A DNA stretch of 64,000 bases, from assembly GCF_964204865.1 (NCBI RefSeq), contig NC_135263.1:18087426-18151425 (forward strand), read 5' to 3'. Position 1 is the first letter of the stretch. Each line of letters starts with the position of its first letter. The notes under the pieces were generated by a model. It did not search any database. It was not told the origin of the DNA and was given only the letters and a program-made list of their open reading frames with translations. Made by a program: the position numbers and the translations under genes. Source of the stretch: Styela clava (Eukaryota > Chordata > Ascidiacea > Stolidobranchia > Styelidae). This document shows, piece after piece, positions 1 through 64,000 of this stretch.

Positions 1-188
1 TGTATTCTGTATATACTTTATAAAATGATAAAGTTAGAAACTTTTACTCCATAAACCATACACTGGGGTTATAATTATGGGTGTGAATCAAATGTCCTTT
101 TAATATTAGTCTTTGAAATGCAGAGGTCAATAAACGAGAATCGGACATGATGTGATAAATGTGGGACTGACAATTTAAAATATACTTT

Positions 189-2580
189 TTATGGCTTTTT
201 TAGACAATTAACTCCGGGATATTCCCATCTGTCTAAGCAACGATTCTGCGGTGGCCGTTTCAATCGGTACAGAAATTGTTCTACATCGATATCCCAGTTG
301 TCCAGAAAGAAGAAATGAAAGCATCGACCTCCACGGGCTAATACCTGTAACAACAATCGACCATGAAACAATTTCAAAATGCAGATAGCATAGTATAACA
401 TAGGCGCAGGCCCATCTTCGTCCGAAGGTACGCTCAATTTATCTTTTTTTAGTTCAACAAATATGTTATTATATGAGCTATCTTGTAAATTACCAATTAT
501 CATTGCAATGGTAACAATGCGCAGTATTTGTTTCACTCGTGGCCGTTCTCAATTTAGCATCATGGTGCAAATGGTAATAAGGCACTTGGCGATTATCATA
601 AAAGTTAGTTAGATGAAATCTACACTCGTACTTATTCGAAACAAGTGCATTTGAATGATTTTTTTATGTTTTTACCTTTATCCATAAAATTCAGTTTATT
701 ATTCATTTTATAACAAAGCGAACTGTATTTCACATATACACAAAATAAATGACTCGATGTTCTGCTAAACAGAATCAGACACGAAAATACTCGAAAACGA
801 AAATTCAAATTCGGAATTCAATTCGCGAAAAATCATTCGAAGCTTACACACATGTAACAACTGTAACCAACCTGCAATACTTTTCTGCAGTTTTCCTCAA
901 TACCAACACCAATGGCATAAACGTTGATTTTATTCAATTTCAATCTGTAGGCGGCACGTTGTAATCCTTTACCATCATTGTCGAAATCGCAGTTTGCACA
1001 CCTGCATTTAACATGGATTTTTGTTGAAAAACGGCCATAATATTATATATATGATGAGTTTTGAAGCTTTGCATTAAAAAATATTGTCTCAAGCTGTATA
1101 TTTTTTCGGAATTCAGAAATGTTCAAATTCTGAATTAATAAACATTGTTCTCAAAGAGTTTATCCTAGTACTGACTCTCATGTTAATTTATGTAACTCAG
1201 TATTGGCTAACTAGCAAGTGACGAAAGAATTGACACTTCAGTAACCGCCCAGCCACATTTCACTCATGGAGATTTTCAGACCCAATCATAAACATTAGCT
1301 CGATTTCGTGGTTTTGCTGAATATTTGTCAGTAATTATTTTTGCTTCATAAATTTAGGTATAATTTAAGTAAATATATACTTAATATACAAATACATTCA
1401 TCTTCATTTAAAAGATTCACTGCGAAGGTATTATGACACATTAAACAATTTTGTTCGCAGATCGTAAATTTGAATGGCATAGTGATTTTTCCAAATACTA
1501 AATGGCCAGGTTACTAAATATTCACCCATCTGTTATCATGATCATATCTCCTTCGGCGTAAGAAGGATCTCTTGCACCGTTTTCAGCTGTATATATATCT
1601 GTCAGTACAAATTCCAGGGCATCCCTGATGCAGGATTGGTAAGAGTATACGTAATCGTACCTGATTGAAAATACAGAGTAAAGAATTCAAAAAAGATAAA
1701 TATTATTTTACGTGCATGTGTTACATGTACATGTTCGTGGGAAATGAAGTACGTTACATAAAATGAAGATTGTAAGAGCATAATTCATAAATATTTTCTT
1801 TCTTTCTACGAATGCAAATTATTAGAAACCCCAATTCGAGATTTGGTACCTTCAAGAAACAGCAAAAGTATTTAACTAAATACATTTTTGAAAATATTAC
1901 CCAACAGTTTGGATTTTGTTTTTTACTTCTTTTACGCTGTCGGTTTTAGTAAAAGGAAACTTGAGTAACTGTCTAGCGTTAAATGTTGCCAAAGCAATTC
2001 TCGTCTGATATTTCCCAAGTGCTATTCTCCCGCATAATACTGAAAGAAACATAAAAACAATGATCATACGTAACTATCTAACCAAATGCTTAGCCAGTGC
2101 ATGCGCAGTTTGTTGTGAAGTTTTAACATTTTCTTGATTTGGAATCCACGTCAGAGAGAAACATTTTGAAGCACCCTACCGTTTACAAATAAGAATTAAA
2201 ATTGTAAAGTACAGAGTTAAACCTGTGATTGTTTCAGTCCGTTGTTTCTACTTAATTTTAGCATTACGTCATTTATATTTTACATGACTTTACAATAAAT
2301 GTTTTTTACTTTATTTCAATTTTATATATCTACGCGGTTGCATCCTGATTCATCCACAATCAATATAGCTACAGCCGCACCAAGAATTTGATTTTAATTC
2401 TATTTTATAACCAAGGATTCACCAGATGATTTCAACAGCAAAAATTCAGCCTAATAAAGTATAAATACCATCGACGATCGCTTTGCAAACTTCTTTGAGA
2501 GTTTCGAAACGATAAGGTCCAACGCTTCCACTAGAATCAAGGTATATTAGGATGTCTCTTGTATTAACTTTTGAGACCGG
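189..2580 (-). other. Five exons encoding the VWA domain (part of the TSR-VWA gene)
   Basis: Exons 2580-2469, 2039-1901, 1660-1526, 1001-872 and 344-189 give a VWA fold in order: RDILIYLDSSGSVG (first strand and metal-site loop), GKYQTRIALATFNA (second and third strands), a Ser/Cys/Arg helix SCIRDALEFVLTD, EGDMIMITDG (fourth strand, metal-site Asp), KINVYAIGVGI (fifth strand), and a final helix ending in four to five Cys/Pro-rich residues before TAA. The metal-site residues D-x-S-x-S and the Asp of TDG are present, so divalent-cation-dependent ligand binding is plausible. The domain is the C-terminus of the protein. Confidence 0.87.
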
Positions 2581-5500
2581 CTGAAGACAGAAATTAAAAT
2601 GAATCAAGATATTCCTATACACTCTACAGTATGAATATTTTCCCTCTTTCTGAGATTGTTTTTAAGTAGCAATAAAATAAGAAGGTTTCATGAAACTCAA
2701 TTTTCTACTTTGACATATTTAGATATGATGTCAAAGGAATGCATTGTATGATTTAGGAAGGATATTAGATATGGGTAAAGTAATTCATACTTACATTTGC
2801 ACCTCTTTCTGATCGTTTTCGTCGACTAATGGAAGGAGGTTGTTTTTCTCCCTTTCGGATGCTTTTGAACGCTTTAATTTCTTCTTCTTTCTTAATTTCA
2901 GGATCGATGTTGTCAACGTTGTCACATCCAAGCGCAATAACTTTTCCATCTTTGGTCTTTTTCTCGGTGCAGTTTTTCTTTAAATCCGTTTCTCCCAAGT
3001 CCGCGGGAGACGGCGGCGGCCCGCGATCTAAGTTTAGCGATCTCGCCCCTGTAACTGCTGGTTTAGTAGATTTTCCAGACGTTGATGGCTCGGAGACTAA
3101 ATTAGCCAGGAAAAGGGTTGCCAACTCTTTTCCGGGAGTATCGTCTTTGTATTCATTATCGACGGGAGGTTTAGATTTATCACATCCTGCACAAAATGTT
3201 ACATTTTTTATTACCAATTTACTAAACTGATGCAAAGTTTGATTCGGGAGATTAACGATTAGACAAAGTTGCATTTAAATGATGTTGGCATACGATTAGA
3301 AAGCGACCTGCATATTATTTGAACGTGAACGATTCATTAGACCTGATTTTTATTTAAATTCAACACTCGCATTTATTATGGTACTACCATTGTAACAAGT
3401 AAGTGAAGTCGGAATTCTTTGAATTTCCAAAAGCCCTGCTTATTCTACTGCAAATAGAATTATAAGTTTATTCACTTGAAAAATGACATACATTCTACAT
3501 TTACACAATACCACAGGTCATGATAGTGATAAAGATTTACAGATATTTGGCCTTTTTATGTGATATAGAATTTTGAAACATTGATTAATGGACAATGTAT
3601 GACTTTGAAAATCAGGGTCAGAATCATAAAAATAAAATTTCGTTACAAAAGACTATAATATAAAATGACTTCACATATATTCTTACCCATTTCTACTTTG
3701 AAATCTTTACATGGTTTTCCACCGTTTCTAGCGGATGTTTTAACTATTTCTTTTCTTTGGGAAGTTTCACCTTTACCAGTACACTGACTCCACGTTTTAA
3801 CACAATCAACCGGAGCCCTTCGACAGCCTTATTTTGAAATAAATAAATTTTGTTGCAAGTTATTGTTTTGTGTAAATATTTAATATTTGTTTGATCGCCG
3901 ATTTTGGTGATTTCATACTTCATTAAAAATGCGTATACGAATCTGTTGTAATAAACGGCACTGTATTTTTAAGTTACAATTGGTCAGCATTTTCTAGCAA
4001 TTCCACATTAAATAAATATACCACATATTCATTGTTAATTGGTAATTATATCTCATACGGTATAAATATATATATACAATAAATCATTATTTACATTAAT
4101 GCTCATCGACTAATATTATTTTCATTGGTATTTCACAAGACATGGGAACAAATACTGTTCTGTACAGCATTTTTTTCGGATTTTAAGACATTTGTTAGCC
4201 CAAAAAAAAAAAGTTAACGATTCGTGAACACACATAGACTTACCGAATTCCGTTTTGAGTGGTTTACATGTTTTTCCGCCATAGAGAGCTCCCGAAACGA
4301 TCTCTTCGACGCGTTTGGAAGTAGATCCAGATCCAGAACATCTTCCCCACTTTTTCACACAATTAACCGGGTCGAAACGACAACCTAAATATTAGTAGTG
4401 ATTCAAGAGTCTTGCTGCACACTAACACAAATATATCTGTAACGTTTCGTCTGACGAAGGTCAGACTTCCTCAGACAAACATTATTCAACTTATTCGTAT
4501 TGCTACTCTTGCTACAGCATCCTTGCATTATATTCATATGGATTTACCAGAACAAAAGCATGTAAAAAGGATAGGTGGTTAATCACGTAGAAACCCACTT
4601 GATAGCTTAATACTAGTTGTTCCTGTTTTGGAAAGTTGTAATCGTTATAAATCAAGTCCGTAAACACCATCACATCCAATACTTCTATTCAATTTTTCAA
4701 GAACATAATGCAATGAATAAATTTTCGAGCAAACAAAACACGTGTGTTAAATATCAACTCACCATATTCTTCTCTTAATTCGCAATTTCCTCCATGCTTA
4801 GCTGGAGTAACAGCGATTTCTACTCTGACTGATGATGGGCCATTTCCCTCACATTTTCCCCATTTTTTCACGCAGTTTACGCGACTAAATGGCCGACAGC
4901 CTAAAATTATATAAAACATGAGTAATTATATTTGTAATTAATATATATATATATATTATACAAACAGGTATTTATATTACCAAATTCCCATGGGAAACGT
5001 CCCATGGGACGGGATGGGACAGCACATATTTATATTTCCCATGGGACACGTGGGACACGAAAACCGTATGAATTTTGGGAAAATGAAAGTGAAACATTTC
5101 GTTATGGACTACGTATCCATATATTTGAGCATAGCTCTCTCGTTAGTTGTAAAGAGCAAAATATATTCAGCATTAACAATGTACTTTGTGAAGGGGCGGA
5201 TGGACACATGTTTAATAGTTATGAATATAAAGTTACAAGTCAGTAAATTTTGTCGTTTTGCATGTCTATTTGTACATCTAGTACTATTTAGTAGACATTA
5301 AACCTAAGTTTAACAATTTGTATCGAATTGTATTCCAATGGGAATCCCATGGGATGGGATGGGACAGGCATAATTGGGAATGGGATGGGAATGGGACAGA
5401 AAAATATGTCTCATGGACAAGCCTGCGAATCCTCATTGAGAACGCATTTCCCGCAATTTTTATATTTGATTTTTCAAGAACGTAATGTAATGAATGATTT

Positions 5501-8133
5501 TTCAAGCAAACAAAACACGCGTTGTAAATATCAACTCACCATATTCTTCTCTCAATTCGCAAGTTCCTCCATGCTTAGCTGGAGTAACAACGATTTCTAC
5601 TCTGACTGATGATGGGCCATTTCCTTTACATTTTCCCCATTCTTTCACGCAATTCACGCGACTAAAGGGCCGACAGCCTAAAATTGTATAGATCATGAAT
5701 AATTATATTTGTAATTAATATAATCTACAAACGGGTAGGCTTTTTTATATTACCGAATTCCTCATTGAGAATGCATTTCCCGCCATTTCTCGCTGGAACA
5801 ACAACAACCTCCCGCCTGGCCGAGGATGGCCCTTCTCCCACACAGGTGTCCCATCTCTTTTGACAATCAACGGCGCATCCTAAATGCACATGCTTTTTTA
5901 TACACTGTTTGCAAGAGACAAGACCAGAAGTCGTCAAATAATAGTTAAAAAATTAGCGATGAAAGTAAGTAAGAATAAGAAGGTTACTTGCGAAGAGCTT
6001 CACCTAGATTTACAAGTAAGAGATCACGTGGTCATTATCAGAAGGGAGAAAGGGTTCATTTTCCAGTAACCGCTAACCGTGACCGTCTTTTTAGTAAATT
6101 TTTTAGCATAAAGTTATCTTAGACAAAGAGAGACAACCAAGGTATCTAACTAGAATATACAACCATATGAATCAGAAATTATATTAGGTATGAAGCACTT
6201 CATTGAAGTGTCAAAACTTGAAGTGAACATGCCTACGGCCTGTGTTGGGTAAATAAATACATTTCATTATCCAATCGCTGACAAGTCGAGTCTCTGGGTC
6301 ATACGATGGCCACAAAAAGTTCTGAAACTCAATTCACCGGCCAATGCGACGCACTACAATTCTTTTTCATGTCAGTGTTTTTTTTTCAAAATTATAGTTC
6401 CATTTGGTCCAGTCTTTCTTGTGTTTTGCAGAGATTAGTTCAAGTTCATTTTATTATCACTGGACGAATCCAAGTAACATCTGATGACCTGTCTTTATTG
6501 ACTGACTTCAGACTACACGTTCAGAATATGAGAGTGTCAAACATTTGATAATTCAAATTGTTTGGAATAGTGACACCAAATATAAATAGAAAAATGAAAT
6601 CTCTTACTTTCACGTCGTGTTCGGGGGCATTCTCCTCCGTTTCGTGCTGGCGTTATGATTTGTTCGCGTCGAAAACCATTGATACATCGTCCCCATTCTT
6701 TGACACAGTCAATTCCACACTCTTTTAAGTGAACAACAACAAAAAATCATTAAGCTGAGAAGGTATCATTTGTACAATAAAATTAACTGTGTTGCAGCAC
6801 GGGTACTCCGGAAGTATGTGAATCAAGATGGCGGACACCGGAACGTAGTATTCGTACGAGATTATGGTTAAGGCTATAGTTTTGATTCAATTTTTCTTAT
6901 TTAGTTCTATTACGACTTTGGGGACTAGCCAGTACCTGAAATTATGGCCTAACCCTAACCTGGAACACGTACTACGTTCCGGTGTCCGCCATCTTGGTTC
7001 ACATACTTCGGGAATACCGCAACACGTATGTATTAGATGAAAAATGTTTCACTCATAAAAGTATGTAAATTTCAGAAAGCTTATTTGATTTATTTTATAT
7101 TTTTGAGAATATTAATTCATTCCTATATTATAATACCTTCGCGATCTAAGAAACAAGTTCCTCCATTCTTCGCTGGTCTAACAACAATCTCAAGCCGGAA
7201 ACCGTTTCGACACTGACCCCAGGCCTTTGTACAGTCCACAGGAGGGGGTGGAACAGTAGCACAAGCTATAAAATAAGTAATATAATTTTCTAAACTAAAG
7301 GAAAAAACATTTGTAATAATATGATATTTGGTCTTACAATTTGAATCGTTTATGAAACGTTGAAATACAGAATTGAAGTCATTTTTTTTATTGAAACATA
7401 CCATACTAGTCCTACATATTATACTACCTAAACAAACTTGTTTAATTTAATCAACAAAAATGGAAAATCTCTGAATAACAACTTACTTTCGGTTCGCGTA
7501 ACACATTTTCCTCCATTTTGTGCCGCAGTCGTAACAAATTCTCGTCGAATACCATTTTGACAAGGTCCCCAACTTGTTACACAATCAACTGGAGCCGGTC
7601 CCGCGCTGTCACAATCTTGAAATAAGAACATATATGCTCTGAAATGTTAAATAATGTTAAATTAGATATGTTATTAACTAGGCTACATACATACCAAATT
7701 CGTAATTGAGATTGCATTCACCACCGGCAACACTATCGACTACGACTTCTTCTACTCTGTAAGACCCGCCATCATAGACAATGCATTCGCCCCACCGTTT
7801 CACGCAATCCACCGGAAAACCAACTGTATGGTAGAAGAAAATAGTAAAATCAGGTTACTGGGTGTTTACTAAAGCTAACGTAACGGAAAAAATTCAATTA
7901 GTAATTTAACAAGACATCGCAATTCTAAACATGATTTTCAATATATTTCTATTAAAATCTGAATATTCTTTGCTGCATCGTCTTACATTCTAAAACAAAC
8001 AGAAACGAAAACAGAAACGAATAAAAATTATACTTTCTGGAATAGTTAGAAAACGATTCCACACAATGTCTTGTCCTGACACTTGTTCTCGAAGTGGAGC
8101 AACAAAAAGCAAAAAAACAGTAAATTTCCACAT
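189..8133 (-). CDS. Secreted nine-TSR, furin-site, VWA-domain protein (16 exons, complete)
   Basis: Exons, in transcription order: 8133-8034, 7823-7695, 7615-7487, 7265-7137, 6721-6608, 5879-5754, 5677-5540, 4900-4763, 4384-4244, 3827-3687, 3186-2795, 2580-2469, 2039-1901, 1660-1526, 1001-872, 344-189. All junctions are GT-AG and all phases agree, giving 2349 nt and 782 aa. Residues 1-21 are a signal peptide (MWKFTVFLLF start). Nine TSR-like units follow (about 34-428), then a charged linker (429-559) with RRKR near 550-553, then a VWA domain (about 568-782) with metal-site motif DSSGS and a later MITDG strand. VWA and TSR domains are known adhesion and matrix-binding modules. The start is the only Met that opens a signal peptide and splices in phase to TSR1. 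An extra 5' untranslated exon cannot be excluded. No close named homologue is recognised. Confidence 0.88.
2795..3186 (-). other. Linker exon with furin-type cleavage site (part of the TSR-VWA gene)
   Basis: This 131-codon exon starts with a Cys that completes TSR9. It then encodes a hydrophilic stretch rich in Lys, Asp, Glu, Pro and Ser, one potential N-glycosylation site (NCT) and one further Cys in LGCDN. It ends with SISRRKRSERGAN, a textbook R-x-K/R-R proprotein convertase site immediately before the VWA domain. Cleavage would separate the TSR array from the VWA domain unless a disulfide holds them together. The exon ends in phase 0, so it joins a VWA block that starts in phase 0. Confidence 0.8.
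4422..4570. repeat. Dispersed repeat, copy 1 (related to 62583-62800)
   Basis: The segment CTAACACAAATATATCTGTAA followed by CGTTTCGTCTGAC and, further on, CTACAGCATCCTTGCATT also occurs at 62580-62780. It lies in the intron between TSR8 and TSR7. Confidence 0.5.
4691..5790 (-). repeat. Tandem duplication of TSR exon plus flanking intron
   Basis: 4691-4944 and 5469-5721 are close copies covering the 3' intron side, the whole TSR7 or TSR6 exon, and the 5' intron side. The copy also carries a broken piece of a TSR5-like exon: its 3' end at about 4972-4987 and an inner part at about 5427-5462. These match the TSR5 exon near 5745-5790. The two fragments are separated by a GGGATGGGAC-rich insertion (about 4988-5416). 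Confidence 0.75.
4988..5416. mobile_element. Insertion with GGGATGGGAC-rich ends inside a dead TSR exon copy
   Basis: Both ends carry repeats of CCCATGGGACGGGATGGGAC-like sequence (near 4985-5055 and 5335-5400), in partly inverted arrangement. The interior shares a block around 5118-5150 (CCATATATTTGAGCATAGCT) with repeats at 12625-12655 and 17256-17285. No clear target-site duplication is visible. It is probably a non-autonomous DNA transposon. Confidence 0.5.
6790..7024. mobile_element. MITE-like inverted repeat in a TSR intron
   Basis: The left arm (6790-6850) and right arm (6969-7024) are inverted copies about 57 bp long sharing GAAGTATGTGAA, CAAGATGGCGGACACCGGAA and CGTAGTA. They flank about 115 bp of unrelated sequence. 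A related palindromic element lies at 28727-28846 (GAAGTATGCGCACCAAGA). No coding capacity is seen, so it is a non-autonomous DNA element. It sits in the TSR4-TSR3 intron. Confidence 0.65.
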
Positions 8134-11005
8134 TATTCAAATATTATACTGCAATGAAAAATACTTTTTTATTAAATAGACGACATCGAAAGCGTAGGTA
8201 TTTTGGATGAAACCTAGTTATAGTATATTAGGTAAAAAGTATAGTCTACTGCTCGCAAACCTATAAACTGACTGCGGTTGTGCAAAATTGTTTTCCTCCA
8301 GACCATTGCGTGTCTGTTTCATACTACTTTAGATAACCTCAGGGCGAAAAATGCTCTTATTCATGTTACAAACCATAAACGCGTTAAAAACAACTCATTA
8401 GTTGTTTGTCGAATTGACTTAAAAACAAGTTGAATGAAACATGACAATATCGAAAATAAGTTTGACGTCGCAAAAAGGAATAGTGCTCTATTTTGCTGAC
8501 AAATCAAATTGTGTATGCTACACGCCAAACATTGCCTTCAGTTAGATATGCCATAGTTTAATATAGAACTAAGGGATGAACAAAAACGGTATATATACTA
8601 TCAATACATTCACTAATTGCTTACAATGCGATTGAAGACTAGATTAAGCGCATGCTAAAAATAATATTTTATTCCAAATAAAAATGCAGCGACGGCGATT
8701 TTCAGATGGATGTAATAAAAGTAGTTGTATTTTCATAACAAATTTAGACTCTCGAAAAAAAAATTCATGTTTTGTATATAAATCAACAGTTTCGAAATAA
8801 ATCATCTCTATCATATCTTCGGACAAATCAGGGGAAAACCATATTGAAATGTCACGAATTTCTTTCTTAAATAGTAGTAGTCATTAGATTGAGATATAAA
8901 TACTTGAATAATTGAATTCGTTGTAACATTGATTTCGCATGATTCATTGTTTTTATTAGAAAAAATGAAATGCTGAGTGTCGTTTCTTAAATACGCTAAA
9001 AACTATTAATGGAATATATTGTCAACATATTTGAATAAAAGTAAAATTATAAAACGTGTATACAGATCAACCATGCCAAGTCCAAATCATTGCATTTTAA
9101 TGCAATTTTGTTTTGGTTACTAAAATTGAGAATACCACGGGTAGTTTTGCCGTATGAAATTGTGAAAAGTAGGCCTAACTCACAAAGCGTTGGATTGTTT
9201 CGTCGATGTATTCGTTTGCAAGAGAGCAGAGCGACCTGAGTTTATAGTATATTAGTTTACAAGTTTTTATAAGCTTGATTTCGTAATTTTATACAGTAAT
9301 TGTGTAAGATCATATCCAAAAATATTAGATAAAAATTTCGTACTTTGAAGCTCAAGTCGAATGGTTAAAACTGACTTGTATGCTAACGCTTTATCATTTC
9401 GATCTCTAAATTAATATGGCAATAAGTAAATTTTTTAATTCCAAATGCAAATATTACCAACTTTGACAATTTTTAAACCGTTAACAATCTAAAATCTAAA
9501 AGTAAGTAATAACTAAAATTTGAATTGTCCTCTTGTACTCTTAATATTTTCTCACAGCCTTAAAAAAACGTCTTTAAATTTGAATAAAATGCATTAAATT
9601 ATGGTACGTACCAATTATGTTAGATCACTGCCGCCACATTTATTTTTGAAGTAGTTTTTAATTTAAACTTATCAAATTTTGGCGGGTAAACATTGTCATT
9701 ACAAATAGATCTTTAGGGTGAACTTCACTCTCGAGATAATCAACATTTTTGTATTCACGTTTTGTGTAATTTCCACAGTTTGTAAAATGAAACATTCAAT
9801 ATATGCAGAAAAAAATCACAAAAATAAGATACAAAATTACTGAAAAGCAATTTATTCGACACTCTTGCAGTTTTTGATTATCCTCTCGAAATCAAATTAA
9901 ACAATACCGTGAACGAAATTCAGAAAATTGCTTATTAATCGCTAGTAAATAAGGCTACTTGATGTAAGTGTCTATACTTATCGTTTTTTCTGTCGGGCAT
10001 AGCAGTGAAAACAAGCGTACGTGCGTTTAAACCATAGTCACACGTTTTGGTCTAAGACCTAAAAACGAATTTGAGATCCAACTATTGCACTATATTTGTG
10101 AGAGATAAATTCGCTATTTCTATTAAGATCGACCCCATTCTCAAGCATATTCGGCACTTTGACTAAAATTAAAGCAGGCCAATAAAATACTGGGATACAT
10201 CATAATAGGTTATGTTCGAGTAAGCAAACAAGATATTATTTTCATCTGATTTCTAATATATATCATTCATCGTAATGGGTTTTTGAAGCTTTTAAACGGT
10301 TTTTATGAAATTCAAGGATCACAAATTTAAAATATCAAAAATGAAATTTCTTTAACATCTCAGCAAATGTTTTTGGCATAATTGTTTATTTATCAAATAT
10401 ATATATAGAAAATTGTATAATAGGGTTACGTACAATATGTGAGGAACTTACGTGGCAAAATTAGATATTTGTAGTTTCGTTTTTGTCACGTCAGATCAAT
10501 TCAACTTGAATGTAATGACCTGGAGGCTGTTCATGTGCCGATATGATTCATTTTAATAAAATATGCTGTTGACAAATTTATAATCTCAGCGTAATTGCCC
10601 TGGGCAAATTACAATTTTAAATCGTAACAGCTATAAAGTAGCACGTTTAAGTCGCTAAAACCTTTGAGTCACACGTTTCTCAAGTGAAGTATAAATAGGA
10701 ATGTAAAATATTTAAAAAACAATCTATAAATAACGACATAAAACTAAGATAAGTGGAAAAGGGGAAATAAAAAAATGTTATAAGATATATTATCAAATGA
10801 CATTATTTCTGATGCCTAATTAAAATATTATTTTATTATACGATATTAACAAATAATATAAAACATTAAATCCAAAAGTATGGGAGTATTGTTTTAAAAT
10901 GAGAATATTCAGCAACGAGCATGAGAATCCTTCTTTATCCACAAAATACTGTTTCCGATAAAAAGATTTTGCTAAACTGATGTTTTGCAGGTAAATGCTC
11001 CAGAA

Positions 11006-11038
<33 letters not shown>

Positions 11039-11880
11039 ACCAGAGAAAGATCTTATTCTTTTACATTGCCGTAGGCTATTAGGAATAAAACTGATTTGAA
11101 TTAACATAAATTTACACAGCCTTACACGTGACTTATAGTTAAACAAAACGTGTCGTAATAATAAATAATTGGCACAATATTACTCAAAATCTCGAGTTGG
11201 TTATGTTGTGATGTGTTGAAGGATACTTGTTATTTTCTGTGCTTTCAACTAAAATTACAAATGTCGGTCGATATCCACAAAATGAGAACTTGTAACAGAA
11301 ATTAAATATGCGGAATCCCAAACTGATTTTGGAACAATTATTCTGAAATAAGTATTTTATTACCATTTCCTGTGATAGGCATTAAATGTCACATTTATAT
11401 AGTGAGGTAATATGACACGTGACCACACGAAATAAATTACCCACCGGCGACATCGAATTTTTCAATAGAGTTTGTAGTATTATTAGATAGAAAGATAGAT
11501 TCTTCATCCAGTAATTAGCCAATAAATAAATAAAAAAAAATAACTCATTGAGTAAAATTTACGACTAACAACGGAATTGACAGTAGGTCGCGAAGACCAT
11601 ATGGTCACTAAAACAAAACAACTCTCCTGACATGAATCAGGTTTATGACGGTATACACTTTATATTATATTATACCAATCAGAAATCATGTTTTTCAATG
11701 CCATTTATCAGATCTATTATTTTAAGATTACGAAAGATTTTGTAGTAACTACTAAGATTAAGCCCAGCGTGACACCCCAAAGTCCGAATAGCTTTATTTT
11801 GGACTATAGTTGTAGTTTGTTAAGAATGGTTTTGTCACAACAACCCCAAGTTACGATACCATACAGAATACAAGAATAAA
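8134..11880. other. AT-rich intergenic stretch, no gene recognised
   Basis: Only short chance reading frames are present on both strands, with no signal peptides or domain motifs. The one simple repeat is a TA microsatellite at about 11009-11036. The promoter of the minus-strand TSR-VWA gene should lie just above 8133, but no convincing TATA box is visible. Confidence 0.5.
11009..11036. repeat. TA microsatellite
   Basis: About 14 uninterrupted TA dinucleotides. Confidence 0.9.
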
Positions 11881-13049
11881 ATAATGAATACTATATGATT
11901 TTCAGAGCACCGTGGTGGCTTTTAGCAATGTCATTAGCAAACATTCTGGTTCCACTATTAGTAGCATTGACATATATTATAAAAAGTAAAGGGACTAAAA
12001 TTGAGCCCCTGGGAACTCCGCATGATACTTGGAGATATTTGAAGTTGTGGAATTTAGTTTGACATATATATTGACTTTTCTGAAACAAGCAGCTTGTCAA
12101 TAATTTTGTAGCAACACCACAAATACCATACATGGACAGTTAAAAGACAGATTAAAAATATAGAATGATTTACAGTATTGAAAGCTTTCGTTAAGTCAAG
12201 AAAAACATTACAATTAGTTTTGTTATTTTCTAAATCATCCATAGCAGATTCCATGATATCAATCACGGCATGGGTGGTAATTACAGTCTTCGCGGAAACC
12301 AAACTGACAGTCACTCATAACATCGTGCTTGTAAAAATATAGTTTTAGGCGTTTGTATATTAAAACGTTCGAATATTTTGAAAAATGAGGAAAGTGTTGA
12401 AATGAGACGATAATTTGACGAAACTTTACGATCTCCAGCTTTGTGGAATGGTGTAACTCTAAATGGTGTAATTTTAGAAATTGATGAAAACATCCCATTT
12501 TCATACACAAGGAAAATATACTTGCTAATAAGAAGATATAATGTCAGCTGTGAACTTGATAAATTGTAGTGTAATAATATCAGGACCAATGGCATATTGT
12601 ATAATAATTTTGTTTAGTTCAGCTAACAAGAGAGCTATGCTCAAACATATGGTCACGTTTACCGATTCCAAGAAAAGCACCAACATTTAAAGACATCAGG
12701 TATAACAGTGACTGCAAGTCCCGCTTTTACGAGACAGTTACAAGTTAGTGAATTGAAATTGCAAGATGGTTCGACCCACAACTGTAGTAACACCAACGAT
12801 CCGAGTCACTACTGTAATATAACACCAAGTACGGCACTATTCGCCAATCACCATTCCTCAAATCTTATCAAAGCAAGGATTTCGTTACGAACCACCGACG
12901 TTCGATGGCACGTGATCAAATGAACATGAAGAGGAGTGCCAGCATATGCGTCCGCAGAACGTTCGGTGACGTCATAGCAAACAAAAACAAATCTCACAGA
13001 GCTAACAAGAATATTTGAAATAAATAAAAGTAATAGCCTTCTGACATCT

Positions 13050-13200
13050 TTAACCACTAAAAATTGCAAAGCAATTGATCCAGTAATCAAAAAGAAAAGC
13101 TACTTTTTAGGTTTTCCACTAGGTGTCCGAAAACTGTTAAAGGACAACAACAACAACATAATATTGGAACGTTCGTTATGTCCATTAACGTGTCCAATAA
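13050..13200. repeat. Dispersed repeat copy (family also at 30541 and 35866)
   Basis: It shares CAAAGCAATTG, AAGAGAAAAGC-like, AACAACAACATAATATTG and CGTTATGTCCA / CGTGTCCAATAATTCC with 35866-35993, and the first half with 30541-30640. It lies within the insert that interrupts the LINE. Confidence 0.6.
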
Positions 13201-14551
13201 TTCCTTTCCACTCACTGGTTCCAGATAAATGGTACTCTTCACTTGCCGTTGCACATAATGTTTAAAAACATCAGAATTTGGGGGCTGGATACAATAGACA
13301 CAAAATAGTTATTGAAACAATTGGTTATTTCCAATGAATTTTTGATAAGAGAGCCATTTTTATTTAGAATTTCTCCTGGGAAAGATTCCTCAAGGGGGAG
13401 ATAAAGGACTTTATTGACGTCCAAGTTTTCTTTAAATTAGATTTGTTTTCTACAAATTTGTTTGTATAATAAACTCGCTTTGCTTCTTCAATAGAATGCT
13501 AAACAGTTTTGGCATATTTCTCACAGTGAGCTTCCTGCTCCAATGAACCAGAAATCAGATGAGACTTGTACAATGAAATCCTGTAATTGATTGATTTAAA
13601 AAGACTATGACTCAATTGACACAATGTCATCTGTTAACGAGCCAACTTGCGAAGTGGTGCGTGTTTGTCAATTAACCGGGAGTATGGAAAAATCGTAGAA
13701 CACTTTACCTTTGAAGAACTTCAAATTAAAATTTTTCATACGATGTTTTCCGGGTCTTCTTAAAATATTATCAAGTGTGTTCATTTTGCTCACGGTCGGA
13801 AATATAACTCGATAATATTACTGGTGCAAGATCGGCATTAATAGGATTTGTGTAAATATGATCAATTAGGGTCGATGATGTGCTTGAGACTCGTTGGTTG
13901 CGAAATTGATTGAAACAAAAAATTTGATTTGAAGCATGTTCACATAATCAAGACTGTTCTTGTTATTTGTTTGCAGCAAATTGATATTAATATGTTCCAA
14001 AATATAATAATAGATTTTTTTTTGTATTCAGCAAACACAACATTTCATCCATGAACTTCTTTTATCTTGTCTTGTATGTCTATACACTGATCCTAATATT
14101 ACATATTTGTTCGATTGTTTATGTTTCAACACCAGCCAAATACTTTCATACCTCAAGCTTTCTTGGCCAGAGAAGTTTAAAATATTTTACTTTTCTTTAT
14201 TGAGGATATAGAATCCCACATCACCAGATTTGGTCCCGGAGTTAATACTCACAAAGTTGTGAAAGCTGAATATTCAGAAGTAGAATGTTTTGTGAGCTTT
14301 GTCTCAGATACCTCAATTGCAGTTGGAAAATTATTGGATTGACATAACAAACTAAAAAATTATAATGTGAGTCAATATTTTTCTGCAGAGATCTGACATT
14401 CATGTGAATAAAGAAAAAACGATCTGATGTTAAGACACTGTTAACATCTTCAAGTTCCATATATTTAGATGCATTTTTATTTGGATAAACATTATTAATT
14501 TATCGGATAAACAGTTGAATGCTTTTTCAAAACATTTCTATTACTCTACAC

Positions 14552-15538
14552 CAGGAGGGTCTAAGGTTGTCGGCTTCGGCGGCCACAAAATTATTTTGCA
14601 TTGTTCGCGGGCCACAATAGTGCCGAGAATAGGTGAACAGTGCAATAAAAACACTTTTTATTGTGCGAACACATTGATCAGTATCTGTCATTTATCAAGT
14701 TAACCTATGCAAAAACCTCCGAGAAAAACTTACTAAAACTTGCAAAAGTCCGACTAAATCTACATTTAGTGTAAGATTTCAAACTCTTCATAACGGAAAA
14801 AGTGCTCCCGCAAATGTGAATGCTTTTGAACATCGATTGGATTTTCAAAGCAAAATCACTTGAAAAATGCTCATTGCTCACAAGATTCTAAAATGCCGTT
14901 TAAAATTCAATTCTTTTGTCACCAACACAACTTGCCGACATCTCAAGCAGGCATTGTGGTATTTTCCCTCCCATATCCAGTTAAAAATCTGTTTGAATTC
15001 GTCAGCTTTCTTTTCATACTCATGTTTACAAAATAACTGCAGATTGATTGATTACCAAATGTGAGGTACAGAAGGGAAATTCCTAAATTTCTCGACATAC
15101 AGGCAGCATTTTTTGTAATAGTGTTTAGGCTGGTTGCAAAAAACATTCGGCATGAATTATATTGTTAGGCCATAACATAAATATTTAGTTATCAGCCATA
15201 GCCAACATAGGCTAATATAATACGCATTCAATTTTTAATTTTCTATGATGTTAAAATTGTTAGCATATATTCCTGAACAAAATGATCGAAAGCTAGTTAA
15301 CAAATTAGACTGCCAAGCACATCATTCAACTTTGCTAGTTGCCCCAGCTAGCCATAACACTAGTCATTTCGGTGACATTGGTGATGTAACAATATGTCAA
15401 ACTCTTTCTCTGGTTAATTTCATGACGAAACAACACGAAATGCGATTTTTTGATTATTCTTCGAATGCGAGACGGGCCACAGATATAGTGAAGCGGCGGG
15501 CCACATGTGGCCCGCGGGCCTGGGTTTGGATCACCCTG
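14552..15538. mobile_element. hAT-type element with perfect 8-bp target duplication
   Basis: CTCTACAC at 14544-14551 is repeated at 15539-15546. Termini are CAGGAGGGTC on the left and GATCACCCTG on the right, an imperfect inverted pair. GC-rich GGGCCAC / GTGGCCCGC motifs sit near both ends. Eight-base duplications and CAG...CTG ends are diagnostic of the hAT superfamily. No intact transposase remains. It inserted between the ORF1 and endonuclease regions of the LINE. Confidence 0.85.
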
Positions 15539-16129
15539 CTCTACACCAAGGTGAACAAGAATATGAGAGCAGCAAGGTAACCGTGTATATTTCCCAAAAA
15601 GAAATTTTGGACTTGCAACATTTGCTTTTCTGTTAAAACTGATAAAGTGTGTCTGTAATGTCAACGAATTTTCAGGAGATATTTCTGATTCATCACTTTA
15701 AGAACTCTTGCCTAGGAAGTTTTGCGTACCAATATATCACCATTAGTTGTATATATAAACTTGTTATCAAACTTTTTGCTTCTTTGATTAATTCTCTTCT
15801 GTTTTTGTTTTATTCAGATTTTCGCGAATAGATAAGTACCAAGAATCATCCGTACTTTTCTTGAATTGCTTCCTAATATTTTTTGACCGCTGAAAATTTT
15901 GTCGCGAAGATTCACATAAAATAATTTGACTGTGATAAGTTGGGGATAAATGAATTTGTCAGATATCTTCGATCTATAAGTATTTTCGATGTATGATGAC
16001 TTTACTTCTACACCGGCAATTTTTGCAACACCATCTACAATCATCATAGTATTTTCATTCTGCATAGCCGGATAGCCATGAATTCCAATGAGATTTCTCC
16101 TGTTCGACACATCGAGTGGCGTTCGTAAC

Positions 16130-16720
16130 GTGATATACAAATACAACCAAAGATATACATATAGCGCCAACTAAATATGGATATACAGCCAATATACAAG
16201 CTATATCTAATATAATATACAAATACAGTCATTTTGGTGATGTACATAAACGGCCAATGTCATATGTATATATAGCCAATTAGATATGCATATACGGCCA
16301 TTCAAGTGATGTACACGGCCAATTGCACACAATGTACACACAAGTCTCCCAATAGACACATAAAGACATATTTAAGTGATGCACATATCATATGCATATA
16401 CAGCCAAATAAATAAACAAATACGGCCAGTTATTTAATTCACATACACAGTCAATGCAATATGCTCAAATGGACTACGCAATATACTCATGCAGCCACAC
16501 AATTAGCCAATTTCATATGTATGTATAGTCAACTATATGTACTTTTGAAGGCATTTAAGCGATGTCGTATGCATATGTTACCAATTTAAAATAGCGTACA
16601 TATGAAGCCATTCATGTGATGTACACATAAAACCAATGTCATATGTCTTATAATCAACTTAATATACATATACAGTCATTCAAGTGATGTACAAACACCG
16701 CTAATCCATTCCATATCCAT
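16130..16720. repeat. Degenerate AT-rich tandem repeat (about 65-bp unit)
   Basis: Variants of CAATGTCATATGTATATATA, ATACATATACAGTCATT and AAGTGATGTACACA recur in the same order several times. The unit is roughly 60-70 bp with many substitutions. This looks like an old minisatellite. Confidence 0.6.
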
Positions 16721-16798
16721 GCATTTACTGTTCAGTTGAGTCTTCAAGTCGTCAGCTTAGAAATCATATTGATATAATAAGTGCGTTAAAAATAAATC

Positions 16799-17770
16799 TC
16801 AGAAACACCAAAACGGCTTTTGATAGAAGTTACTCACGATAAGTGTAAAGTATATGTAATAAATTATTGTGATATCAGCATCATTTAGTGACAAGTCACT
16901 ACATGTTACTTGTGCGTAACGAAGCGCACGGTGTCAGCCGCTCGTGGTGCGTAGGGATGGCGGAATCGAGTCCGGATTCGAATACAGAATCGATTCTTCG
17001 CAGAATCGACTAGAATCGATTCTGATGCATTGGAATCGATTCTCGAGGTTAACACTTGGATTGCTAATAATGTGTAACGTTTTGTTGCAATTCCTCCACA
17101 TATATGTATAAACTGCCTTACTGCTATATTGAGTTGCTACGACGTCGCAAACTTCACTATATATATATTTCGCTAGGAGATTTTTTTTTATGCGATTTTG
17201 TCTTCTGTGACAGATTGGATACCCATACTACTTAGTTTTGGCTTTCTTTTCCGTCCATATATTTGAACATAGCTCTCCTGTTTGATTTTATATGATATTG
17301 CTTAGATGGGTATGTTTTCTCGGTAAAATAAGTCGAGGAATCGAGATTCGGAATCGAAAATTTAAGAATCGAATACTGGTAATGAGTCATACTTAGCATC
17401 CTTAGACTGGTGCATGAATACAATAGGTTGCAATCTATGATGCCATAAGATAAAGCCCCACAACAGCTGATTGTGATAACATGAGGAATGTGTTGCTGCC
17501 AACTACGACATTGAAGTTTGGTGCAAACTATCATCACTCACGTTGCATATTGATTAATCAAGAAAGCATCGCCAGATAAATTTTATAGAATGAGACCATG
17601 CTCGTTGACGAATTGGGGTAGTGTGCTTACGCTTACAGAAACTCCATAACGGCTATTGATTGAAATATGAAAAACGACTTGCAACAAGCGTGAAGTAGAT
17701 GAAATAAAATATCATGATATGAGCATCATTCAGCAGTAAGCCTTTCCATGTTGCTTGCGCATAATAAGAT
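16799..17770. repeat. Diverged direct duplication flanking a GAATCGATTC-rich element
   Basis: About 130 bp at 16799-16925 recurs at 17636-17765 (AACGGCT, TTGATAGAAG / TTGATTGAAA, AAGTGTAAAGTA / AAGCGTGAAGTA, GATATCAGCATCATT / GATATGAGCATCATT). Between them, about 16960-17375 has GGAATCGATTC-type motifs at both ends, as in a DNA transposon with subterminal repeats. Confidence 0.55.
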
Positions 17771-17799
17771 ATAAAGTTGCCGGTGCACGTGGTTAAAAA

Positions 17800-20700
17800 G
17801 AAATAGAAAAATTAATGTTAAGCTATCAGTTTGTTAATTAAAAAAACGATTCAACTGAAAATGTCATTTATTATGATGCACCCACTGTAAGAGAAAATAT
17901 GGAAATGTCATTAATATGAGAATAACACGGTAGTAATGCTGAAATAGGTACGATATACAGCAATCCTGGCAAATAAAAAACATGGAAATTTAGATGTCGT
18001 AATTAAATTTTTGTGTTAAGTTGCTTTTACAAAAACCCTTCGCGCATGCGATGCACCGAAAAAAAATATGTGAAAACAAAATGATAGAGACACTGAAAAT
18101 CAAATTTGATATTGGGTTGTCCATATATTCCATTACGGGAAAATCAAAAGTGTAGAATTATTAGAAAAGAGTAGTCGCCTTTCTATGTTTTCTCAAAACC
18201 AAGTAAGCCCCAGAATCTGCTATTGTGACATTGACAATGCGATATCAGACTTGACAATATTGGATCTGGGTTGGACTCATCATCACGAAATACCAACTTT
18301 TAATCTTTCTACCGTTCCACAGTGACACGCCTGATATAAATAAATGAAATGAACATCAAAATTTACAATTCAGTATTTTTTCCACATGTCATGCTGAACA
18401 CGAATTGCATACACTCAAAATGAGGTTGTATGTATATATTTGTAAGCTTCCGTCACATCATATTTTAAGTTAATTAGACAAAACAAAATTTAACTGCAAA
18501 AATAAATAGAATCAATTAAAATTGATAAATTTAAATTGAGTTGCTGTACTAAAACTAAAAATAACCGTCAGTCGTTTTTGGTGCCCATAATAATTTAGTG
18601 TTATGTTGCCATTTTGTGCAATCCTACGAAAACTCACAAATATTTGGAACGAGACAGAGGGAAATAAGAAGAGATCATGCTATTCTTGTTTTCCACTGAA
18701 ATAGCACTTGGTGGATAGCCAATGAGAAAGATTTCAAAAATTAGTTATTCTGATGTTGTATTGGATTAGGCTGTTATCCGCCTGTATGTACCTAACTGAC
18801 TTTCAGGATCCACTGCTCCAGCATAGAATATTCCAGCATCTGGACACTTTTGATTTTCTTTTTGTACCACGCGAGTTCGGCTTACTTTATAGAATTAAAC
18901 ATCCAAGCAACAACATGTCCAAAAACTTTGAGTCAAACGAAACCTGCCGTTGGCTTAAGTCTTAAACAATATATTATATACCCATTGCTTTTTGAAATAC
19001 TGAATTCCCGAAGTGACCGATATGGGCTTTATATTAATTTTTGTGTATAGAAAATCATTACATTAAAAGTAATATTAATTATATAATAAATAAAAACATC
19101 AATGTCTTTTTTCGATTTCCCGGAAGCATTACAGGGCAATCTAGTAAGATTAAAACAGCAGTCGATCAAATATAATGGCAAACATGGACAAAGTACGGAA
19201 TTTAGTTTAATATTTCGTATATACAACTATGATTTTTACGTAACTGATGATCGAAAATCGCTTTCAATATGACTATAATCGCAAAGTATTCGTCACCAAT
19301 AAATACCCGGAAAAATTATGATCGCAAACCGAGAGATTTTCATTCTGTTTCGCACTTCATTGATATGGACTCCGTGATATTTGTAACATGGTGTGCGTGG
19401 TGTTAATTATTATATGCATTTATTCCTAGGTCGCTTAGCTGATGATAACAGCGGCCCCGTTCAGTCTGATTTTCATAATATTCGGAAGAACTTTAATCAT
19501 CAATGGAAACTTGAAATAAAAATTGCCGCCGGGATTTAGGTATTCAAAGCATAGTTTGTAGATACATTTTTGTTCGGATTATATTTAGTTATGATAGCGG
19601 GTAAAATTAATCTTCGTGCTTATTTATGACTCTCGAAACTCCATACGCTAGTTGGCGATATAGCCGTACGTAGTCCTTGCAAGGACTATGTTTATGTTTC
19701 GAATTGTCAATGGTTAACCGGATCTGAAAAAAAAAACTAATTTGAAACGCAATTTTGTAGTATTGCAAATTATTTTTATTATCTGTATCATTTCTGCTCA
19801 TTATTTATAATGATTATATTTTCACTGTTATGCGTTGAGATAAATGCCGCAATCATTTGGTTATTAGGTGGTAGTAATATGTTATAATCTTCCGATGATC
19901 TCATTTTTTATTAACTAATTTAATTGAATTATTGAGCTTAAGTGGAGAGAACCATTAAATAAAATTGTTGAAATAAAAGCACACACTTATTGGGGGTGAT
20001 TTAAAATGAAAGATTTATGTAAAACATTTCCTGATATTTCCAACAACAAAAAATTTGAAAACTTTGCATTCCAATTTTTGTTTTATTGATATTTGACACG
20101 AAATTTGGTTCATCAAATTCATAAATGGTTAGGATAACATAGTTAAGTGATATTTCTGGAGGCTTACAAAGTATAGCATTAAATGCCTATACGGCATGGC
20201 TCATTGGCATTCATTCCCACAGAAATTATCAGCAACTGTGACTGTTCGTGGCACTAACGGGCGATGGGCGGCAAGCAACTTACTTAATTTTAAACGAGTC
20301 CACCATGGGCCGCCATTTTGTGGCAACTATGCAGACGCAGAATAATGGAGTCTTGTGGGAATTTTCGCTGTGTTGTTGTACTGAATCAAACGAGTCGACT
20401 GTTACATTGGCTAGTGTGAGGTCGAAGGGTGGATTTTGAACGTCAAGCTATTCAAATGTATAAATAAATTTAGAGTAAAAGAAATATATAATGCGTTAAA
20501 TTTGGCCACAAACACAAAGTTGCACCATTTTTCATCATTTTTTCAAAGACTCTTTAGCGATACACAAATTTGACACTGTAACCCACAATGCCGCCGCGGC
20601 AATTGTGCAATGTCATTTGGTCTCTAACACAGCTTGCAGTTGAACATTCGGGCGTTATGTTGCTTTGCAGACGAAAATGCCTCGAAGCGAAGATGAGTCG

Positions 20701-23700
20701 GCTAGTGATTTTGTCGAATAAACACCACTTCCCATGTATGGGAATCGCCATTGTCAAGTGGTCGATTATGACGACTAAGAAGGCCAAACATACTTTGGAT
20801 GCAACTCGGCACAGGTATACTTGTCTACAAAGAAAATTTAATGAACTATAAATCTGAATTGAGAGAGAGATTTATTGGCTAACATTATAGGATGTGTTCA
20901 CAATGTGACCAATGTGTTCGACTAAGATTCTGCTTAAAAACGCGACTTTCACGCATCCTTCTACCTAAAATATTAGTGAAAATAATGGGGGTGTTCCAAT
21001 AGCTGTGTTCTAAATTCCCATTTGGCGCTGTGATTAAAGACCGAGAACAAATTTCTCCCAGCGTTGCCTAGCTCAAATACATATATGCTTTGCTTACAAG
21101 TACATGAAACACACCTCAGATACACCCACTATTTTTAAACCTTTCATTTGCGTAAATGAAAAAATTTAAACAAGAAATGAAGTAGCTTTATGGCGCCACG
21201 TATCTGTCTCGTATTCTTCGATAAAATGTTGTTAAATTACATACAGATGGGCATACAAGTATGTGAAACAACCTATCAAGGCTTGGCTACGCGGAGATAA
21301 AATTTCGGAAAAAATAACTCAAGTCATGCTTAATTTACCCCGTGTTAACACCATATCTTGTTGCATCATTGTCAAAGTGTATTAATATACATAGCTGGTA
21401 ACATACGGGTTCATAAACCGCGATCTTTCTGCCTCGCAAATGTAAACAACTATTGCTTCTTGTGTTGAGCTTTGACGCTCAGTCAGTTTTATTCAACAAT
21501 ATTTATATGTTCGAATAGGAAACATCACAATTCATGAACGTCATTCAACGCCAAAATATTTTGAAGCGTTTTCACCATGGCTGAGGGTAGTTATCCGGTT
21601 CACCGTTTTAAATGCTTATCGGTTATAAATAATATTTACCATTGAATTTCGCAGTTTTGCATTTTCGATTATATATATACATTCTGCTAATAAAGAATAA
21701 TTCGCATATATTTTTATCTCGTTGTCTTCCAACATGCAACATAATATCAGTATTCGGCTCAATAAACTCAAGGACAATTTCGAATTGAAATGAAAAAAAC
21801 AAATCTATATTTTTGATTAGTGATGCCAAACGCTTCAAATTTTTAAAAAAAATTTTTTCAAATTTAAAAATTCAAATCAGTCGGCAGCTGTTTTTCTAAA
21901 GTTTGACCAATAAAAACGAGCAAGTTTATCTCATAATGCTTTTGAATCAATACGCAAAAAGATTATTCAAGGAAATACTGTTTTATGCTGCGACTTTGAC
22001 ACTAACAGCGGTTAAACGGTGAATCAATCAATTTTGCATGATTAAAATTAAGAGTTTTTTCCTGAAACTCTCAGCACGAGTTTTTACAAAAAAATTGGAA
22101 AAATACCTAACCATGACGTAAATTTAAGGTAATTAAATTTTTTTTTCAATTTTTAGTAAATGCATTTTTATATAAAACTTGTTGAAAAAGCAAAAATGCG
22201 AAGGCCAAAGCCAAAAACTGTGAAAAATTACTTTAAATAATTGAAAGTTTTCAAAATTCGTTCTTATTTTTACCATGATAACAGGCAATTTTTTTTAAAT
22301 GGTTCGAGTGCGGTTTACACCGCATACCGCAGTGAAACGTGCATTTGAACACATAATAACAAGTCTTAAGTTTTACCATTGAAAATAAATTTTTATATCT
22401 ACGTTTTTGACTGGTTATTAAAAATCTTTTAAAATGTTCCAATTCAGTATTTTTATTATTCTGGCACATACCGGTTGGAACAGGACTACCAATACGGACG
22501 GATCTTTAACCAATAAACAATGAATAATATAATGTCAGATGTAGAATTTGTATAATTTTGTTCAATAATTATTACCCTAATATTGAATTGAAGCATTGAT
22601 TACCACTTGGTTTGGAAAATAAATGGGAATATCCAAACAGCAATGTTAGGTTGTACAAAGTCCTATTAAACTACAAAGCTAGAAAGTTTGAAGCCTAATA
22701 TTTTACTTTAAAATAGGAAATATATTTGTGGAATATTTTGATATCAATACTAGAACCTATCTACAAATTGATAATAATAAAATAAAAATTCCTGATAAAT
22801 ATAAATTTCAATACTTTCAAGGTTTTCCATATTACCATACGCATATAAAATAATATACTTTCCATCAAAAACATGGATCTCGTTCCATCAACAGAAGGTT
22901 ATAAAAGTATTTCAACATTTTGTAGTATTTCTTTGTCTTGATTAGATTCGACCTTTCTTCTATTCACGTTTAATAGCCTACTCATGTTCACATAACATCT
23001 TTTCCATGCCTGCATAACCTTTTTAGTGTCGCTGGTCTCTTTTACATGACGACATTCATTGCCGCAAACGCTTTTACCAAACATAAATACCAGCCTACTT
23101 CTGATCTACGTTTGAATTTAAATAATACATAAAAGGCAAGTTTATTAACATAAAATCAATCAAGACAATGATTACTGTTTTTTGAGTAGAGCTGGGCAAA
23201 ATATTTGAATATATTGGTATAACTGATAACAAGCGACCTGGACACGACACGTCACGCGTGAATTGCTGCATCAAACGCTTCAATTCAATCCACTTGCGGA
23301 TTTATGACGACCTCACGACAATCTATATACGGACGCTTTTATCTGACAAACAAATACTTAAAAAGTGTTATATTTGCATCATGGTGTTTTTTTTGTTTAA
23401 TTTTTTTCAGTGGCTATGATATTGTTCAAATTGAATGAGCATAATAAGCCCCAATGTCGAGTGAATTTTGACAATTTTTCAGTGGGTCGTTTTGTAAAAT
23501 TCCAAACATCAATACAAGTATTTGAAGAAGTAACTTTACTAAGCGGACGAATATATTAATTTGAATATGTAGTAATACAACTGATTGAAATTTATTTTAT
23601 TGTTAATGGATACGAAGTGCCGACATTCCAGTAGTTGTTTTTTTAACGCAAAATTAACATGAACACGATAGAAAAATACAAACAGATAATGACAATGAAT

Positions 23701-24460
23701 CCCAGAGCCAATAGCAAAAATATTGTTCACTTTTCATTTTACTGTAGCGAAGATCAAATCCGCCAATGATCGCACAATCATTTTCGTCGAACGTCGTTGA
23801 GTTCGTCGAACAGAACGCGCATACGCGAGAAATAAAAAAAAATAAACATCGATCTGGAACAGATTGCGAGACTTGATACATATGTAACAAGCAGAATCGA
23901 CATTTTGATATGGAAAAAGCCAGAAAAAATCACAATGGCCAGAAAATATCACAATAAAATCACGAAATATACCTAATTCTCTTTAAAATACCAAACATTT
24001 TGAAAGTATACTTACAAACTCATTTATAGCGCAGGCCTGGTCAGTGGTCACCGGCCTGGCAGCCTTTTCATTCACCATAGATAACAGTTTGAGTTTTGCG
24101 AAATTAGACGATTGTGAAGGATGAATAATGGTTCCAAGCAATGATAAGAGAAGTTTATTTCTCCGGTTAGTGCGAAACCTCTTAAAATGTAATTCCCTTG
24201 CTTTTAATATCGACTGGTATCATTGTCATTGCTCAGGGTAATTACTTAGTCTTATGTCCGTTCTTGTTGCGCTTATTTCATATTTTCCACTTCTGATAAA
24301 AAGATTCACACAAATAGGTAGTTCCTATCGCTGCTGCAACATGCTATGCCATTTGCCATAGAATGAAAAACTTTTTTCAACAGTGTGATTTTTGGGGAAT
24401 ATCTTTAATATGCAAATAAGAATACCTCAAATCATTAGTGGCTTGTAATCTTGCTTACTT
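17800..24460. other. AT-rich intergenic stretch, no supportable gene
   Basis: Reading frames are short and lack recognisable domains or spliceable signal peptides. The minus-strand frame 23084-22899 (61 aa, three Cys: VCGNECRH, KRCYVN) is the only one with a protein-like look, and no first exon could be found for it. 20240-20830 is more GC-rich and may be mobile-element debris. Confidence 0.4.
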
Positions 24461-24469
24461 TGGAAAAGT

Positions 24470-24583
24470 TGCGGGGCTCACTATAAACAGTTCGTTAGAG
24501 GTCGGCGGCCAAAACCTCTCGTGGATCGCACAAAATCCCGCGGTTGGCCGCATGCGCCTTATGGGTCGCGGGTTGAACACCGC
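24470..24583. mobile_element. hAT terminal fragment
   Basis: A GC-rich block ends in GTCGCGGGTTGAACACCGCTG; its reverse complement starts CAGCGGTGTTCAACCCG, a typical hAT terminus. The matching left end and target duplication were not found. Confidence 0.4.
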
Positions 24584-24589
24584 TGATAT

Positions 24590-26880
24590 ATTATACTAAA
24601 GTATTGTGTTATTACATTACCTCAGTATAACATTCTTTGTAGTATTTCTATGCTGTTTTCAGCATTCACCACACGTTTTATTCGATTAAAATTAAAGGGA
24701 TTAAAATTACAATGCTTAAAAGACAAGAATGTTAGGTTGAATATGTACAATTCAGTAAAATTTCAACATGAGTACATATATGAATTCTCAGCGTTATTAT
24801 TCATGAAATTTAATTTAATTTATTACTATTACCACGAAACGTGACCAAGCACCGTATTGAATACTTCGGAATAATAGTGTATAATTGATGTTTTTTCTTG
24901 GGTAAAAAGTTTAATTGCGTTGATGTTTTTTTTTTCACACTGTAATTTTTGTAAAATAATTGCATGTATTGGTTAGAAAATTTTTCTCGAAACCAAAACT
25001 TAGTTTCATTACTGTGTCGCATTTTCTGCAAACATTGTTTAAATTAGTAGACCCAGATGTGATTAGGTAATGCATACCTTCAGACTTGGCTAAGTGATGC
25101 TCAAATATTGAAAAAATAACTCATGGTTGGCCTTGTTTACCCTAATCTATATTTGCGTAAAATTGCTGTCCAGGATGTTGATAAAAAATTTTATGCCTTG
25201 GTCGCCAGGAGCAAGGATTTGAAAGCATAAAAATAAGCATATCTGACAGTATACTGATCACGTGAATCAAGAATGCAATTATTCCTGATCAACCAATGCT
25301 ATTTTAGATAGAAATTATTGATCTGAATCAAATTGAAAGGATAATATTCATTCTGCAAGTTATTTGATCAAGTCAATACGGTATCTCGGTATATTTGGCA
25401 GAAACATACAGTATACATATATATTATGTGTCATTTTATTTTTCAAATTTTAAGTGCAAACCTTTGATGCAAAGCACAGGTGCAAAATAAAAAGATTTCT
25501 CTGCAATTACATCGGCATTAATAATACGATGGTCAAACTGAGTTGTTATTTGTTGTAATTTGATGCGTGCGTCAGAACAAGAATTTTCGTGCTTACGAAA
25601 CCTGTTTAGATAATCTTTCTTGCGGATATTTAATAAACATAACACAGGATAAACCTGCTTTCTATAATTTTCAATGAATTCTGAAGTTTACATAACTCAC
25701 AACATGAAGTGTTTTTGAGTCGTGGTTTCTAATTAGAGATTTAATCATTCTGTTTTGCCTGTAGGTCACAAAACATCGTGATGGGTTGCCTCAGTCAGTA
25801 GTTTATTTTTCACCAAAATGACAATGCGCTTACTGTGAACAAAAATTAGAAAACAAAAGTTAAAAACTACATTTCACGGCGAAGAGTCACGCGAAAAAAC
25901 AAAGTTGGCTTCATTTTGGATTCTTTGATTATGATCTTTTTTCATTAATTGAGCAATATTCGCCCACTTTTGCACGGAATATGGTGTCGGCAATAATTGA
26001 TCGGAGACAACCATCTTATTCCACTAATTTATTAATTAACCAGCCAAATAAATATTATTGCCATCTCAAGCATTAATAAACAAAAATAATGAATATCAGA
26101 CCTGCCCGGAATTTTCAATGGAGTACTGTTATAAGGCACGATACAAAAAATAAGAAATGTCGAGAAATAGATTACATTCACTCATTAGCCTCAATGCCAT
26201 CGCCATAACCTTAATTTCTTTGACTTTGTCAGAATTTGTTTTGTATGAGACTGATTCCGCTCCTATCTTAGTTTGGTGGATTGATGGTATCAAGCCCACA
26301 AATACTAATTAATTGATTCATCACTATTCACTAGCCTTTCGGAAGGGCCGATGGGGCCAAACAACAGGGTTTGCGTGCAAATGAATTTGTGTTAATAACC
26401 AAAAAATGAAAATTGAAATGAAACCATTAGCACTATTTTAATTGAGAAATATCAAGATAGGTTCATATCATGTCCGTTAGGAGCGGATACAATTCAATGA
26501 CGTGAGTCAGTGATATTTTGATGACTTTCTCAGACACTATTAGGTTCATTATGCTGATATTGAGCAGAATGTAATTTCATATAATTATATATGTTTCGAT
26601 GCTCATGTTTTTAGAAAGATTTATTTCAAAGAAATAATTTACGTAACAAAGAAAAACTACCATACGAGCCATTGCAGAGAGGTAGCACTTGGCAATGACG
26701 CCAATGGGAAAATGACTGACAATCACCTGGCAAAATCAAAACTGAAATAATAAATGCTAATTTGTTGAAAACGTGTCAAATTATCAAATGTCAATTGCTA
26801 CCCAACGTACATTCTATCAATTAAGTAATTTACGTGAATTCGCGTAAATGCGATGGAATATATTAAAAAAATGGGTTAGA
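24590..26880. other. AT-rich intergenic stretch upstream of gene A
   Basis: No gene is recognised. A minus-strand 69-codon frame (25645-25436) ends just before an AATAAA, but no linked exon was found. Confidence 0.4.
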
Positions 26881-26885
26881 ATTTT

Positions 26886-26893
26886 TATAAAAG
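26886..26893 (+). promoter_or_regulatory. TATA box of gene A
   Basis: TATAAAAG lies 72 bp before the start codon at 26958. The same 72-bp distance is seen in gene C. Confidence 0.7.
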
Positions 26894-26957
26894 CTAGGGA
26901 CCAAAAACTGAAAAATAGCACATTTCAATCTTGGCTGATAGTTAACTACAGCAAGGA

Positions 26958-28528
26958 ATGAACATGGGGTATCTGACAATTCTAGGATTGTTGGCAACGG
27001 CGGTAGCGCTATCGACTGCGACGTACATTCGTAAGTTTGTTGGTTTAAATCATTTTACTTAAACTTTCTACTGCACGACAAGCCCTATTGCCGTTCTAAT
27101 TTCAAATATTCGTTCAAAAAACAGTTCAGGCTTGATTCATAAAGTCAAGACAATCAGTTACAAAACTAGATTACTAGCAACTAGATTTTCTACTCGCATT
27201 TTTTCTCCTTGCTTTCATACAAACAGTAACATAATGCATACATGCAATAGAGTTGATTTTTTTTCGCCGTGAAGTGTTACCAGGTTAGGCATGTATAAAT
27301 CTTGGTATGAACTGTTCTTGTTTTTTGTTGATACTATTCCTATTTCATTTTCAGGCCCGGTACATTGTAGATACAAGTACTCAAAAGTTGGATTATGTTA
27401 CCGTAGTAAAGGAACTTATTATCAGAAGTACTCTTGCAACATCGGTCAATACCCACGGTATCATGGAAGACAATGCCCGCCGACGATAAGATATCAACGT
27501 GAGTAGTGGTACTGTTCATAAATTTAGTGTCATGTACCAACCGCGGTTTATATTCTGATACAGAGGTTCGAACTCTACAAGGAGCACAATAAATAAACGC
27601 ATCCTGACTTATCATCTCTGTACGGAATAACTCAATGACTTAGCAAATTTAGTTGATCAATTTATTTATTGTGCTCAATTCTATCTACAATATCACAAGC
27701 CAATTTGATAAATACGAGAAATTAAGTTACCCGCATTTTCAAAGAGTCTGATATGGTTGTGATGATTAAAAGTTTCAAATTACATCATGTATGCTTGTAC
27801 TGAACTGAATTACAGATTTCATGCAAAAATTAACAATTGATTAACACTGTTTTCAAACAGGTTGCAAATATAGCAAAAAAGACAAAAGTTACCATGGTGG
27901 ATATGGTGGTGACAGCGTGTATGACTATCTTCCCGGTAAGATGAAGCATTACATATATGAGCGCAAAGATCCTGATGACTACAGGAAAAAGAGAAGAAAA
28001 AATAGAAAAGGAGGATCATCTGGATCATCATCGGATTCAGGTTCCGATCGCAGAAAGGGCGGCAGAAAAGGAAGTGGAAGCGGCAGTGGAAGTGGAAGCG
28101 GGAGCGGGAGCGGAAGCGGAAGTGGTAGCGGAAGTGGAAGTGGAAGCGATTCTGGTTCAGGGTCCGACAGTGATCACGGAAAAGGCTATTCTAGATATCC
28201 TAAAGGATATGGATCCGGATCGGATAGCGATCGTGGTGGATATGCGAAGAATTACTACAAAGGTCGGGGTGGATCCGGATCGGATAGCGATCGTGGTGGC
28301 TATGCGAAGAATTACTACAAAGGTCGGGGTGGATCCGGATCGGATAGCGACCGTGGTGGCTATGCGAAGAATTACTACAAAGGTCGGGGTGGATCCGGAT
28401 CGGATAGCGATCGTGGTGGCTATGCGAAGAATTATCACAAAGGTTACGGTTCTGGGTCGGATAGCGGTGGAGGACGTTATCGCAAAAATTACCATAAAGG
28501 ATATGGATCCGGATCGAACAGTGACTGA
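26958..28528 (+). CDS. Gene A: secreted TSR-like protein with Ser-Asp/Tyr-Lys-Gly repeat tail (3 exons)
   Basis: Exons 26958-27030, 27355-27498 and 27861-28528 join in phase (C|GC, C|GT) to 294 aa. Exon 1 encodes a 24-residue signal peptide (MNMGYLTILGLLATAVALST). Exon 2 is a TSR-like domain (VHCRYKYSKVGLC, later GRQC); the conserved Trp is Tyr here. Exon 3 opens with RCKYSKKD, its Cys completing the domain, then a basic segment (KKRRKNRKGG), a Ser-Gly run, and four near-identical 60-bp units encoding GSDSDRGGYAKNYYKGRG plus a degenerate fifth. Start choice: first ATG after the TATA box, opening a signal peptide. AATAAA at 28632 follows the stop. Gly/Tyr/Lys and Ser/Asp repeats of this kind occur in structural and adhesive proteins; function here is inferred only. 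Confidence 0.88.
28211..28507 (+). repeat. Coding minisatellite, 60-bp unit
   Basis: Units start at 28211, 28271, 28331 and 28391, each opening with GGATCCGGATCGGATAGCGA; a diverged unit follows at 28451. Near-identity at silent sites points to recent expansion. Unit length is a multiple of three, so the frame is kept. Confidence 0.92.
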
Positions 28529-28631
28529 GAAATTGATCAAGAACTCATCAGCAGACATACCCGAACCATATATTTGCTTCTTAGTTTTTAAATACATTGA
28601 GTAATTAGATCTATGATTTTCAGTGAAATTT

Positions 28632-28637
28632 AATAAA
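28632..28637 (+). terminator. Polyadenylation signal of gene A
   Basis: AATAAA lies about 104 bp after the stop codon. Confidence 0.55.
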
Positions 28638-28726
28638 ATTCTCATCCTATTCAAGATTGAGCGTTTTTTTTTTATAGGGCGAAAAGTAAGAAGTGTAGGG
28701 CGTACGCCAATTTCCTAATTTGTTTT

Positions 28727-28846
28727 GGGACCTCCTGAAGTATGCGCACCAAGAAGGCGCACAACCTGAACTCAGTTTCTGTACATTGTACAAGGTCAAG
28801 GTCCAGGTGGTGCGACATCTTGGTGCGTATACTTCAGGAGTACCTT
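28727..28846. mobile_element. MITE-like palindrome downstream of gene A
   Basis: GGACCTCCTGAAGTATGCGC and its inverse GCGTATACTTCAGGAGTACC form about 40-bp arms. They share GAAGTATG and CCAAGA with the element at 6790-7024, so both likely belong to one family. Confidence 0.6.
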
Positions 28847-29193
28847 GTTTTGTGTGTTCGAGACGGCAAGTTTTAGAACTTGGAAAAGAATACAAAAGCC
28901 AATGGGTGGCATTGACTATATTATTTGACAACATTTCTGTTTAGGCAGGGCCCTTCGAAATTGAATTAAATGAATAAAATGAAAATATTTAGGCACCAAC
29001 CTGACTAAAGTTATAAGGAGAATAAGCCTTCAACATATCATAAGCATCAGTTCTTTCTATTAACTTATGCGTCGGAAGAATAATAGTTCAACTATGCCGT
29101 GTCGCCGAGTATGGGGCTTCAAATAAATGTATCGGGTAACTAATCGAAGAACACACTTTTTTAAAACATATCCTCATCTATAATCAATCGTAG

Positions 29194-29372
29194 CTAAACA
29201 AAATAGCACATATGGAATCGATATCATTGCTGCCGTAGTCGGAGTTGGGATTACCATTTTATTATATTTGCTAAAATATGGCTTCCGGCACACATATATA
29301 TATGATCACGAAAGATCAGAAAGTGGGTTAACTAAAAAGAAAACAAAAAATAAGTCAAGAAGAAGAATATAA
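29194..29372 (+). CDS. Orphan terminal exon encoding a transmembrane helix and basic tail
   Basis: After an acceptor (AATCGTAG), two bases plus 58 codons run to TAA. Residues 8-28 (IDIIAAVVGVGITILLYLLKY) form a clear membrane-spanning helix. A tail ending KKKTKNKSRRRI is positively charged, as expected on the cytosolic side. AATAAA follows at 29436. No first exon is visible between 28529 and 29190. The phase (one base needed from upstream) matches the donors of gene A exons 1 and 2, so it could be an alternative last exon of gene A giving a membrane-anchored TSR protein. It could also belong to a gene I failed to see. No start codon is assigned. Confidence 0.5.
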
Positions 29373-29435
29373 ATAACTATTCAAACTCAAATAATTGGAG
29401 TTTATCAGCTGAACACTTAAAATGAAACTGAAACG

Positions 29436-29441
29436 AATAAA
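29436..29441 (+). terminator. Polyadenylation signal after the transmembrane exon
   Basis: AATAAA about 64 bp after the TAA stop, in a suitable position to end a transcript containing 29194-29372. Confidence 0.45.
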
Positions 29442-29449
29442 ATTTTGCT

Positions 29450-30930
29450 TGTCCAAACTAAGTTGTTTAATAGTTTACAAAAACATAGAAAAAAATATTT
29501 AATATTTTCAAATACAAGATTTAAGGTGTTTTTATGTACAATAAATTTTCGTCTTTACAAGGAATACAAAATATTTTTTTAACCGTACATATTTTATTTC
29601 AAAAACTTTACACTTTATAATGTTTTTATTCAAAATCATTCACAAGAGACAATATACCCATTCATTAGTCGTCTATTAAAAGCGCGCTAACTTTTACCAA
29701 TTCGAGTTAGTTGCACTTTGTCTATGAGTATCGTTTACGTGCAATGTCAATTATCCCTTGCCAATCATAAGTTTGTTTAATAGTTGTGTACTAGGTTTCG
29801 GCGTTATGCAACCATGTAATAATAATTATTTTGAACCTATGACTTTGAACTTCTCTTGACAACACCTGGAAGATACACAAATTAACTGTCACCTAAATAG
29901 GAATCTACTCATTGCATTCATTTAAATGAAATCATAGATTATTATTGTAAGATTTATTAAGAAAAATGATTGATTAAAAACAGTAATATTTACCAAATAT
30001 ATTTCAAAATTTTATGTTTATGTACCTATTTTCACGAATTTCGATATAAAGGTTATCGATTGAACAATCTGACACACCTATTTTCGAACATCATCACATT
30101 ATATACAAACAGATATTATATACACATCGTTTATATAACACCGAACCGGATGCTGTGTTTATTTTTGACTTTAAATTACCAAAATATTAAAATTCTCAAT
30201 GACTGGTTAACCGTTACTTATACGTAACACAGTGCTTACAATTTGATGTATAATTTTTATATCTTGATAGACTTATTAGGTTCAATTTGTTTCGTTGTTT
30301 TATATTAACATTACGAAACAATGTCTTATCGCATTATGTCTCATCGAGTACAATTCCAAACTTTTTAACAACGGTTCGATATTTTTTCAACTATATACGA
30401 CAGATAAGTGTAATTTGTTCAAAATTCAAATAACAGCAACACAATCACCTCACACAAAAATTTGAATTGAAAAACGAATCTCACAGAGCCGAAAATATCT
30501 TTGATATAAAAGGGACATCCTCTCAGCGATAAGCTTTGATCAATGAAAATTTCAAAGCAATTGGTCCAGTATTTGAAGAGAAAAGCGCTTTATCACAATA
30601 ACAACATAATAACAAAACGACCCATAGGTCACCTTCGTTTCTAATAATAAAACGGTTCATAGATACATTTTGTGTCCAAAATAAGAATAACGAGCAATTG
30701 CAGATCGGGCAATACACTAAAGATTTGTATATATTAGGTTAACTATAATTATATGAGCTCGTCCAAATTTTGCAGTCAACACTTTTGTGCAGTTCATGAT
30801 TATATTTACCAAATAAGTCTTCTTGATAGAATCTTGAAACTCTGAGATAATTATTTTGATAGTTCGTGCAAGCGTCTTAATTGCGTTTAATTCTTGTATA
30901 ATATAAACAAATGGATATATAGCACAGTGA
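29450..30930. other. AT-rich intergenic stretch
   Basis: No gene is seen. One dispersed-repeat copy lies at about 30541-30640. Confidence 0.5.
30541..30640. repeat. Dispersed repeat copy (family also at 13050 and 35866)
   Basis: AATTTCAAAGCAATTGGTCC and AGTATTTGAAGAGAAAAGCG are nearly identical to 35866-35905. The right half is diverged. Confidence 0.6.
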
Positions 30931-30938
30931 AGGTAAAC

Positions 30939-31332
30939 ATCACAGTAAAAAAACGCAACGATACCGCAAAATTCCAGCTAATACGAATTTAATTTGTTTA
31001 CTACTCTAGACAAAGTAGAAGTCATTTAAATATTGAAAGTAATTGGAAAGAATGTCATAGAAAGCGTACAAACATATTATAATACAATGTTCCCAATAAT
31101 TGAAAAAACAGTAAAATCTTGGTCGTTATTAGATTTAGCAATTTTAAAGTTTTTATTTTAATTATTGGGTACATTGTGATATTACATGTGTGCTTGCTCT
31201 ATATAACATCCCTTCTATTTACTTCAATATTCAAGTGAATTTGATTATTCATATTTACTGTGCCTAGAGTAGTAAACGAATTAAATTCGTTTTAGCTGTT
31301 CCTATGCTTATTTTGCGGTATATTACTGTGAT
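30939..31332. mobile_element. MITE or DNA transposon with about 65-bp inverted repeats
   Basis: The left arm begins ATCACAGTAA and includes ACGAATTTAATTTGTTTACT. The right arm is its inverse (AGTAAACGAATTAAATTCGT, ending TTACTGTGAT). The core (about 31015-31255) has no open frame. Confidence 0.65.
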
Positions 31333-31689
31333 CGTCGTAGCTCCACTTTATATCTGATAATTTGAAGGACCAAGGACCGTACAAAATATGAGATAGCTCA
31401 CCGCAAACAATATCTGGGAATTAAATAATGATCGTTTAGGTACTACTTGATGTTACTTGTATTACAGCAGGTCCTTATACAAAACCACAGATTTTTTTCT
31501 ATCAAAATGAAAAGAAGAGTAGTCAATTGCGCCAGTCGCTGCCGCCTCTCACTTGTTACATAAAGAATAGAATGGGCCATAAAAATGTATCGAAAAAAGA
31601 AAGATCTGTCTTGTTTGTTCTTGTATGACGGGGAGACATTTTTAACAAAAAAAGATTGTATGCAAAGAAATTGATACCAAGGTTAATGA

Positions 31690-31695
31690 TATAAG
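31690..31695 (+). promoter_or_regulatory. Probable TATA box of gene B
   Basis: TATAAG lies 65 bp before the start codon at 31755, close to the spacing in genes A and C. Confidence 0.45.
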
Positions 31696-31754
31696 CTGAA
31701 TTTTCAAGCAAAAAAACAGTTTTATGCAGAATTGCTCTAATGCAGATCTGCACA

Positions 31755-34047
31755 ATGAAGAAGCATTATCTGTTACTTGTGCTGTGTTTGGTTTCATTAG
31801 GCTTTGCGGTAACTGCAGAGACAATAGGTAATGTATCAACTTTTTTTTTTGCTAAATCAGTACAAAATAGTTACTAATTTATTATTAAAAATAAAGTTAG
31901 GTCCAATAAAAAAAAAGGATTATACAAATATGAATACTGCTGCATTTGTATTTTCAAAAAATACCCTTATTGCAAGTTCAATACGTACGTGAATTTATCA
32001 CGAATAAAGAGAGCATTTTGTTGCAATTTGCTAAGTTAAGTTTAATATTATGCGGAAGTATCAACTATAACAAATCTTACATGGTAAAGAAAGATACTGA
32101 ATCATTTCAAAAGTTGTTTTTTTTAAATATGCTTTTAATGCACAATAGTGAAATTGAAATAAAATGTTGAACTAGGTAAAATGTTTTATGAACGTTTGAT
32201 TTATGTATAAACGTTTGCAAACTTTTGAAATAAAGCAGTAATAAAGAGGTAATTGAATAGCAATTTTTTTTTTCTGTTTAGAGGATGATGTGATGGATGA
32301 GGAACTTGAAGGTAATAATTACTGTACTACAATTTCATCAGCATGCTATCCTCGAGAATATTTTTGAAGATTCCAATTCTAATTTTAATATAAATATAGC
32401 ATATTTTTTGTATAGATTCAGAAGAGCCCATTGATTGTGTTTATTCTGAATGGCAGCCGGTTGGAAATTGTGAAGTTTTCGGTACCGTGAAATTCCGAAA
32501 ATATGTACGTACGGTCGTCTTTTCACCAACAGGAGGCAAATGCCACGGAAAACTGACATCTTTCAGAAGTATGATATTTTTCTTATGTCACATAAAATGT
32601 TGTTAGTCGATTTTGATTGATTTCAAAACTTCAGATAATATAAACAGACAAATTAACAAGGAGCAACAAAAAACATCCCCACTGTTACTAAACAGTACAA
32701 ATGGTAGTTAACATAGTATTGGAATTTTTTTTTTATTATATAAGATTTCAGACTTCACCTTGTTTTCGCGTTTTACTATTTTTTAACAGCTTCATTTATT
32801 GTTACAGTTTGCAAATATCAGAAAGAAGGTGACGACGACAATAACAACAAAGAAGATAGAAAAGACGAACATGAACATCGTAAATCAAACTGGTGAGAAG
32901 TTCACCTAATATTGATTCAATAATTGGCAATGATTTCAAATGCATAACACAATTATAAACCAAACGCACAGTTGGAGAAATATTTTCGATGAAGTTAGAT
33001 GATATACCTAGATCAGATTAGATTTTTTTCTAAACGATCTTTGATCTATTTAGCGTAAAATTTGATTTTAAATTAATCAATACTTTTATTCCCTACTAAA
33101 CCAATGCTATTTAAATAGTATATTCATCCATTTTATTTTGGAGTAGTTTCAAATTGTTTTCAAATTTATGCGTCCTCCTCGAAATGCGATCTAGAATTGT
33201 ATTCTTCAAGACAGTCACACACTTTCATCATGATGAAGTCTTACTTACTGTATATTGGAATATTATTAAAAAGAAATTATTTATTTAATTTTGTATAGAT
33301 CAGCTATTTAGAGCTCTGAGTATAGCCACGTTTTTAAACTTAACCCCGATCTGATATGAATATTTATTTCTATCTTTATATGTTGGTTCCAAATGAATTC
33401 CAAATGCCCAGGCCCAAGAGAACACTAACACCAGTCCAATTTTTAACTCTGATATGTGTGATAAAACAATGGCCGATGTCAATGGTCCAATTCTTATTTC
33501 AAAAGGCACAATCTAGAATGAAGTAATATATTTTGAACAAAACAGGTACGACATTCCTGTGAGGACCTTGGAACAAATGGAGAGTCCAGTTAAATGGGTT
33601 CACACGGCGCACAAAAGGTACAAACGCTGGGAAAATATGGGATCTGGAACATCCGGAAGCAGCAGCGGAAAATCAAGTAGTGGAAAGTCTAGCAAGTCAA
33701 GCAAATCAAGCAAATCAAGTAAATCAAGTAAATCGAGCAAATCGAGTAAGTCGAGCAAATCGAGCAAATCAAGCAAGTCCAGTAAATCTAGCAGCAATTC
33801 AAGCTCATCCAGTAATTCTAGCTCAGATTCCGGAAGCAGTTCTGATGGTGGAAGCTACTTACGCTGCATACCAAAAATTGGAGGCAAGGTATTTTGTTAC
33901 CGCGTGAAAGGAGGACACAAACATGGAGGACACAGGAGAATTAAAGGTGGATACCGTGCAAAAAGCTACCATAGTAGTTCCGACTCAGGACATGGAGGAA
34001 AAAGGGGAGGATACCAGGAAAAAGGCTATCATCATGGTTCCGACTGA
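31755..34047 (+). CDS. Gene B: secreted TSR-like protein with poly(Ser-Ser-Lys) tail (5 exons)
   Basis: Exons 31755-31827, 32282-32311, 32416-32568, 32808-32892 and 33546-34047 join in phase (843 nt, 280 aa). Exon 1 is a signal peptide (MKKHYLLLVLCLVSLGFAVTA). Exon 2 adds ten mostly acidic residues. Exon 3 is the TSR-like domain (IDCVYSEWQPVGNC, then PTGGKC). Exon 4 opens with ICKYQKEGDDD, whose Cys completes the domain, then an Asp/Asn/Lys/Glu/His-rich stretch. Exon 5 has eleven SSK tripeptides, a Ser/Asn/Asp stretch, a two-Cys segment (LRCIPKIGGKVFCYR) and a His/Gly/Lys/Tyr-rich end. An in-frame upstream ATG at 31740 would add five residues before the signal core; 31755 fits the exon length of A and D (24 codons plus one base). 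AATAAA at 34141. Confidence 0.88.
33688..33786 (+). repeat. Coding tandem repeat, 9-bp Ser-Ser-Lys unit
   Basis: Eleven consecutive SSK codon triplets. Codons vary (TCA/TCG/TCT/TCC, AGC/AGT, AAA/AAG) while the amino acids do not, which suggests selection on the peptide. Confidence 0.88.
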
Positions 34048-34140
34048 ATGTTTGAAAATCAACTAAAAACATAACTAATAGAAGCGCTAATTGAATTGTT
34101 GAAAATCAAATGTAATATGCTTAGAATCATATACCAGAAC

Positions 34141-34146
34141 AATAAA
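34141..34146 (+). terminator. Polyadenylation signal of gene B
   Basis: AATAAA about 94 bp after the stop codon. Confidence 0.6.
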
Positions 34147-34436
34147 CTAGTTTTTTTTTTGGTTAATTGCATTTTCAAAATAAAATTTGGATTATACGAA
34201 AATAAACTGCAATTGTATTAGTGGATGGAGATGGAAAATAGCCTAATAAAATTTTCGAGATTGCTACGGTATGTCTTTATTCGCTATACAAAACCCTATA
34301 AAATAGGCATATAAGGTCAGAAATATGATCGGTAATGTATTCTTATTCGAAGGCTGTTTTCAAATCCTAAAAAAAGTCAATAGCAAAACGAACAGGCATC
34401 TTTAAAGCCGATGCAACCCAAATTATCTGCCAGCAT

Positions 34437-34776
34437 TTTCTCTAATAGGATAAGATTTACATATTTATCCCGGGGGAGAGGAAAGCCGATAAGACGGCTT
34501 ATCCATATGGCGAACCAAGGCCTTTCGTCCGGTTACCATTCCAAGTCGGGTGTGGAATTAGTTATATTGTTTGTTTTCGGAAGCATGGACTTGGTGGTGG
34601 AGGAAGCCGTAACCGATCAGCGGTACGTGAACCACCAAACGACGGCGAGGAGTCCAGCAATCCTCTCGCACATACCCATCCCTGCATGGGATTCGAACCT
34701 GCGAACCCACGCAGAGTAATCAGAGGTGCGGTGGCGAGCGTATTCCTAACGCTTAGCCCGTTGAGCCACACCGTGC
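34437..34776 (-). mobile_element. tRNA-derived SINE
   Basis: On the minus strand the head starts GCACGGTG and has a pol III A box, TGGCTCAACGG (34768-34758), and B box, GGTTCGAATCC (34699-34689). A longer unrelated body follows, running to about 34437. Box A and B matches are near-perfect, but the spacing and long body exclude a functional tRNA gene. Confidence 0.75.
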
Positions 34777-34799
34777 AGCGTTTATAGTTTTAATCAATA

Positions 34800-35860
34800 G
34801 CTTTAGTTGACATGACAAAATAAAATTTCAGTGACAATATACCCAGTACAAAATATACTTGAGAGTTGTGGTATGAATATGTTTCACAACAACACGGTCT
34901 TAGCAACAGGAAGTACTATAACAGGTAGTACTATACATTAACTGAAAAAGTATGCCTAAAAAAATACGTACTACAGTTTCCACTTTTTTACCACCTGTCC
35001 CACTTGCAACACTAGACCCACACCTATCCTTTGATTTTCTTGCTTTTATCATTTGCCCATTTGTTTAAACTTGTCCTACTTGCACCAACATGTACACTTT
35101 GTCCAGTAGACAAATTATCTGATGATTGAGGTTTACTCAAACAATTCATCTGATGAATGAGAAGTAATTGGATAAAACATAAAACTAATAAAATATCCTT
35201 ATCTGAATGGAAATTGGCAAGTTGGTGCTGTTGTGTCGGGCGTCGAAATTCATTCCCGCGACGCAGTGTGACGTCGTTTCGGAAGTGACAAAAAATGATC
35301 TATGTGAGGTTGACGTAACTTTTGACGCAGCGTGAAATCTCAATATTTTACGGAATTTTCAACTCGGAATTTAAAGTTTTAGTTAAATCTTGTACGACAT
35401 CTTGCGATCACTCTGATGAATTATATAAATTGTTATCGCCCTCTACCGAATGATGGTATTTTGACGATGACAGCCTCAGTAGAAGCGCTGTTGAATAGCG
35501 GGTAGTCATTTTTTCGCATAAATTCCGTTTTTTTAATAAAAAAATCATGCAGAATTTAAGAAGTTGAGAAGTACAAGTAACAGCGCTAGCCATTAAAATA
35601 AAAACTGGCGAAATACTACGCTTTTTAGCCGAGATATGACCGTTTGAAATTTTTGTCCGAAGTTTGGCACCATCCGAGGTTGTCCGAAGGCAATTTTACG
35701 GTACGGGTACTAGAACTGAAATCTTTTATATGTTTCCTGTTTATAATACAACAATGGTCTAGTTACAGAAGTGTAACCTGTAAAAAAAAAAAACTAATTT
35801 CAAACCGTTACCGTACCCCCAACAGCCCTCACTTTACCAGTTCAATCTTCAACCACTTCA
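34800..35860. other. Intergenic, repeat-like
   Basis: No gene. 35220-35860 is more GC-rich (CGTCG motifs) and looks like mobile-element remnants of unclear class. Confidence 0.4.
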
Positions 35861-35865
35861 AATTT

Positions 35866-35993
35866 CAAAGCAATTGGTCCGGTATTCGAAGAGAAAAGCG
35901 ATTTTATCATGACGAAGGAGAAAACTAACAAGAACAACAACATAATATTGAAACGATCGTTATGTCCACTAAACGTGTCCAATAATTCCTAAC
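35866..35993. repeat. Dispersed repeat copy (family also at 13050 and 30541)
   Basis: Shares AATTTCAAAGCAATTGGTCC, GAAGAGAAAAGCG and CGTGTCCAATAATTCC with the other copies. Confidence 0.65.
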
Positions 35994-35999
35994 TTCAAT

Positions 36000-36897
36000 G
36001 CATAAAAAGGTGGATAAAATTAAGCAATAATTCCTGTCAGCTGGATTGTCTTTTCCGCGGAATAATAATTCTGATATCGGAGTCCTCATTTTGACAAGTT
36101 TCGAAAGTTATTTTGAGATTCATCTCTTGGCGTTCACGGTGCCCCGACGACACTTGCACGCGAGTGTACATAATTATTTGACATTGGTGTTTGTAACAGG
36201 CCACATTTTTATAGACGTATATTAGATTTTTATGTATAGATTGAATTACGGGAGACCGTTTTCTTTATAACGAACAAAACTTATTTATTTACATTACATT
36301 GATAAAGTCGAAACTCTAATCGAGAAATTTTCTTACATTGAACAATTATTACAAATAGCACTCAATAGTATGAATAAAAATCGTCTGGCCGAACCTGACA
36401 CATAGCACCACGCAAATTGCTTGAATGCCTCATGCCTTCATGTCGCCCCTTTTATTATATTTTTAAACTTGAAATCTTGGTCAATGGTAGTCCTATTTTC
36501 TGTCTTAAATTACTTTCTATCTGTGTGAATCCCACTCCAAAGTTGCATGTGTTACTGATTGAAACCATTTTAAGTTATCCCGCGCCTCTAATGACAAAAA
36601 ATATATTAGTTTTACGTTGTGGAGGCCAATTTTCTTGAGTATTTGTTGGCAAAATCATTATTTTAATGCAATGCAAAAAGTGTCAAACACTTTGGACATG
36701 GATGCAATAGCACAAGAAACAGAGTTAAATCTTTTTATGACTCCGGCTGTTGGCACCAACAGGTGGCATCGAGCCTCTTCACGATTGGGATCGCCATCAC
36801 AATTTCATCAAAAAACACTGAAATAGGCATCAAACACTTCACCTATAGATGGAGTGGCAAATATGTCACGTGGTTTGGCATAAATGGCAATTTTGTC
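36000..36897. other. Intergenic, no gene recognised
   Basis: Short chance frames only. 36417-36830 has two open frames of about 70 codons without domain motifs. Confidence 0.4.
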
Positions 36898-36905
36898 CTC
36901 TTCAG

Positions 36906-37753
36906 CAGGGTCGTCCAACTACTATATTTCGAGTGATGTAGTACACAAAGATGTGATACAAACGATTTGTTTATTTTCCTGAAATGAGCCCTGCCAGCCC
37001 TTTCAAACGAGCCATTAGTGACATTTTGAATCGAAACCAACTAGGAGCAGATATCGATAAATAAAGGTGCCATAATGGCTTACACACTTGGTCTTTTACT
37101 ACTCTATATGACCTTATCGCAAAACAATCGAAGCCATTCTCAGATTGAAAATTTGTTAATAAATGTATATTATGTATTGTTCGGGTTGCAAATGTTTTAC
37201 GTCCGGAAATAAAAGAGGTTTTTGCAAAAATAGCCTGTCAAAACAGACCATAACTCGTCATGTCGAAGAGCTTGAGAACTCTTTAGCAGAAACTTTAATT
37301 GGCCGACAAAAGCGGGAAAATTTTCATCGTACTCCTTGGTGCTTGACGAAAGCACTGACAATAAGGTTACTACTCCTCAGTTGGCAATCTTCTTGTGGGA
37401 AGGTAATAAGGATTTTGAAATTACCGCAGAGCTCGCAGCCATTGTCCCTATTAAGACGAGAGTACGACTAGAGGCATTGGTCTGTTGAGAGCTGTGATGA
37501 AAACGACCAAGCGTCTTGGCTTGGCTTTGACGAAACTTTCAAAAATAACTACTGATGGCGCCCCATCAATGGTTGGGAAACAACAGTTTTATTGGTACAA
37601 TAATTGTGGAAGTTTGATGTGCGGGAATTGTTTGTTTTTTTATTAACCTGTAATCAGTGTAGCATGACTAGAACATAATGCCATGTTAAGTGGCCCGCGC
37701 AATCATTAGTAAACTACATGTGGCCCTTCGGCCAAAAAGGTTGGACGTCCCTG
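36906..37753 (+). mobile_element. hAT element with transposase remnant
   Basis: CTCTTCAG at 36898-36905 is repeated exactly at 37754-37761. Termini CAGGGTCGTCCAAC and GTTGGACGTCCCTG are inverted. Inside, plus strand, frames shift but the peptide runs RHVEELENSL, FEITAELAAIVPIKTRV-like and KITTDGAPSMVGK (37542-37580). These match hAT transposases of the GTF2IRD2/ZBED-like group, where TTDGAPSM is conserved. It is internally deleted and dead. Confidence 0.88.
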
Positions 37754-37769
37754 CTCTTCAGCATCTAAT

Positions 37770-39500
37770 TTGCAAATATATTTTGATGAAAAGTTTATAA
37801 CATTTTACACCAAAAAGTACGATACCTAGGGAGTTAAGATGAACTCCAGATATAGAGTGTATATAAGAGCGCAGGATTTCGATAACCGTCCAAAACTACA
37901 ATGCAGATTTCAATTAGTGTCACGATTTTAATTATGTTGGGCAATATTAATTTTAAAACCAAATCGAGATAAGATTAGAACTAAAACACCATAACATCAA
38001 CGTTCATACTGTATGATAATACACACACTGTTATTGCTTTTTGTACATTGTAATCCATCTTGCTTTATTTTAAACTTGAGCATTCATTAAACTCCTAAAC
38101 TAAAGTAACCGGTCTGTCGACTTGATGTTGCTATTTCTAATTTTGTATATTATATAAATATACAAAAAAAAATCTTTTGACATATCCCTGATAAATGCGT
38201 GATGTTATCTTGTAGAATGTTTGGGTGTTACACAATATAGCATGGATATATTTTTTTCAAAGCCTAAAAGCTTTTGATTTTATCTGAATCCTCCGAGCAA
38301 TTCACGCACGTCTGTGGTATGTTGTAGAACGTTTGTATATTGCCAAATTTACATAACTAAGATACATTCAATTGATAGGAAGTTTTTTTTATTCATCCAA
38401 AAATCATATCTTGGACTTTTGTTTTTGAATACATGGTCGATTCTGGAAATGAAAGCAAATGATACAAGCAGTTATAAAAGTTTTTCGAACAACATATCGC
38501 CATTAATTTAATAAATTAAAATTCCAAGTAAGAATATATTCTATAATTCACTTATCACGGTATGATAGAACATTATTTCATCTCGCTACCAATTTAGTGA
38601 CCATGTTGTGTCCTTACATAGAATTTACAAAGAAATCGTATCGCCACTTGGTTGTAGGCTATTATTAACTGTTCACGTCCATTTTCATATCTTAATCTGC
38701 TCCTGCGACCATTTGTAGTGATGATAGTTAATCGCAAATATTTGCATTTCTAATGAACTTATCTAATTTTTTTATACGATTAGTACAAAGACCATATACC
38801 GAGAATTATTTGAAAGCTCCCGCGATTCAAGTTGGTGTATAATTTTTGAACTTGGTGAAAGCGAAAAAGCAAAAGTCGATACATGTTTATGCTTGGATAG
38901 TATGGTGATAGCAATTGAAAAAAGTCATTTAAAATTTAGTAACCAGGAATTGAATGTGTCGATTTCTTAGTATTAGCAAGTTTTCTTTAGCTTTTATACC
39001 TGAATAATGAGAGCATGTTTGCACTGTGCCGTATTTTTTAAAAGGGTCTTGAACAACGAATATATCAAGTGGTTACATTTAATATGTGAAAGATTAACAT
39101 ATCTGAAAGCTCCAGCTGCCCAAGAAACCATGTGGAAATATATCAATATAATCAAAATCTTTTAATGCAAAGCATCTTGATTCTGTTTATATGTGTATAA
39201 TTGATAATTTATGAACACGCATCGCGTGGAGAAAGTTTATTCCTTTTTCAATATTTATACATATTTACGCTTGCCGAGATTTGAGTCATTCTATGTATAC
39301 CCAACAATGCGAATATGGTGTACTGTAAAGTACGATGTGGTTTCCCCAAACCACATACATAAAACAAAAATCCAACGTACGTTCGTAAATTTATGTAATC
39401 TCGTTAACCGCAGTCTGCATAATGTACATATATTCTGCCTACGTGATGGTGATTACGACCAATCAACACATGACAAGGTTCGTGTTTGGAAAAAAACGTT
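37770..39500. other. AT-rich intergenic stretch
   Basis: No gene seen. A 146-codon frame starting at 39211 overlaps the D signal-peptide exon in another frame and is judged a chance frame. Confidence 0.45.
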
Positions 39501-39574
39501 AATTCCTGTATATGAGATCGGTGCTGACTGCAAATCAGCATTCTGTCTTTTTTATGGATCAAAAACAACTGAAA

Positions 39575-40561
39575 ATGAAGATGCGTGTGTTCTTGTTACT
39601 TGGATTCCTCGTAGCAAAATCATTTGTAGTTGGTGGAATTCCCGTAGGTAAAAATGGTTATATTTTCTTTACATTCTACATGTATATGTAGACAAATAAA
39701 AAGGATGCAGTAATTTATCACAAAATTTATTAATTGTTTTTATATACAGAAGAATAATCAATTCCTGCATTTTCTCTGAATGGGTGTCGGAGGGGGTGTG
39801 TGAGAAAAACGGTCCTTTTTTAGTACAAAATTTTTTTAGACAAGTGATAGAAAATGCAGATGGTCAGAAATGCACTGAAAATACATTTTTGGTTTCATAC
39901 AAGCGTAAGTTCAATATTCTTATAAGATAATACAAAGTCAATGTCTTTGAGTTTGGTTTTACAACAAATATTGACTTAATATTATTGAGCTTTTCATTAA
40001 TTCATATCCAGAACAACGCATATATATATTTGTAGAGAGAGATAGAGTTTGATTTTTGTAATTTCATTCGTAAGTTTGGTTTTCTTACCAGTCAAGTCAT
40101 TAAAACCTGTACTAAGTTATCGTGACTCAATATTGGTTTCATTCAAATTACTTCGCTAATAAATTAGTATTTTTGCATGCGTTTATTCCATTTTATATCA
40201 GTGATCACTATTTAGGAATGATATACCCATTACAACTTTGAACGGAGTAGAAGAGAGTAACTTCAAATATATAATACCAAAGAAAAGGAAAAAAAAGACG
40301 ATCACGATCGTCCGGTTCCGATACCCGTACTAGGGGAACAACTAGAACCGACACACGGAGCGATTCAGATGGTGATAATCCACATAAACCTGGACATGGC
40401 CCCGGATTCAAATATGGTTTGAATTCAGAATTAGGAGCGGTCGTAGACAAGGTGGTGGGTACCGAAATGGTTATGCTCAAATAAATAGCTATGGAGGTGG
40501 ATACGCCCCTTAGCGTTACGGATATGGTGGTGGTTATGTATATCGTCGCAGATATGCATAG
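39575..40561 (+). pseudogene. Gene D: broken fourth member of the TSR-tail family
   Basis: Exon 1 (39575-39647) is intact: ATG plus a signal peptide (MKMRVFLLLGFLVAKSF), 24 codons plus one base, as in A and B. The TSR-like exon (39750-39904) keeps SCIFSEWVSEGVC and DGQKC and good splice sites. It is one base short for the required phase, so normal splicing hits a stop at once. The tail region (about 40216-40561) has several stops and at least one frameshift. Across frames it retains KKRRSRSSGSD, SDSDGDN and Gly/Tyr-rich GGGYRNGYAQINSYGGGYAP. The simplest reading is recent decay of a paralogue. A polymorphic allele or assembly error is possible. Confidence 0.75.
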
Positions 40562-40691
40562 GTGCATCTGCATTGCTGTTGTTTTCAAATTATCAGATAT
40601 ATTTTATTTCGTATATGCCTATATTGATAAAAATAATATACTAAATACCGGCGTGAAAATACAAATTAGTTTTCATGTTTCGAAATAGAAA

Positions 40692-40850
40692 AATTGGTGT
40701 CACTTCGGTAAGCGATCTCAGCGGTTTTGTGATATAGCAGTGACTTTAGCAATAACCCAACCCTAACCTACAGATGTCTTTATGAGATTGAACGCTTACC
40801 TAAGTGGCACCACAATTGGTTTCACTTCGGTATGCGATTGAGATCACGTT
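40692..40850. mobile_element. MITE-like inverted repeat plus adjoining partial copy
   Basis: AATTGGTGTCACTTCGGTAA (40692) and its inverse TTACCTAAGTGGCACCACAA (40796-40815) bound a 126-bp element. A second left end (AATTGGTTTCACTTCGGTAT) starts at 40815. Confidence 0.6.
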
Positions 40851-40859
40851 AAGCAAGTG

Positions 40860-43690
40860 AGATCATGTACCAAAACAGTTTATTGACACTGAGATCGCAT
40901 ACCGATCGCATACCGCAAAAAATATTCATCATTTCAGAATTGGTGAATTCAAACATGATGACTTTTATCAAGTTTGCCAAGCATTTGGCGTGATTGAGTG
41001 TATTTCCAAATACAAAAACAATACCCAATGAAGCTGAGTTTTATGAGATAGTGTAGCACTTTCCTTTCTTGCTCATTTTCTTCTTTGCTTTTCACACAAA
41101 TTTGTCATGTGCTAATACATTAATTAAGTAATGGCCATTTACTAACAATGGGTGAAAAATAAATAGTTTAGCTGTATAGCAACATCAGTGTCTACACGTT
41201 GATATTCATTCTCTATAAAAAATTTTAATTCAGTTACCTAATCTGTTACTAAAAATGAAGGCGTCAATATAATTGATGTAAAATTATTCCAAGATATCAG
41301 TTTTGACTACAATCAAAAATTTACAAAGGAAATAATCTATGTCGTCCAATCATGTCGTCCAGCGAATGAATGATATCAATTTAACCACAACTGAAAAACT
41401 CAGGGACCTTTTTTTTAACAAACCCTCTAATGTGAAAACAAAATAATACTCCATATGCACAATATTATGTCACGGATCCACGCAATCATATGGAATTAAT
41501 TAGAACACTCCGCTATATTCTGGTCTGGCACACCAAAGGGCACCAAATACGGGGGAAAATTCTACTTAATTCGCGGAAACATATTTAATTGGTAAACTAA
41601 ATAATTTGGCATAACCATGGCAGTTATGTGGCTAACTAATATTGTGTGTTGTTTAATACCCATTAAATACAAGCTTGATTATTATTTTCCGCAAATGCAA
41701 TGTGTTGTCAAACTGCCTACCGTTTAAATAGCCTATACCTATTGGATGACGAAGCGCGTCAGAATCATAAAAGATTTGTCGCTATGAAGCAGCCTAAATC
41801 GAAATAGTCACTCGCTGGGAAATTTCAAAGTTATTATCGTGGACCACTCGTGTAATAAAACTAAGGATACATTTAACAAACTCCGTCACCGCAGTGCCGT
41901 AGGATATAAATATTATAAAATGATATGGACAGATAATCGTCGACCAGAGATAATATATCGTAAATGCGATATTTATGGTTCAAATAAATTTTACTGTACA
42001 AACATAAAGATCAGATAGATCCGACTACACATATTTGATGTTCACTCTTTATTGCATAACGACCCGCACGTCATCATTGAGAATCTATAAACTATATATT
42101 TATATATGGTTTGTAGACTGCACGTCAATGGTTGGAAAAGTTTTGTGGTCAGCTGATCGTTGGTCAAATAACCTTACCAGGTTTGAGATTCAGGTTAAGA
42201 TATTTTGTTTCGTCATGCATGAAACATTGTCAACAAATAATAATAATAAATTAAAATAAATCAAAAACACACAATGTTTCGCAATCGACGAGGAGTCGCG
42301 AAAGACTATTGAGTCATCGTGTCAGCGACACCTATATGCTCGATTACAGCAACATATATAGAAAAAGAATTGGGTTTAACACATACACATTTTAACACAT
42401 TAAAGTCAGTGATTATATTCTGACGTATCGTGGGTCACTTATTTAATACCTGCTCCATGAATGACCACTTGAGTATTTCATGATTTATGAACTGTTTTAT
42501 CATTTAGCAGGTTGTTAGTCAGCATTACTAACGCCTACCTAAGTTATATTAATTCATGATAAAATACTTTGATTTACCTTTCTAGTACGTAGCATTTAAG
42601 TATCTTGGAATTAGAGGATACAGTTACATGCAAAGTGGCGACCTACACCGATTGTTTTCACAGTACTCAGTAATGGATTTCTTTTTCAGGTAGTTGATCA
42701 AATCACGGGTTCGTGCTAATATTGAATATAATTACGTTCAATGGATTTTCCACTGGAACGTTTTTGAATGAAAGTTGTCACACACACAATTATCGAGAAA
42801 TAATTTTTATTCGTATAATAATTCTAGATGGCCATCTCTACAATGCAACCGCTGCATACATACATACAAGTTTTCACCGATGCATGTTTGTAGCGCACCA
42901 ACAATGGTGCCACCTATATCTTATTAACACAACCAACAGTTTTCAAATTGCTTTGAACGACGAAAACCGTACAACAACATTTTTTTCGACCGTTTTTGCA
43001 GAAAATTAATTACAAATATAGTCCGTTGGGAATGACATTATTATCTGAAACAACGTAAGCTAAAACTGCGAGCAAAAGAGGCAACCACAATGGCACTGTC
43101 GTCGCAGTCTTTAAACTTTTATGAACTGATTAGAGTCGAATACACGGAAGAATGAAAATGAACGGTGGCTTTGTGACATCACATAGTATAATCGCCGGAC
43201 AAAAAAATGCAGTGTGCCATGAGAACTCTCCATTGTTCTCCACAGTTCAAGAGTTCTAAACTAAGAAAGGAATCATTGGTGAGTTGGTTATCCGGAAACA
43301 TGACGCGGGCTGTAAACGCGACCAAGCAAATGCCACTAAGAGTGCAATCGCATTCTATTTGTATCTGGCACTTCTTTCTGTATTTACCATAATCACTGTT
43401 TTATCTTATATATATATAGCTTATTAATTGTTCCGCGAGCGGCTATAGAAACACTCATGCATGAGAGAAAATAATAATTGCCCCTTAAGAGTTTAAGTAA
43501 GGGTGATATTTTGCTTCTCTGAACTGCGTGGATGCTTTGAATTATATTCAATCGCACTGTGCGTTCTCCTCTTTTGCCTCTTTCTTCATAAAGACGCGAC
43601 AACCGGTTAAATCTATTATCTTGATGATCTATATATCACGTAACCGTCACGAAATTCGGCATTTAAACTAAAGTCTATGTAAAGTAATAT
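40860..43690. other. AT-rich intergenic stretch upstream of the lectin gene
   Basis: No gene or known repeat recognised. Frames up to 98 codons (42713-43009) lack any motif. Confidence 0.45.
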
Positions 43691-43704
43691 AGTGGTTAGC
43701 CGCT

Positions 43705-44406
43705 ATGCATATCTTAGTAATCTTAGTCCTAATTGTTTCACAATCTGCCTTATTTCCCTGTCTCCAATGCGGTGTTAATTATAAAAAATCGACATCGCGA
43801 TTAAATCTCACTCTTAGCATAAATTTCTCGCCGGCGTTTCTCCACAACAAAACAACTGTCGAACCGGAGCCTTTTGCACCTGTACAAGCAACCAAGCCTA
43901 CATACAAGCTTTCTTTATGTCCAAGATGTATTCAGCAACCTTGCATATTCGACATGAAAATCGTGGAAGATTACAAAAAACAAATAGCGGATATCGAAAG
44001 ACGTCTAAGTCATCTTGAAGCCGGAGGAATAGTGTTTGGTGATTGTTGGTACTGGCTCAGCAGCTATACAATGAATTGGGATGCTGCAAAGGGGGAATGT
44101 GAAAGCAAAGGAGCAAGACTTGCAACGGTTGGAGTTCGGGATAACAACATACGGTATCACCTCGAAGGTATCATAAAAGATCGTGGTGGTGGATTTTATT
44201 GGATTGGTCTGAGTGATAGATGGAATGAAGGTACCTGGAAATGGTCTGACGGAATTTTTTCTACCGGATCGAATACACCATGGAGAAAAGGAGAGCCGAA
44301 CAACCACGGAGTAAAAGGAGAAGATTGTGGAGCATTGGAAACTGGGCTCATCGATCATTCCTGTGGAACGATGTTCCGGGCAATTTGCGAGAAAGATATT
44401 GTGTAA
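43705..44406 (+). CDS. Secreted C-type lectin (single coding exon)
   Basis: 233 aa, uninterrupted. Residues 1-23 are a signal peptide (MHILVILVLIVSQSALFPCL). Residues 24-85 are a Ser/Thr/Pro-containing stalk with N-glycosylation sequons (NLT, NKT) and a Cys cluster (CPRCIQQPC). 82-106 can form a short coiled coil (DYKKQIADIERRLSHLEAGG), suggesting oligomers. 107-233 is a C-type lectin domain: FGDCWYWLSS, WDAAKGECESKGARLATV, FYWIGLSD, WKWSDG, GEPNN, EDCGAL, CGTMFRAICEK. The EPN tripeptide predicts mannose-type sugar binding in this family. The usual WND is replaced by LIDHSC, so calcium-site strength is uncertain. The CTLD is not interrupted by introns. ATTAAA at 44512 may end the transcript. 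Confidence 0.9.
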   Translation: MHILVILVLIVSQSALFPCLQCGVNYKKSTSRLNLTLSINFSPAFLHNKTTVEPEPFAPVQATKPTYKLSLCPRCIQQPCIFDMKIVEDYKKQIADIERRLSHLEAGGIVFGDCWYWLSSYTMNWDAAKGECESKGARLATVGVRDNNIRYHLEGIIKDRGGGFYWIGLSDRWNEGTWKWSDGIFSTGSNTPWRKGEPNNHGVKGEDCGALETGLIDHSCGTMFRAICEKDIV

Positions 44407-44529
44407 TTTAAATTGGCTATTTGCAATTGGCGATAAACTTCGCACGACGTTTTGTATATGCGAATTGCTGTATTTGATGTAATTTTTTTTAATTTCTTTT
44501 TAATTGTGTTTATTAAATGTGTCAGTAAA

Positions 44530-45065
44530 TTATCCAAAGATTTGACGACAGAGTAGCTATTCACATTTAACCAATTTATATTATATTGGTGTTTATATAA
44601 TCACTACATGATATCATCTCTATTATTGTTTGTAATATGCATGATATAAAATTATACCCAATTGGATAATTGGTATCAAATATATTTATAAATTTGTAAG
44701 GTCCACCAACCGGACCTACGCTTGTCTGCCTATTTGTTTCCCGTTATTGAATACGCTGCCCGATGACCGGGGTGATCTGGAAATAACTACTCGTGTTCTT
44801 ATGTCACAGTTAGCTTAGCGGTCATAGCAGGAGTAAATGTTCTGTGGCAAAAGCTCGTGTCTGTGTAGACCCTCAGGCATGCGAGTTACGTAGGATTTAC
44901 TGTTGGAAAAGACACGTATTTTGTGGCTTGTGCGATGGCAATAAAAAGCTCATATTGTAGTAAAAGTCCTTGTAATTTGTTTCCTCACTGATCATGCAAA
45001 TAAAATTAAGAATTAACCTTTGGGAGTAAAATATTCCATTGCCTTAGAACTCCACTTGTTTTGTC
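44530..45065. other. Intergenic; possible SINE-like block
   Basis: 44700-44960 is GC-richer than its surroundings and contains AGTTAGCTTAGCGGTCATAG, vaguely like a pol III A box, and ends GATGGCAATAAAAAGCTC. No B box was confirmed. Confidence 0.3.
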
Positions 45066-45073
45066 TTCTAAGT

Positions 45074-46580
45074 CATAGGTTTTTAAAGTGCTCCGTACGG
45101 AGCCCCAGGGCTCCGCGAGAGAAACCCAGGGGCTCCGCGAGTTATTCAATTACTCTTCAAATTACTGACTAATTTTGTAACTGTTCAGAGAAGCAATAAC
45201 AGCTTTGATAAAATCTGACAACAATATAACCTCGAAATATGGCAAAGAGGCGGAATTAAAAAATGACATTGTTTATAATCAGGAGCGCGGCCAGGATTCT
45301 TAAGAGGGAGGTGGTTCAAAATTGGAATCGGAAATTTCCGCGCAACATTCTTTGCGATTAAAAAAGGGATAACGAGATTTCTGTTGCGTAAAATATTCAA
45401 TCCATGACCGATGCGAGCATTTAACGTGTCTCGTCGTTATAATGTAATTGTGCTCATCGTTACTCACTGTGATTCGAGATTACTATTAGGATTACTAAAA
45501 TGGAAGAATACTATTCTAAAACAACATAAAATATGTGATAAACTACCAACTATAAATAAATTGGAGTCGTATTTTTGCGATCTTGGGATTTGTCAAACTT
45601 GATTTGTTCTTTCGCACTTAAGATTATTATAAAGCAAGATATCGCCGTTTAAAAAATTACAATGTTTGGGCAAAATACAAACAATTAAAATTTATTATGT
45701 TGCATTCGGCTCCGTCGGTAGTTTCAGAATAAAAAAGTTACATCGCGGATCGCGCGCACAGTTGATTGCGTGCGGCTCCGTCGGTAGTTTCAGAGGTACA
45801 TCGCGCGCACAATTGACTCAGTCGCAGTCGATTTCGCAGTTACTACAAAGAAAACCTAAAATAACACCAAATTTTGTGATTTACAATGTCTAAAAAAGCG
45901 TTTTCAATCTGAGGTGAGTCTGCTGAAACCAAACGTGTGATCTCCCATTTTTAAGTTTTAGTTTTAATATTTTAGAATGCCGCTTTTCAATCAAGAATTT
46001 TGAGTTGCGGATTTACCTCTTCATTAATTATTATTTTTAGCATTTCGTCGCCAATGACTATAATATGGTAACATGTTTTTCACATTGAACTCATAATTCC
46101 CCACGAGAACAAAAAAGCAATTAACGTCGTCATTGTGTAACAATACATGTATATGCCGAGGGAAATTTTTGGTTTAGGGAGAATAAACACCGGCGTAAAG
46201 AGGTTTGAAGGTTCAAAAACACGCCATGCTGACGAAAAAATTCGGCGATTGTAACAAAATGCAATGGCGCACGTTATTAGCGCCTTTCAAGTCTTCTAAA
46301 AATGTCAAAAGGGAAAAGATTAGACCCGTAATTTATTATTATGTTTGTCAAGTGTCAGATTTACAGCTTTAGTATATATGATTTATGTATGAAATTTAGA
46401 TTTATTTATGACTTGTATTAACCCTATTAAAAAGGTTCAGCATTAAAATTAGGTATAGTACTTTTAACTTGCTCAGGAATATTATTCTGAAAGTAACAAT
46501 TTTAACATTCATTTTGGGGTCCGTGAATAATAGTCAACCTTTTCAAGGGCTCCGCAACACCAAAAGTTCGAGAACCCATG
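45074..46580. mobile_element. hAT-type element, 1.5 kb
   Basis: Target duplication TTCTAAGT (45066-45073) versus TTCTAAGC (46581-46588), 7 of 8 matching. Ends: CATAGGTTTTTAAAGTGCTC on the left; the inverse of the right reads CATGGGTTCTCGAACTTTTG. GGCTCCGC motifs occur near both ends. It contains two tandem copies of about 67 bp (GGCTCCGTCGGTAGTTTCAG, 45708-45820). No intact transposase. Confidence 0.75.
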
Positions 46581-46599
46581 TTCTAAGCAACTTTGCGCT

Positions 46600-47400
46600 A
46601 AAATATTTCTAAATACCTTAACCAAATCTACATATTCATCATGAACTTGACATCAGTTGTATGGTCGAATTAATCCAATGCAGATATATTGAAAGATACA
46701 CTTACATCTTAATACAATTTATACAGTCGAAATCCAAATCAAATATTGCATATTTTTGGCTTTATAACTGAAGCCCGGTACCAACCCTGTCGAAGTAGGA
46801 AAATCCACATTATCGATTACTGAACCTCTAAAGTCTAAATGGTATAATGTTGTTGGCGCAAGTAAGATTTATGAACTTTCCAACATTCTTTCTTTCATTA
46901 GCCCATACGGCCATCTGAGAACTGCAATTAATTTTTGAGTCCATTTCAAACATTAAAATATTTCCACGGTTTTATTTTGTTTTTTATGTTTTTCACTTTC
47001 TTTTCTCTTCTTCGGAAATTTGAATTTCGAATGTTTGTGAATTTATTTCAAAATGCCCAGTTGAGTAAAGTAAATTTATGAGAATGCTTCAAAAACTATT
47101 AACAGAATATTAGAGTTTGAGTTTGTTTGAATGAAGAGCAGAATATATTCCCCTAGTATATATGTGCTTCTGCTAATGGTAGACTCCATGATATATTAAT
47201 TATTAATGTTCCCTGCGCATGTCCTCGCTCTTATTTAGCTATTTTATTGGTGTTAGAAAATAAGTGCTATTTTTCCGTCAATAAAAAAAATGTCGATTGA
47301 CCAAATGATGTTAAAATTTTAATATAGAAAGAAAAGACAACTTATAATAATGTAATATTATCGAATAACAATACATTTTAATGAAGTCTTTCAGCGTGGC
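46600..47400. other. Intergenic region 3' of gene C
   Basis: AT-rich, no gene seen. Possible minus-strand ATTAAA signal for gene C at 47377-47382, 30 bp after its stop. Confidence 0.4.
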
Positions 47401-47411
47401 CAAACAATTCT

Positions 47412-49026
47412 CTAATATTGCAGTACGTGATCTTTATGGTACGAATCTTTGGTTGCGGGGCTTCCTTTTCTGCCACCATCGCTATCGGAATCGCTTCCTT
47501 TTCCACCTTTTCGGCCATGATCGGAATCGCTTCCTCTTCCTCCTTTTCCTCCGTGATCGCTATCGGAATCGCTTCCTTTTCCTCCTTTTCTCCCATGATC
47601 GCTATCGGAATCGCTTCCTTTTCCTCCTTTTCTCCCGTGATCGCTATCGGAGTCGCTTCCTTTTCCTCCCTTTCTCCCATGATCGCTATCGGAATCGCTT
47701 CCTTTTCCTCCCTTTCTCCCATGATCGCTATCGGAATCGCTTCCTTTTCCGCCCTTTCTTCCATGATCGCTATCGGAGTCGCTTCCTTTTCCGCCCTTTC
47801 TTCCATGATCGCTATCGGAATCGCTTCCTTTTCCACCTTTTCTGCCATGATCGCTATCGGAGTCGCTTCCTTTTCCACCTTTTCTGCCATGATCGCTATC
47901 GGAGTCGCTTCCTTTTCCTCCCTTTCTCCCATGATCGCTATCGGAATCGCTTCCTTTTCCTCCCTTTCTTCCATGATCGCTATCGGAGTCGCTTCCTTTT
48001 CCGCCCTTTCTTCCATGATCGCTATCGGAATCGCTTCCTTTTCCACCTTTTCTGCCATCATCGCTGTCGGAATCGCTTCCTTTTCCTCCTTTTCTTCCAT
48101 CATCGCTATCAGAATCGCTTCCTTTTCCTCCCTTTCTGTCATTATCGCTATCGGAATCGCTTCCTTTCCCGCCATTGTCGCTGTCGGAATCGCTTCCTTT
48201 TCCTCCATGAGTTGAGCATGATGAACTGCTGCTTCCACCCTTTCTTCTCTTTTTCTTTTTTTTACAGCATTTTGGATTTACTTTTATAGGTTCGAAGCCA
48301 AGAAGAAGCTTGTTTGGGAAGTATATCTTCTCATCTTCTTTATAACTATCGCCATCTCGAGCTTCCTCGTCACATGGATGACAACCTAAAGTGATTAAAA
48401 AAAGTATATTGTTATGATTTGAGTTTAATAAATTTTGATCTATTACATTTTGATGTTGATTTGGATGTTACTTTTATGAAAGTTTTACACTGGTCCTTGA
48501 AAAGTAGATTTTAGTATTGCAGAAGAAGTTCAATGATAAACTTACGTCCATAAAAATATGGCTTTGGGCAATGTTCACCATCCTGTTCTGCTTTTCTGAT
48601 CACCTTGATGTAATATTTTCGAAGATACCCCTTCTTGTACAAGTTACATGGTGTTGCAGGCTCGTATGTTGACACGCAATCGACTGGTGGTGGTGGCGGT
48701 GGAGGTGGGGGCCGATCTGAAAAAAGTTAAAGAGTGATGTGAAATTTTAGAGACTTAGATCCATTGGCGAAAATTCGACATTATTTTTTATTGGGAAATA
48801 TAAAGTCTACAAATATCGACTCCCAAAGTATATAAACCAAAAAATTTACTCCTATTCAACAATTGGATTTTGGTAAAAGTGAAATTTGAATAGCGGCATA
48901 CTATTGTACTGGCATATAGTATTAAATTGAAAAGAATATAAATTGGTTTAACATAAACTTACAATATGTCCCAACTGAAACCGCAGCAAGTGCAGACACG
49001 AACGAAAGTATGACAAAAGTCTTCAT
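47412..49026 (-). CDS. Gene C: secreted TSR-like protein with 18-fold Ser-Asp/Gly-Lys repeat tail (3 exons)
   Basis: Exons 49026-48963, 48716-48546 and 48385-47412 join in phase (1209 nt, 402 aa). Exon 1: signal peptide MKTFVILSFVSALAAVSVG. Exon 2: nine prolines, then the TSR-like domain (VDCVSTYEPATPC, later GEHC; conserved Trp lost). Exon 3 opens RCHPCDEEARD, its first Cys completing the domain. It continues with an acidic and then hydrophobic segment (YFPNKLLLGFEPI), CCKKKKKRRKGG, and 18 copies of a mostly 14-residue unit GSDSDSDHGRKGGK, ending in HKDHVLQY. The true frame has no internal Met and its antisense and shifted frames are also open, so it is easily missed. SDSD runs are classic acidophilic-kinase targets, so phosphorylation is likely but unproven. 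Confidence 0.88.
47450..48210 (-). repeat. Coding minisatellite, 42-bp unit, 18 Ser-Asp motifs
   Basis: On the minus strand units read GGAAGCGATTCCGATAGCGA then CAT/GGT/GAT-GG and AGAAAGGGCGGAAAA. Eighteen GGAAGCGA starts were counted. Most units are 42 bp. All lengths are multiples of three, and all three minus-strand frames stay largely open. Confidence 0.9.
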
Positions 49027-49090
49027 AGTTCCTCAAGTCGCTTACTCGTCAACCAGAATGAACTAAATCATTTTTACATAAAAGTTGTCT

Positions 49091-49098
49091 GTTTTATA
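49091..49098 (-). promoter_or_regulatory. TATA box of gene C
   Basis: TATAAAAC on the minus strand, 72 bp before the start codon, the same distance as in gene A. Confidence 0.65.
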
Positions 49099-49109
49099 CA
49101 CAAGTTCAC

Positions 49110-51485
49110 GATGAAATACTGATAACTATAATAGAGTTTCGTATTAACGATGTCATGGTATTCATTATTGAAGTTTCTTGGTAAATTTAAATATCGAAAT
49201 CGAAATAATGACTATGCAAAATTATTTTTTTCACAAAATTGGTAGTTGGTACGGGCATCTCGTGTAACATTATTTCCAGTTTCGGAATGTCTCAAGCCAA
49301 GGCCATTCTAAGTAGATACATGATATAGGATGGCCACTATTTGGTGTACCGTAATTAAAATAAAATTCTGGGTAAAGAAAATAATTAGCTTGGATTAGAT
49401 AGAATTACACGTGTTGTTAACCGATTTTTGCCGAAAAGTTCATGATATACGATAAGTATTGAAAAAATGTTATTCGTTCGGACTAATTTTGTTTACGACG
49501 AAGTTCGACGAACTGCATGAATTATTTTGGTTCAAAAAAAACAGAAACAATCATTATTTTCTCAATATAGAATCTTTGATGTTTTTCATTCAAGAGAATG
49601 AAACTTTTGTATTGTGTTCAAGCAAGGGATGCGAAAACGAAATTTATAAATCATTGATTATATTTCATTTGTGCAATGTGTATTGGGGACTTTGCGTAAA
49701 CAATACATCCAATTTATCCCCTTCTTTGCATGTTCGTTATATTGACAACATGTAATTCATTTCATCGTAAAAGGAATATTATTATAGTATAATAAGTATT
49801 ATTAGTATTCACATTTGATAATGTAAAATATCTGCCAAAACTTTTTTTTCGGAATTGTGTGATGCGCTTAAAATCCATTGTAATTTAATTCGACTTCAAC
49901 TACATTTGAAATATTTTTGGCCAACTATATTTTGGAGACAAAATTGTCTCCAACGTCTTGTTCATTTGTGTTATGACAAAGACGTAAAGTAAATTGAACT
50001 TTTCTAATGTGGAAATGTATAAACGAAGAAAGTTACTTAGTAACAATAGAAATCCATCCATCTTTTTATAGCCGTAAAGTTGCGCCGACGCCTGTTATTT
50101 AAACTTACTTGTTGGTGTTCGCAAATCCCATTGTTTGTTATAATTCTGGAATATGAATGATCTGGATGTCACTGAAAATTGTAATTGTACCTATGCAATA
50201 TTTGCAACCATATCATGAAATAAAATGTATATCTCAATTCTTCTATTAGCAGTGGGCCAAATTAATTGTCGCTAGCATATTTATACACTACAATAGTTTG
50301 TTCGAAACGTTACTTGTGCGGCTTTCTCAAGAGTTCCGCTCTATTGTACGATGCTGATGTTTTAGTACTTCTGGGTTATTCATGGGTCTGTCACGGTGTT
50401 AAGGCTACTCGAAACAATAGTTTACATAACATGATTTATAGTTGGTACTGTACTCGATATGTTTGTTCGTCGCCGATTAGCCAATTGTGAGACTTCCCGT
50501 TGACTTAAACGACAAGAATAAATCGTTCACAGAAAAAGTATCGTTAGTGATCTTTTGAGTGGTTTGTTGTAAAACAGGGTATAATTATTCATCGTAATAT
50601 GCCCTAACAACGGCGCTTTATTTTACGAAGTCAAGTTTCTAGTGTCTTACAGAAAAAAGATTGAGCATTTCAAGTTCAAATTCCATGTAAATTTATTATT
50701 ACTGGGTTGACACGATATTTTTAGTTTAGTATTTTCAGGAGAAACACAAATTAGCAATTACATGAATTGTGAAAAAAAAACTAAAGAGAAAACTACAGAC
50801 AACTTTAATGGAGGTTATTCTGATAATTCCAGTTCTTTATCAAAATGTTGCATCAGATTGCTGTTTAGAAACATGACAGGCAGAGTATGTTAGTGGAAGT
50901 CAGTCATACTAAGTGAAATCAAAAATTTTGAGATCAAATTTCCATTATTTTTAAAAGTAATGCTATTTATTGAATCTCGTGGAAACTGAATATTTATAAA
51001 AAGTTTCTTGAAGTAAGATCATCATCATCTTGTTGAACTGTGGTTAGATTTTCGCTCAACCACTTTCGTAAATTGTCAAAATTAGTGTTCTCAGACATAC
51101 TTGAGATTTTATAATTGTTTTCAGTAGTAATAACGTCCGAAAGTCTCCGTCTCGAGAGCAATGTTATTTATTGCCCTATAAAAAGTAAAAATATTATCAA
51201 TCATCTAACACTGTCATTTTTGCATGTACGTGCATAAATTTTATTTTTTAAAGAAAAACTGTAATCACAGAATGGTATGATGAACATTATTTTTTCGGTT
51301 TTATTGCGAAAAGTGGACTGGAGCGATATGATTGTCATTTATTCGTTGTTTCATTTGGACTTTTTTGGTGACTGTTCGTGCCTCATATATATTATATGTT
51401 AACATTTTTCGAATAAGTGACGTATATAAATAAATAAGAAAAACAACACTATAATTCAATTTGACTTGATATATGCAATTGTCTG
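49110..51485. other. AT-rich intergenic stretch
   Basis: No gene, repeat or RNA recognised; only short frames. Confidence 0.5.
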
Positions 51486-51496
51486 ATGATCTAATC

Positions 51497-52248
51497 CAGT
51501 GGTCCCAACCTTTTTAGAGTCGGGACCCACTATTTATTACCACAGCTTATGGCGACCCACTTAACTTTAGTTTAATTTTCTTTTGTTTTTTATGACATAA
51601 CACAGAACACAGCAATGACTACTCTCCGCAAAACTACCGTGTTCCCTAGAAAATAAGACCTGGCCTGAAAATAAGATAATAATTTGAATTTTCAAAATGA
51701 TTTAAGATCACACCACTATTCAAGATTGTGTGATATCACAATTATGATATTTGTCACTTGATTTCTGTATAGGAAATAGAAATAAAAACAATGGGTGTCG
51801 GGTTTTATATAATGTTTAATAAAAAATCTTGTGATTTTCTACAATGTAATTTTATTTTTGATAAATTAACACAAAACACCTCTTCCAAAAAAAAACATAG
51901 TGTTATTCTTGAAATGAAAATAAATCTAAATCCTGTCTAAATTTCGGGGAAACACGGTAAGAAGTGCTGTACAGTGTACAAAACTGCTATGCGTAAAAAA
52001 TCCACACGTTCATTCTTTGTGTAACAAATTTTTGTTCCTTTGAGAATACCCTAAAAAGGAAACTTTCACAGATTAGAATTTAAATTCAATTTAATTTCTT
52101 TTGTTTTTTTGAAGATTTACGTATTCAAGTCGCCACCGATCCTAATAACCAGTATAATTAACCAAAGCTTTCTACATCTTTTCACGACCCACTAAGATTC
52201 CTTTTACGACCCACCAGTGGGTCGTGACCCATAGTTTGGGAACCGCTG
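51497..52248. mobile_element. hAT-type element with perfect 8-bp target duplication
   Basis: ATCTAATC at 51489-51496 and 52249-52256. Ends CAGTGGTCCCAACC and GGTTTGGGAACCGCTG-like (right end TTTGGGAACCGCTG) are inverted. GACCCAC motifs repeat near both ends. 752 bp, no transposase; non-autonomous. Confidence 0.88.
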
Positions 52249-52259
52249 ATCTAATCTGT

Positions 52260-54370
52260 AATCACAGAATTAATTTCGTTCCATAATTTCCAAATGCTTT
52301 GCGACAAAAACCTTATTGTTTGCATAAGACAAGCATCGGTAAACGTGTCATTTTGAAACACTTCCAGAATAAATTTTAAAATAAGTACTACAGTAAACAC
52401 GATGATATATCCATTTATTTTAACCCTTTTGTTACTCGAGATCAAATACAAAAACATCATTGTTCTGATGTTTGTGTAAATCGTATCATCATTTGAAAAT
52501 TTGTCGAAAATATTACAATTTCTCGCATAAGTATCAATATGGTATATCAGTTGAAATTTTACTTAGTATTGGTATTATTAATATTATAGTTTATTGTTTA
52601 CATGAAATTGAATATAAAATGCCGAGAACGTTTTTGGTAAGTTGTATTGTATTCAAACCTGATTTCATATTAGCAATATTATATTATTATTAACAACATC
52701 CAGGTATGCTTTATTCGGCGAATTCAGCAAAATAAATTAGATATAATGTGATAGCGTTGAAAAGACATTATAGCGTTCGAAGTATTTTTGCAAATGCTAC
52801 CATGTTACATTTCAGCCTTTTTTTTAATTATAATACAATGCTGTAGATACAAATTAAAGGCAAAAGAAAAAGTGTTCAACTTGGTATTTTACACGCACCG
52901 ACTGCGTCACTAATAGCCTTCGCAAATAATCCAAACCGGTTTGAACATAAACAACAATGCTAATCTTCTTCGGGTTTACATAAACTCGAGTTAAACAGTA
53001 TAATTCCACTAGCATGTAATCATTTGTACTGTTTAAGTACTACTTCTTAATATTTAATTAAAAATATCTGACAAAAGTGGGCTCTCTGTTTTAACTTTAT
53101 GATCTTTGTACAATTATGTTTTATGAAATGCTATATCGAATTTGTGAATGCTATATCGAACTCACAGTTCTAAGAGGTAAAATATATCGCATTGTACAGA
53201 AAGGTATATGTCAAGTGAATTTCGTTTTTCCAAGCAGTAATTGCATAAACAATAGAACATAGAAAATACAAAAAAAAAAATGAAAATTGCACATTTTTAT
53301 TGGGGAAGGGAAGTCACGGGGAACCAAAGCTGGTTATCGAGCAGCGACACCCAAGGTTCAAATATCTAATTTGAAAATTTGAAATATTAGAGTTAGGAAA
53401 CTACTGTTTTGATGGTGAGTGTCATACGAATCATCAATCTAACATCGCTTAATATAGATAGTTAATTTCTCGAGATTGCATTAAAGAGTCGAAACACCAA
53501 CTAAATCACATTCAGTTTAAGTGCAAATAGGTATTCCTTGAAAAGTGATATTATTTTAACTATTTTTGGAAAAGTGTACTATTTGAAATATCCGGTTTTA
53601 TTATCAATTCATATCCATTGTTACCGACGTGACTGTTTGTTGAAACACAATTGTCGCGCATAAGATTAGTCCATGAGATTATCCCAACTAATAATATTGG
53701 CGAAACTCGCAACAACAGATTCAAACAAAATCTCACCAAAAATCGACAAAGGATAAACAGCGTACGTTACGAAAACTGAAAAAAAAAAAAAAAAATACGA
53801 AAACTTTTATATTTGTTTCGTTTCTTTTTTATCAGAAAGATTAAGCTGTTCTTAGATAAGCTTGTTGTTAGTAAAACAGTGATCTACGTGTATGCCTCTC
53901 AGTAAACTTCAGCCGATGAATAACATATTATATATGATTGATAAAGTTTTTTTTGCATAGTTATGGAGTCAAATTTTACGTTTCGCATTTCGACGAATAA
54001 CTCTGTAGTTTTCAATTTCAAACTGTTCTAATATTAAACGTTCAATACTAAGTAGTATGCTTTACATTTTTGAGAGCCAATTGTGTCATATACCAACTGT
54101 CTGTGGTAAAATGAATTTTACTGTTGCTTATTACAATTTTGTAAACTGTGAACATGGGCTAAATTGTCGCAAAATGAAATTTGATATCCCTTGTTCGGAA
54201 AATTATGAACGAACTCAACGCTATATCAAACATACATATACTATTCATTCTAAATAAGTAGTTTTAAATCAGGGACGCAACTACTAACATTTAGTTTTCA
54301 TAAAGTTCGTGAATTTTCGTTTTAATTCAACTTGGAATTTATTAACACTGAATATATGTATTTTTACAGT
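52260..54370. other. AT-rich intergenic stretch
   Basis: No supportable gene. The frame 54057-54257 has six Cys but no signal peptide or splice link. Confidence 0.4.
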
Positions 54371-54381
54371 TTGGCATAACT

Positions 54382-57300
54382 ATGCAAAGCATACTTAAAA
54401 ATAGTTTGCCAAGCGAGGGACTGGGTTCTTTGAGAAAAACGCGAACCAGCGAAGTTTCTGCCTTTGTTAAAAATTACAACCAGGCACAAACAAGAGCACT
54501 GCGAAAAGAGGTAACATTGTTGAATTATTGTAACAAAATTGAATAGACCAAAAAATAATTTGCCAGTCTAGGTCTATGGCGATACAATTATCACATCATA
54601 ATTACGGTTAAATGTCCAATAACTGTTGATTTTCCCATCCATAAGTTATGTAGCCAAATTAATGTCATTCTGAACAACTTTTCATCATAATATCTTCGAT
54701 ATAGCATCGCTGTAAATGTCTGAAGACGTCTTACTTCAATGAGGCGAAATGTAACAGAAAAACTTGAGTTTTAAAAACAATAATAAGGGATGGTATATAT
54801 ACGATTATAAATTTTATCCAAATATTTCAGGTTGAAATATGGCACAAAGATACTCGACACATATTACGATCCATGAATGACCGGCAACATAAACTTTATT
54901 CATCATTATTGGAACTCAGCAAAACAAAAAAGTTGATCAAAACTCAAAGACAAGACGAAGATAAGACTAAAAAATTAACAAATGATCTTGAATGGAGAAA
55001 AAAAGATCTCTTGGCAAGAAGATTGAAACAAGGTAACATAGTAGTTCAAAAGATTCAATATATAAAGTAAATATGTATACGAGATTAGTTCGGTATGGGC
55101 TGCATTTAAGATAACTGCGTTAATCTAGGCAAATCCTATTTCAGGATTTCAGTCTTAAGTAACGTCACGTGTATTTTATTTTGCTAATAATTCAATCAAG
55201 TATTTTTAAAGTTATGAGAAAGTATTGATGTTTTTAATTACTGCAAAATTTGGTCATTTGACATGCAATTATGCAATTATAGAAACATTTGAACTGGGAT
55301 ATAGTACATTAAATATCAATAAAAAAAAAGGAATGCCAAATTTGACAAAACACAGGGACCGCCAATTACGTTTATATAAACTTTGTGCATTACTTCCTAT
55401 TGGAACTTTATTATGAGTGATATTCTCAATTTCAACATTCAGATATTGTTTACATTTAGGCAGCAAACTTTGTTTGTATTTATATATATTTGGAATTTCA
55501 TTTTCTACACCTTAATTTATTTTTATACATGGTGTATTCTACGAAAGCATCATTGGATCAGAGTGATGGGAAATCTTTGAATATCATGAAAATTAGACAT
55601 TTTGATTATGAAGAGAAGTTGTCAAAAAATCGCAAGTCGTCTCCGATAGAAACTATGGTTCAAATGGCCAGTGGTACATTTTCACCGAATACCGCTCCGC
55701 ATTTAGCATTGACAATTGGTAATGTTACTGCGTTTGAAAACATGATGGATAATTTGACTGAGACTGAATATTTGGGCAAGGCATTAGAAGATACTGTAAA
55801 GAAGGACGTTGTATGTGAGAATGTAAACGAACACCTAGAAACAAGGGAGTCTGAATATGAAATCTCAAAAAAAGATTTAAATGACTCAGACACTAACAAT
55901 ACTGTAATAGCAATGGTTGAAAATGCCAATTTGTCACCACCCTTGCTCTCGTCTCGCGTAAGCCAACACTCTGATTTCATTCGTGGACCTAATTGTCTGA
56001 TCATGACAAAATCTCACCGTCTAAAACCTGATCCTATATTGCCAGCTAGCGGTGAGTTAAAAACGTTGTCAAAATTTGCCATCTCGCGTTCAAAGCGAAG
56101 ACAGAGACTCAAAGACATTGAGTTTGCTCAGTTTGATAAATTAACAATTCCGGAAAATGACGAAGTTTCCGATTTCTCTCCACAAAAAAAACATGGCTTT
56201 ACAACAAAGCAATACCTGAATACTAGTAAAAACGATTTTTTCGAGTCCGTCGAAAATGAAATCACTGAAGAACATTGCTCGCCTAATCAACTTGAAATAA
56301 AAAGTCAAGTTGAAATCAGTATCGATTCTGAATGTTTCATGAACGAAAAAGGGCGAAAGTCAAATAAGGGAAGACGTAAAAGAAGAAAATATAATTCACA
56401 TTCATCAAAAACACCATCTAATCCGTCCGAGGAAATGAACAATCGATCATCGATACAGGTTCGTTTTTCCTATCATTTTTAAATATTGACTGTGTGGTTC
56501 AGGGGTGGCTAACCTGCTTTCGACCGCGACCGACTAGAATTGTCATAATAGCTCGCGATCGACTGATCGGCAAAAATGTCATACACAAAAACGAATGAGT
56601 ATTGAATATACAGATAACTGCACATACACATACAACAAATTCCGCCGCTTCCAATAAGCTTTGTTCTTTGGGCGCATTCCCAATGAAATCTGTATTTTTC
56701 ATGTTCCGTTTAATTTGTTAATTTGATGTTTTTGTCGTAAGTGTTGAAAATTTCCCAAAAACCTTGCCAAGTATCCATGTATTATTTAAACATTATCTAA
56801 TGTTACATACCTGCTCAAACTGCAGCATCTCATTTACAATTTCCTCCAAGTCCGATTATTCGCTCGCTTGGAATTAGACGAAATTTGGTATTCTGATGCC
56901 ATTGTATACCGTTGCGAATAGAATTTATCACACCGCTCTTGGAGTGGTGCAAAAGTTATCGTAGGATCGTTTGTCAGTCAAGAGTCAAGACACACGATGT
57001 TCGGCATGTCTAAACCTTGGCAGCGGCGGAATTTGCACATGTTTTGTAATAATATGCTCTGTCGGTCTTTTCCAAACTCAAATATATACTGTATCTGTAT
57101 AAATAGTACTGTATTGTTTCTGTTTTAAAACACACAACATGCGCTGCATGAAACTGGTACAAGGCAATTTTTTGACGTATGGTATCAAATTTACTCGCAG
57201 AAGCGATCGACTACTCGAGACGTGGAGATCGACCGGTCGATCGCGATCGACGTGTTGGCCACCCCTGGATAATATATTAATTTTGTTAAACAATCTATTA

Positions 57301-58938
57301 TTTTTTTTTATAATTAAATTTCCTTCTTTTGTCTATTTACAGGCTATGGAGGGAAAACAATATCAAGTGACAGTTTATAAGAAAGATATTGATGGCAATT
57401 TGAACGAAGAAAGTGAACTCATTGATACAACAGTCGATGTTGCCAAATACTTTCATTTTGCTTCACACAGGTAGGAAAACAATCGACAAAATCGAATGTA
57501 AAATGATGGAGAATACACAGAGCTCAGATTAATCTATTACACAGTAATTTGTATTTTGTGTTTTGACAGGGATCGCCTAACTAGGCAACAACTGTTGAAA
57601 GATGCAAGGGATAAAGAAATTAAACAACGGAAAAGAGTTTCGGAATTTCTTGTAAAGTTGTCGCAAGATGAAGAAGAAGGAAAACGACGGATGAAACTAG
57701 TATTTGAATTATATATATATAGATATATATAAAGATTTTGAAAATGATAAACAATACATTTGTTGAAAGTTTTCTTGTAAATTTGTTTCTGAGATTTTTC
57801 GACGAATATAAGATACGGAGAGATGGGTAAACGATAATGTAAAATGAAAGGTATGCAACTGAAAACCGGAATGCGGAGAGGGGTGGGTCGTGCGACTGAA
57901 GTGTACATGATTATTAAATAACATACTTGCAAAAGAATAATGGTTCGATTATCGCTGAAGATATTCATGAAACCATATTACTTGGGATGCCAGCTCTGAA
58001 CAATTTTCGATAGCTATCAGGTTTATCACCTGTTGCACACTGGTAAATCTCTAATGATGTATAAGAAGTATAGCTAATTGTAAAATGGATAAAACGCTTA
58101 ATGGTTGATAAAATTGTATTGTAATTAGCATGTTTTTGGAACTTTCAGAACGCTAAAAATAATGAAGAAGCTCGGTTGGCTCTCAAAAAGCGATTAGAAG
58201 CTATTAAAAAAGGACCACCAAAATATGGTATTATTGACCCCGACGAATCTATTCCTGGCTACGTGAGAGAGTACATTAGACCGTAAGTATGACTGAAAAT
58301 ACAGCAGCACTATAGTTCTACAACTTGGATAATGGTTTTCTATTCAATTTGTACATGGTGACATTATGTCATGATAAAATAAGGAACTTTATATATCAAT
58401 GAATAAAAGTGAAATCCAATAACCCTTGTTGGTTGTGTTTATAAAATAGCTTAACATTCAAACTAGATGGATAGCCATAAAACAGACACTAAGTAAAGAT
58501 TGCATGGGAGACGCATGCGTTCAAATAGAAGTAAAAAATAGTTTTAAACTTACCCAAATCCACTTATTCAATTGATATATATATTACTGAAATCACACAT
58601 ATATATGCGCCACTCAATAGTCCTGTTAATGAAATTCTCATCATTAACTACAGTATATCATCATTTCCTACAATGTGGTTTTGGAGCGACATATTACTTT
58701 TTACAGACCAAAAAACGAGACGATCAGAGCAAAACGAGAGAGAAAAAGATCAAGTTGGTGTCTGCCGTCAATATATACGCTAAATGCATCCTTAAACGGA
58801 GCAAACTCTCTCTCTACGTCGTTTAATTCCGGAGGAAATTCTAGGCACTCTCAGCAAATAAAAGATTTCAACTTGTCGTCATCTCATCTTGTTAATATCA
58901 ATATGGAAAAATATATTATACAAGCAGCATCTCAATGA
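54382..58938 (+). CDS. Charged coiled-coil protein of unknown function (7 exons)
   Basis: Exons 54382-54510, 54831-55032, 55548-56458, 57343-57470, 57570-57699, 58149-58282 and 58707-58938 join in phase to 621 aa. All have GT-AG borders; the exon 5 donor (CTA|GTATTT) is weak. No signal peptide or membrane segment, so cytoplasmic or nuclear. Exon 2 is a strong amphipathic helix (LELSKTKKLIKTQRQDED). Exon 3 (304 aa) is Ser/Asn/Glu-rich with a basic cluster (KGRRKRRKYN). Exon 5 is helical and charged (KEIKQRKRVSEF). Exon 6 has GPPKYGIIDPDESIPGYVRE. I do not recognise the family; a cytoskeletal or ciliary scaffold is possible but unsupported. The frame is open upstream of the ATG to the acceptor at 54369, so an additional 5' coding exon is possible. 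Confidence 0.75.
56494..57268. mobile_element. DNA transposon with inverted ends in intron 3
   Basis: CAGGGGTGGCTAACCTGC (left) and the inverse GTTGGCCACCCCTG (right) are paired. GCGATCGAC motifs occur inside both ends (GACCGCGACCGACT; GATCGACCGGTCGATCGCGA). hAT-like ends, but no 8-bp target duplication was found. Confidence 0.6.
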
Positions 58939-59349
58939 ATAGATTAACAACTGATTTCCTCGAAAACACATTTTTTTTTAAAGAATACATAGTTTAATGG
59001 CATTACTAAAAACTAAAAAAACTACTACATTACTAAAAAAATTCTATATATTTCGTGATATATACAATATATTTGATTGCAAATAGTGGGCGACTGTTCA
59101 TTCAAAGGAAAATTATCTCTGAAGAAGACTCATCCCTCATTCACATTTTAGCTTGTATAATTGACGAATAGGATGTTGTTTGACAATTCCTTCGCTTTTT
59201 TATCTGTGCCGTTTTTTACGTTAATACTTTTCTATTTCTTCTTTACTCGTTTAGAAAATGCAAATATATGTACAACAATTCGCTAGGTTTTTGTTATGTT
59301 TGTATCCAGCTCAAAGGAAAGTCCAATAACCGAGGAAGAATTCGTATCG

Positions 59350-59380
59350 AATAAAGTGTCTGAAAGTGTAAAATAATAAA
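59350..59380 (+). terminator. Possible polyadenylation signals of the coiled-coil gene
   Basis: AATAAA at 59350 and 59375, about 410-440 bp past the stop codon. Confidence 0.3.
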
Positions 59381-59384
59381 CTGG

Positions 59385-60185
59385 TATTGGTGCCATCGAA
59401 GACATCACCATATTCCAAGTTGCCGATAATTATCAATATATCATGATATTGAGGGATTTCAAATGGGAATTTTTATTTTTAATTTTAGTCTCCACGTTTG
59501 CAGAGAAGATTAAACACACCTTCAGGAAAAATAAAAATAATTCATTCATTTCAGTTTTTATTTTTTTTAAAACTTACTTCAAATAAGGAATTTCCGGACC
59601 AGGAATTCTTTTTCGGACTGGGTTCGTATTTCAAACGTAAATTCTTCTACAGTTCACGACTCAAGTGATTTATTCGAAACAATTTATAATAAAAAAAAAT
59701 TTTAATTACTTTTACGTTAGGACTTGTGTATCATTAATAAAATGTTATCGTTCGAGACATGGTGTCTCGATATTCCGAGCTAAGGAAATCAATCAAATTA
59801 GTCGATAAAGACTTTAAGTAAATTAATAATATTAACATTTTAGAGTATTATTCAATTATTAGCCAATTTGAATCAAATTATAAGCTAAATAGTCTTAATT
59901 AGTAAATAATATTTCGATGAATAATTTATCTGGACACAGAACATGAATGATTTTTGTCAGGCCCTTACATTTTTTTAATACTTGAGAGTCAAATCTCTTT
60001 TCTTATCTTGACGGCTATCCTCCTGTTTGCGTCAATGGTAAATATGATTTGTTCTTTATTTTACGTAAAGAAATTCACAATATTAATTCTCATGGTTGAT
60101 TTATTACAACATTCGTAAAATTCTCTTCCCATTATTGTAATTACAATCAATTTGGCGCCAGTAATTGCAAACACGTGCTGGGTGA
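59385..60185. other. AT-rich intergenic stretch
   Basis: No gene seen. It holds the upstream region of the small secreted gene. Confidence 0.45.
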
Positions 60186-60188
60186 AGC

Positions 60189-60196
60189 TATATAAG
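60189..60196 (+). promoter_or_regulatory. TATA box of the small secreted gene
   Basis: TATATAAG 84 bp before the start codon. Confidence 0.65.
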
Positions 60197-60272
60197 CAAG
60201 CCACCGGGTTTCGGAATATATATTTACATTCAAGTCAAATTCAAAGAAAAAGAGTATCATCCTAAATCAGGA

Positions 60273-61022
60273 ATGGAAATTGGGAAGGTTTCAGTTATTG
60301 CAATTACATGCCTAGTGACGATTCTCATTCAATCTACATTAGCTCAAGATATTCGAGGAGGTATTGTAATAATAATTTTGTAATGTATTCATATTTTAGC
60401 ACGAATATAAATAAAGACAGATATTATTTTCATCAACAATATATTTTAAGAATATTTGTATACCTGCTATGAACAATGTTTACGTTTCCTCATATTTTAA
60501 GAAAATTCTGTCTTATTTTTATCATATCAGGCGAACCATACGAATTGATACCAAATACACGAGATTTCGAAAACAGCCAACTATCAGCGAGAGATCTTCG
60601 ACGATTGTTTAACAGATGCATGCGACGAAACTGTAAGTTATAAATACTACTTCGGTATCATACGAGATTTTACTTAAAAATAGGGGCAATAAAGTATTGA
60701 CATCACTTCTCATATCCCGAATATGGCCTGACAAACTTATATAGAAAGAGTGTTTTTGGATGGAACGAACCTTCAACCGTCATAGTTTGTTTCACATAAC
60801 GATTTTCTGGGTTGATCATATTCCACAATGAAACTATAGATGACCGTTTTGTATCTCACCTAGAAATTTGAAATTTACACAATCTGATCGCGTAGATTGA
60901 CTTACCGAAGTACTCATGTGTCATACTTGTCTTCAATTCTAGATGACATATTGGAATTTTGTCTGTACGAACTTAATGCTTACTTGAATCAACTTATGAT
61001 TGAACAATCGAGCGGATGGTAA
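60273..61022 (+). CDS. Small secreted peptide, 89 aa (3 exons)
   Basis: Exons 60273-60360, 60531-60632 and 60943-61022 join in phase. Residues 1-24 are a signal peptide (MEIGKVSVIAITCLVTILIQ, cleavage likely after LA). The mature part has an Arg-rich helix (ARDLRRLFNRCMRRN) and an amphipathic helix with Leu/Tyr/Asn (LEFCLYELNAYLNQLMIEQ), two cysteines and a Trp C-terminus. Dibasic RR sites could allow peptide processing. A GTAAGA overlapping the stop could be a donor, but the one downstream candidate exon (about 61121-61192, Cys-rich) does not fit the phase. AATAAA at 61278. No family recognised; a secreted hormone-like or defence peptide is conceivable. Confidence 0.72.
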
Positions 61023-61277
61023 GAATCATCGTGTATACGAGGAAGAAAAGAAAAGCAAGCGTGGCAAAATTTCACTGTAGCAATTATCGATTCAGTCATG
61101 AACTTAATTGAGATCTTATGAAAACTACAATGAAAGCATTGAAAGCTTGTAAACAAAGCAACGACAAATGCCTAGCAAAGGCCTGCAAATGATTTTATTC
61201 ATATATCCTTTTATATCAACTTATTCTGCTTTTTCTTCAATATGTACAAATATGTGTATTTCATCTTATTCGGTAAA

Positions 61278-61283
61278 AAATAA
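61278..61283 (+). terminator. Polyadenylation signal of the small secreted gene
   Basis: AATAAA about 256 bp past the stop. Confidence 0.5.
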
Positions 61284-61299
61284 AGACGAATTACAAGTA

Positions 61300-62570
61300 T
61301 ATCTATTTTACGTATAGTATTTACTCAGGGAGTTATGCAAACGTCAAGAATTATGAAGATTGAGAAGTTTATTAGCAAATTTTAATACTATGTGGAAGCG
61401 ACAAAATCAGCTAGTTGGCGATGAATTACACTTGGCACTTTTCAGATAAATTAAACATTTACAACCTGAGGTTTCAAATGCCATTTGACATGCAACACAT
61501 ATCAACGAATGCACAAAAGATAAAACCGTAGCATGCGTTGCAACAATGTATTTGCATAAAGTATAAAGGAAAAATAAAATTTGAGTAAATCAAGAACCTG
61601 ACAATTTTCACCAGTTATATTTTAAATTTATATATTTAAAAGAAATGAATTATTGGGATCCTACTATCTAATAAAAACGACTGATATGAGAAACGACTAA
61701 ATCACATAAGAATTTCTAATTTGAAAATGATGAATCTCATCTATATATTTGGGGGGCGAGTAAAAAATCGCGCTGGAAGATGCAGGAAAACAGAATGGAT
61801 TTCAAACTTGTCTAGATATATCAAAAAAGTAAAAGATAAAAAAATCTCTTAGTTTATTCTATTGAATGAAATTTATGAAATAATCTGTTTTTAAAATAAA
61901 TGTGACAAAAATACCACAATTTCACCAACAAATGATCTTTATAAATGATGCGTCTTATGTACTATCAACAAACAGAAACTAAATTACACCATAAAATATT
62001 TGGTAACATGTAAATCTAAATCTTGACTAATATTTAATGACTTGACTCGAGCACTGGAATTTTATCTACCACCAAAACAATTTGTTTTCAAAATATTTTG
62101 CCCTAAATGACTTCAATATCGCTTCAATCAGAAGCTCCAAGTCTATTTTTCGTGCAGAGAATGATCAGACGGCACTTCCTGAATTCTCCATATTTATTGT
62201 TTATTTATTTTATCTTGTAATATGCTGTCGAAAATACAGGAAATTATTCAAAATTTATTGGTAAAACAACATTACCTAAATTGTATATTATGAACCACTC
62301 TGCCAAAACAGTTCAAATTTGGCATCATAATACTTGCGTGGTAATGATGTTTTTCCATGTACTCATGTAAATAATTCAGTCATTCTTCGAACAATCGAAT
62401 GATATTGGCGACTTCTTGCTTAGCTAACAGTAATGTAGATGCTATTAGTCGGATTACATTGATGCAATCTTTTTAGACAGCTAATTGAAAATTGGTTTTT
62501 ATAATTTTTCACGATGCACTCTTTAACGAAAAAAGTATGATATAAGGTTTATACTATGTAATTCAGGATT
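61300..62570. other. AT-rich intergenic stretch
   Basis: Short frames only, no repeat recognised. Confidence 0.45.
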
Positions 62571-62582
62571 TGTGCTTCTCAC

Positions 62583-62800
62583 TAACACAAATGTATTTTT
62601 GTAGCGTTTCGTCTGACCTAAGTCATTCCTCATAAGAGCACTTTATAACAATGACAAGAAAAAATATTTGTCTGAGGAATTCTACTTTTGGTCAGACGAA
62701 ACGTTACAGAAATACATTTGTGTTAATGTGCAGCAGGATAAATAAGACGGTCCTGTTTATTTCCGCTACAGCATACTTGCATTGTATGCATACGAATTCA
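62583..62800. repeat. Dispersed repeat copy 2 with inverted arms
   Basis: CTAACACAAATGTATTTTTG and CGTTTCGTCTGACC at 62581-62620 are inverted at 62690-62727 (GGTCAGACGAAACG, CATTTGTGTTA). Downstream CTACAGCATACTTGCATT matches 4533-4550. A palindromic non-autonomous element. Confidence 0.6.
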
Positions 62801-62933
62801 TTAGCACAAAGGCATTGAGGAAGGATAAAGAGTTAGGCTCGCGTAACTTCTACTCATAAAACAGTTTATATGTAGCTTTTCATTAAAATTTAAATCAGTT
62901 CTTTCGAATAGTTATTATAAATCTAAATTTGCA

Positions 62934-63851
62934 ATGAGGTCGTTATTCTCATTATTGCGAATATTCTTGTTACTGCAAACCGGACATGCCCACATGCCTA
63001 CTGTCTACGAATTTTGCTCACATGTTGTAGAACAAAGGGGAGTAAACTTGCCATCCTGCGATGCTGCTGTGTGTAAGGGCAGACCTGGTAAAATGGGGCC
63101 TAACGGACCAAAGGGAGACACTGGATTAACAGGGGAAAAGGGCGATGCATGTAACCCCACACCATGCGAAAGGCAACTTGCATCCATGGGTATGTACTTT
63201 GAGAAAAACTTTCAAAATGACAAGAACGAAAATAATAATATCTTGTCAACGATGTTTCATTTGAAGGAAGAAAATATTTCACACTATTTACTTTTTATAG
63301 TTCTACACATTATTCTTTGACACAATAAAAAAAATTCTTGAAACTTCTGTATCAATTTGTTTGGTGAAAAATTGAAAACATGATCTTTTGAAGGCGTAAA
63401 AATTTTAATATATTTGATGCCATAATCCACAAGACTTAATTTTGCTAATTGCCTATTCTCTTTACAAACATCATATACGCCTTAATTATTAAACTTAAAC
63501 TCTTGAGAATTGCTTTTCAAAGATTTTTTTTTAATCGCATTAGTAGTTTGTGCGTTATAATTTAGGATTTTCGTAATAATTTACTCTTTCAAAATTATTA
63601 AATATCTTCAAAAACAACAATTATTTATGTGGTGTTCTTTAGTAGTAATACGATAGAAGTTACCAAAAAATAATAATAACGTGTTTTTGAAACAGCCCTT
63701 CACTGTTCGCTCGGAATAAAATTCCATGATGTACAAGATTATGCAATGACAGCGTCCAGTGACGGAAAGTTGCACCGAGCATATTTTGGAAGACTAGATG
63801 CACAGCCTAACGCCCATTCCTATGGTTCATGGTGTGCCATGGATAATGCTG
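62934..63851 (+). CDS. Collagen-like plus discoidin (F5/8 type C) secreted protein, 5' part only
   Basis: Exon 1 (62934-63189) encodes a signal peptide (MRSLFSLLRIFLLLQTGHA), a Cys-containing segment (YEFCSHVVEQRG, CDAAVC) and a short collagen triple-helix stretch (GRPGKMGPNGPKGDTGLTGE), then CNPTPCERQLASM. Exon 2 (63696-63851) joins in phase and begins a discoidin domain: HCSLGIKFHDVQDYAMTASS, later GRLDAQPN and SYGSWCAMDN, then a GTAAAA donor. The rest lies beyond the window. Collagen stalks trimerise and discoidin domains bind glycans or lipids, so a soluble oligomeric lectin is likely. Exon choice rests on phase, splice sites and domain match. Confidence 0.8.
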
Positions 63852-64000
63852 GTAAAAATATTTAAGTACAAAATTATAAGGATAAGGGTGACAGAAATAA
63901 TAATAGTCGAGGGAGTGTAATACTCGAAAGTATTTCAATATCGGTGATTCACATCCATCCTGGTGAAAAAAACGATCGTTCGTCAGAGTAATATAATATG

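What the first reader, a model, noticed from the sequence alone, without database searches (positions are those of the whole stretch)
26958..49026. A local family of secreted proteins pairing one TSR-like exon with three different charged repeat tails
Genes A (26958-28528), B (31755-34047) and C (49026-47412) and remnant D (39575-40561) share a layout: signal-peptide exon of 64-73 nt ending in phase 1, one TSR-like exon in A, C and D (B has a small acidic exon first), then a tail exon whose first or second residue is Cys. Tails differ sharply: poly SSK in B, SDSD with GRKGGK in C, SDSD with Tyr-Lys-Gly in A. Seen directly: sequences, phases and order. Inference: secreted polyelectrolytes meant to assemble together in a matrix, adhesive, tunic or mineral-associated layer. 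I know of no named family with this layout.
Basis: partly seen in the sequence, partly recalled or inferred. Interest (0 to 1): 0.87.

Follow-up and report, generated by a model that had tools for sequence, protein, structure and literature searches.

The report
Sea-squirt secreted proteins with charged tails
A small cluster of related sea-squirt genes appears to make secreted proteins that join one small folded module to long, repetitive charged tails, perhaps building blocks of an extracellular coat or glue; the genes look real, but what they do is inferred.

Summary
A, B and C join in frame at GT..AG sites with phase-1 boundaries around the TSR-like exon. Their repeat arrays vary mostly at third codon positions (16 of 21 variable sites; p 7e-5), so the tails are kept as protein. 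D is probably a pseudogene.

Corrections. B's third exon is TSR-like too. The Cys opening each tail exon is the module's last shared Cys. The module is not exclusive to these genes: gene N, 19 kb away, has nine similar modules plus a vWA domain. The tails are only partly 'three different' ones.

The genome is very probably Styela clava. Six protein searches of it gave no confident second locus, but they would miss distant members: B's search did not find A or C.

The module is TSR-like at best: four shared Cys; only B matches TSP models, below cut-off. B's predicted structure lies nearest TSRs, pleiotrophin and midkine, not significantly; C's does not.

Best reading: local secreted matrix proteins, docking module plus cross-linkable polyampholyte tail. 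Expression and function untested.

The parts
26958..28528 (+). Gene A: signal-peptide-like exon 26958-27030, TSR-like exon 27355-27498, tail exon 27861-28528 (Cys as second residue, KKRRK patch, (GS)13, four 20-residue GSGSDSDRGGYAKNY.KG units, GY-rich end)
31755..34047 (+). Gene B: signal-peptide-like exon 31755-31827, 30-nt acidic exon 32282-32311, TSR-like exon 32416-32568, exon 32808-32892 with Cys as second residue, tail exon 33546-34047 with 11 SSK units, a CIPKIGGKVFC stretch and a GGY/K/H-rich end
   Evidence: Pfam TSP1_spondin E 0.016 over profile 1-50 of 52, below cut-off
47412..49026 (-). Gene C: signal-peptide-like exon 49026-48963, proline-run plus TSR-like exon 48716-48546, tail exon 48385-47412 with KKKKKRRKGG patch and about 17 units like GSDSDSD.GRKGGK
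39575..40561 (+). D: probable pseudogene of the family; signal-peptide-like exon, TSR-like exon about 39750-39903 (closest to B), tail split over two frames, one with a stop
189..8133 (-). Gene N, related neighbour: signal-peptide-like start, nine four-Cys TSR-like exons (7823 to 3688), linker with RRKR, vWA domain; first-exon and vWA splices read by eye
   Evidence: VWA E 8.3e-23

Best explanation
A, B, C and dead or dying D are paralogues lying together in a Styela genome, probably formed by duplication and exon shuffling in a neighbourhood of TSR-like genes. Each makes a small secreted matrix protein. A degenerate TSR-like module with four shared Cys, the last supplied by the next exon, and the adjoining Lys/Arg patch dock the protein on sulfated glycans or other matrix. 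The disordered tail is a polyampholyte: lysines, serines in acidic context that could be phosphorylated, and, in A, tyrosines that could become DOPA. Tails would pack by charge pairing and be fixed by phenol-oxidase cross-linking in an extracellular layer such as tunic, haemocyte secretion, egg envelope or adhesive. Shown: exon structure in the DNA, kinship of the modules, conservation of the repeats as protein, charge pattern. Inferred: splicing in vivo, secretion, glycan binding, modification, assembly, tissue.
For: Exons, phases, splice sites. Third-position variation in repeats. Module kinship by shuffling (21 pairs of A, B, C, D and 3 of the 9 N modules): 9 pairs reach 0 or 1 of 1000, namely B-D (z 11.1), B-C (7.1), C-A (6.2), C-N9 (6.1), B-N4 (4.3), D-N6 (4.1) and three within N; 6 pairs lie at 6 to 26 of 1000. 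B's module matches TSP1_spondin and TSP_1 weakly. Its best AlphaFold model has three strands, pLDDT 84.6 (five models 70.7-84.6), and the first seven PDB entries are TSR or pleiotrophin/midkine structures, none significant (E 0.55-1.5). Tail charge: A +44/-22, B +40/-18, C +67/-67; S-x-x-D/E sites 17, 3, 37; Tyr 26, 9, 4. Matrix-like neighbours: vWA in N, C-type lectin and a weak collagen stretch, F5/8C. Tyrosinase-family exons exist in the genome (16 matches of 26 candidates). Tuphoxin, a tyrosinase with TSP1 module, is made in blood cells and secreted into the tunic of ascidians incl. Styela (PMC9395347; beginning of text and passages). DOPA-containing proteins and peptides of ascidian blood cells are known (PMC3039461, passages).
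Against: No expression, proteomic or localisation data. Only B's module matches a TSP model, below cut-off; A, C and D match none, nor did the six N modules scanned (of nine). C's model is poor (pLDDT 65.6) and matches no TSR. A profile of the 13 modules found no TSR among PDB chains, and B alone found nothing. The N-module profile finds B only at E 0.084, and A, C, D not at E 5. Six of 21 module pairs look unrelated by shuffling (214 to 965 of 1000), including A-D (669). No shared upstream sequence. Low-complexity tails can look alike by convergence. S-x-E sites, the usual Fam20C signature (recalled), are absent from all three tails. A review states that a link of DOPA to ascidian adhesion was never made (PMC4275875, passages).
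Confidence: 0.5

Rival explanations
1. Granule-packing or proteoglycan-type proteins: A's (GS)13 run carries glycosaminoglycan chains as serglycin does, and the cationic tails pack with heparin or dermatan sulfate in test cells or haemocytes.
For: A has 13 consecutive GS units varying only at third positions and 23 SG dipeptides in its tail. Styela plicata test cells and haemocytes hold heparin or heparin-like glycan (PMC5487770, passages; heparin in S. plicata tissues also PMC4160087, passages); serglycin has an alternating SG sequence with GAG-bearing serines (PMC5487770, passage).
Against: Only A has the GS run; C's tail has no SG. GS runs are also common as plain linkers (recalled).
Confidence: 0.15
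2. Haemocyte antimicrobial proteins: cationic His/Gly/Lys tails act on microbes.
For: Tails of A and B are net +22; clavanins and styelins are haemocyte peptides of Styela clava (PMC3039461, passages and reference titles).
Against: C's tail is net zero, and -74 if every S-x-x-D/E site were phosphorylated; no amphipathic design is apparent by eye.
Confidence: 0.1
3. Heparin-binding signalling proteins working like pleiotrophin, midkine or R-spondin.
For: TSR-like module plus Lys-rich clusters; pleiotrophin and midkine are among the first structural matches of B, not significant; the TSR motif of pleiotrophin is thought to bind heparin/heparan sulfate (PMC8955691, passage).
Against: Four shared Cys per module, fewer than the five disulfide bridges described for pleiotrophin; no PTN/MK Pfam match for A and B whole or for the modules; long repeats of varying number do not suit a cytokine.
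Confidence: 0.07
4. Mineral-associated phosphoproteins, with SDSD tails binding calcium.
For: C's tail has 53 SD dipeptides and 37 S-x-x-D/E sites.
Against: C's tail also has 67 Lys/Arg; I recall no mineral spicules in Styela clava.
Confidence: 0.05
5. Gene-model artefact: chance exons beside expanding DNA repeats.
For: No RNA evidence; tandem repeats are present and expand readily.
Against: Third-position variation, consistent phases and splice sites, kinship of several separate modules.
Confidence: 0.05

Closest known systems
Thrombospondin type 1 repeat (TSP_1 PF00090 / TSP1_spondin PF19028)
   Same: B: weak match over nearly the whole profile, DC..SEW..C..R..GG.C spacing, three-strand model nearest to TSRs
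   Different: Four shared Cys (A has a fifth); below the curated cut-off; A, C, D not recognised; a single module before a tail
Pleiotrophin/midkine (and, recalled, R-spondins)
   Same: TSR-like module with Lys-rich clusters; among the first, non-significant structural matches of B's model
   Different: Two domains and more disulfides in PTN/MK; no long repeat tail; no Pfam match
Tuphoxin (tunicate TSP1-tyrosinase)
   Same: Secreted Styela protein with a TSP1 module thought to bind tunic matrix (PMC9395347)
   Different: Enzyme with EGF and tyrosinase domains; TSP1 recognised by domain search; no repeat tail described in what I read
Marine polyelectrolyte adhesives (sandcastle worm cement, mussel foot proteins; largely recalled, reviews seen only as listing)
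   Same: Lys/Tyr/Gly-rich and Ser-rich repeats of opposite charge
   Different: No TSR-like module (recalled); unrelated animals; adhesion here untested
Serglycin
   Same: Run of alternating Gly-Ser in A; SG run described in PMC5487770
   Different: No TSR-like module or Tyr/Lys repeats in serglycin (recalled)
Gene N of this window (TSR-like x9 plus vWA)
   Same: Four-Cys module, phase-1 exons, last Cys at the start of the next exon
   Different: Nine modules, mostly or all with C-x6-C spacing (B, D have C-x10-C; A, C C-x9-C), vWA domain, no charged repeat tail

Membership tests
TSR (TSP_1 / TSP1_spondin) | Score over the Pfam curated cut-off | tested here: not met
   B 15.9 bits against 41 (TSP1_spondin) and 15.4 against 21.6 (TSP_1); A, C, D no TSP match. 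The TSP1_spondin cut-off is strict: 128 of the 143 exon-wise matches elsewhere in this genome also lie below it
TSR (TSP_1 / TSP1_spondin) | Six conserved Cys in three disulfides (recalled) | tested here: not met
   Three Cys shared by all 13 modules aligned plus one in the next exon for A, B, C and N
TSR (TSP_1 / TSP1_spondin) | Three-stranded elongated fold | tested here: inconclusive
   B model three strands, first PDB matches TSRs but E 0.55 or worse; C model poor, no TSR match
Pleiotrophin/midkine | PTN/MK Pfam domains | tested here: not met
   No such match for A and B whole proteins or the A, B, C, D modules; C whole was not scanned
Pleiotrophin/midkine | Binding to sulfated glycosaminoglycans | not testable with these tools
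   needs recombinant protein
Serglycin-type proteoglycan | Run of alternating Ser-Gly | tested here: met
   (GS)13 in A only
Serglycin-type proteoglycan | GAG chains attached | not testable with these tools
   needs biochemistry
Polyelectrolyte (coacervating) adhesives | Phosphoserine and DOPA present, phase separation, adhesive-organ expression | not testable with these tools
   only candidate sites counted
Tuphoxin | Tyrosinase domain | tested here: not met
   no Pfam tyrosinase match in A or B; C was scanned in pieces only

The most novel reading that the evidence does not exclude
One locus of a chordate encodes a multi-part secreted material: three paralogues share a docking module but carry a cationic Ser-Lys chain (B), an alternating pSer-Asp/Lys polyampholyte (C) and a Tyr-Lys/pSer chain (A) that co-assemble by charge pairing and harden by phenol oxidase: an independent chordate parallel to sandcastle-worm cement, whose parts evolve by swapping repeat tails on one exon scaffold.
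Probability: 0.15. Interest if true: 0.85.

Novelty: new variant of a known kind. Interest (0 to 1): 0.5.

Why it matters
I recall few identified proteins behind sea-squirt coats and attachments. A compact family with a shared anchor and different charged tails would give direct candidates for in situ hybridisation, knock-down and recombinant material tests, and a clear case of tail-repeat evolution on a fixed exon scaffold. Whether other tunicates have the family was not testable here.

Tried and rejected
Sequence search of the module against PDB chains: B alone found nothing; the 13-module profile gave 4 sequences, three recA constructs and a cystine-dense peptide, judged chance. COX1 search for species or genetic code: no match, 2 candidates scored. 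Beta-defensin resemblance of A's module (E 0.094) and macoilin, cellulose-synthase and other matches of B (E 0.04-0.5): judged chance or low complexity. Homologous linkers: linker cores not significant in any of 3 pairs (A-B 148, A-C 208, B-C 69 of 1000 shuffles reach the score), so not claimed. Shared promoter: of 6 upstream pairs none stands out (13 to 190 of 200 shuffles reach the score), although A and C both have TATAAAA 72 bp before the ATG. Weak C6 match of B (E 0.8, 24%, one stop): inconclusive. Lineage restriction: not claimed, since no other tunicate genome could be searched. Literature: the listings (capped, one open-access library) showed no title or abstract start describing this layout.
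Full report
Source. The window is C18:18087426-18151425 of a 376.6-Mb, 379-contig genome. A partial glycosyl hydrolase family 6 match over the cut-off is present (E 1.5e-6), a gene known in animals chiefly from tunicates (recalled). Two clavanin-type loci are present; one reads VFHLLGKIIHHVGNFVYGFSHVF, a string held by two papers that also name clavanin, one of them titled for clavanin C (listing only). Clavanins come from Styela clava haemocytes (reference titles seen in PMC3039461). So the genome is very probably Styela clava.

Genes. All 8 introns are GT..AG, and their TSR-like exons (144, 153, 171 nt) are phase 1-1. AATAAA lies 103, 93 and 163 nt after the stops of A, B and C (C also has ATTAAA nearer); D has neither in the 240 nt scanned. 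B needs one more intron (32893-33545); without it a stop follows at once. In the repeats 16 of 21 variable sites and 56 of 63 minority letters are at third codon positions (14 of about 17 C units, 11 SSK, 13 GS and 4 long A units used). Binomial p is 7e-5 and 7e-20, the second inflated because copies share ancestry. The repeats therefore look conserved as protein.

Module. The 13 modules aligned (A-D and the nine of N) share three Cys and a Gly. A fourth Cys opens the next exon in A, B, C and between N's modules; D's was not found, and A's module has a fifth. B's module matches TSP1_spondin (E 0.016) and TSP_1 (E 0.021) weakly; A, C and D match neither, nor do six of N's nine modules. AlphaFold with the 13 local modules gives B three strands at pLDDT 84.6. 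The first seven PDB matches are entries of BAI1 TSR3, properdin, pleiotrophin, F-spondin TSR4, Unc5D, pleiotrophin and midkine, at E 0.55 to 1.5, none significant; 50 of 96 matches were listed. The same test with C first gave pLDDT 65.6 and two unrelated matches. I therefore call the module TSR-like, probably TSR-derived, not a TSR.

Neighbourhood. Gene N (minus, 8133-189) has a signal-peptide-like start, nine modules, a linker containing RRKR and a vWA domain (VWA E 8.3e-23). Its modules have C-x6-C where B and D have C-x10-C, the canonical spacing as I recall it, and A and C have C-x9-C. Kinship of N with A-D rests on some pairwise tests (B-N4, C-N9, D-N6) against others that fail (three of nine N modules used), on a weak profile match to B alone (E 0.084) and on an alignment-to-alignment probability of 86%. 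Beyond the right end, at window positions 81572-85416, four further exons look TSR-like; three of them match TSP models weakly (best E 3.3e-4, below cut-off), one does not.

Genome-wide. TSP1_spondin gives 143 matches from 150 candidates scored (1000 in the first look), 15 over the cut-off, none in this locus. So ordinary TSRs abound and the local modules are outliers. Searches with B's exons (5 matches: 3 in B, 1 in D, 1 weak on C6), N modules (7 of 8 candidates, all in N), C's linker (1 of 1), A (4 of 5, all in A), B's C-terminus (1 of 1) and C's repeats (5 matches at E 0.01 from 19 candidates, all in C) gave no confident second locus. These searches are not sensitive: B's did not find A or C, and N's did not find A-D. 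Close copies elsewhere are thus unlikely, distant members are not excluded.

Tails. C's tail is balanced (67 basic, 67 acidic) with 37 S-x-x-D/E sites; A's has 44 basic, 22 acidic, 26 Tyr, 17 sites; B's 40 basic, 18 acidic, 54 Ser, 3 sites. In one search the stretch from linker into repeats is alike in A and C (0 of 1000 shuffles), less so in A-B (21) and B-C (27); C-termini in A-B (3) and A-C (4); linker cores and the D comparisons do not pass. By eye all four have Y..P near the basic region: YDYLP, YDIP, IYFP, YIIP.

Mechanism. Most likely a secreted matrix protein family: module and basic patch dock, tail packs and is cross-linked. Literature support is indirect. Tuphoxin, a tyrosinase with a TSP1 module, is made in ascidian blood cells, Styela included, and secreted into the tunic (PMC9395347, beginning of text and passages). 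Tyrosinase-family exons exist here (16 matches of 26 candidates). Ascidian blood cells hold DOPA peptides and proteins (PMC3039461, passages). Against the adhesive version, a review states that a link of DOPA to ascidian adhesion was never made (PMC4275875, passages). The tissue is unknown.

Verdict. A real-looking local gene family, a new variant of known kinds (repeat-tailed matrix or adhesive proteins with a TSR-like anchor).

Noticed in passing
window 189-8133, minus: Gene N: nine degenerate four-Cys TSR-like exons, RRKR linker and vWA domain; two of the modules (5677-5541 and 4900-4764) are near-identical, probably recent duplicates.
   Followed up: partly
window 43693-44406, plus: C-type lectin in one open frame (Lectin_C E 1.2e-14) with an apparent signal peptide.
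   Followed up: partly
window 62847-63320 and L017:397-648: Short collagen-like stretch with apparent signal peptide (Collagen E 2e-4, below cut-off), followed 1 kb on by an F5/8 type C exon (E 1e-9): possibly one matrix gene.
   Followed up: partly
L018:7572-9046 and L019:1165-1416: Four TSR-like exons on the plus strand, perhaps another degenerate multi-TSR gene; three match TSP models below cut-off, best E 3.3e-4.
   Followed up: partly
window about 6790-7015 and 28725-28850: Palindromic elements seen by eye, with long inverted ends containing GAAGTATG-like sequence, in an intron of N and just after A; they look like small inverted-repeat transposons.
   Followed up: no
G000:C1:10538332 and 10574722 (L046, L045): Two clavanin-type genes about 36 kb apart, one with the exact clavanin C peptide; used as species marker.
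   Followed up: yes
window 26886 (plus) and 49098 (minus), 72 bp before each ATG: TATAAAA at the same distance before the ATG of A and C; not in the 100 bp before B, D or N.
   Followed up: no
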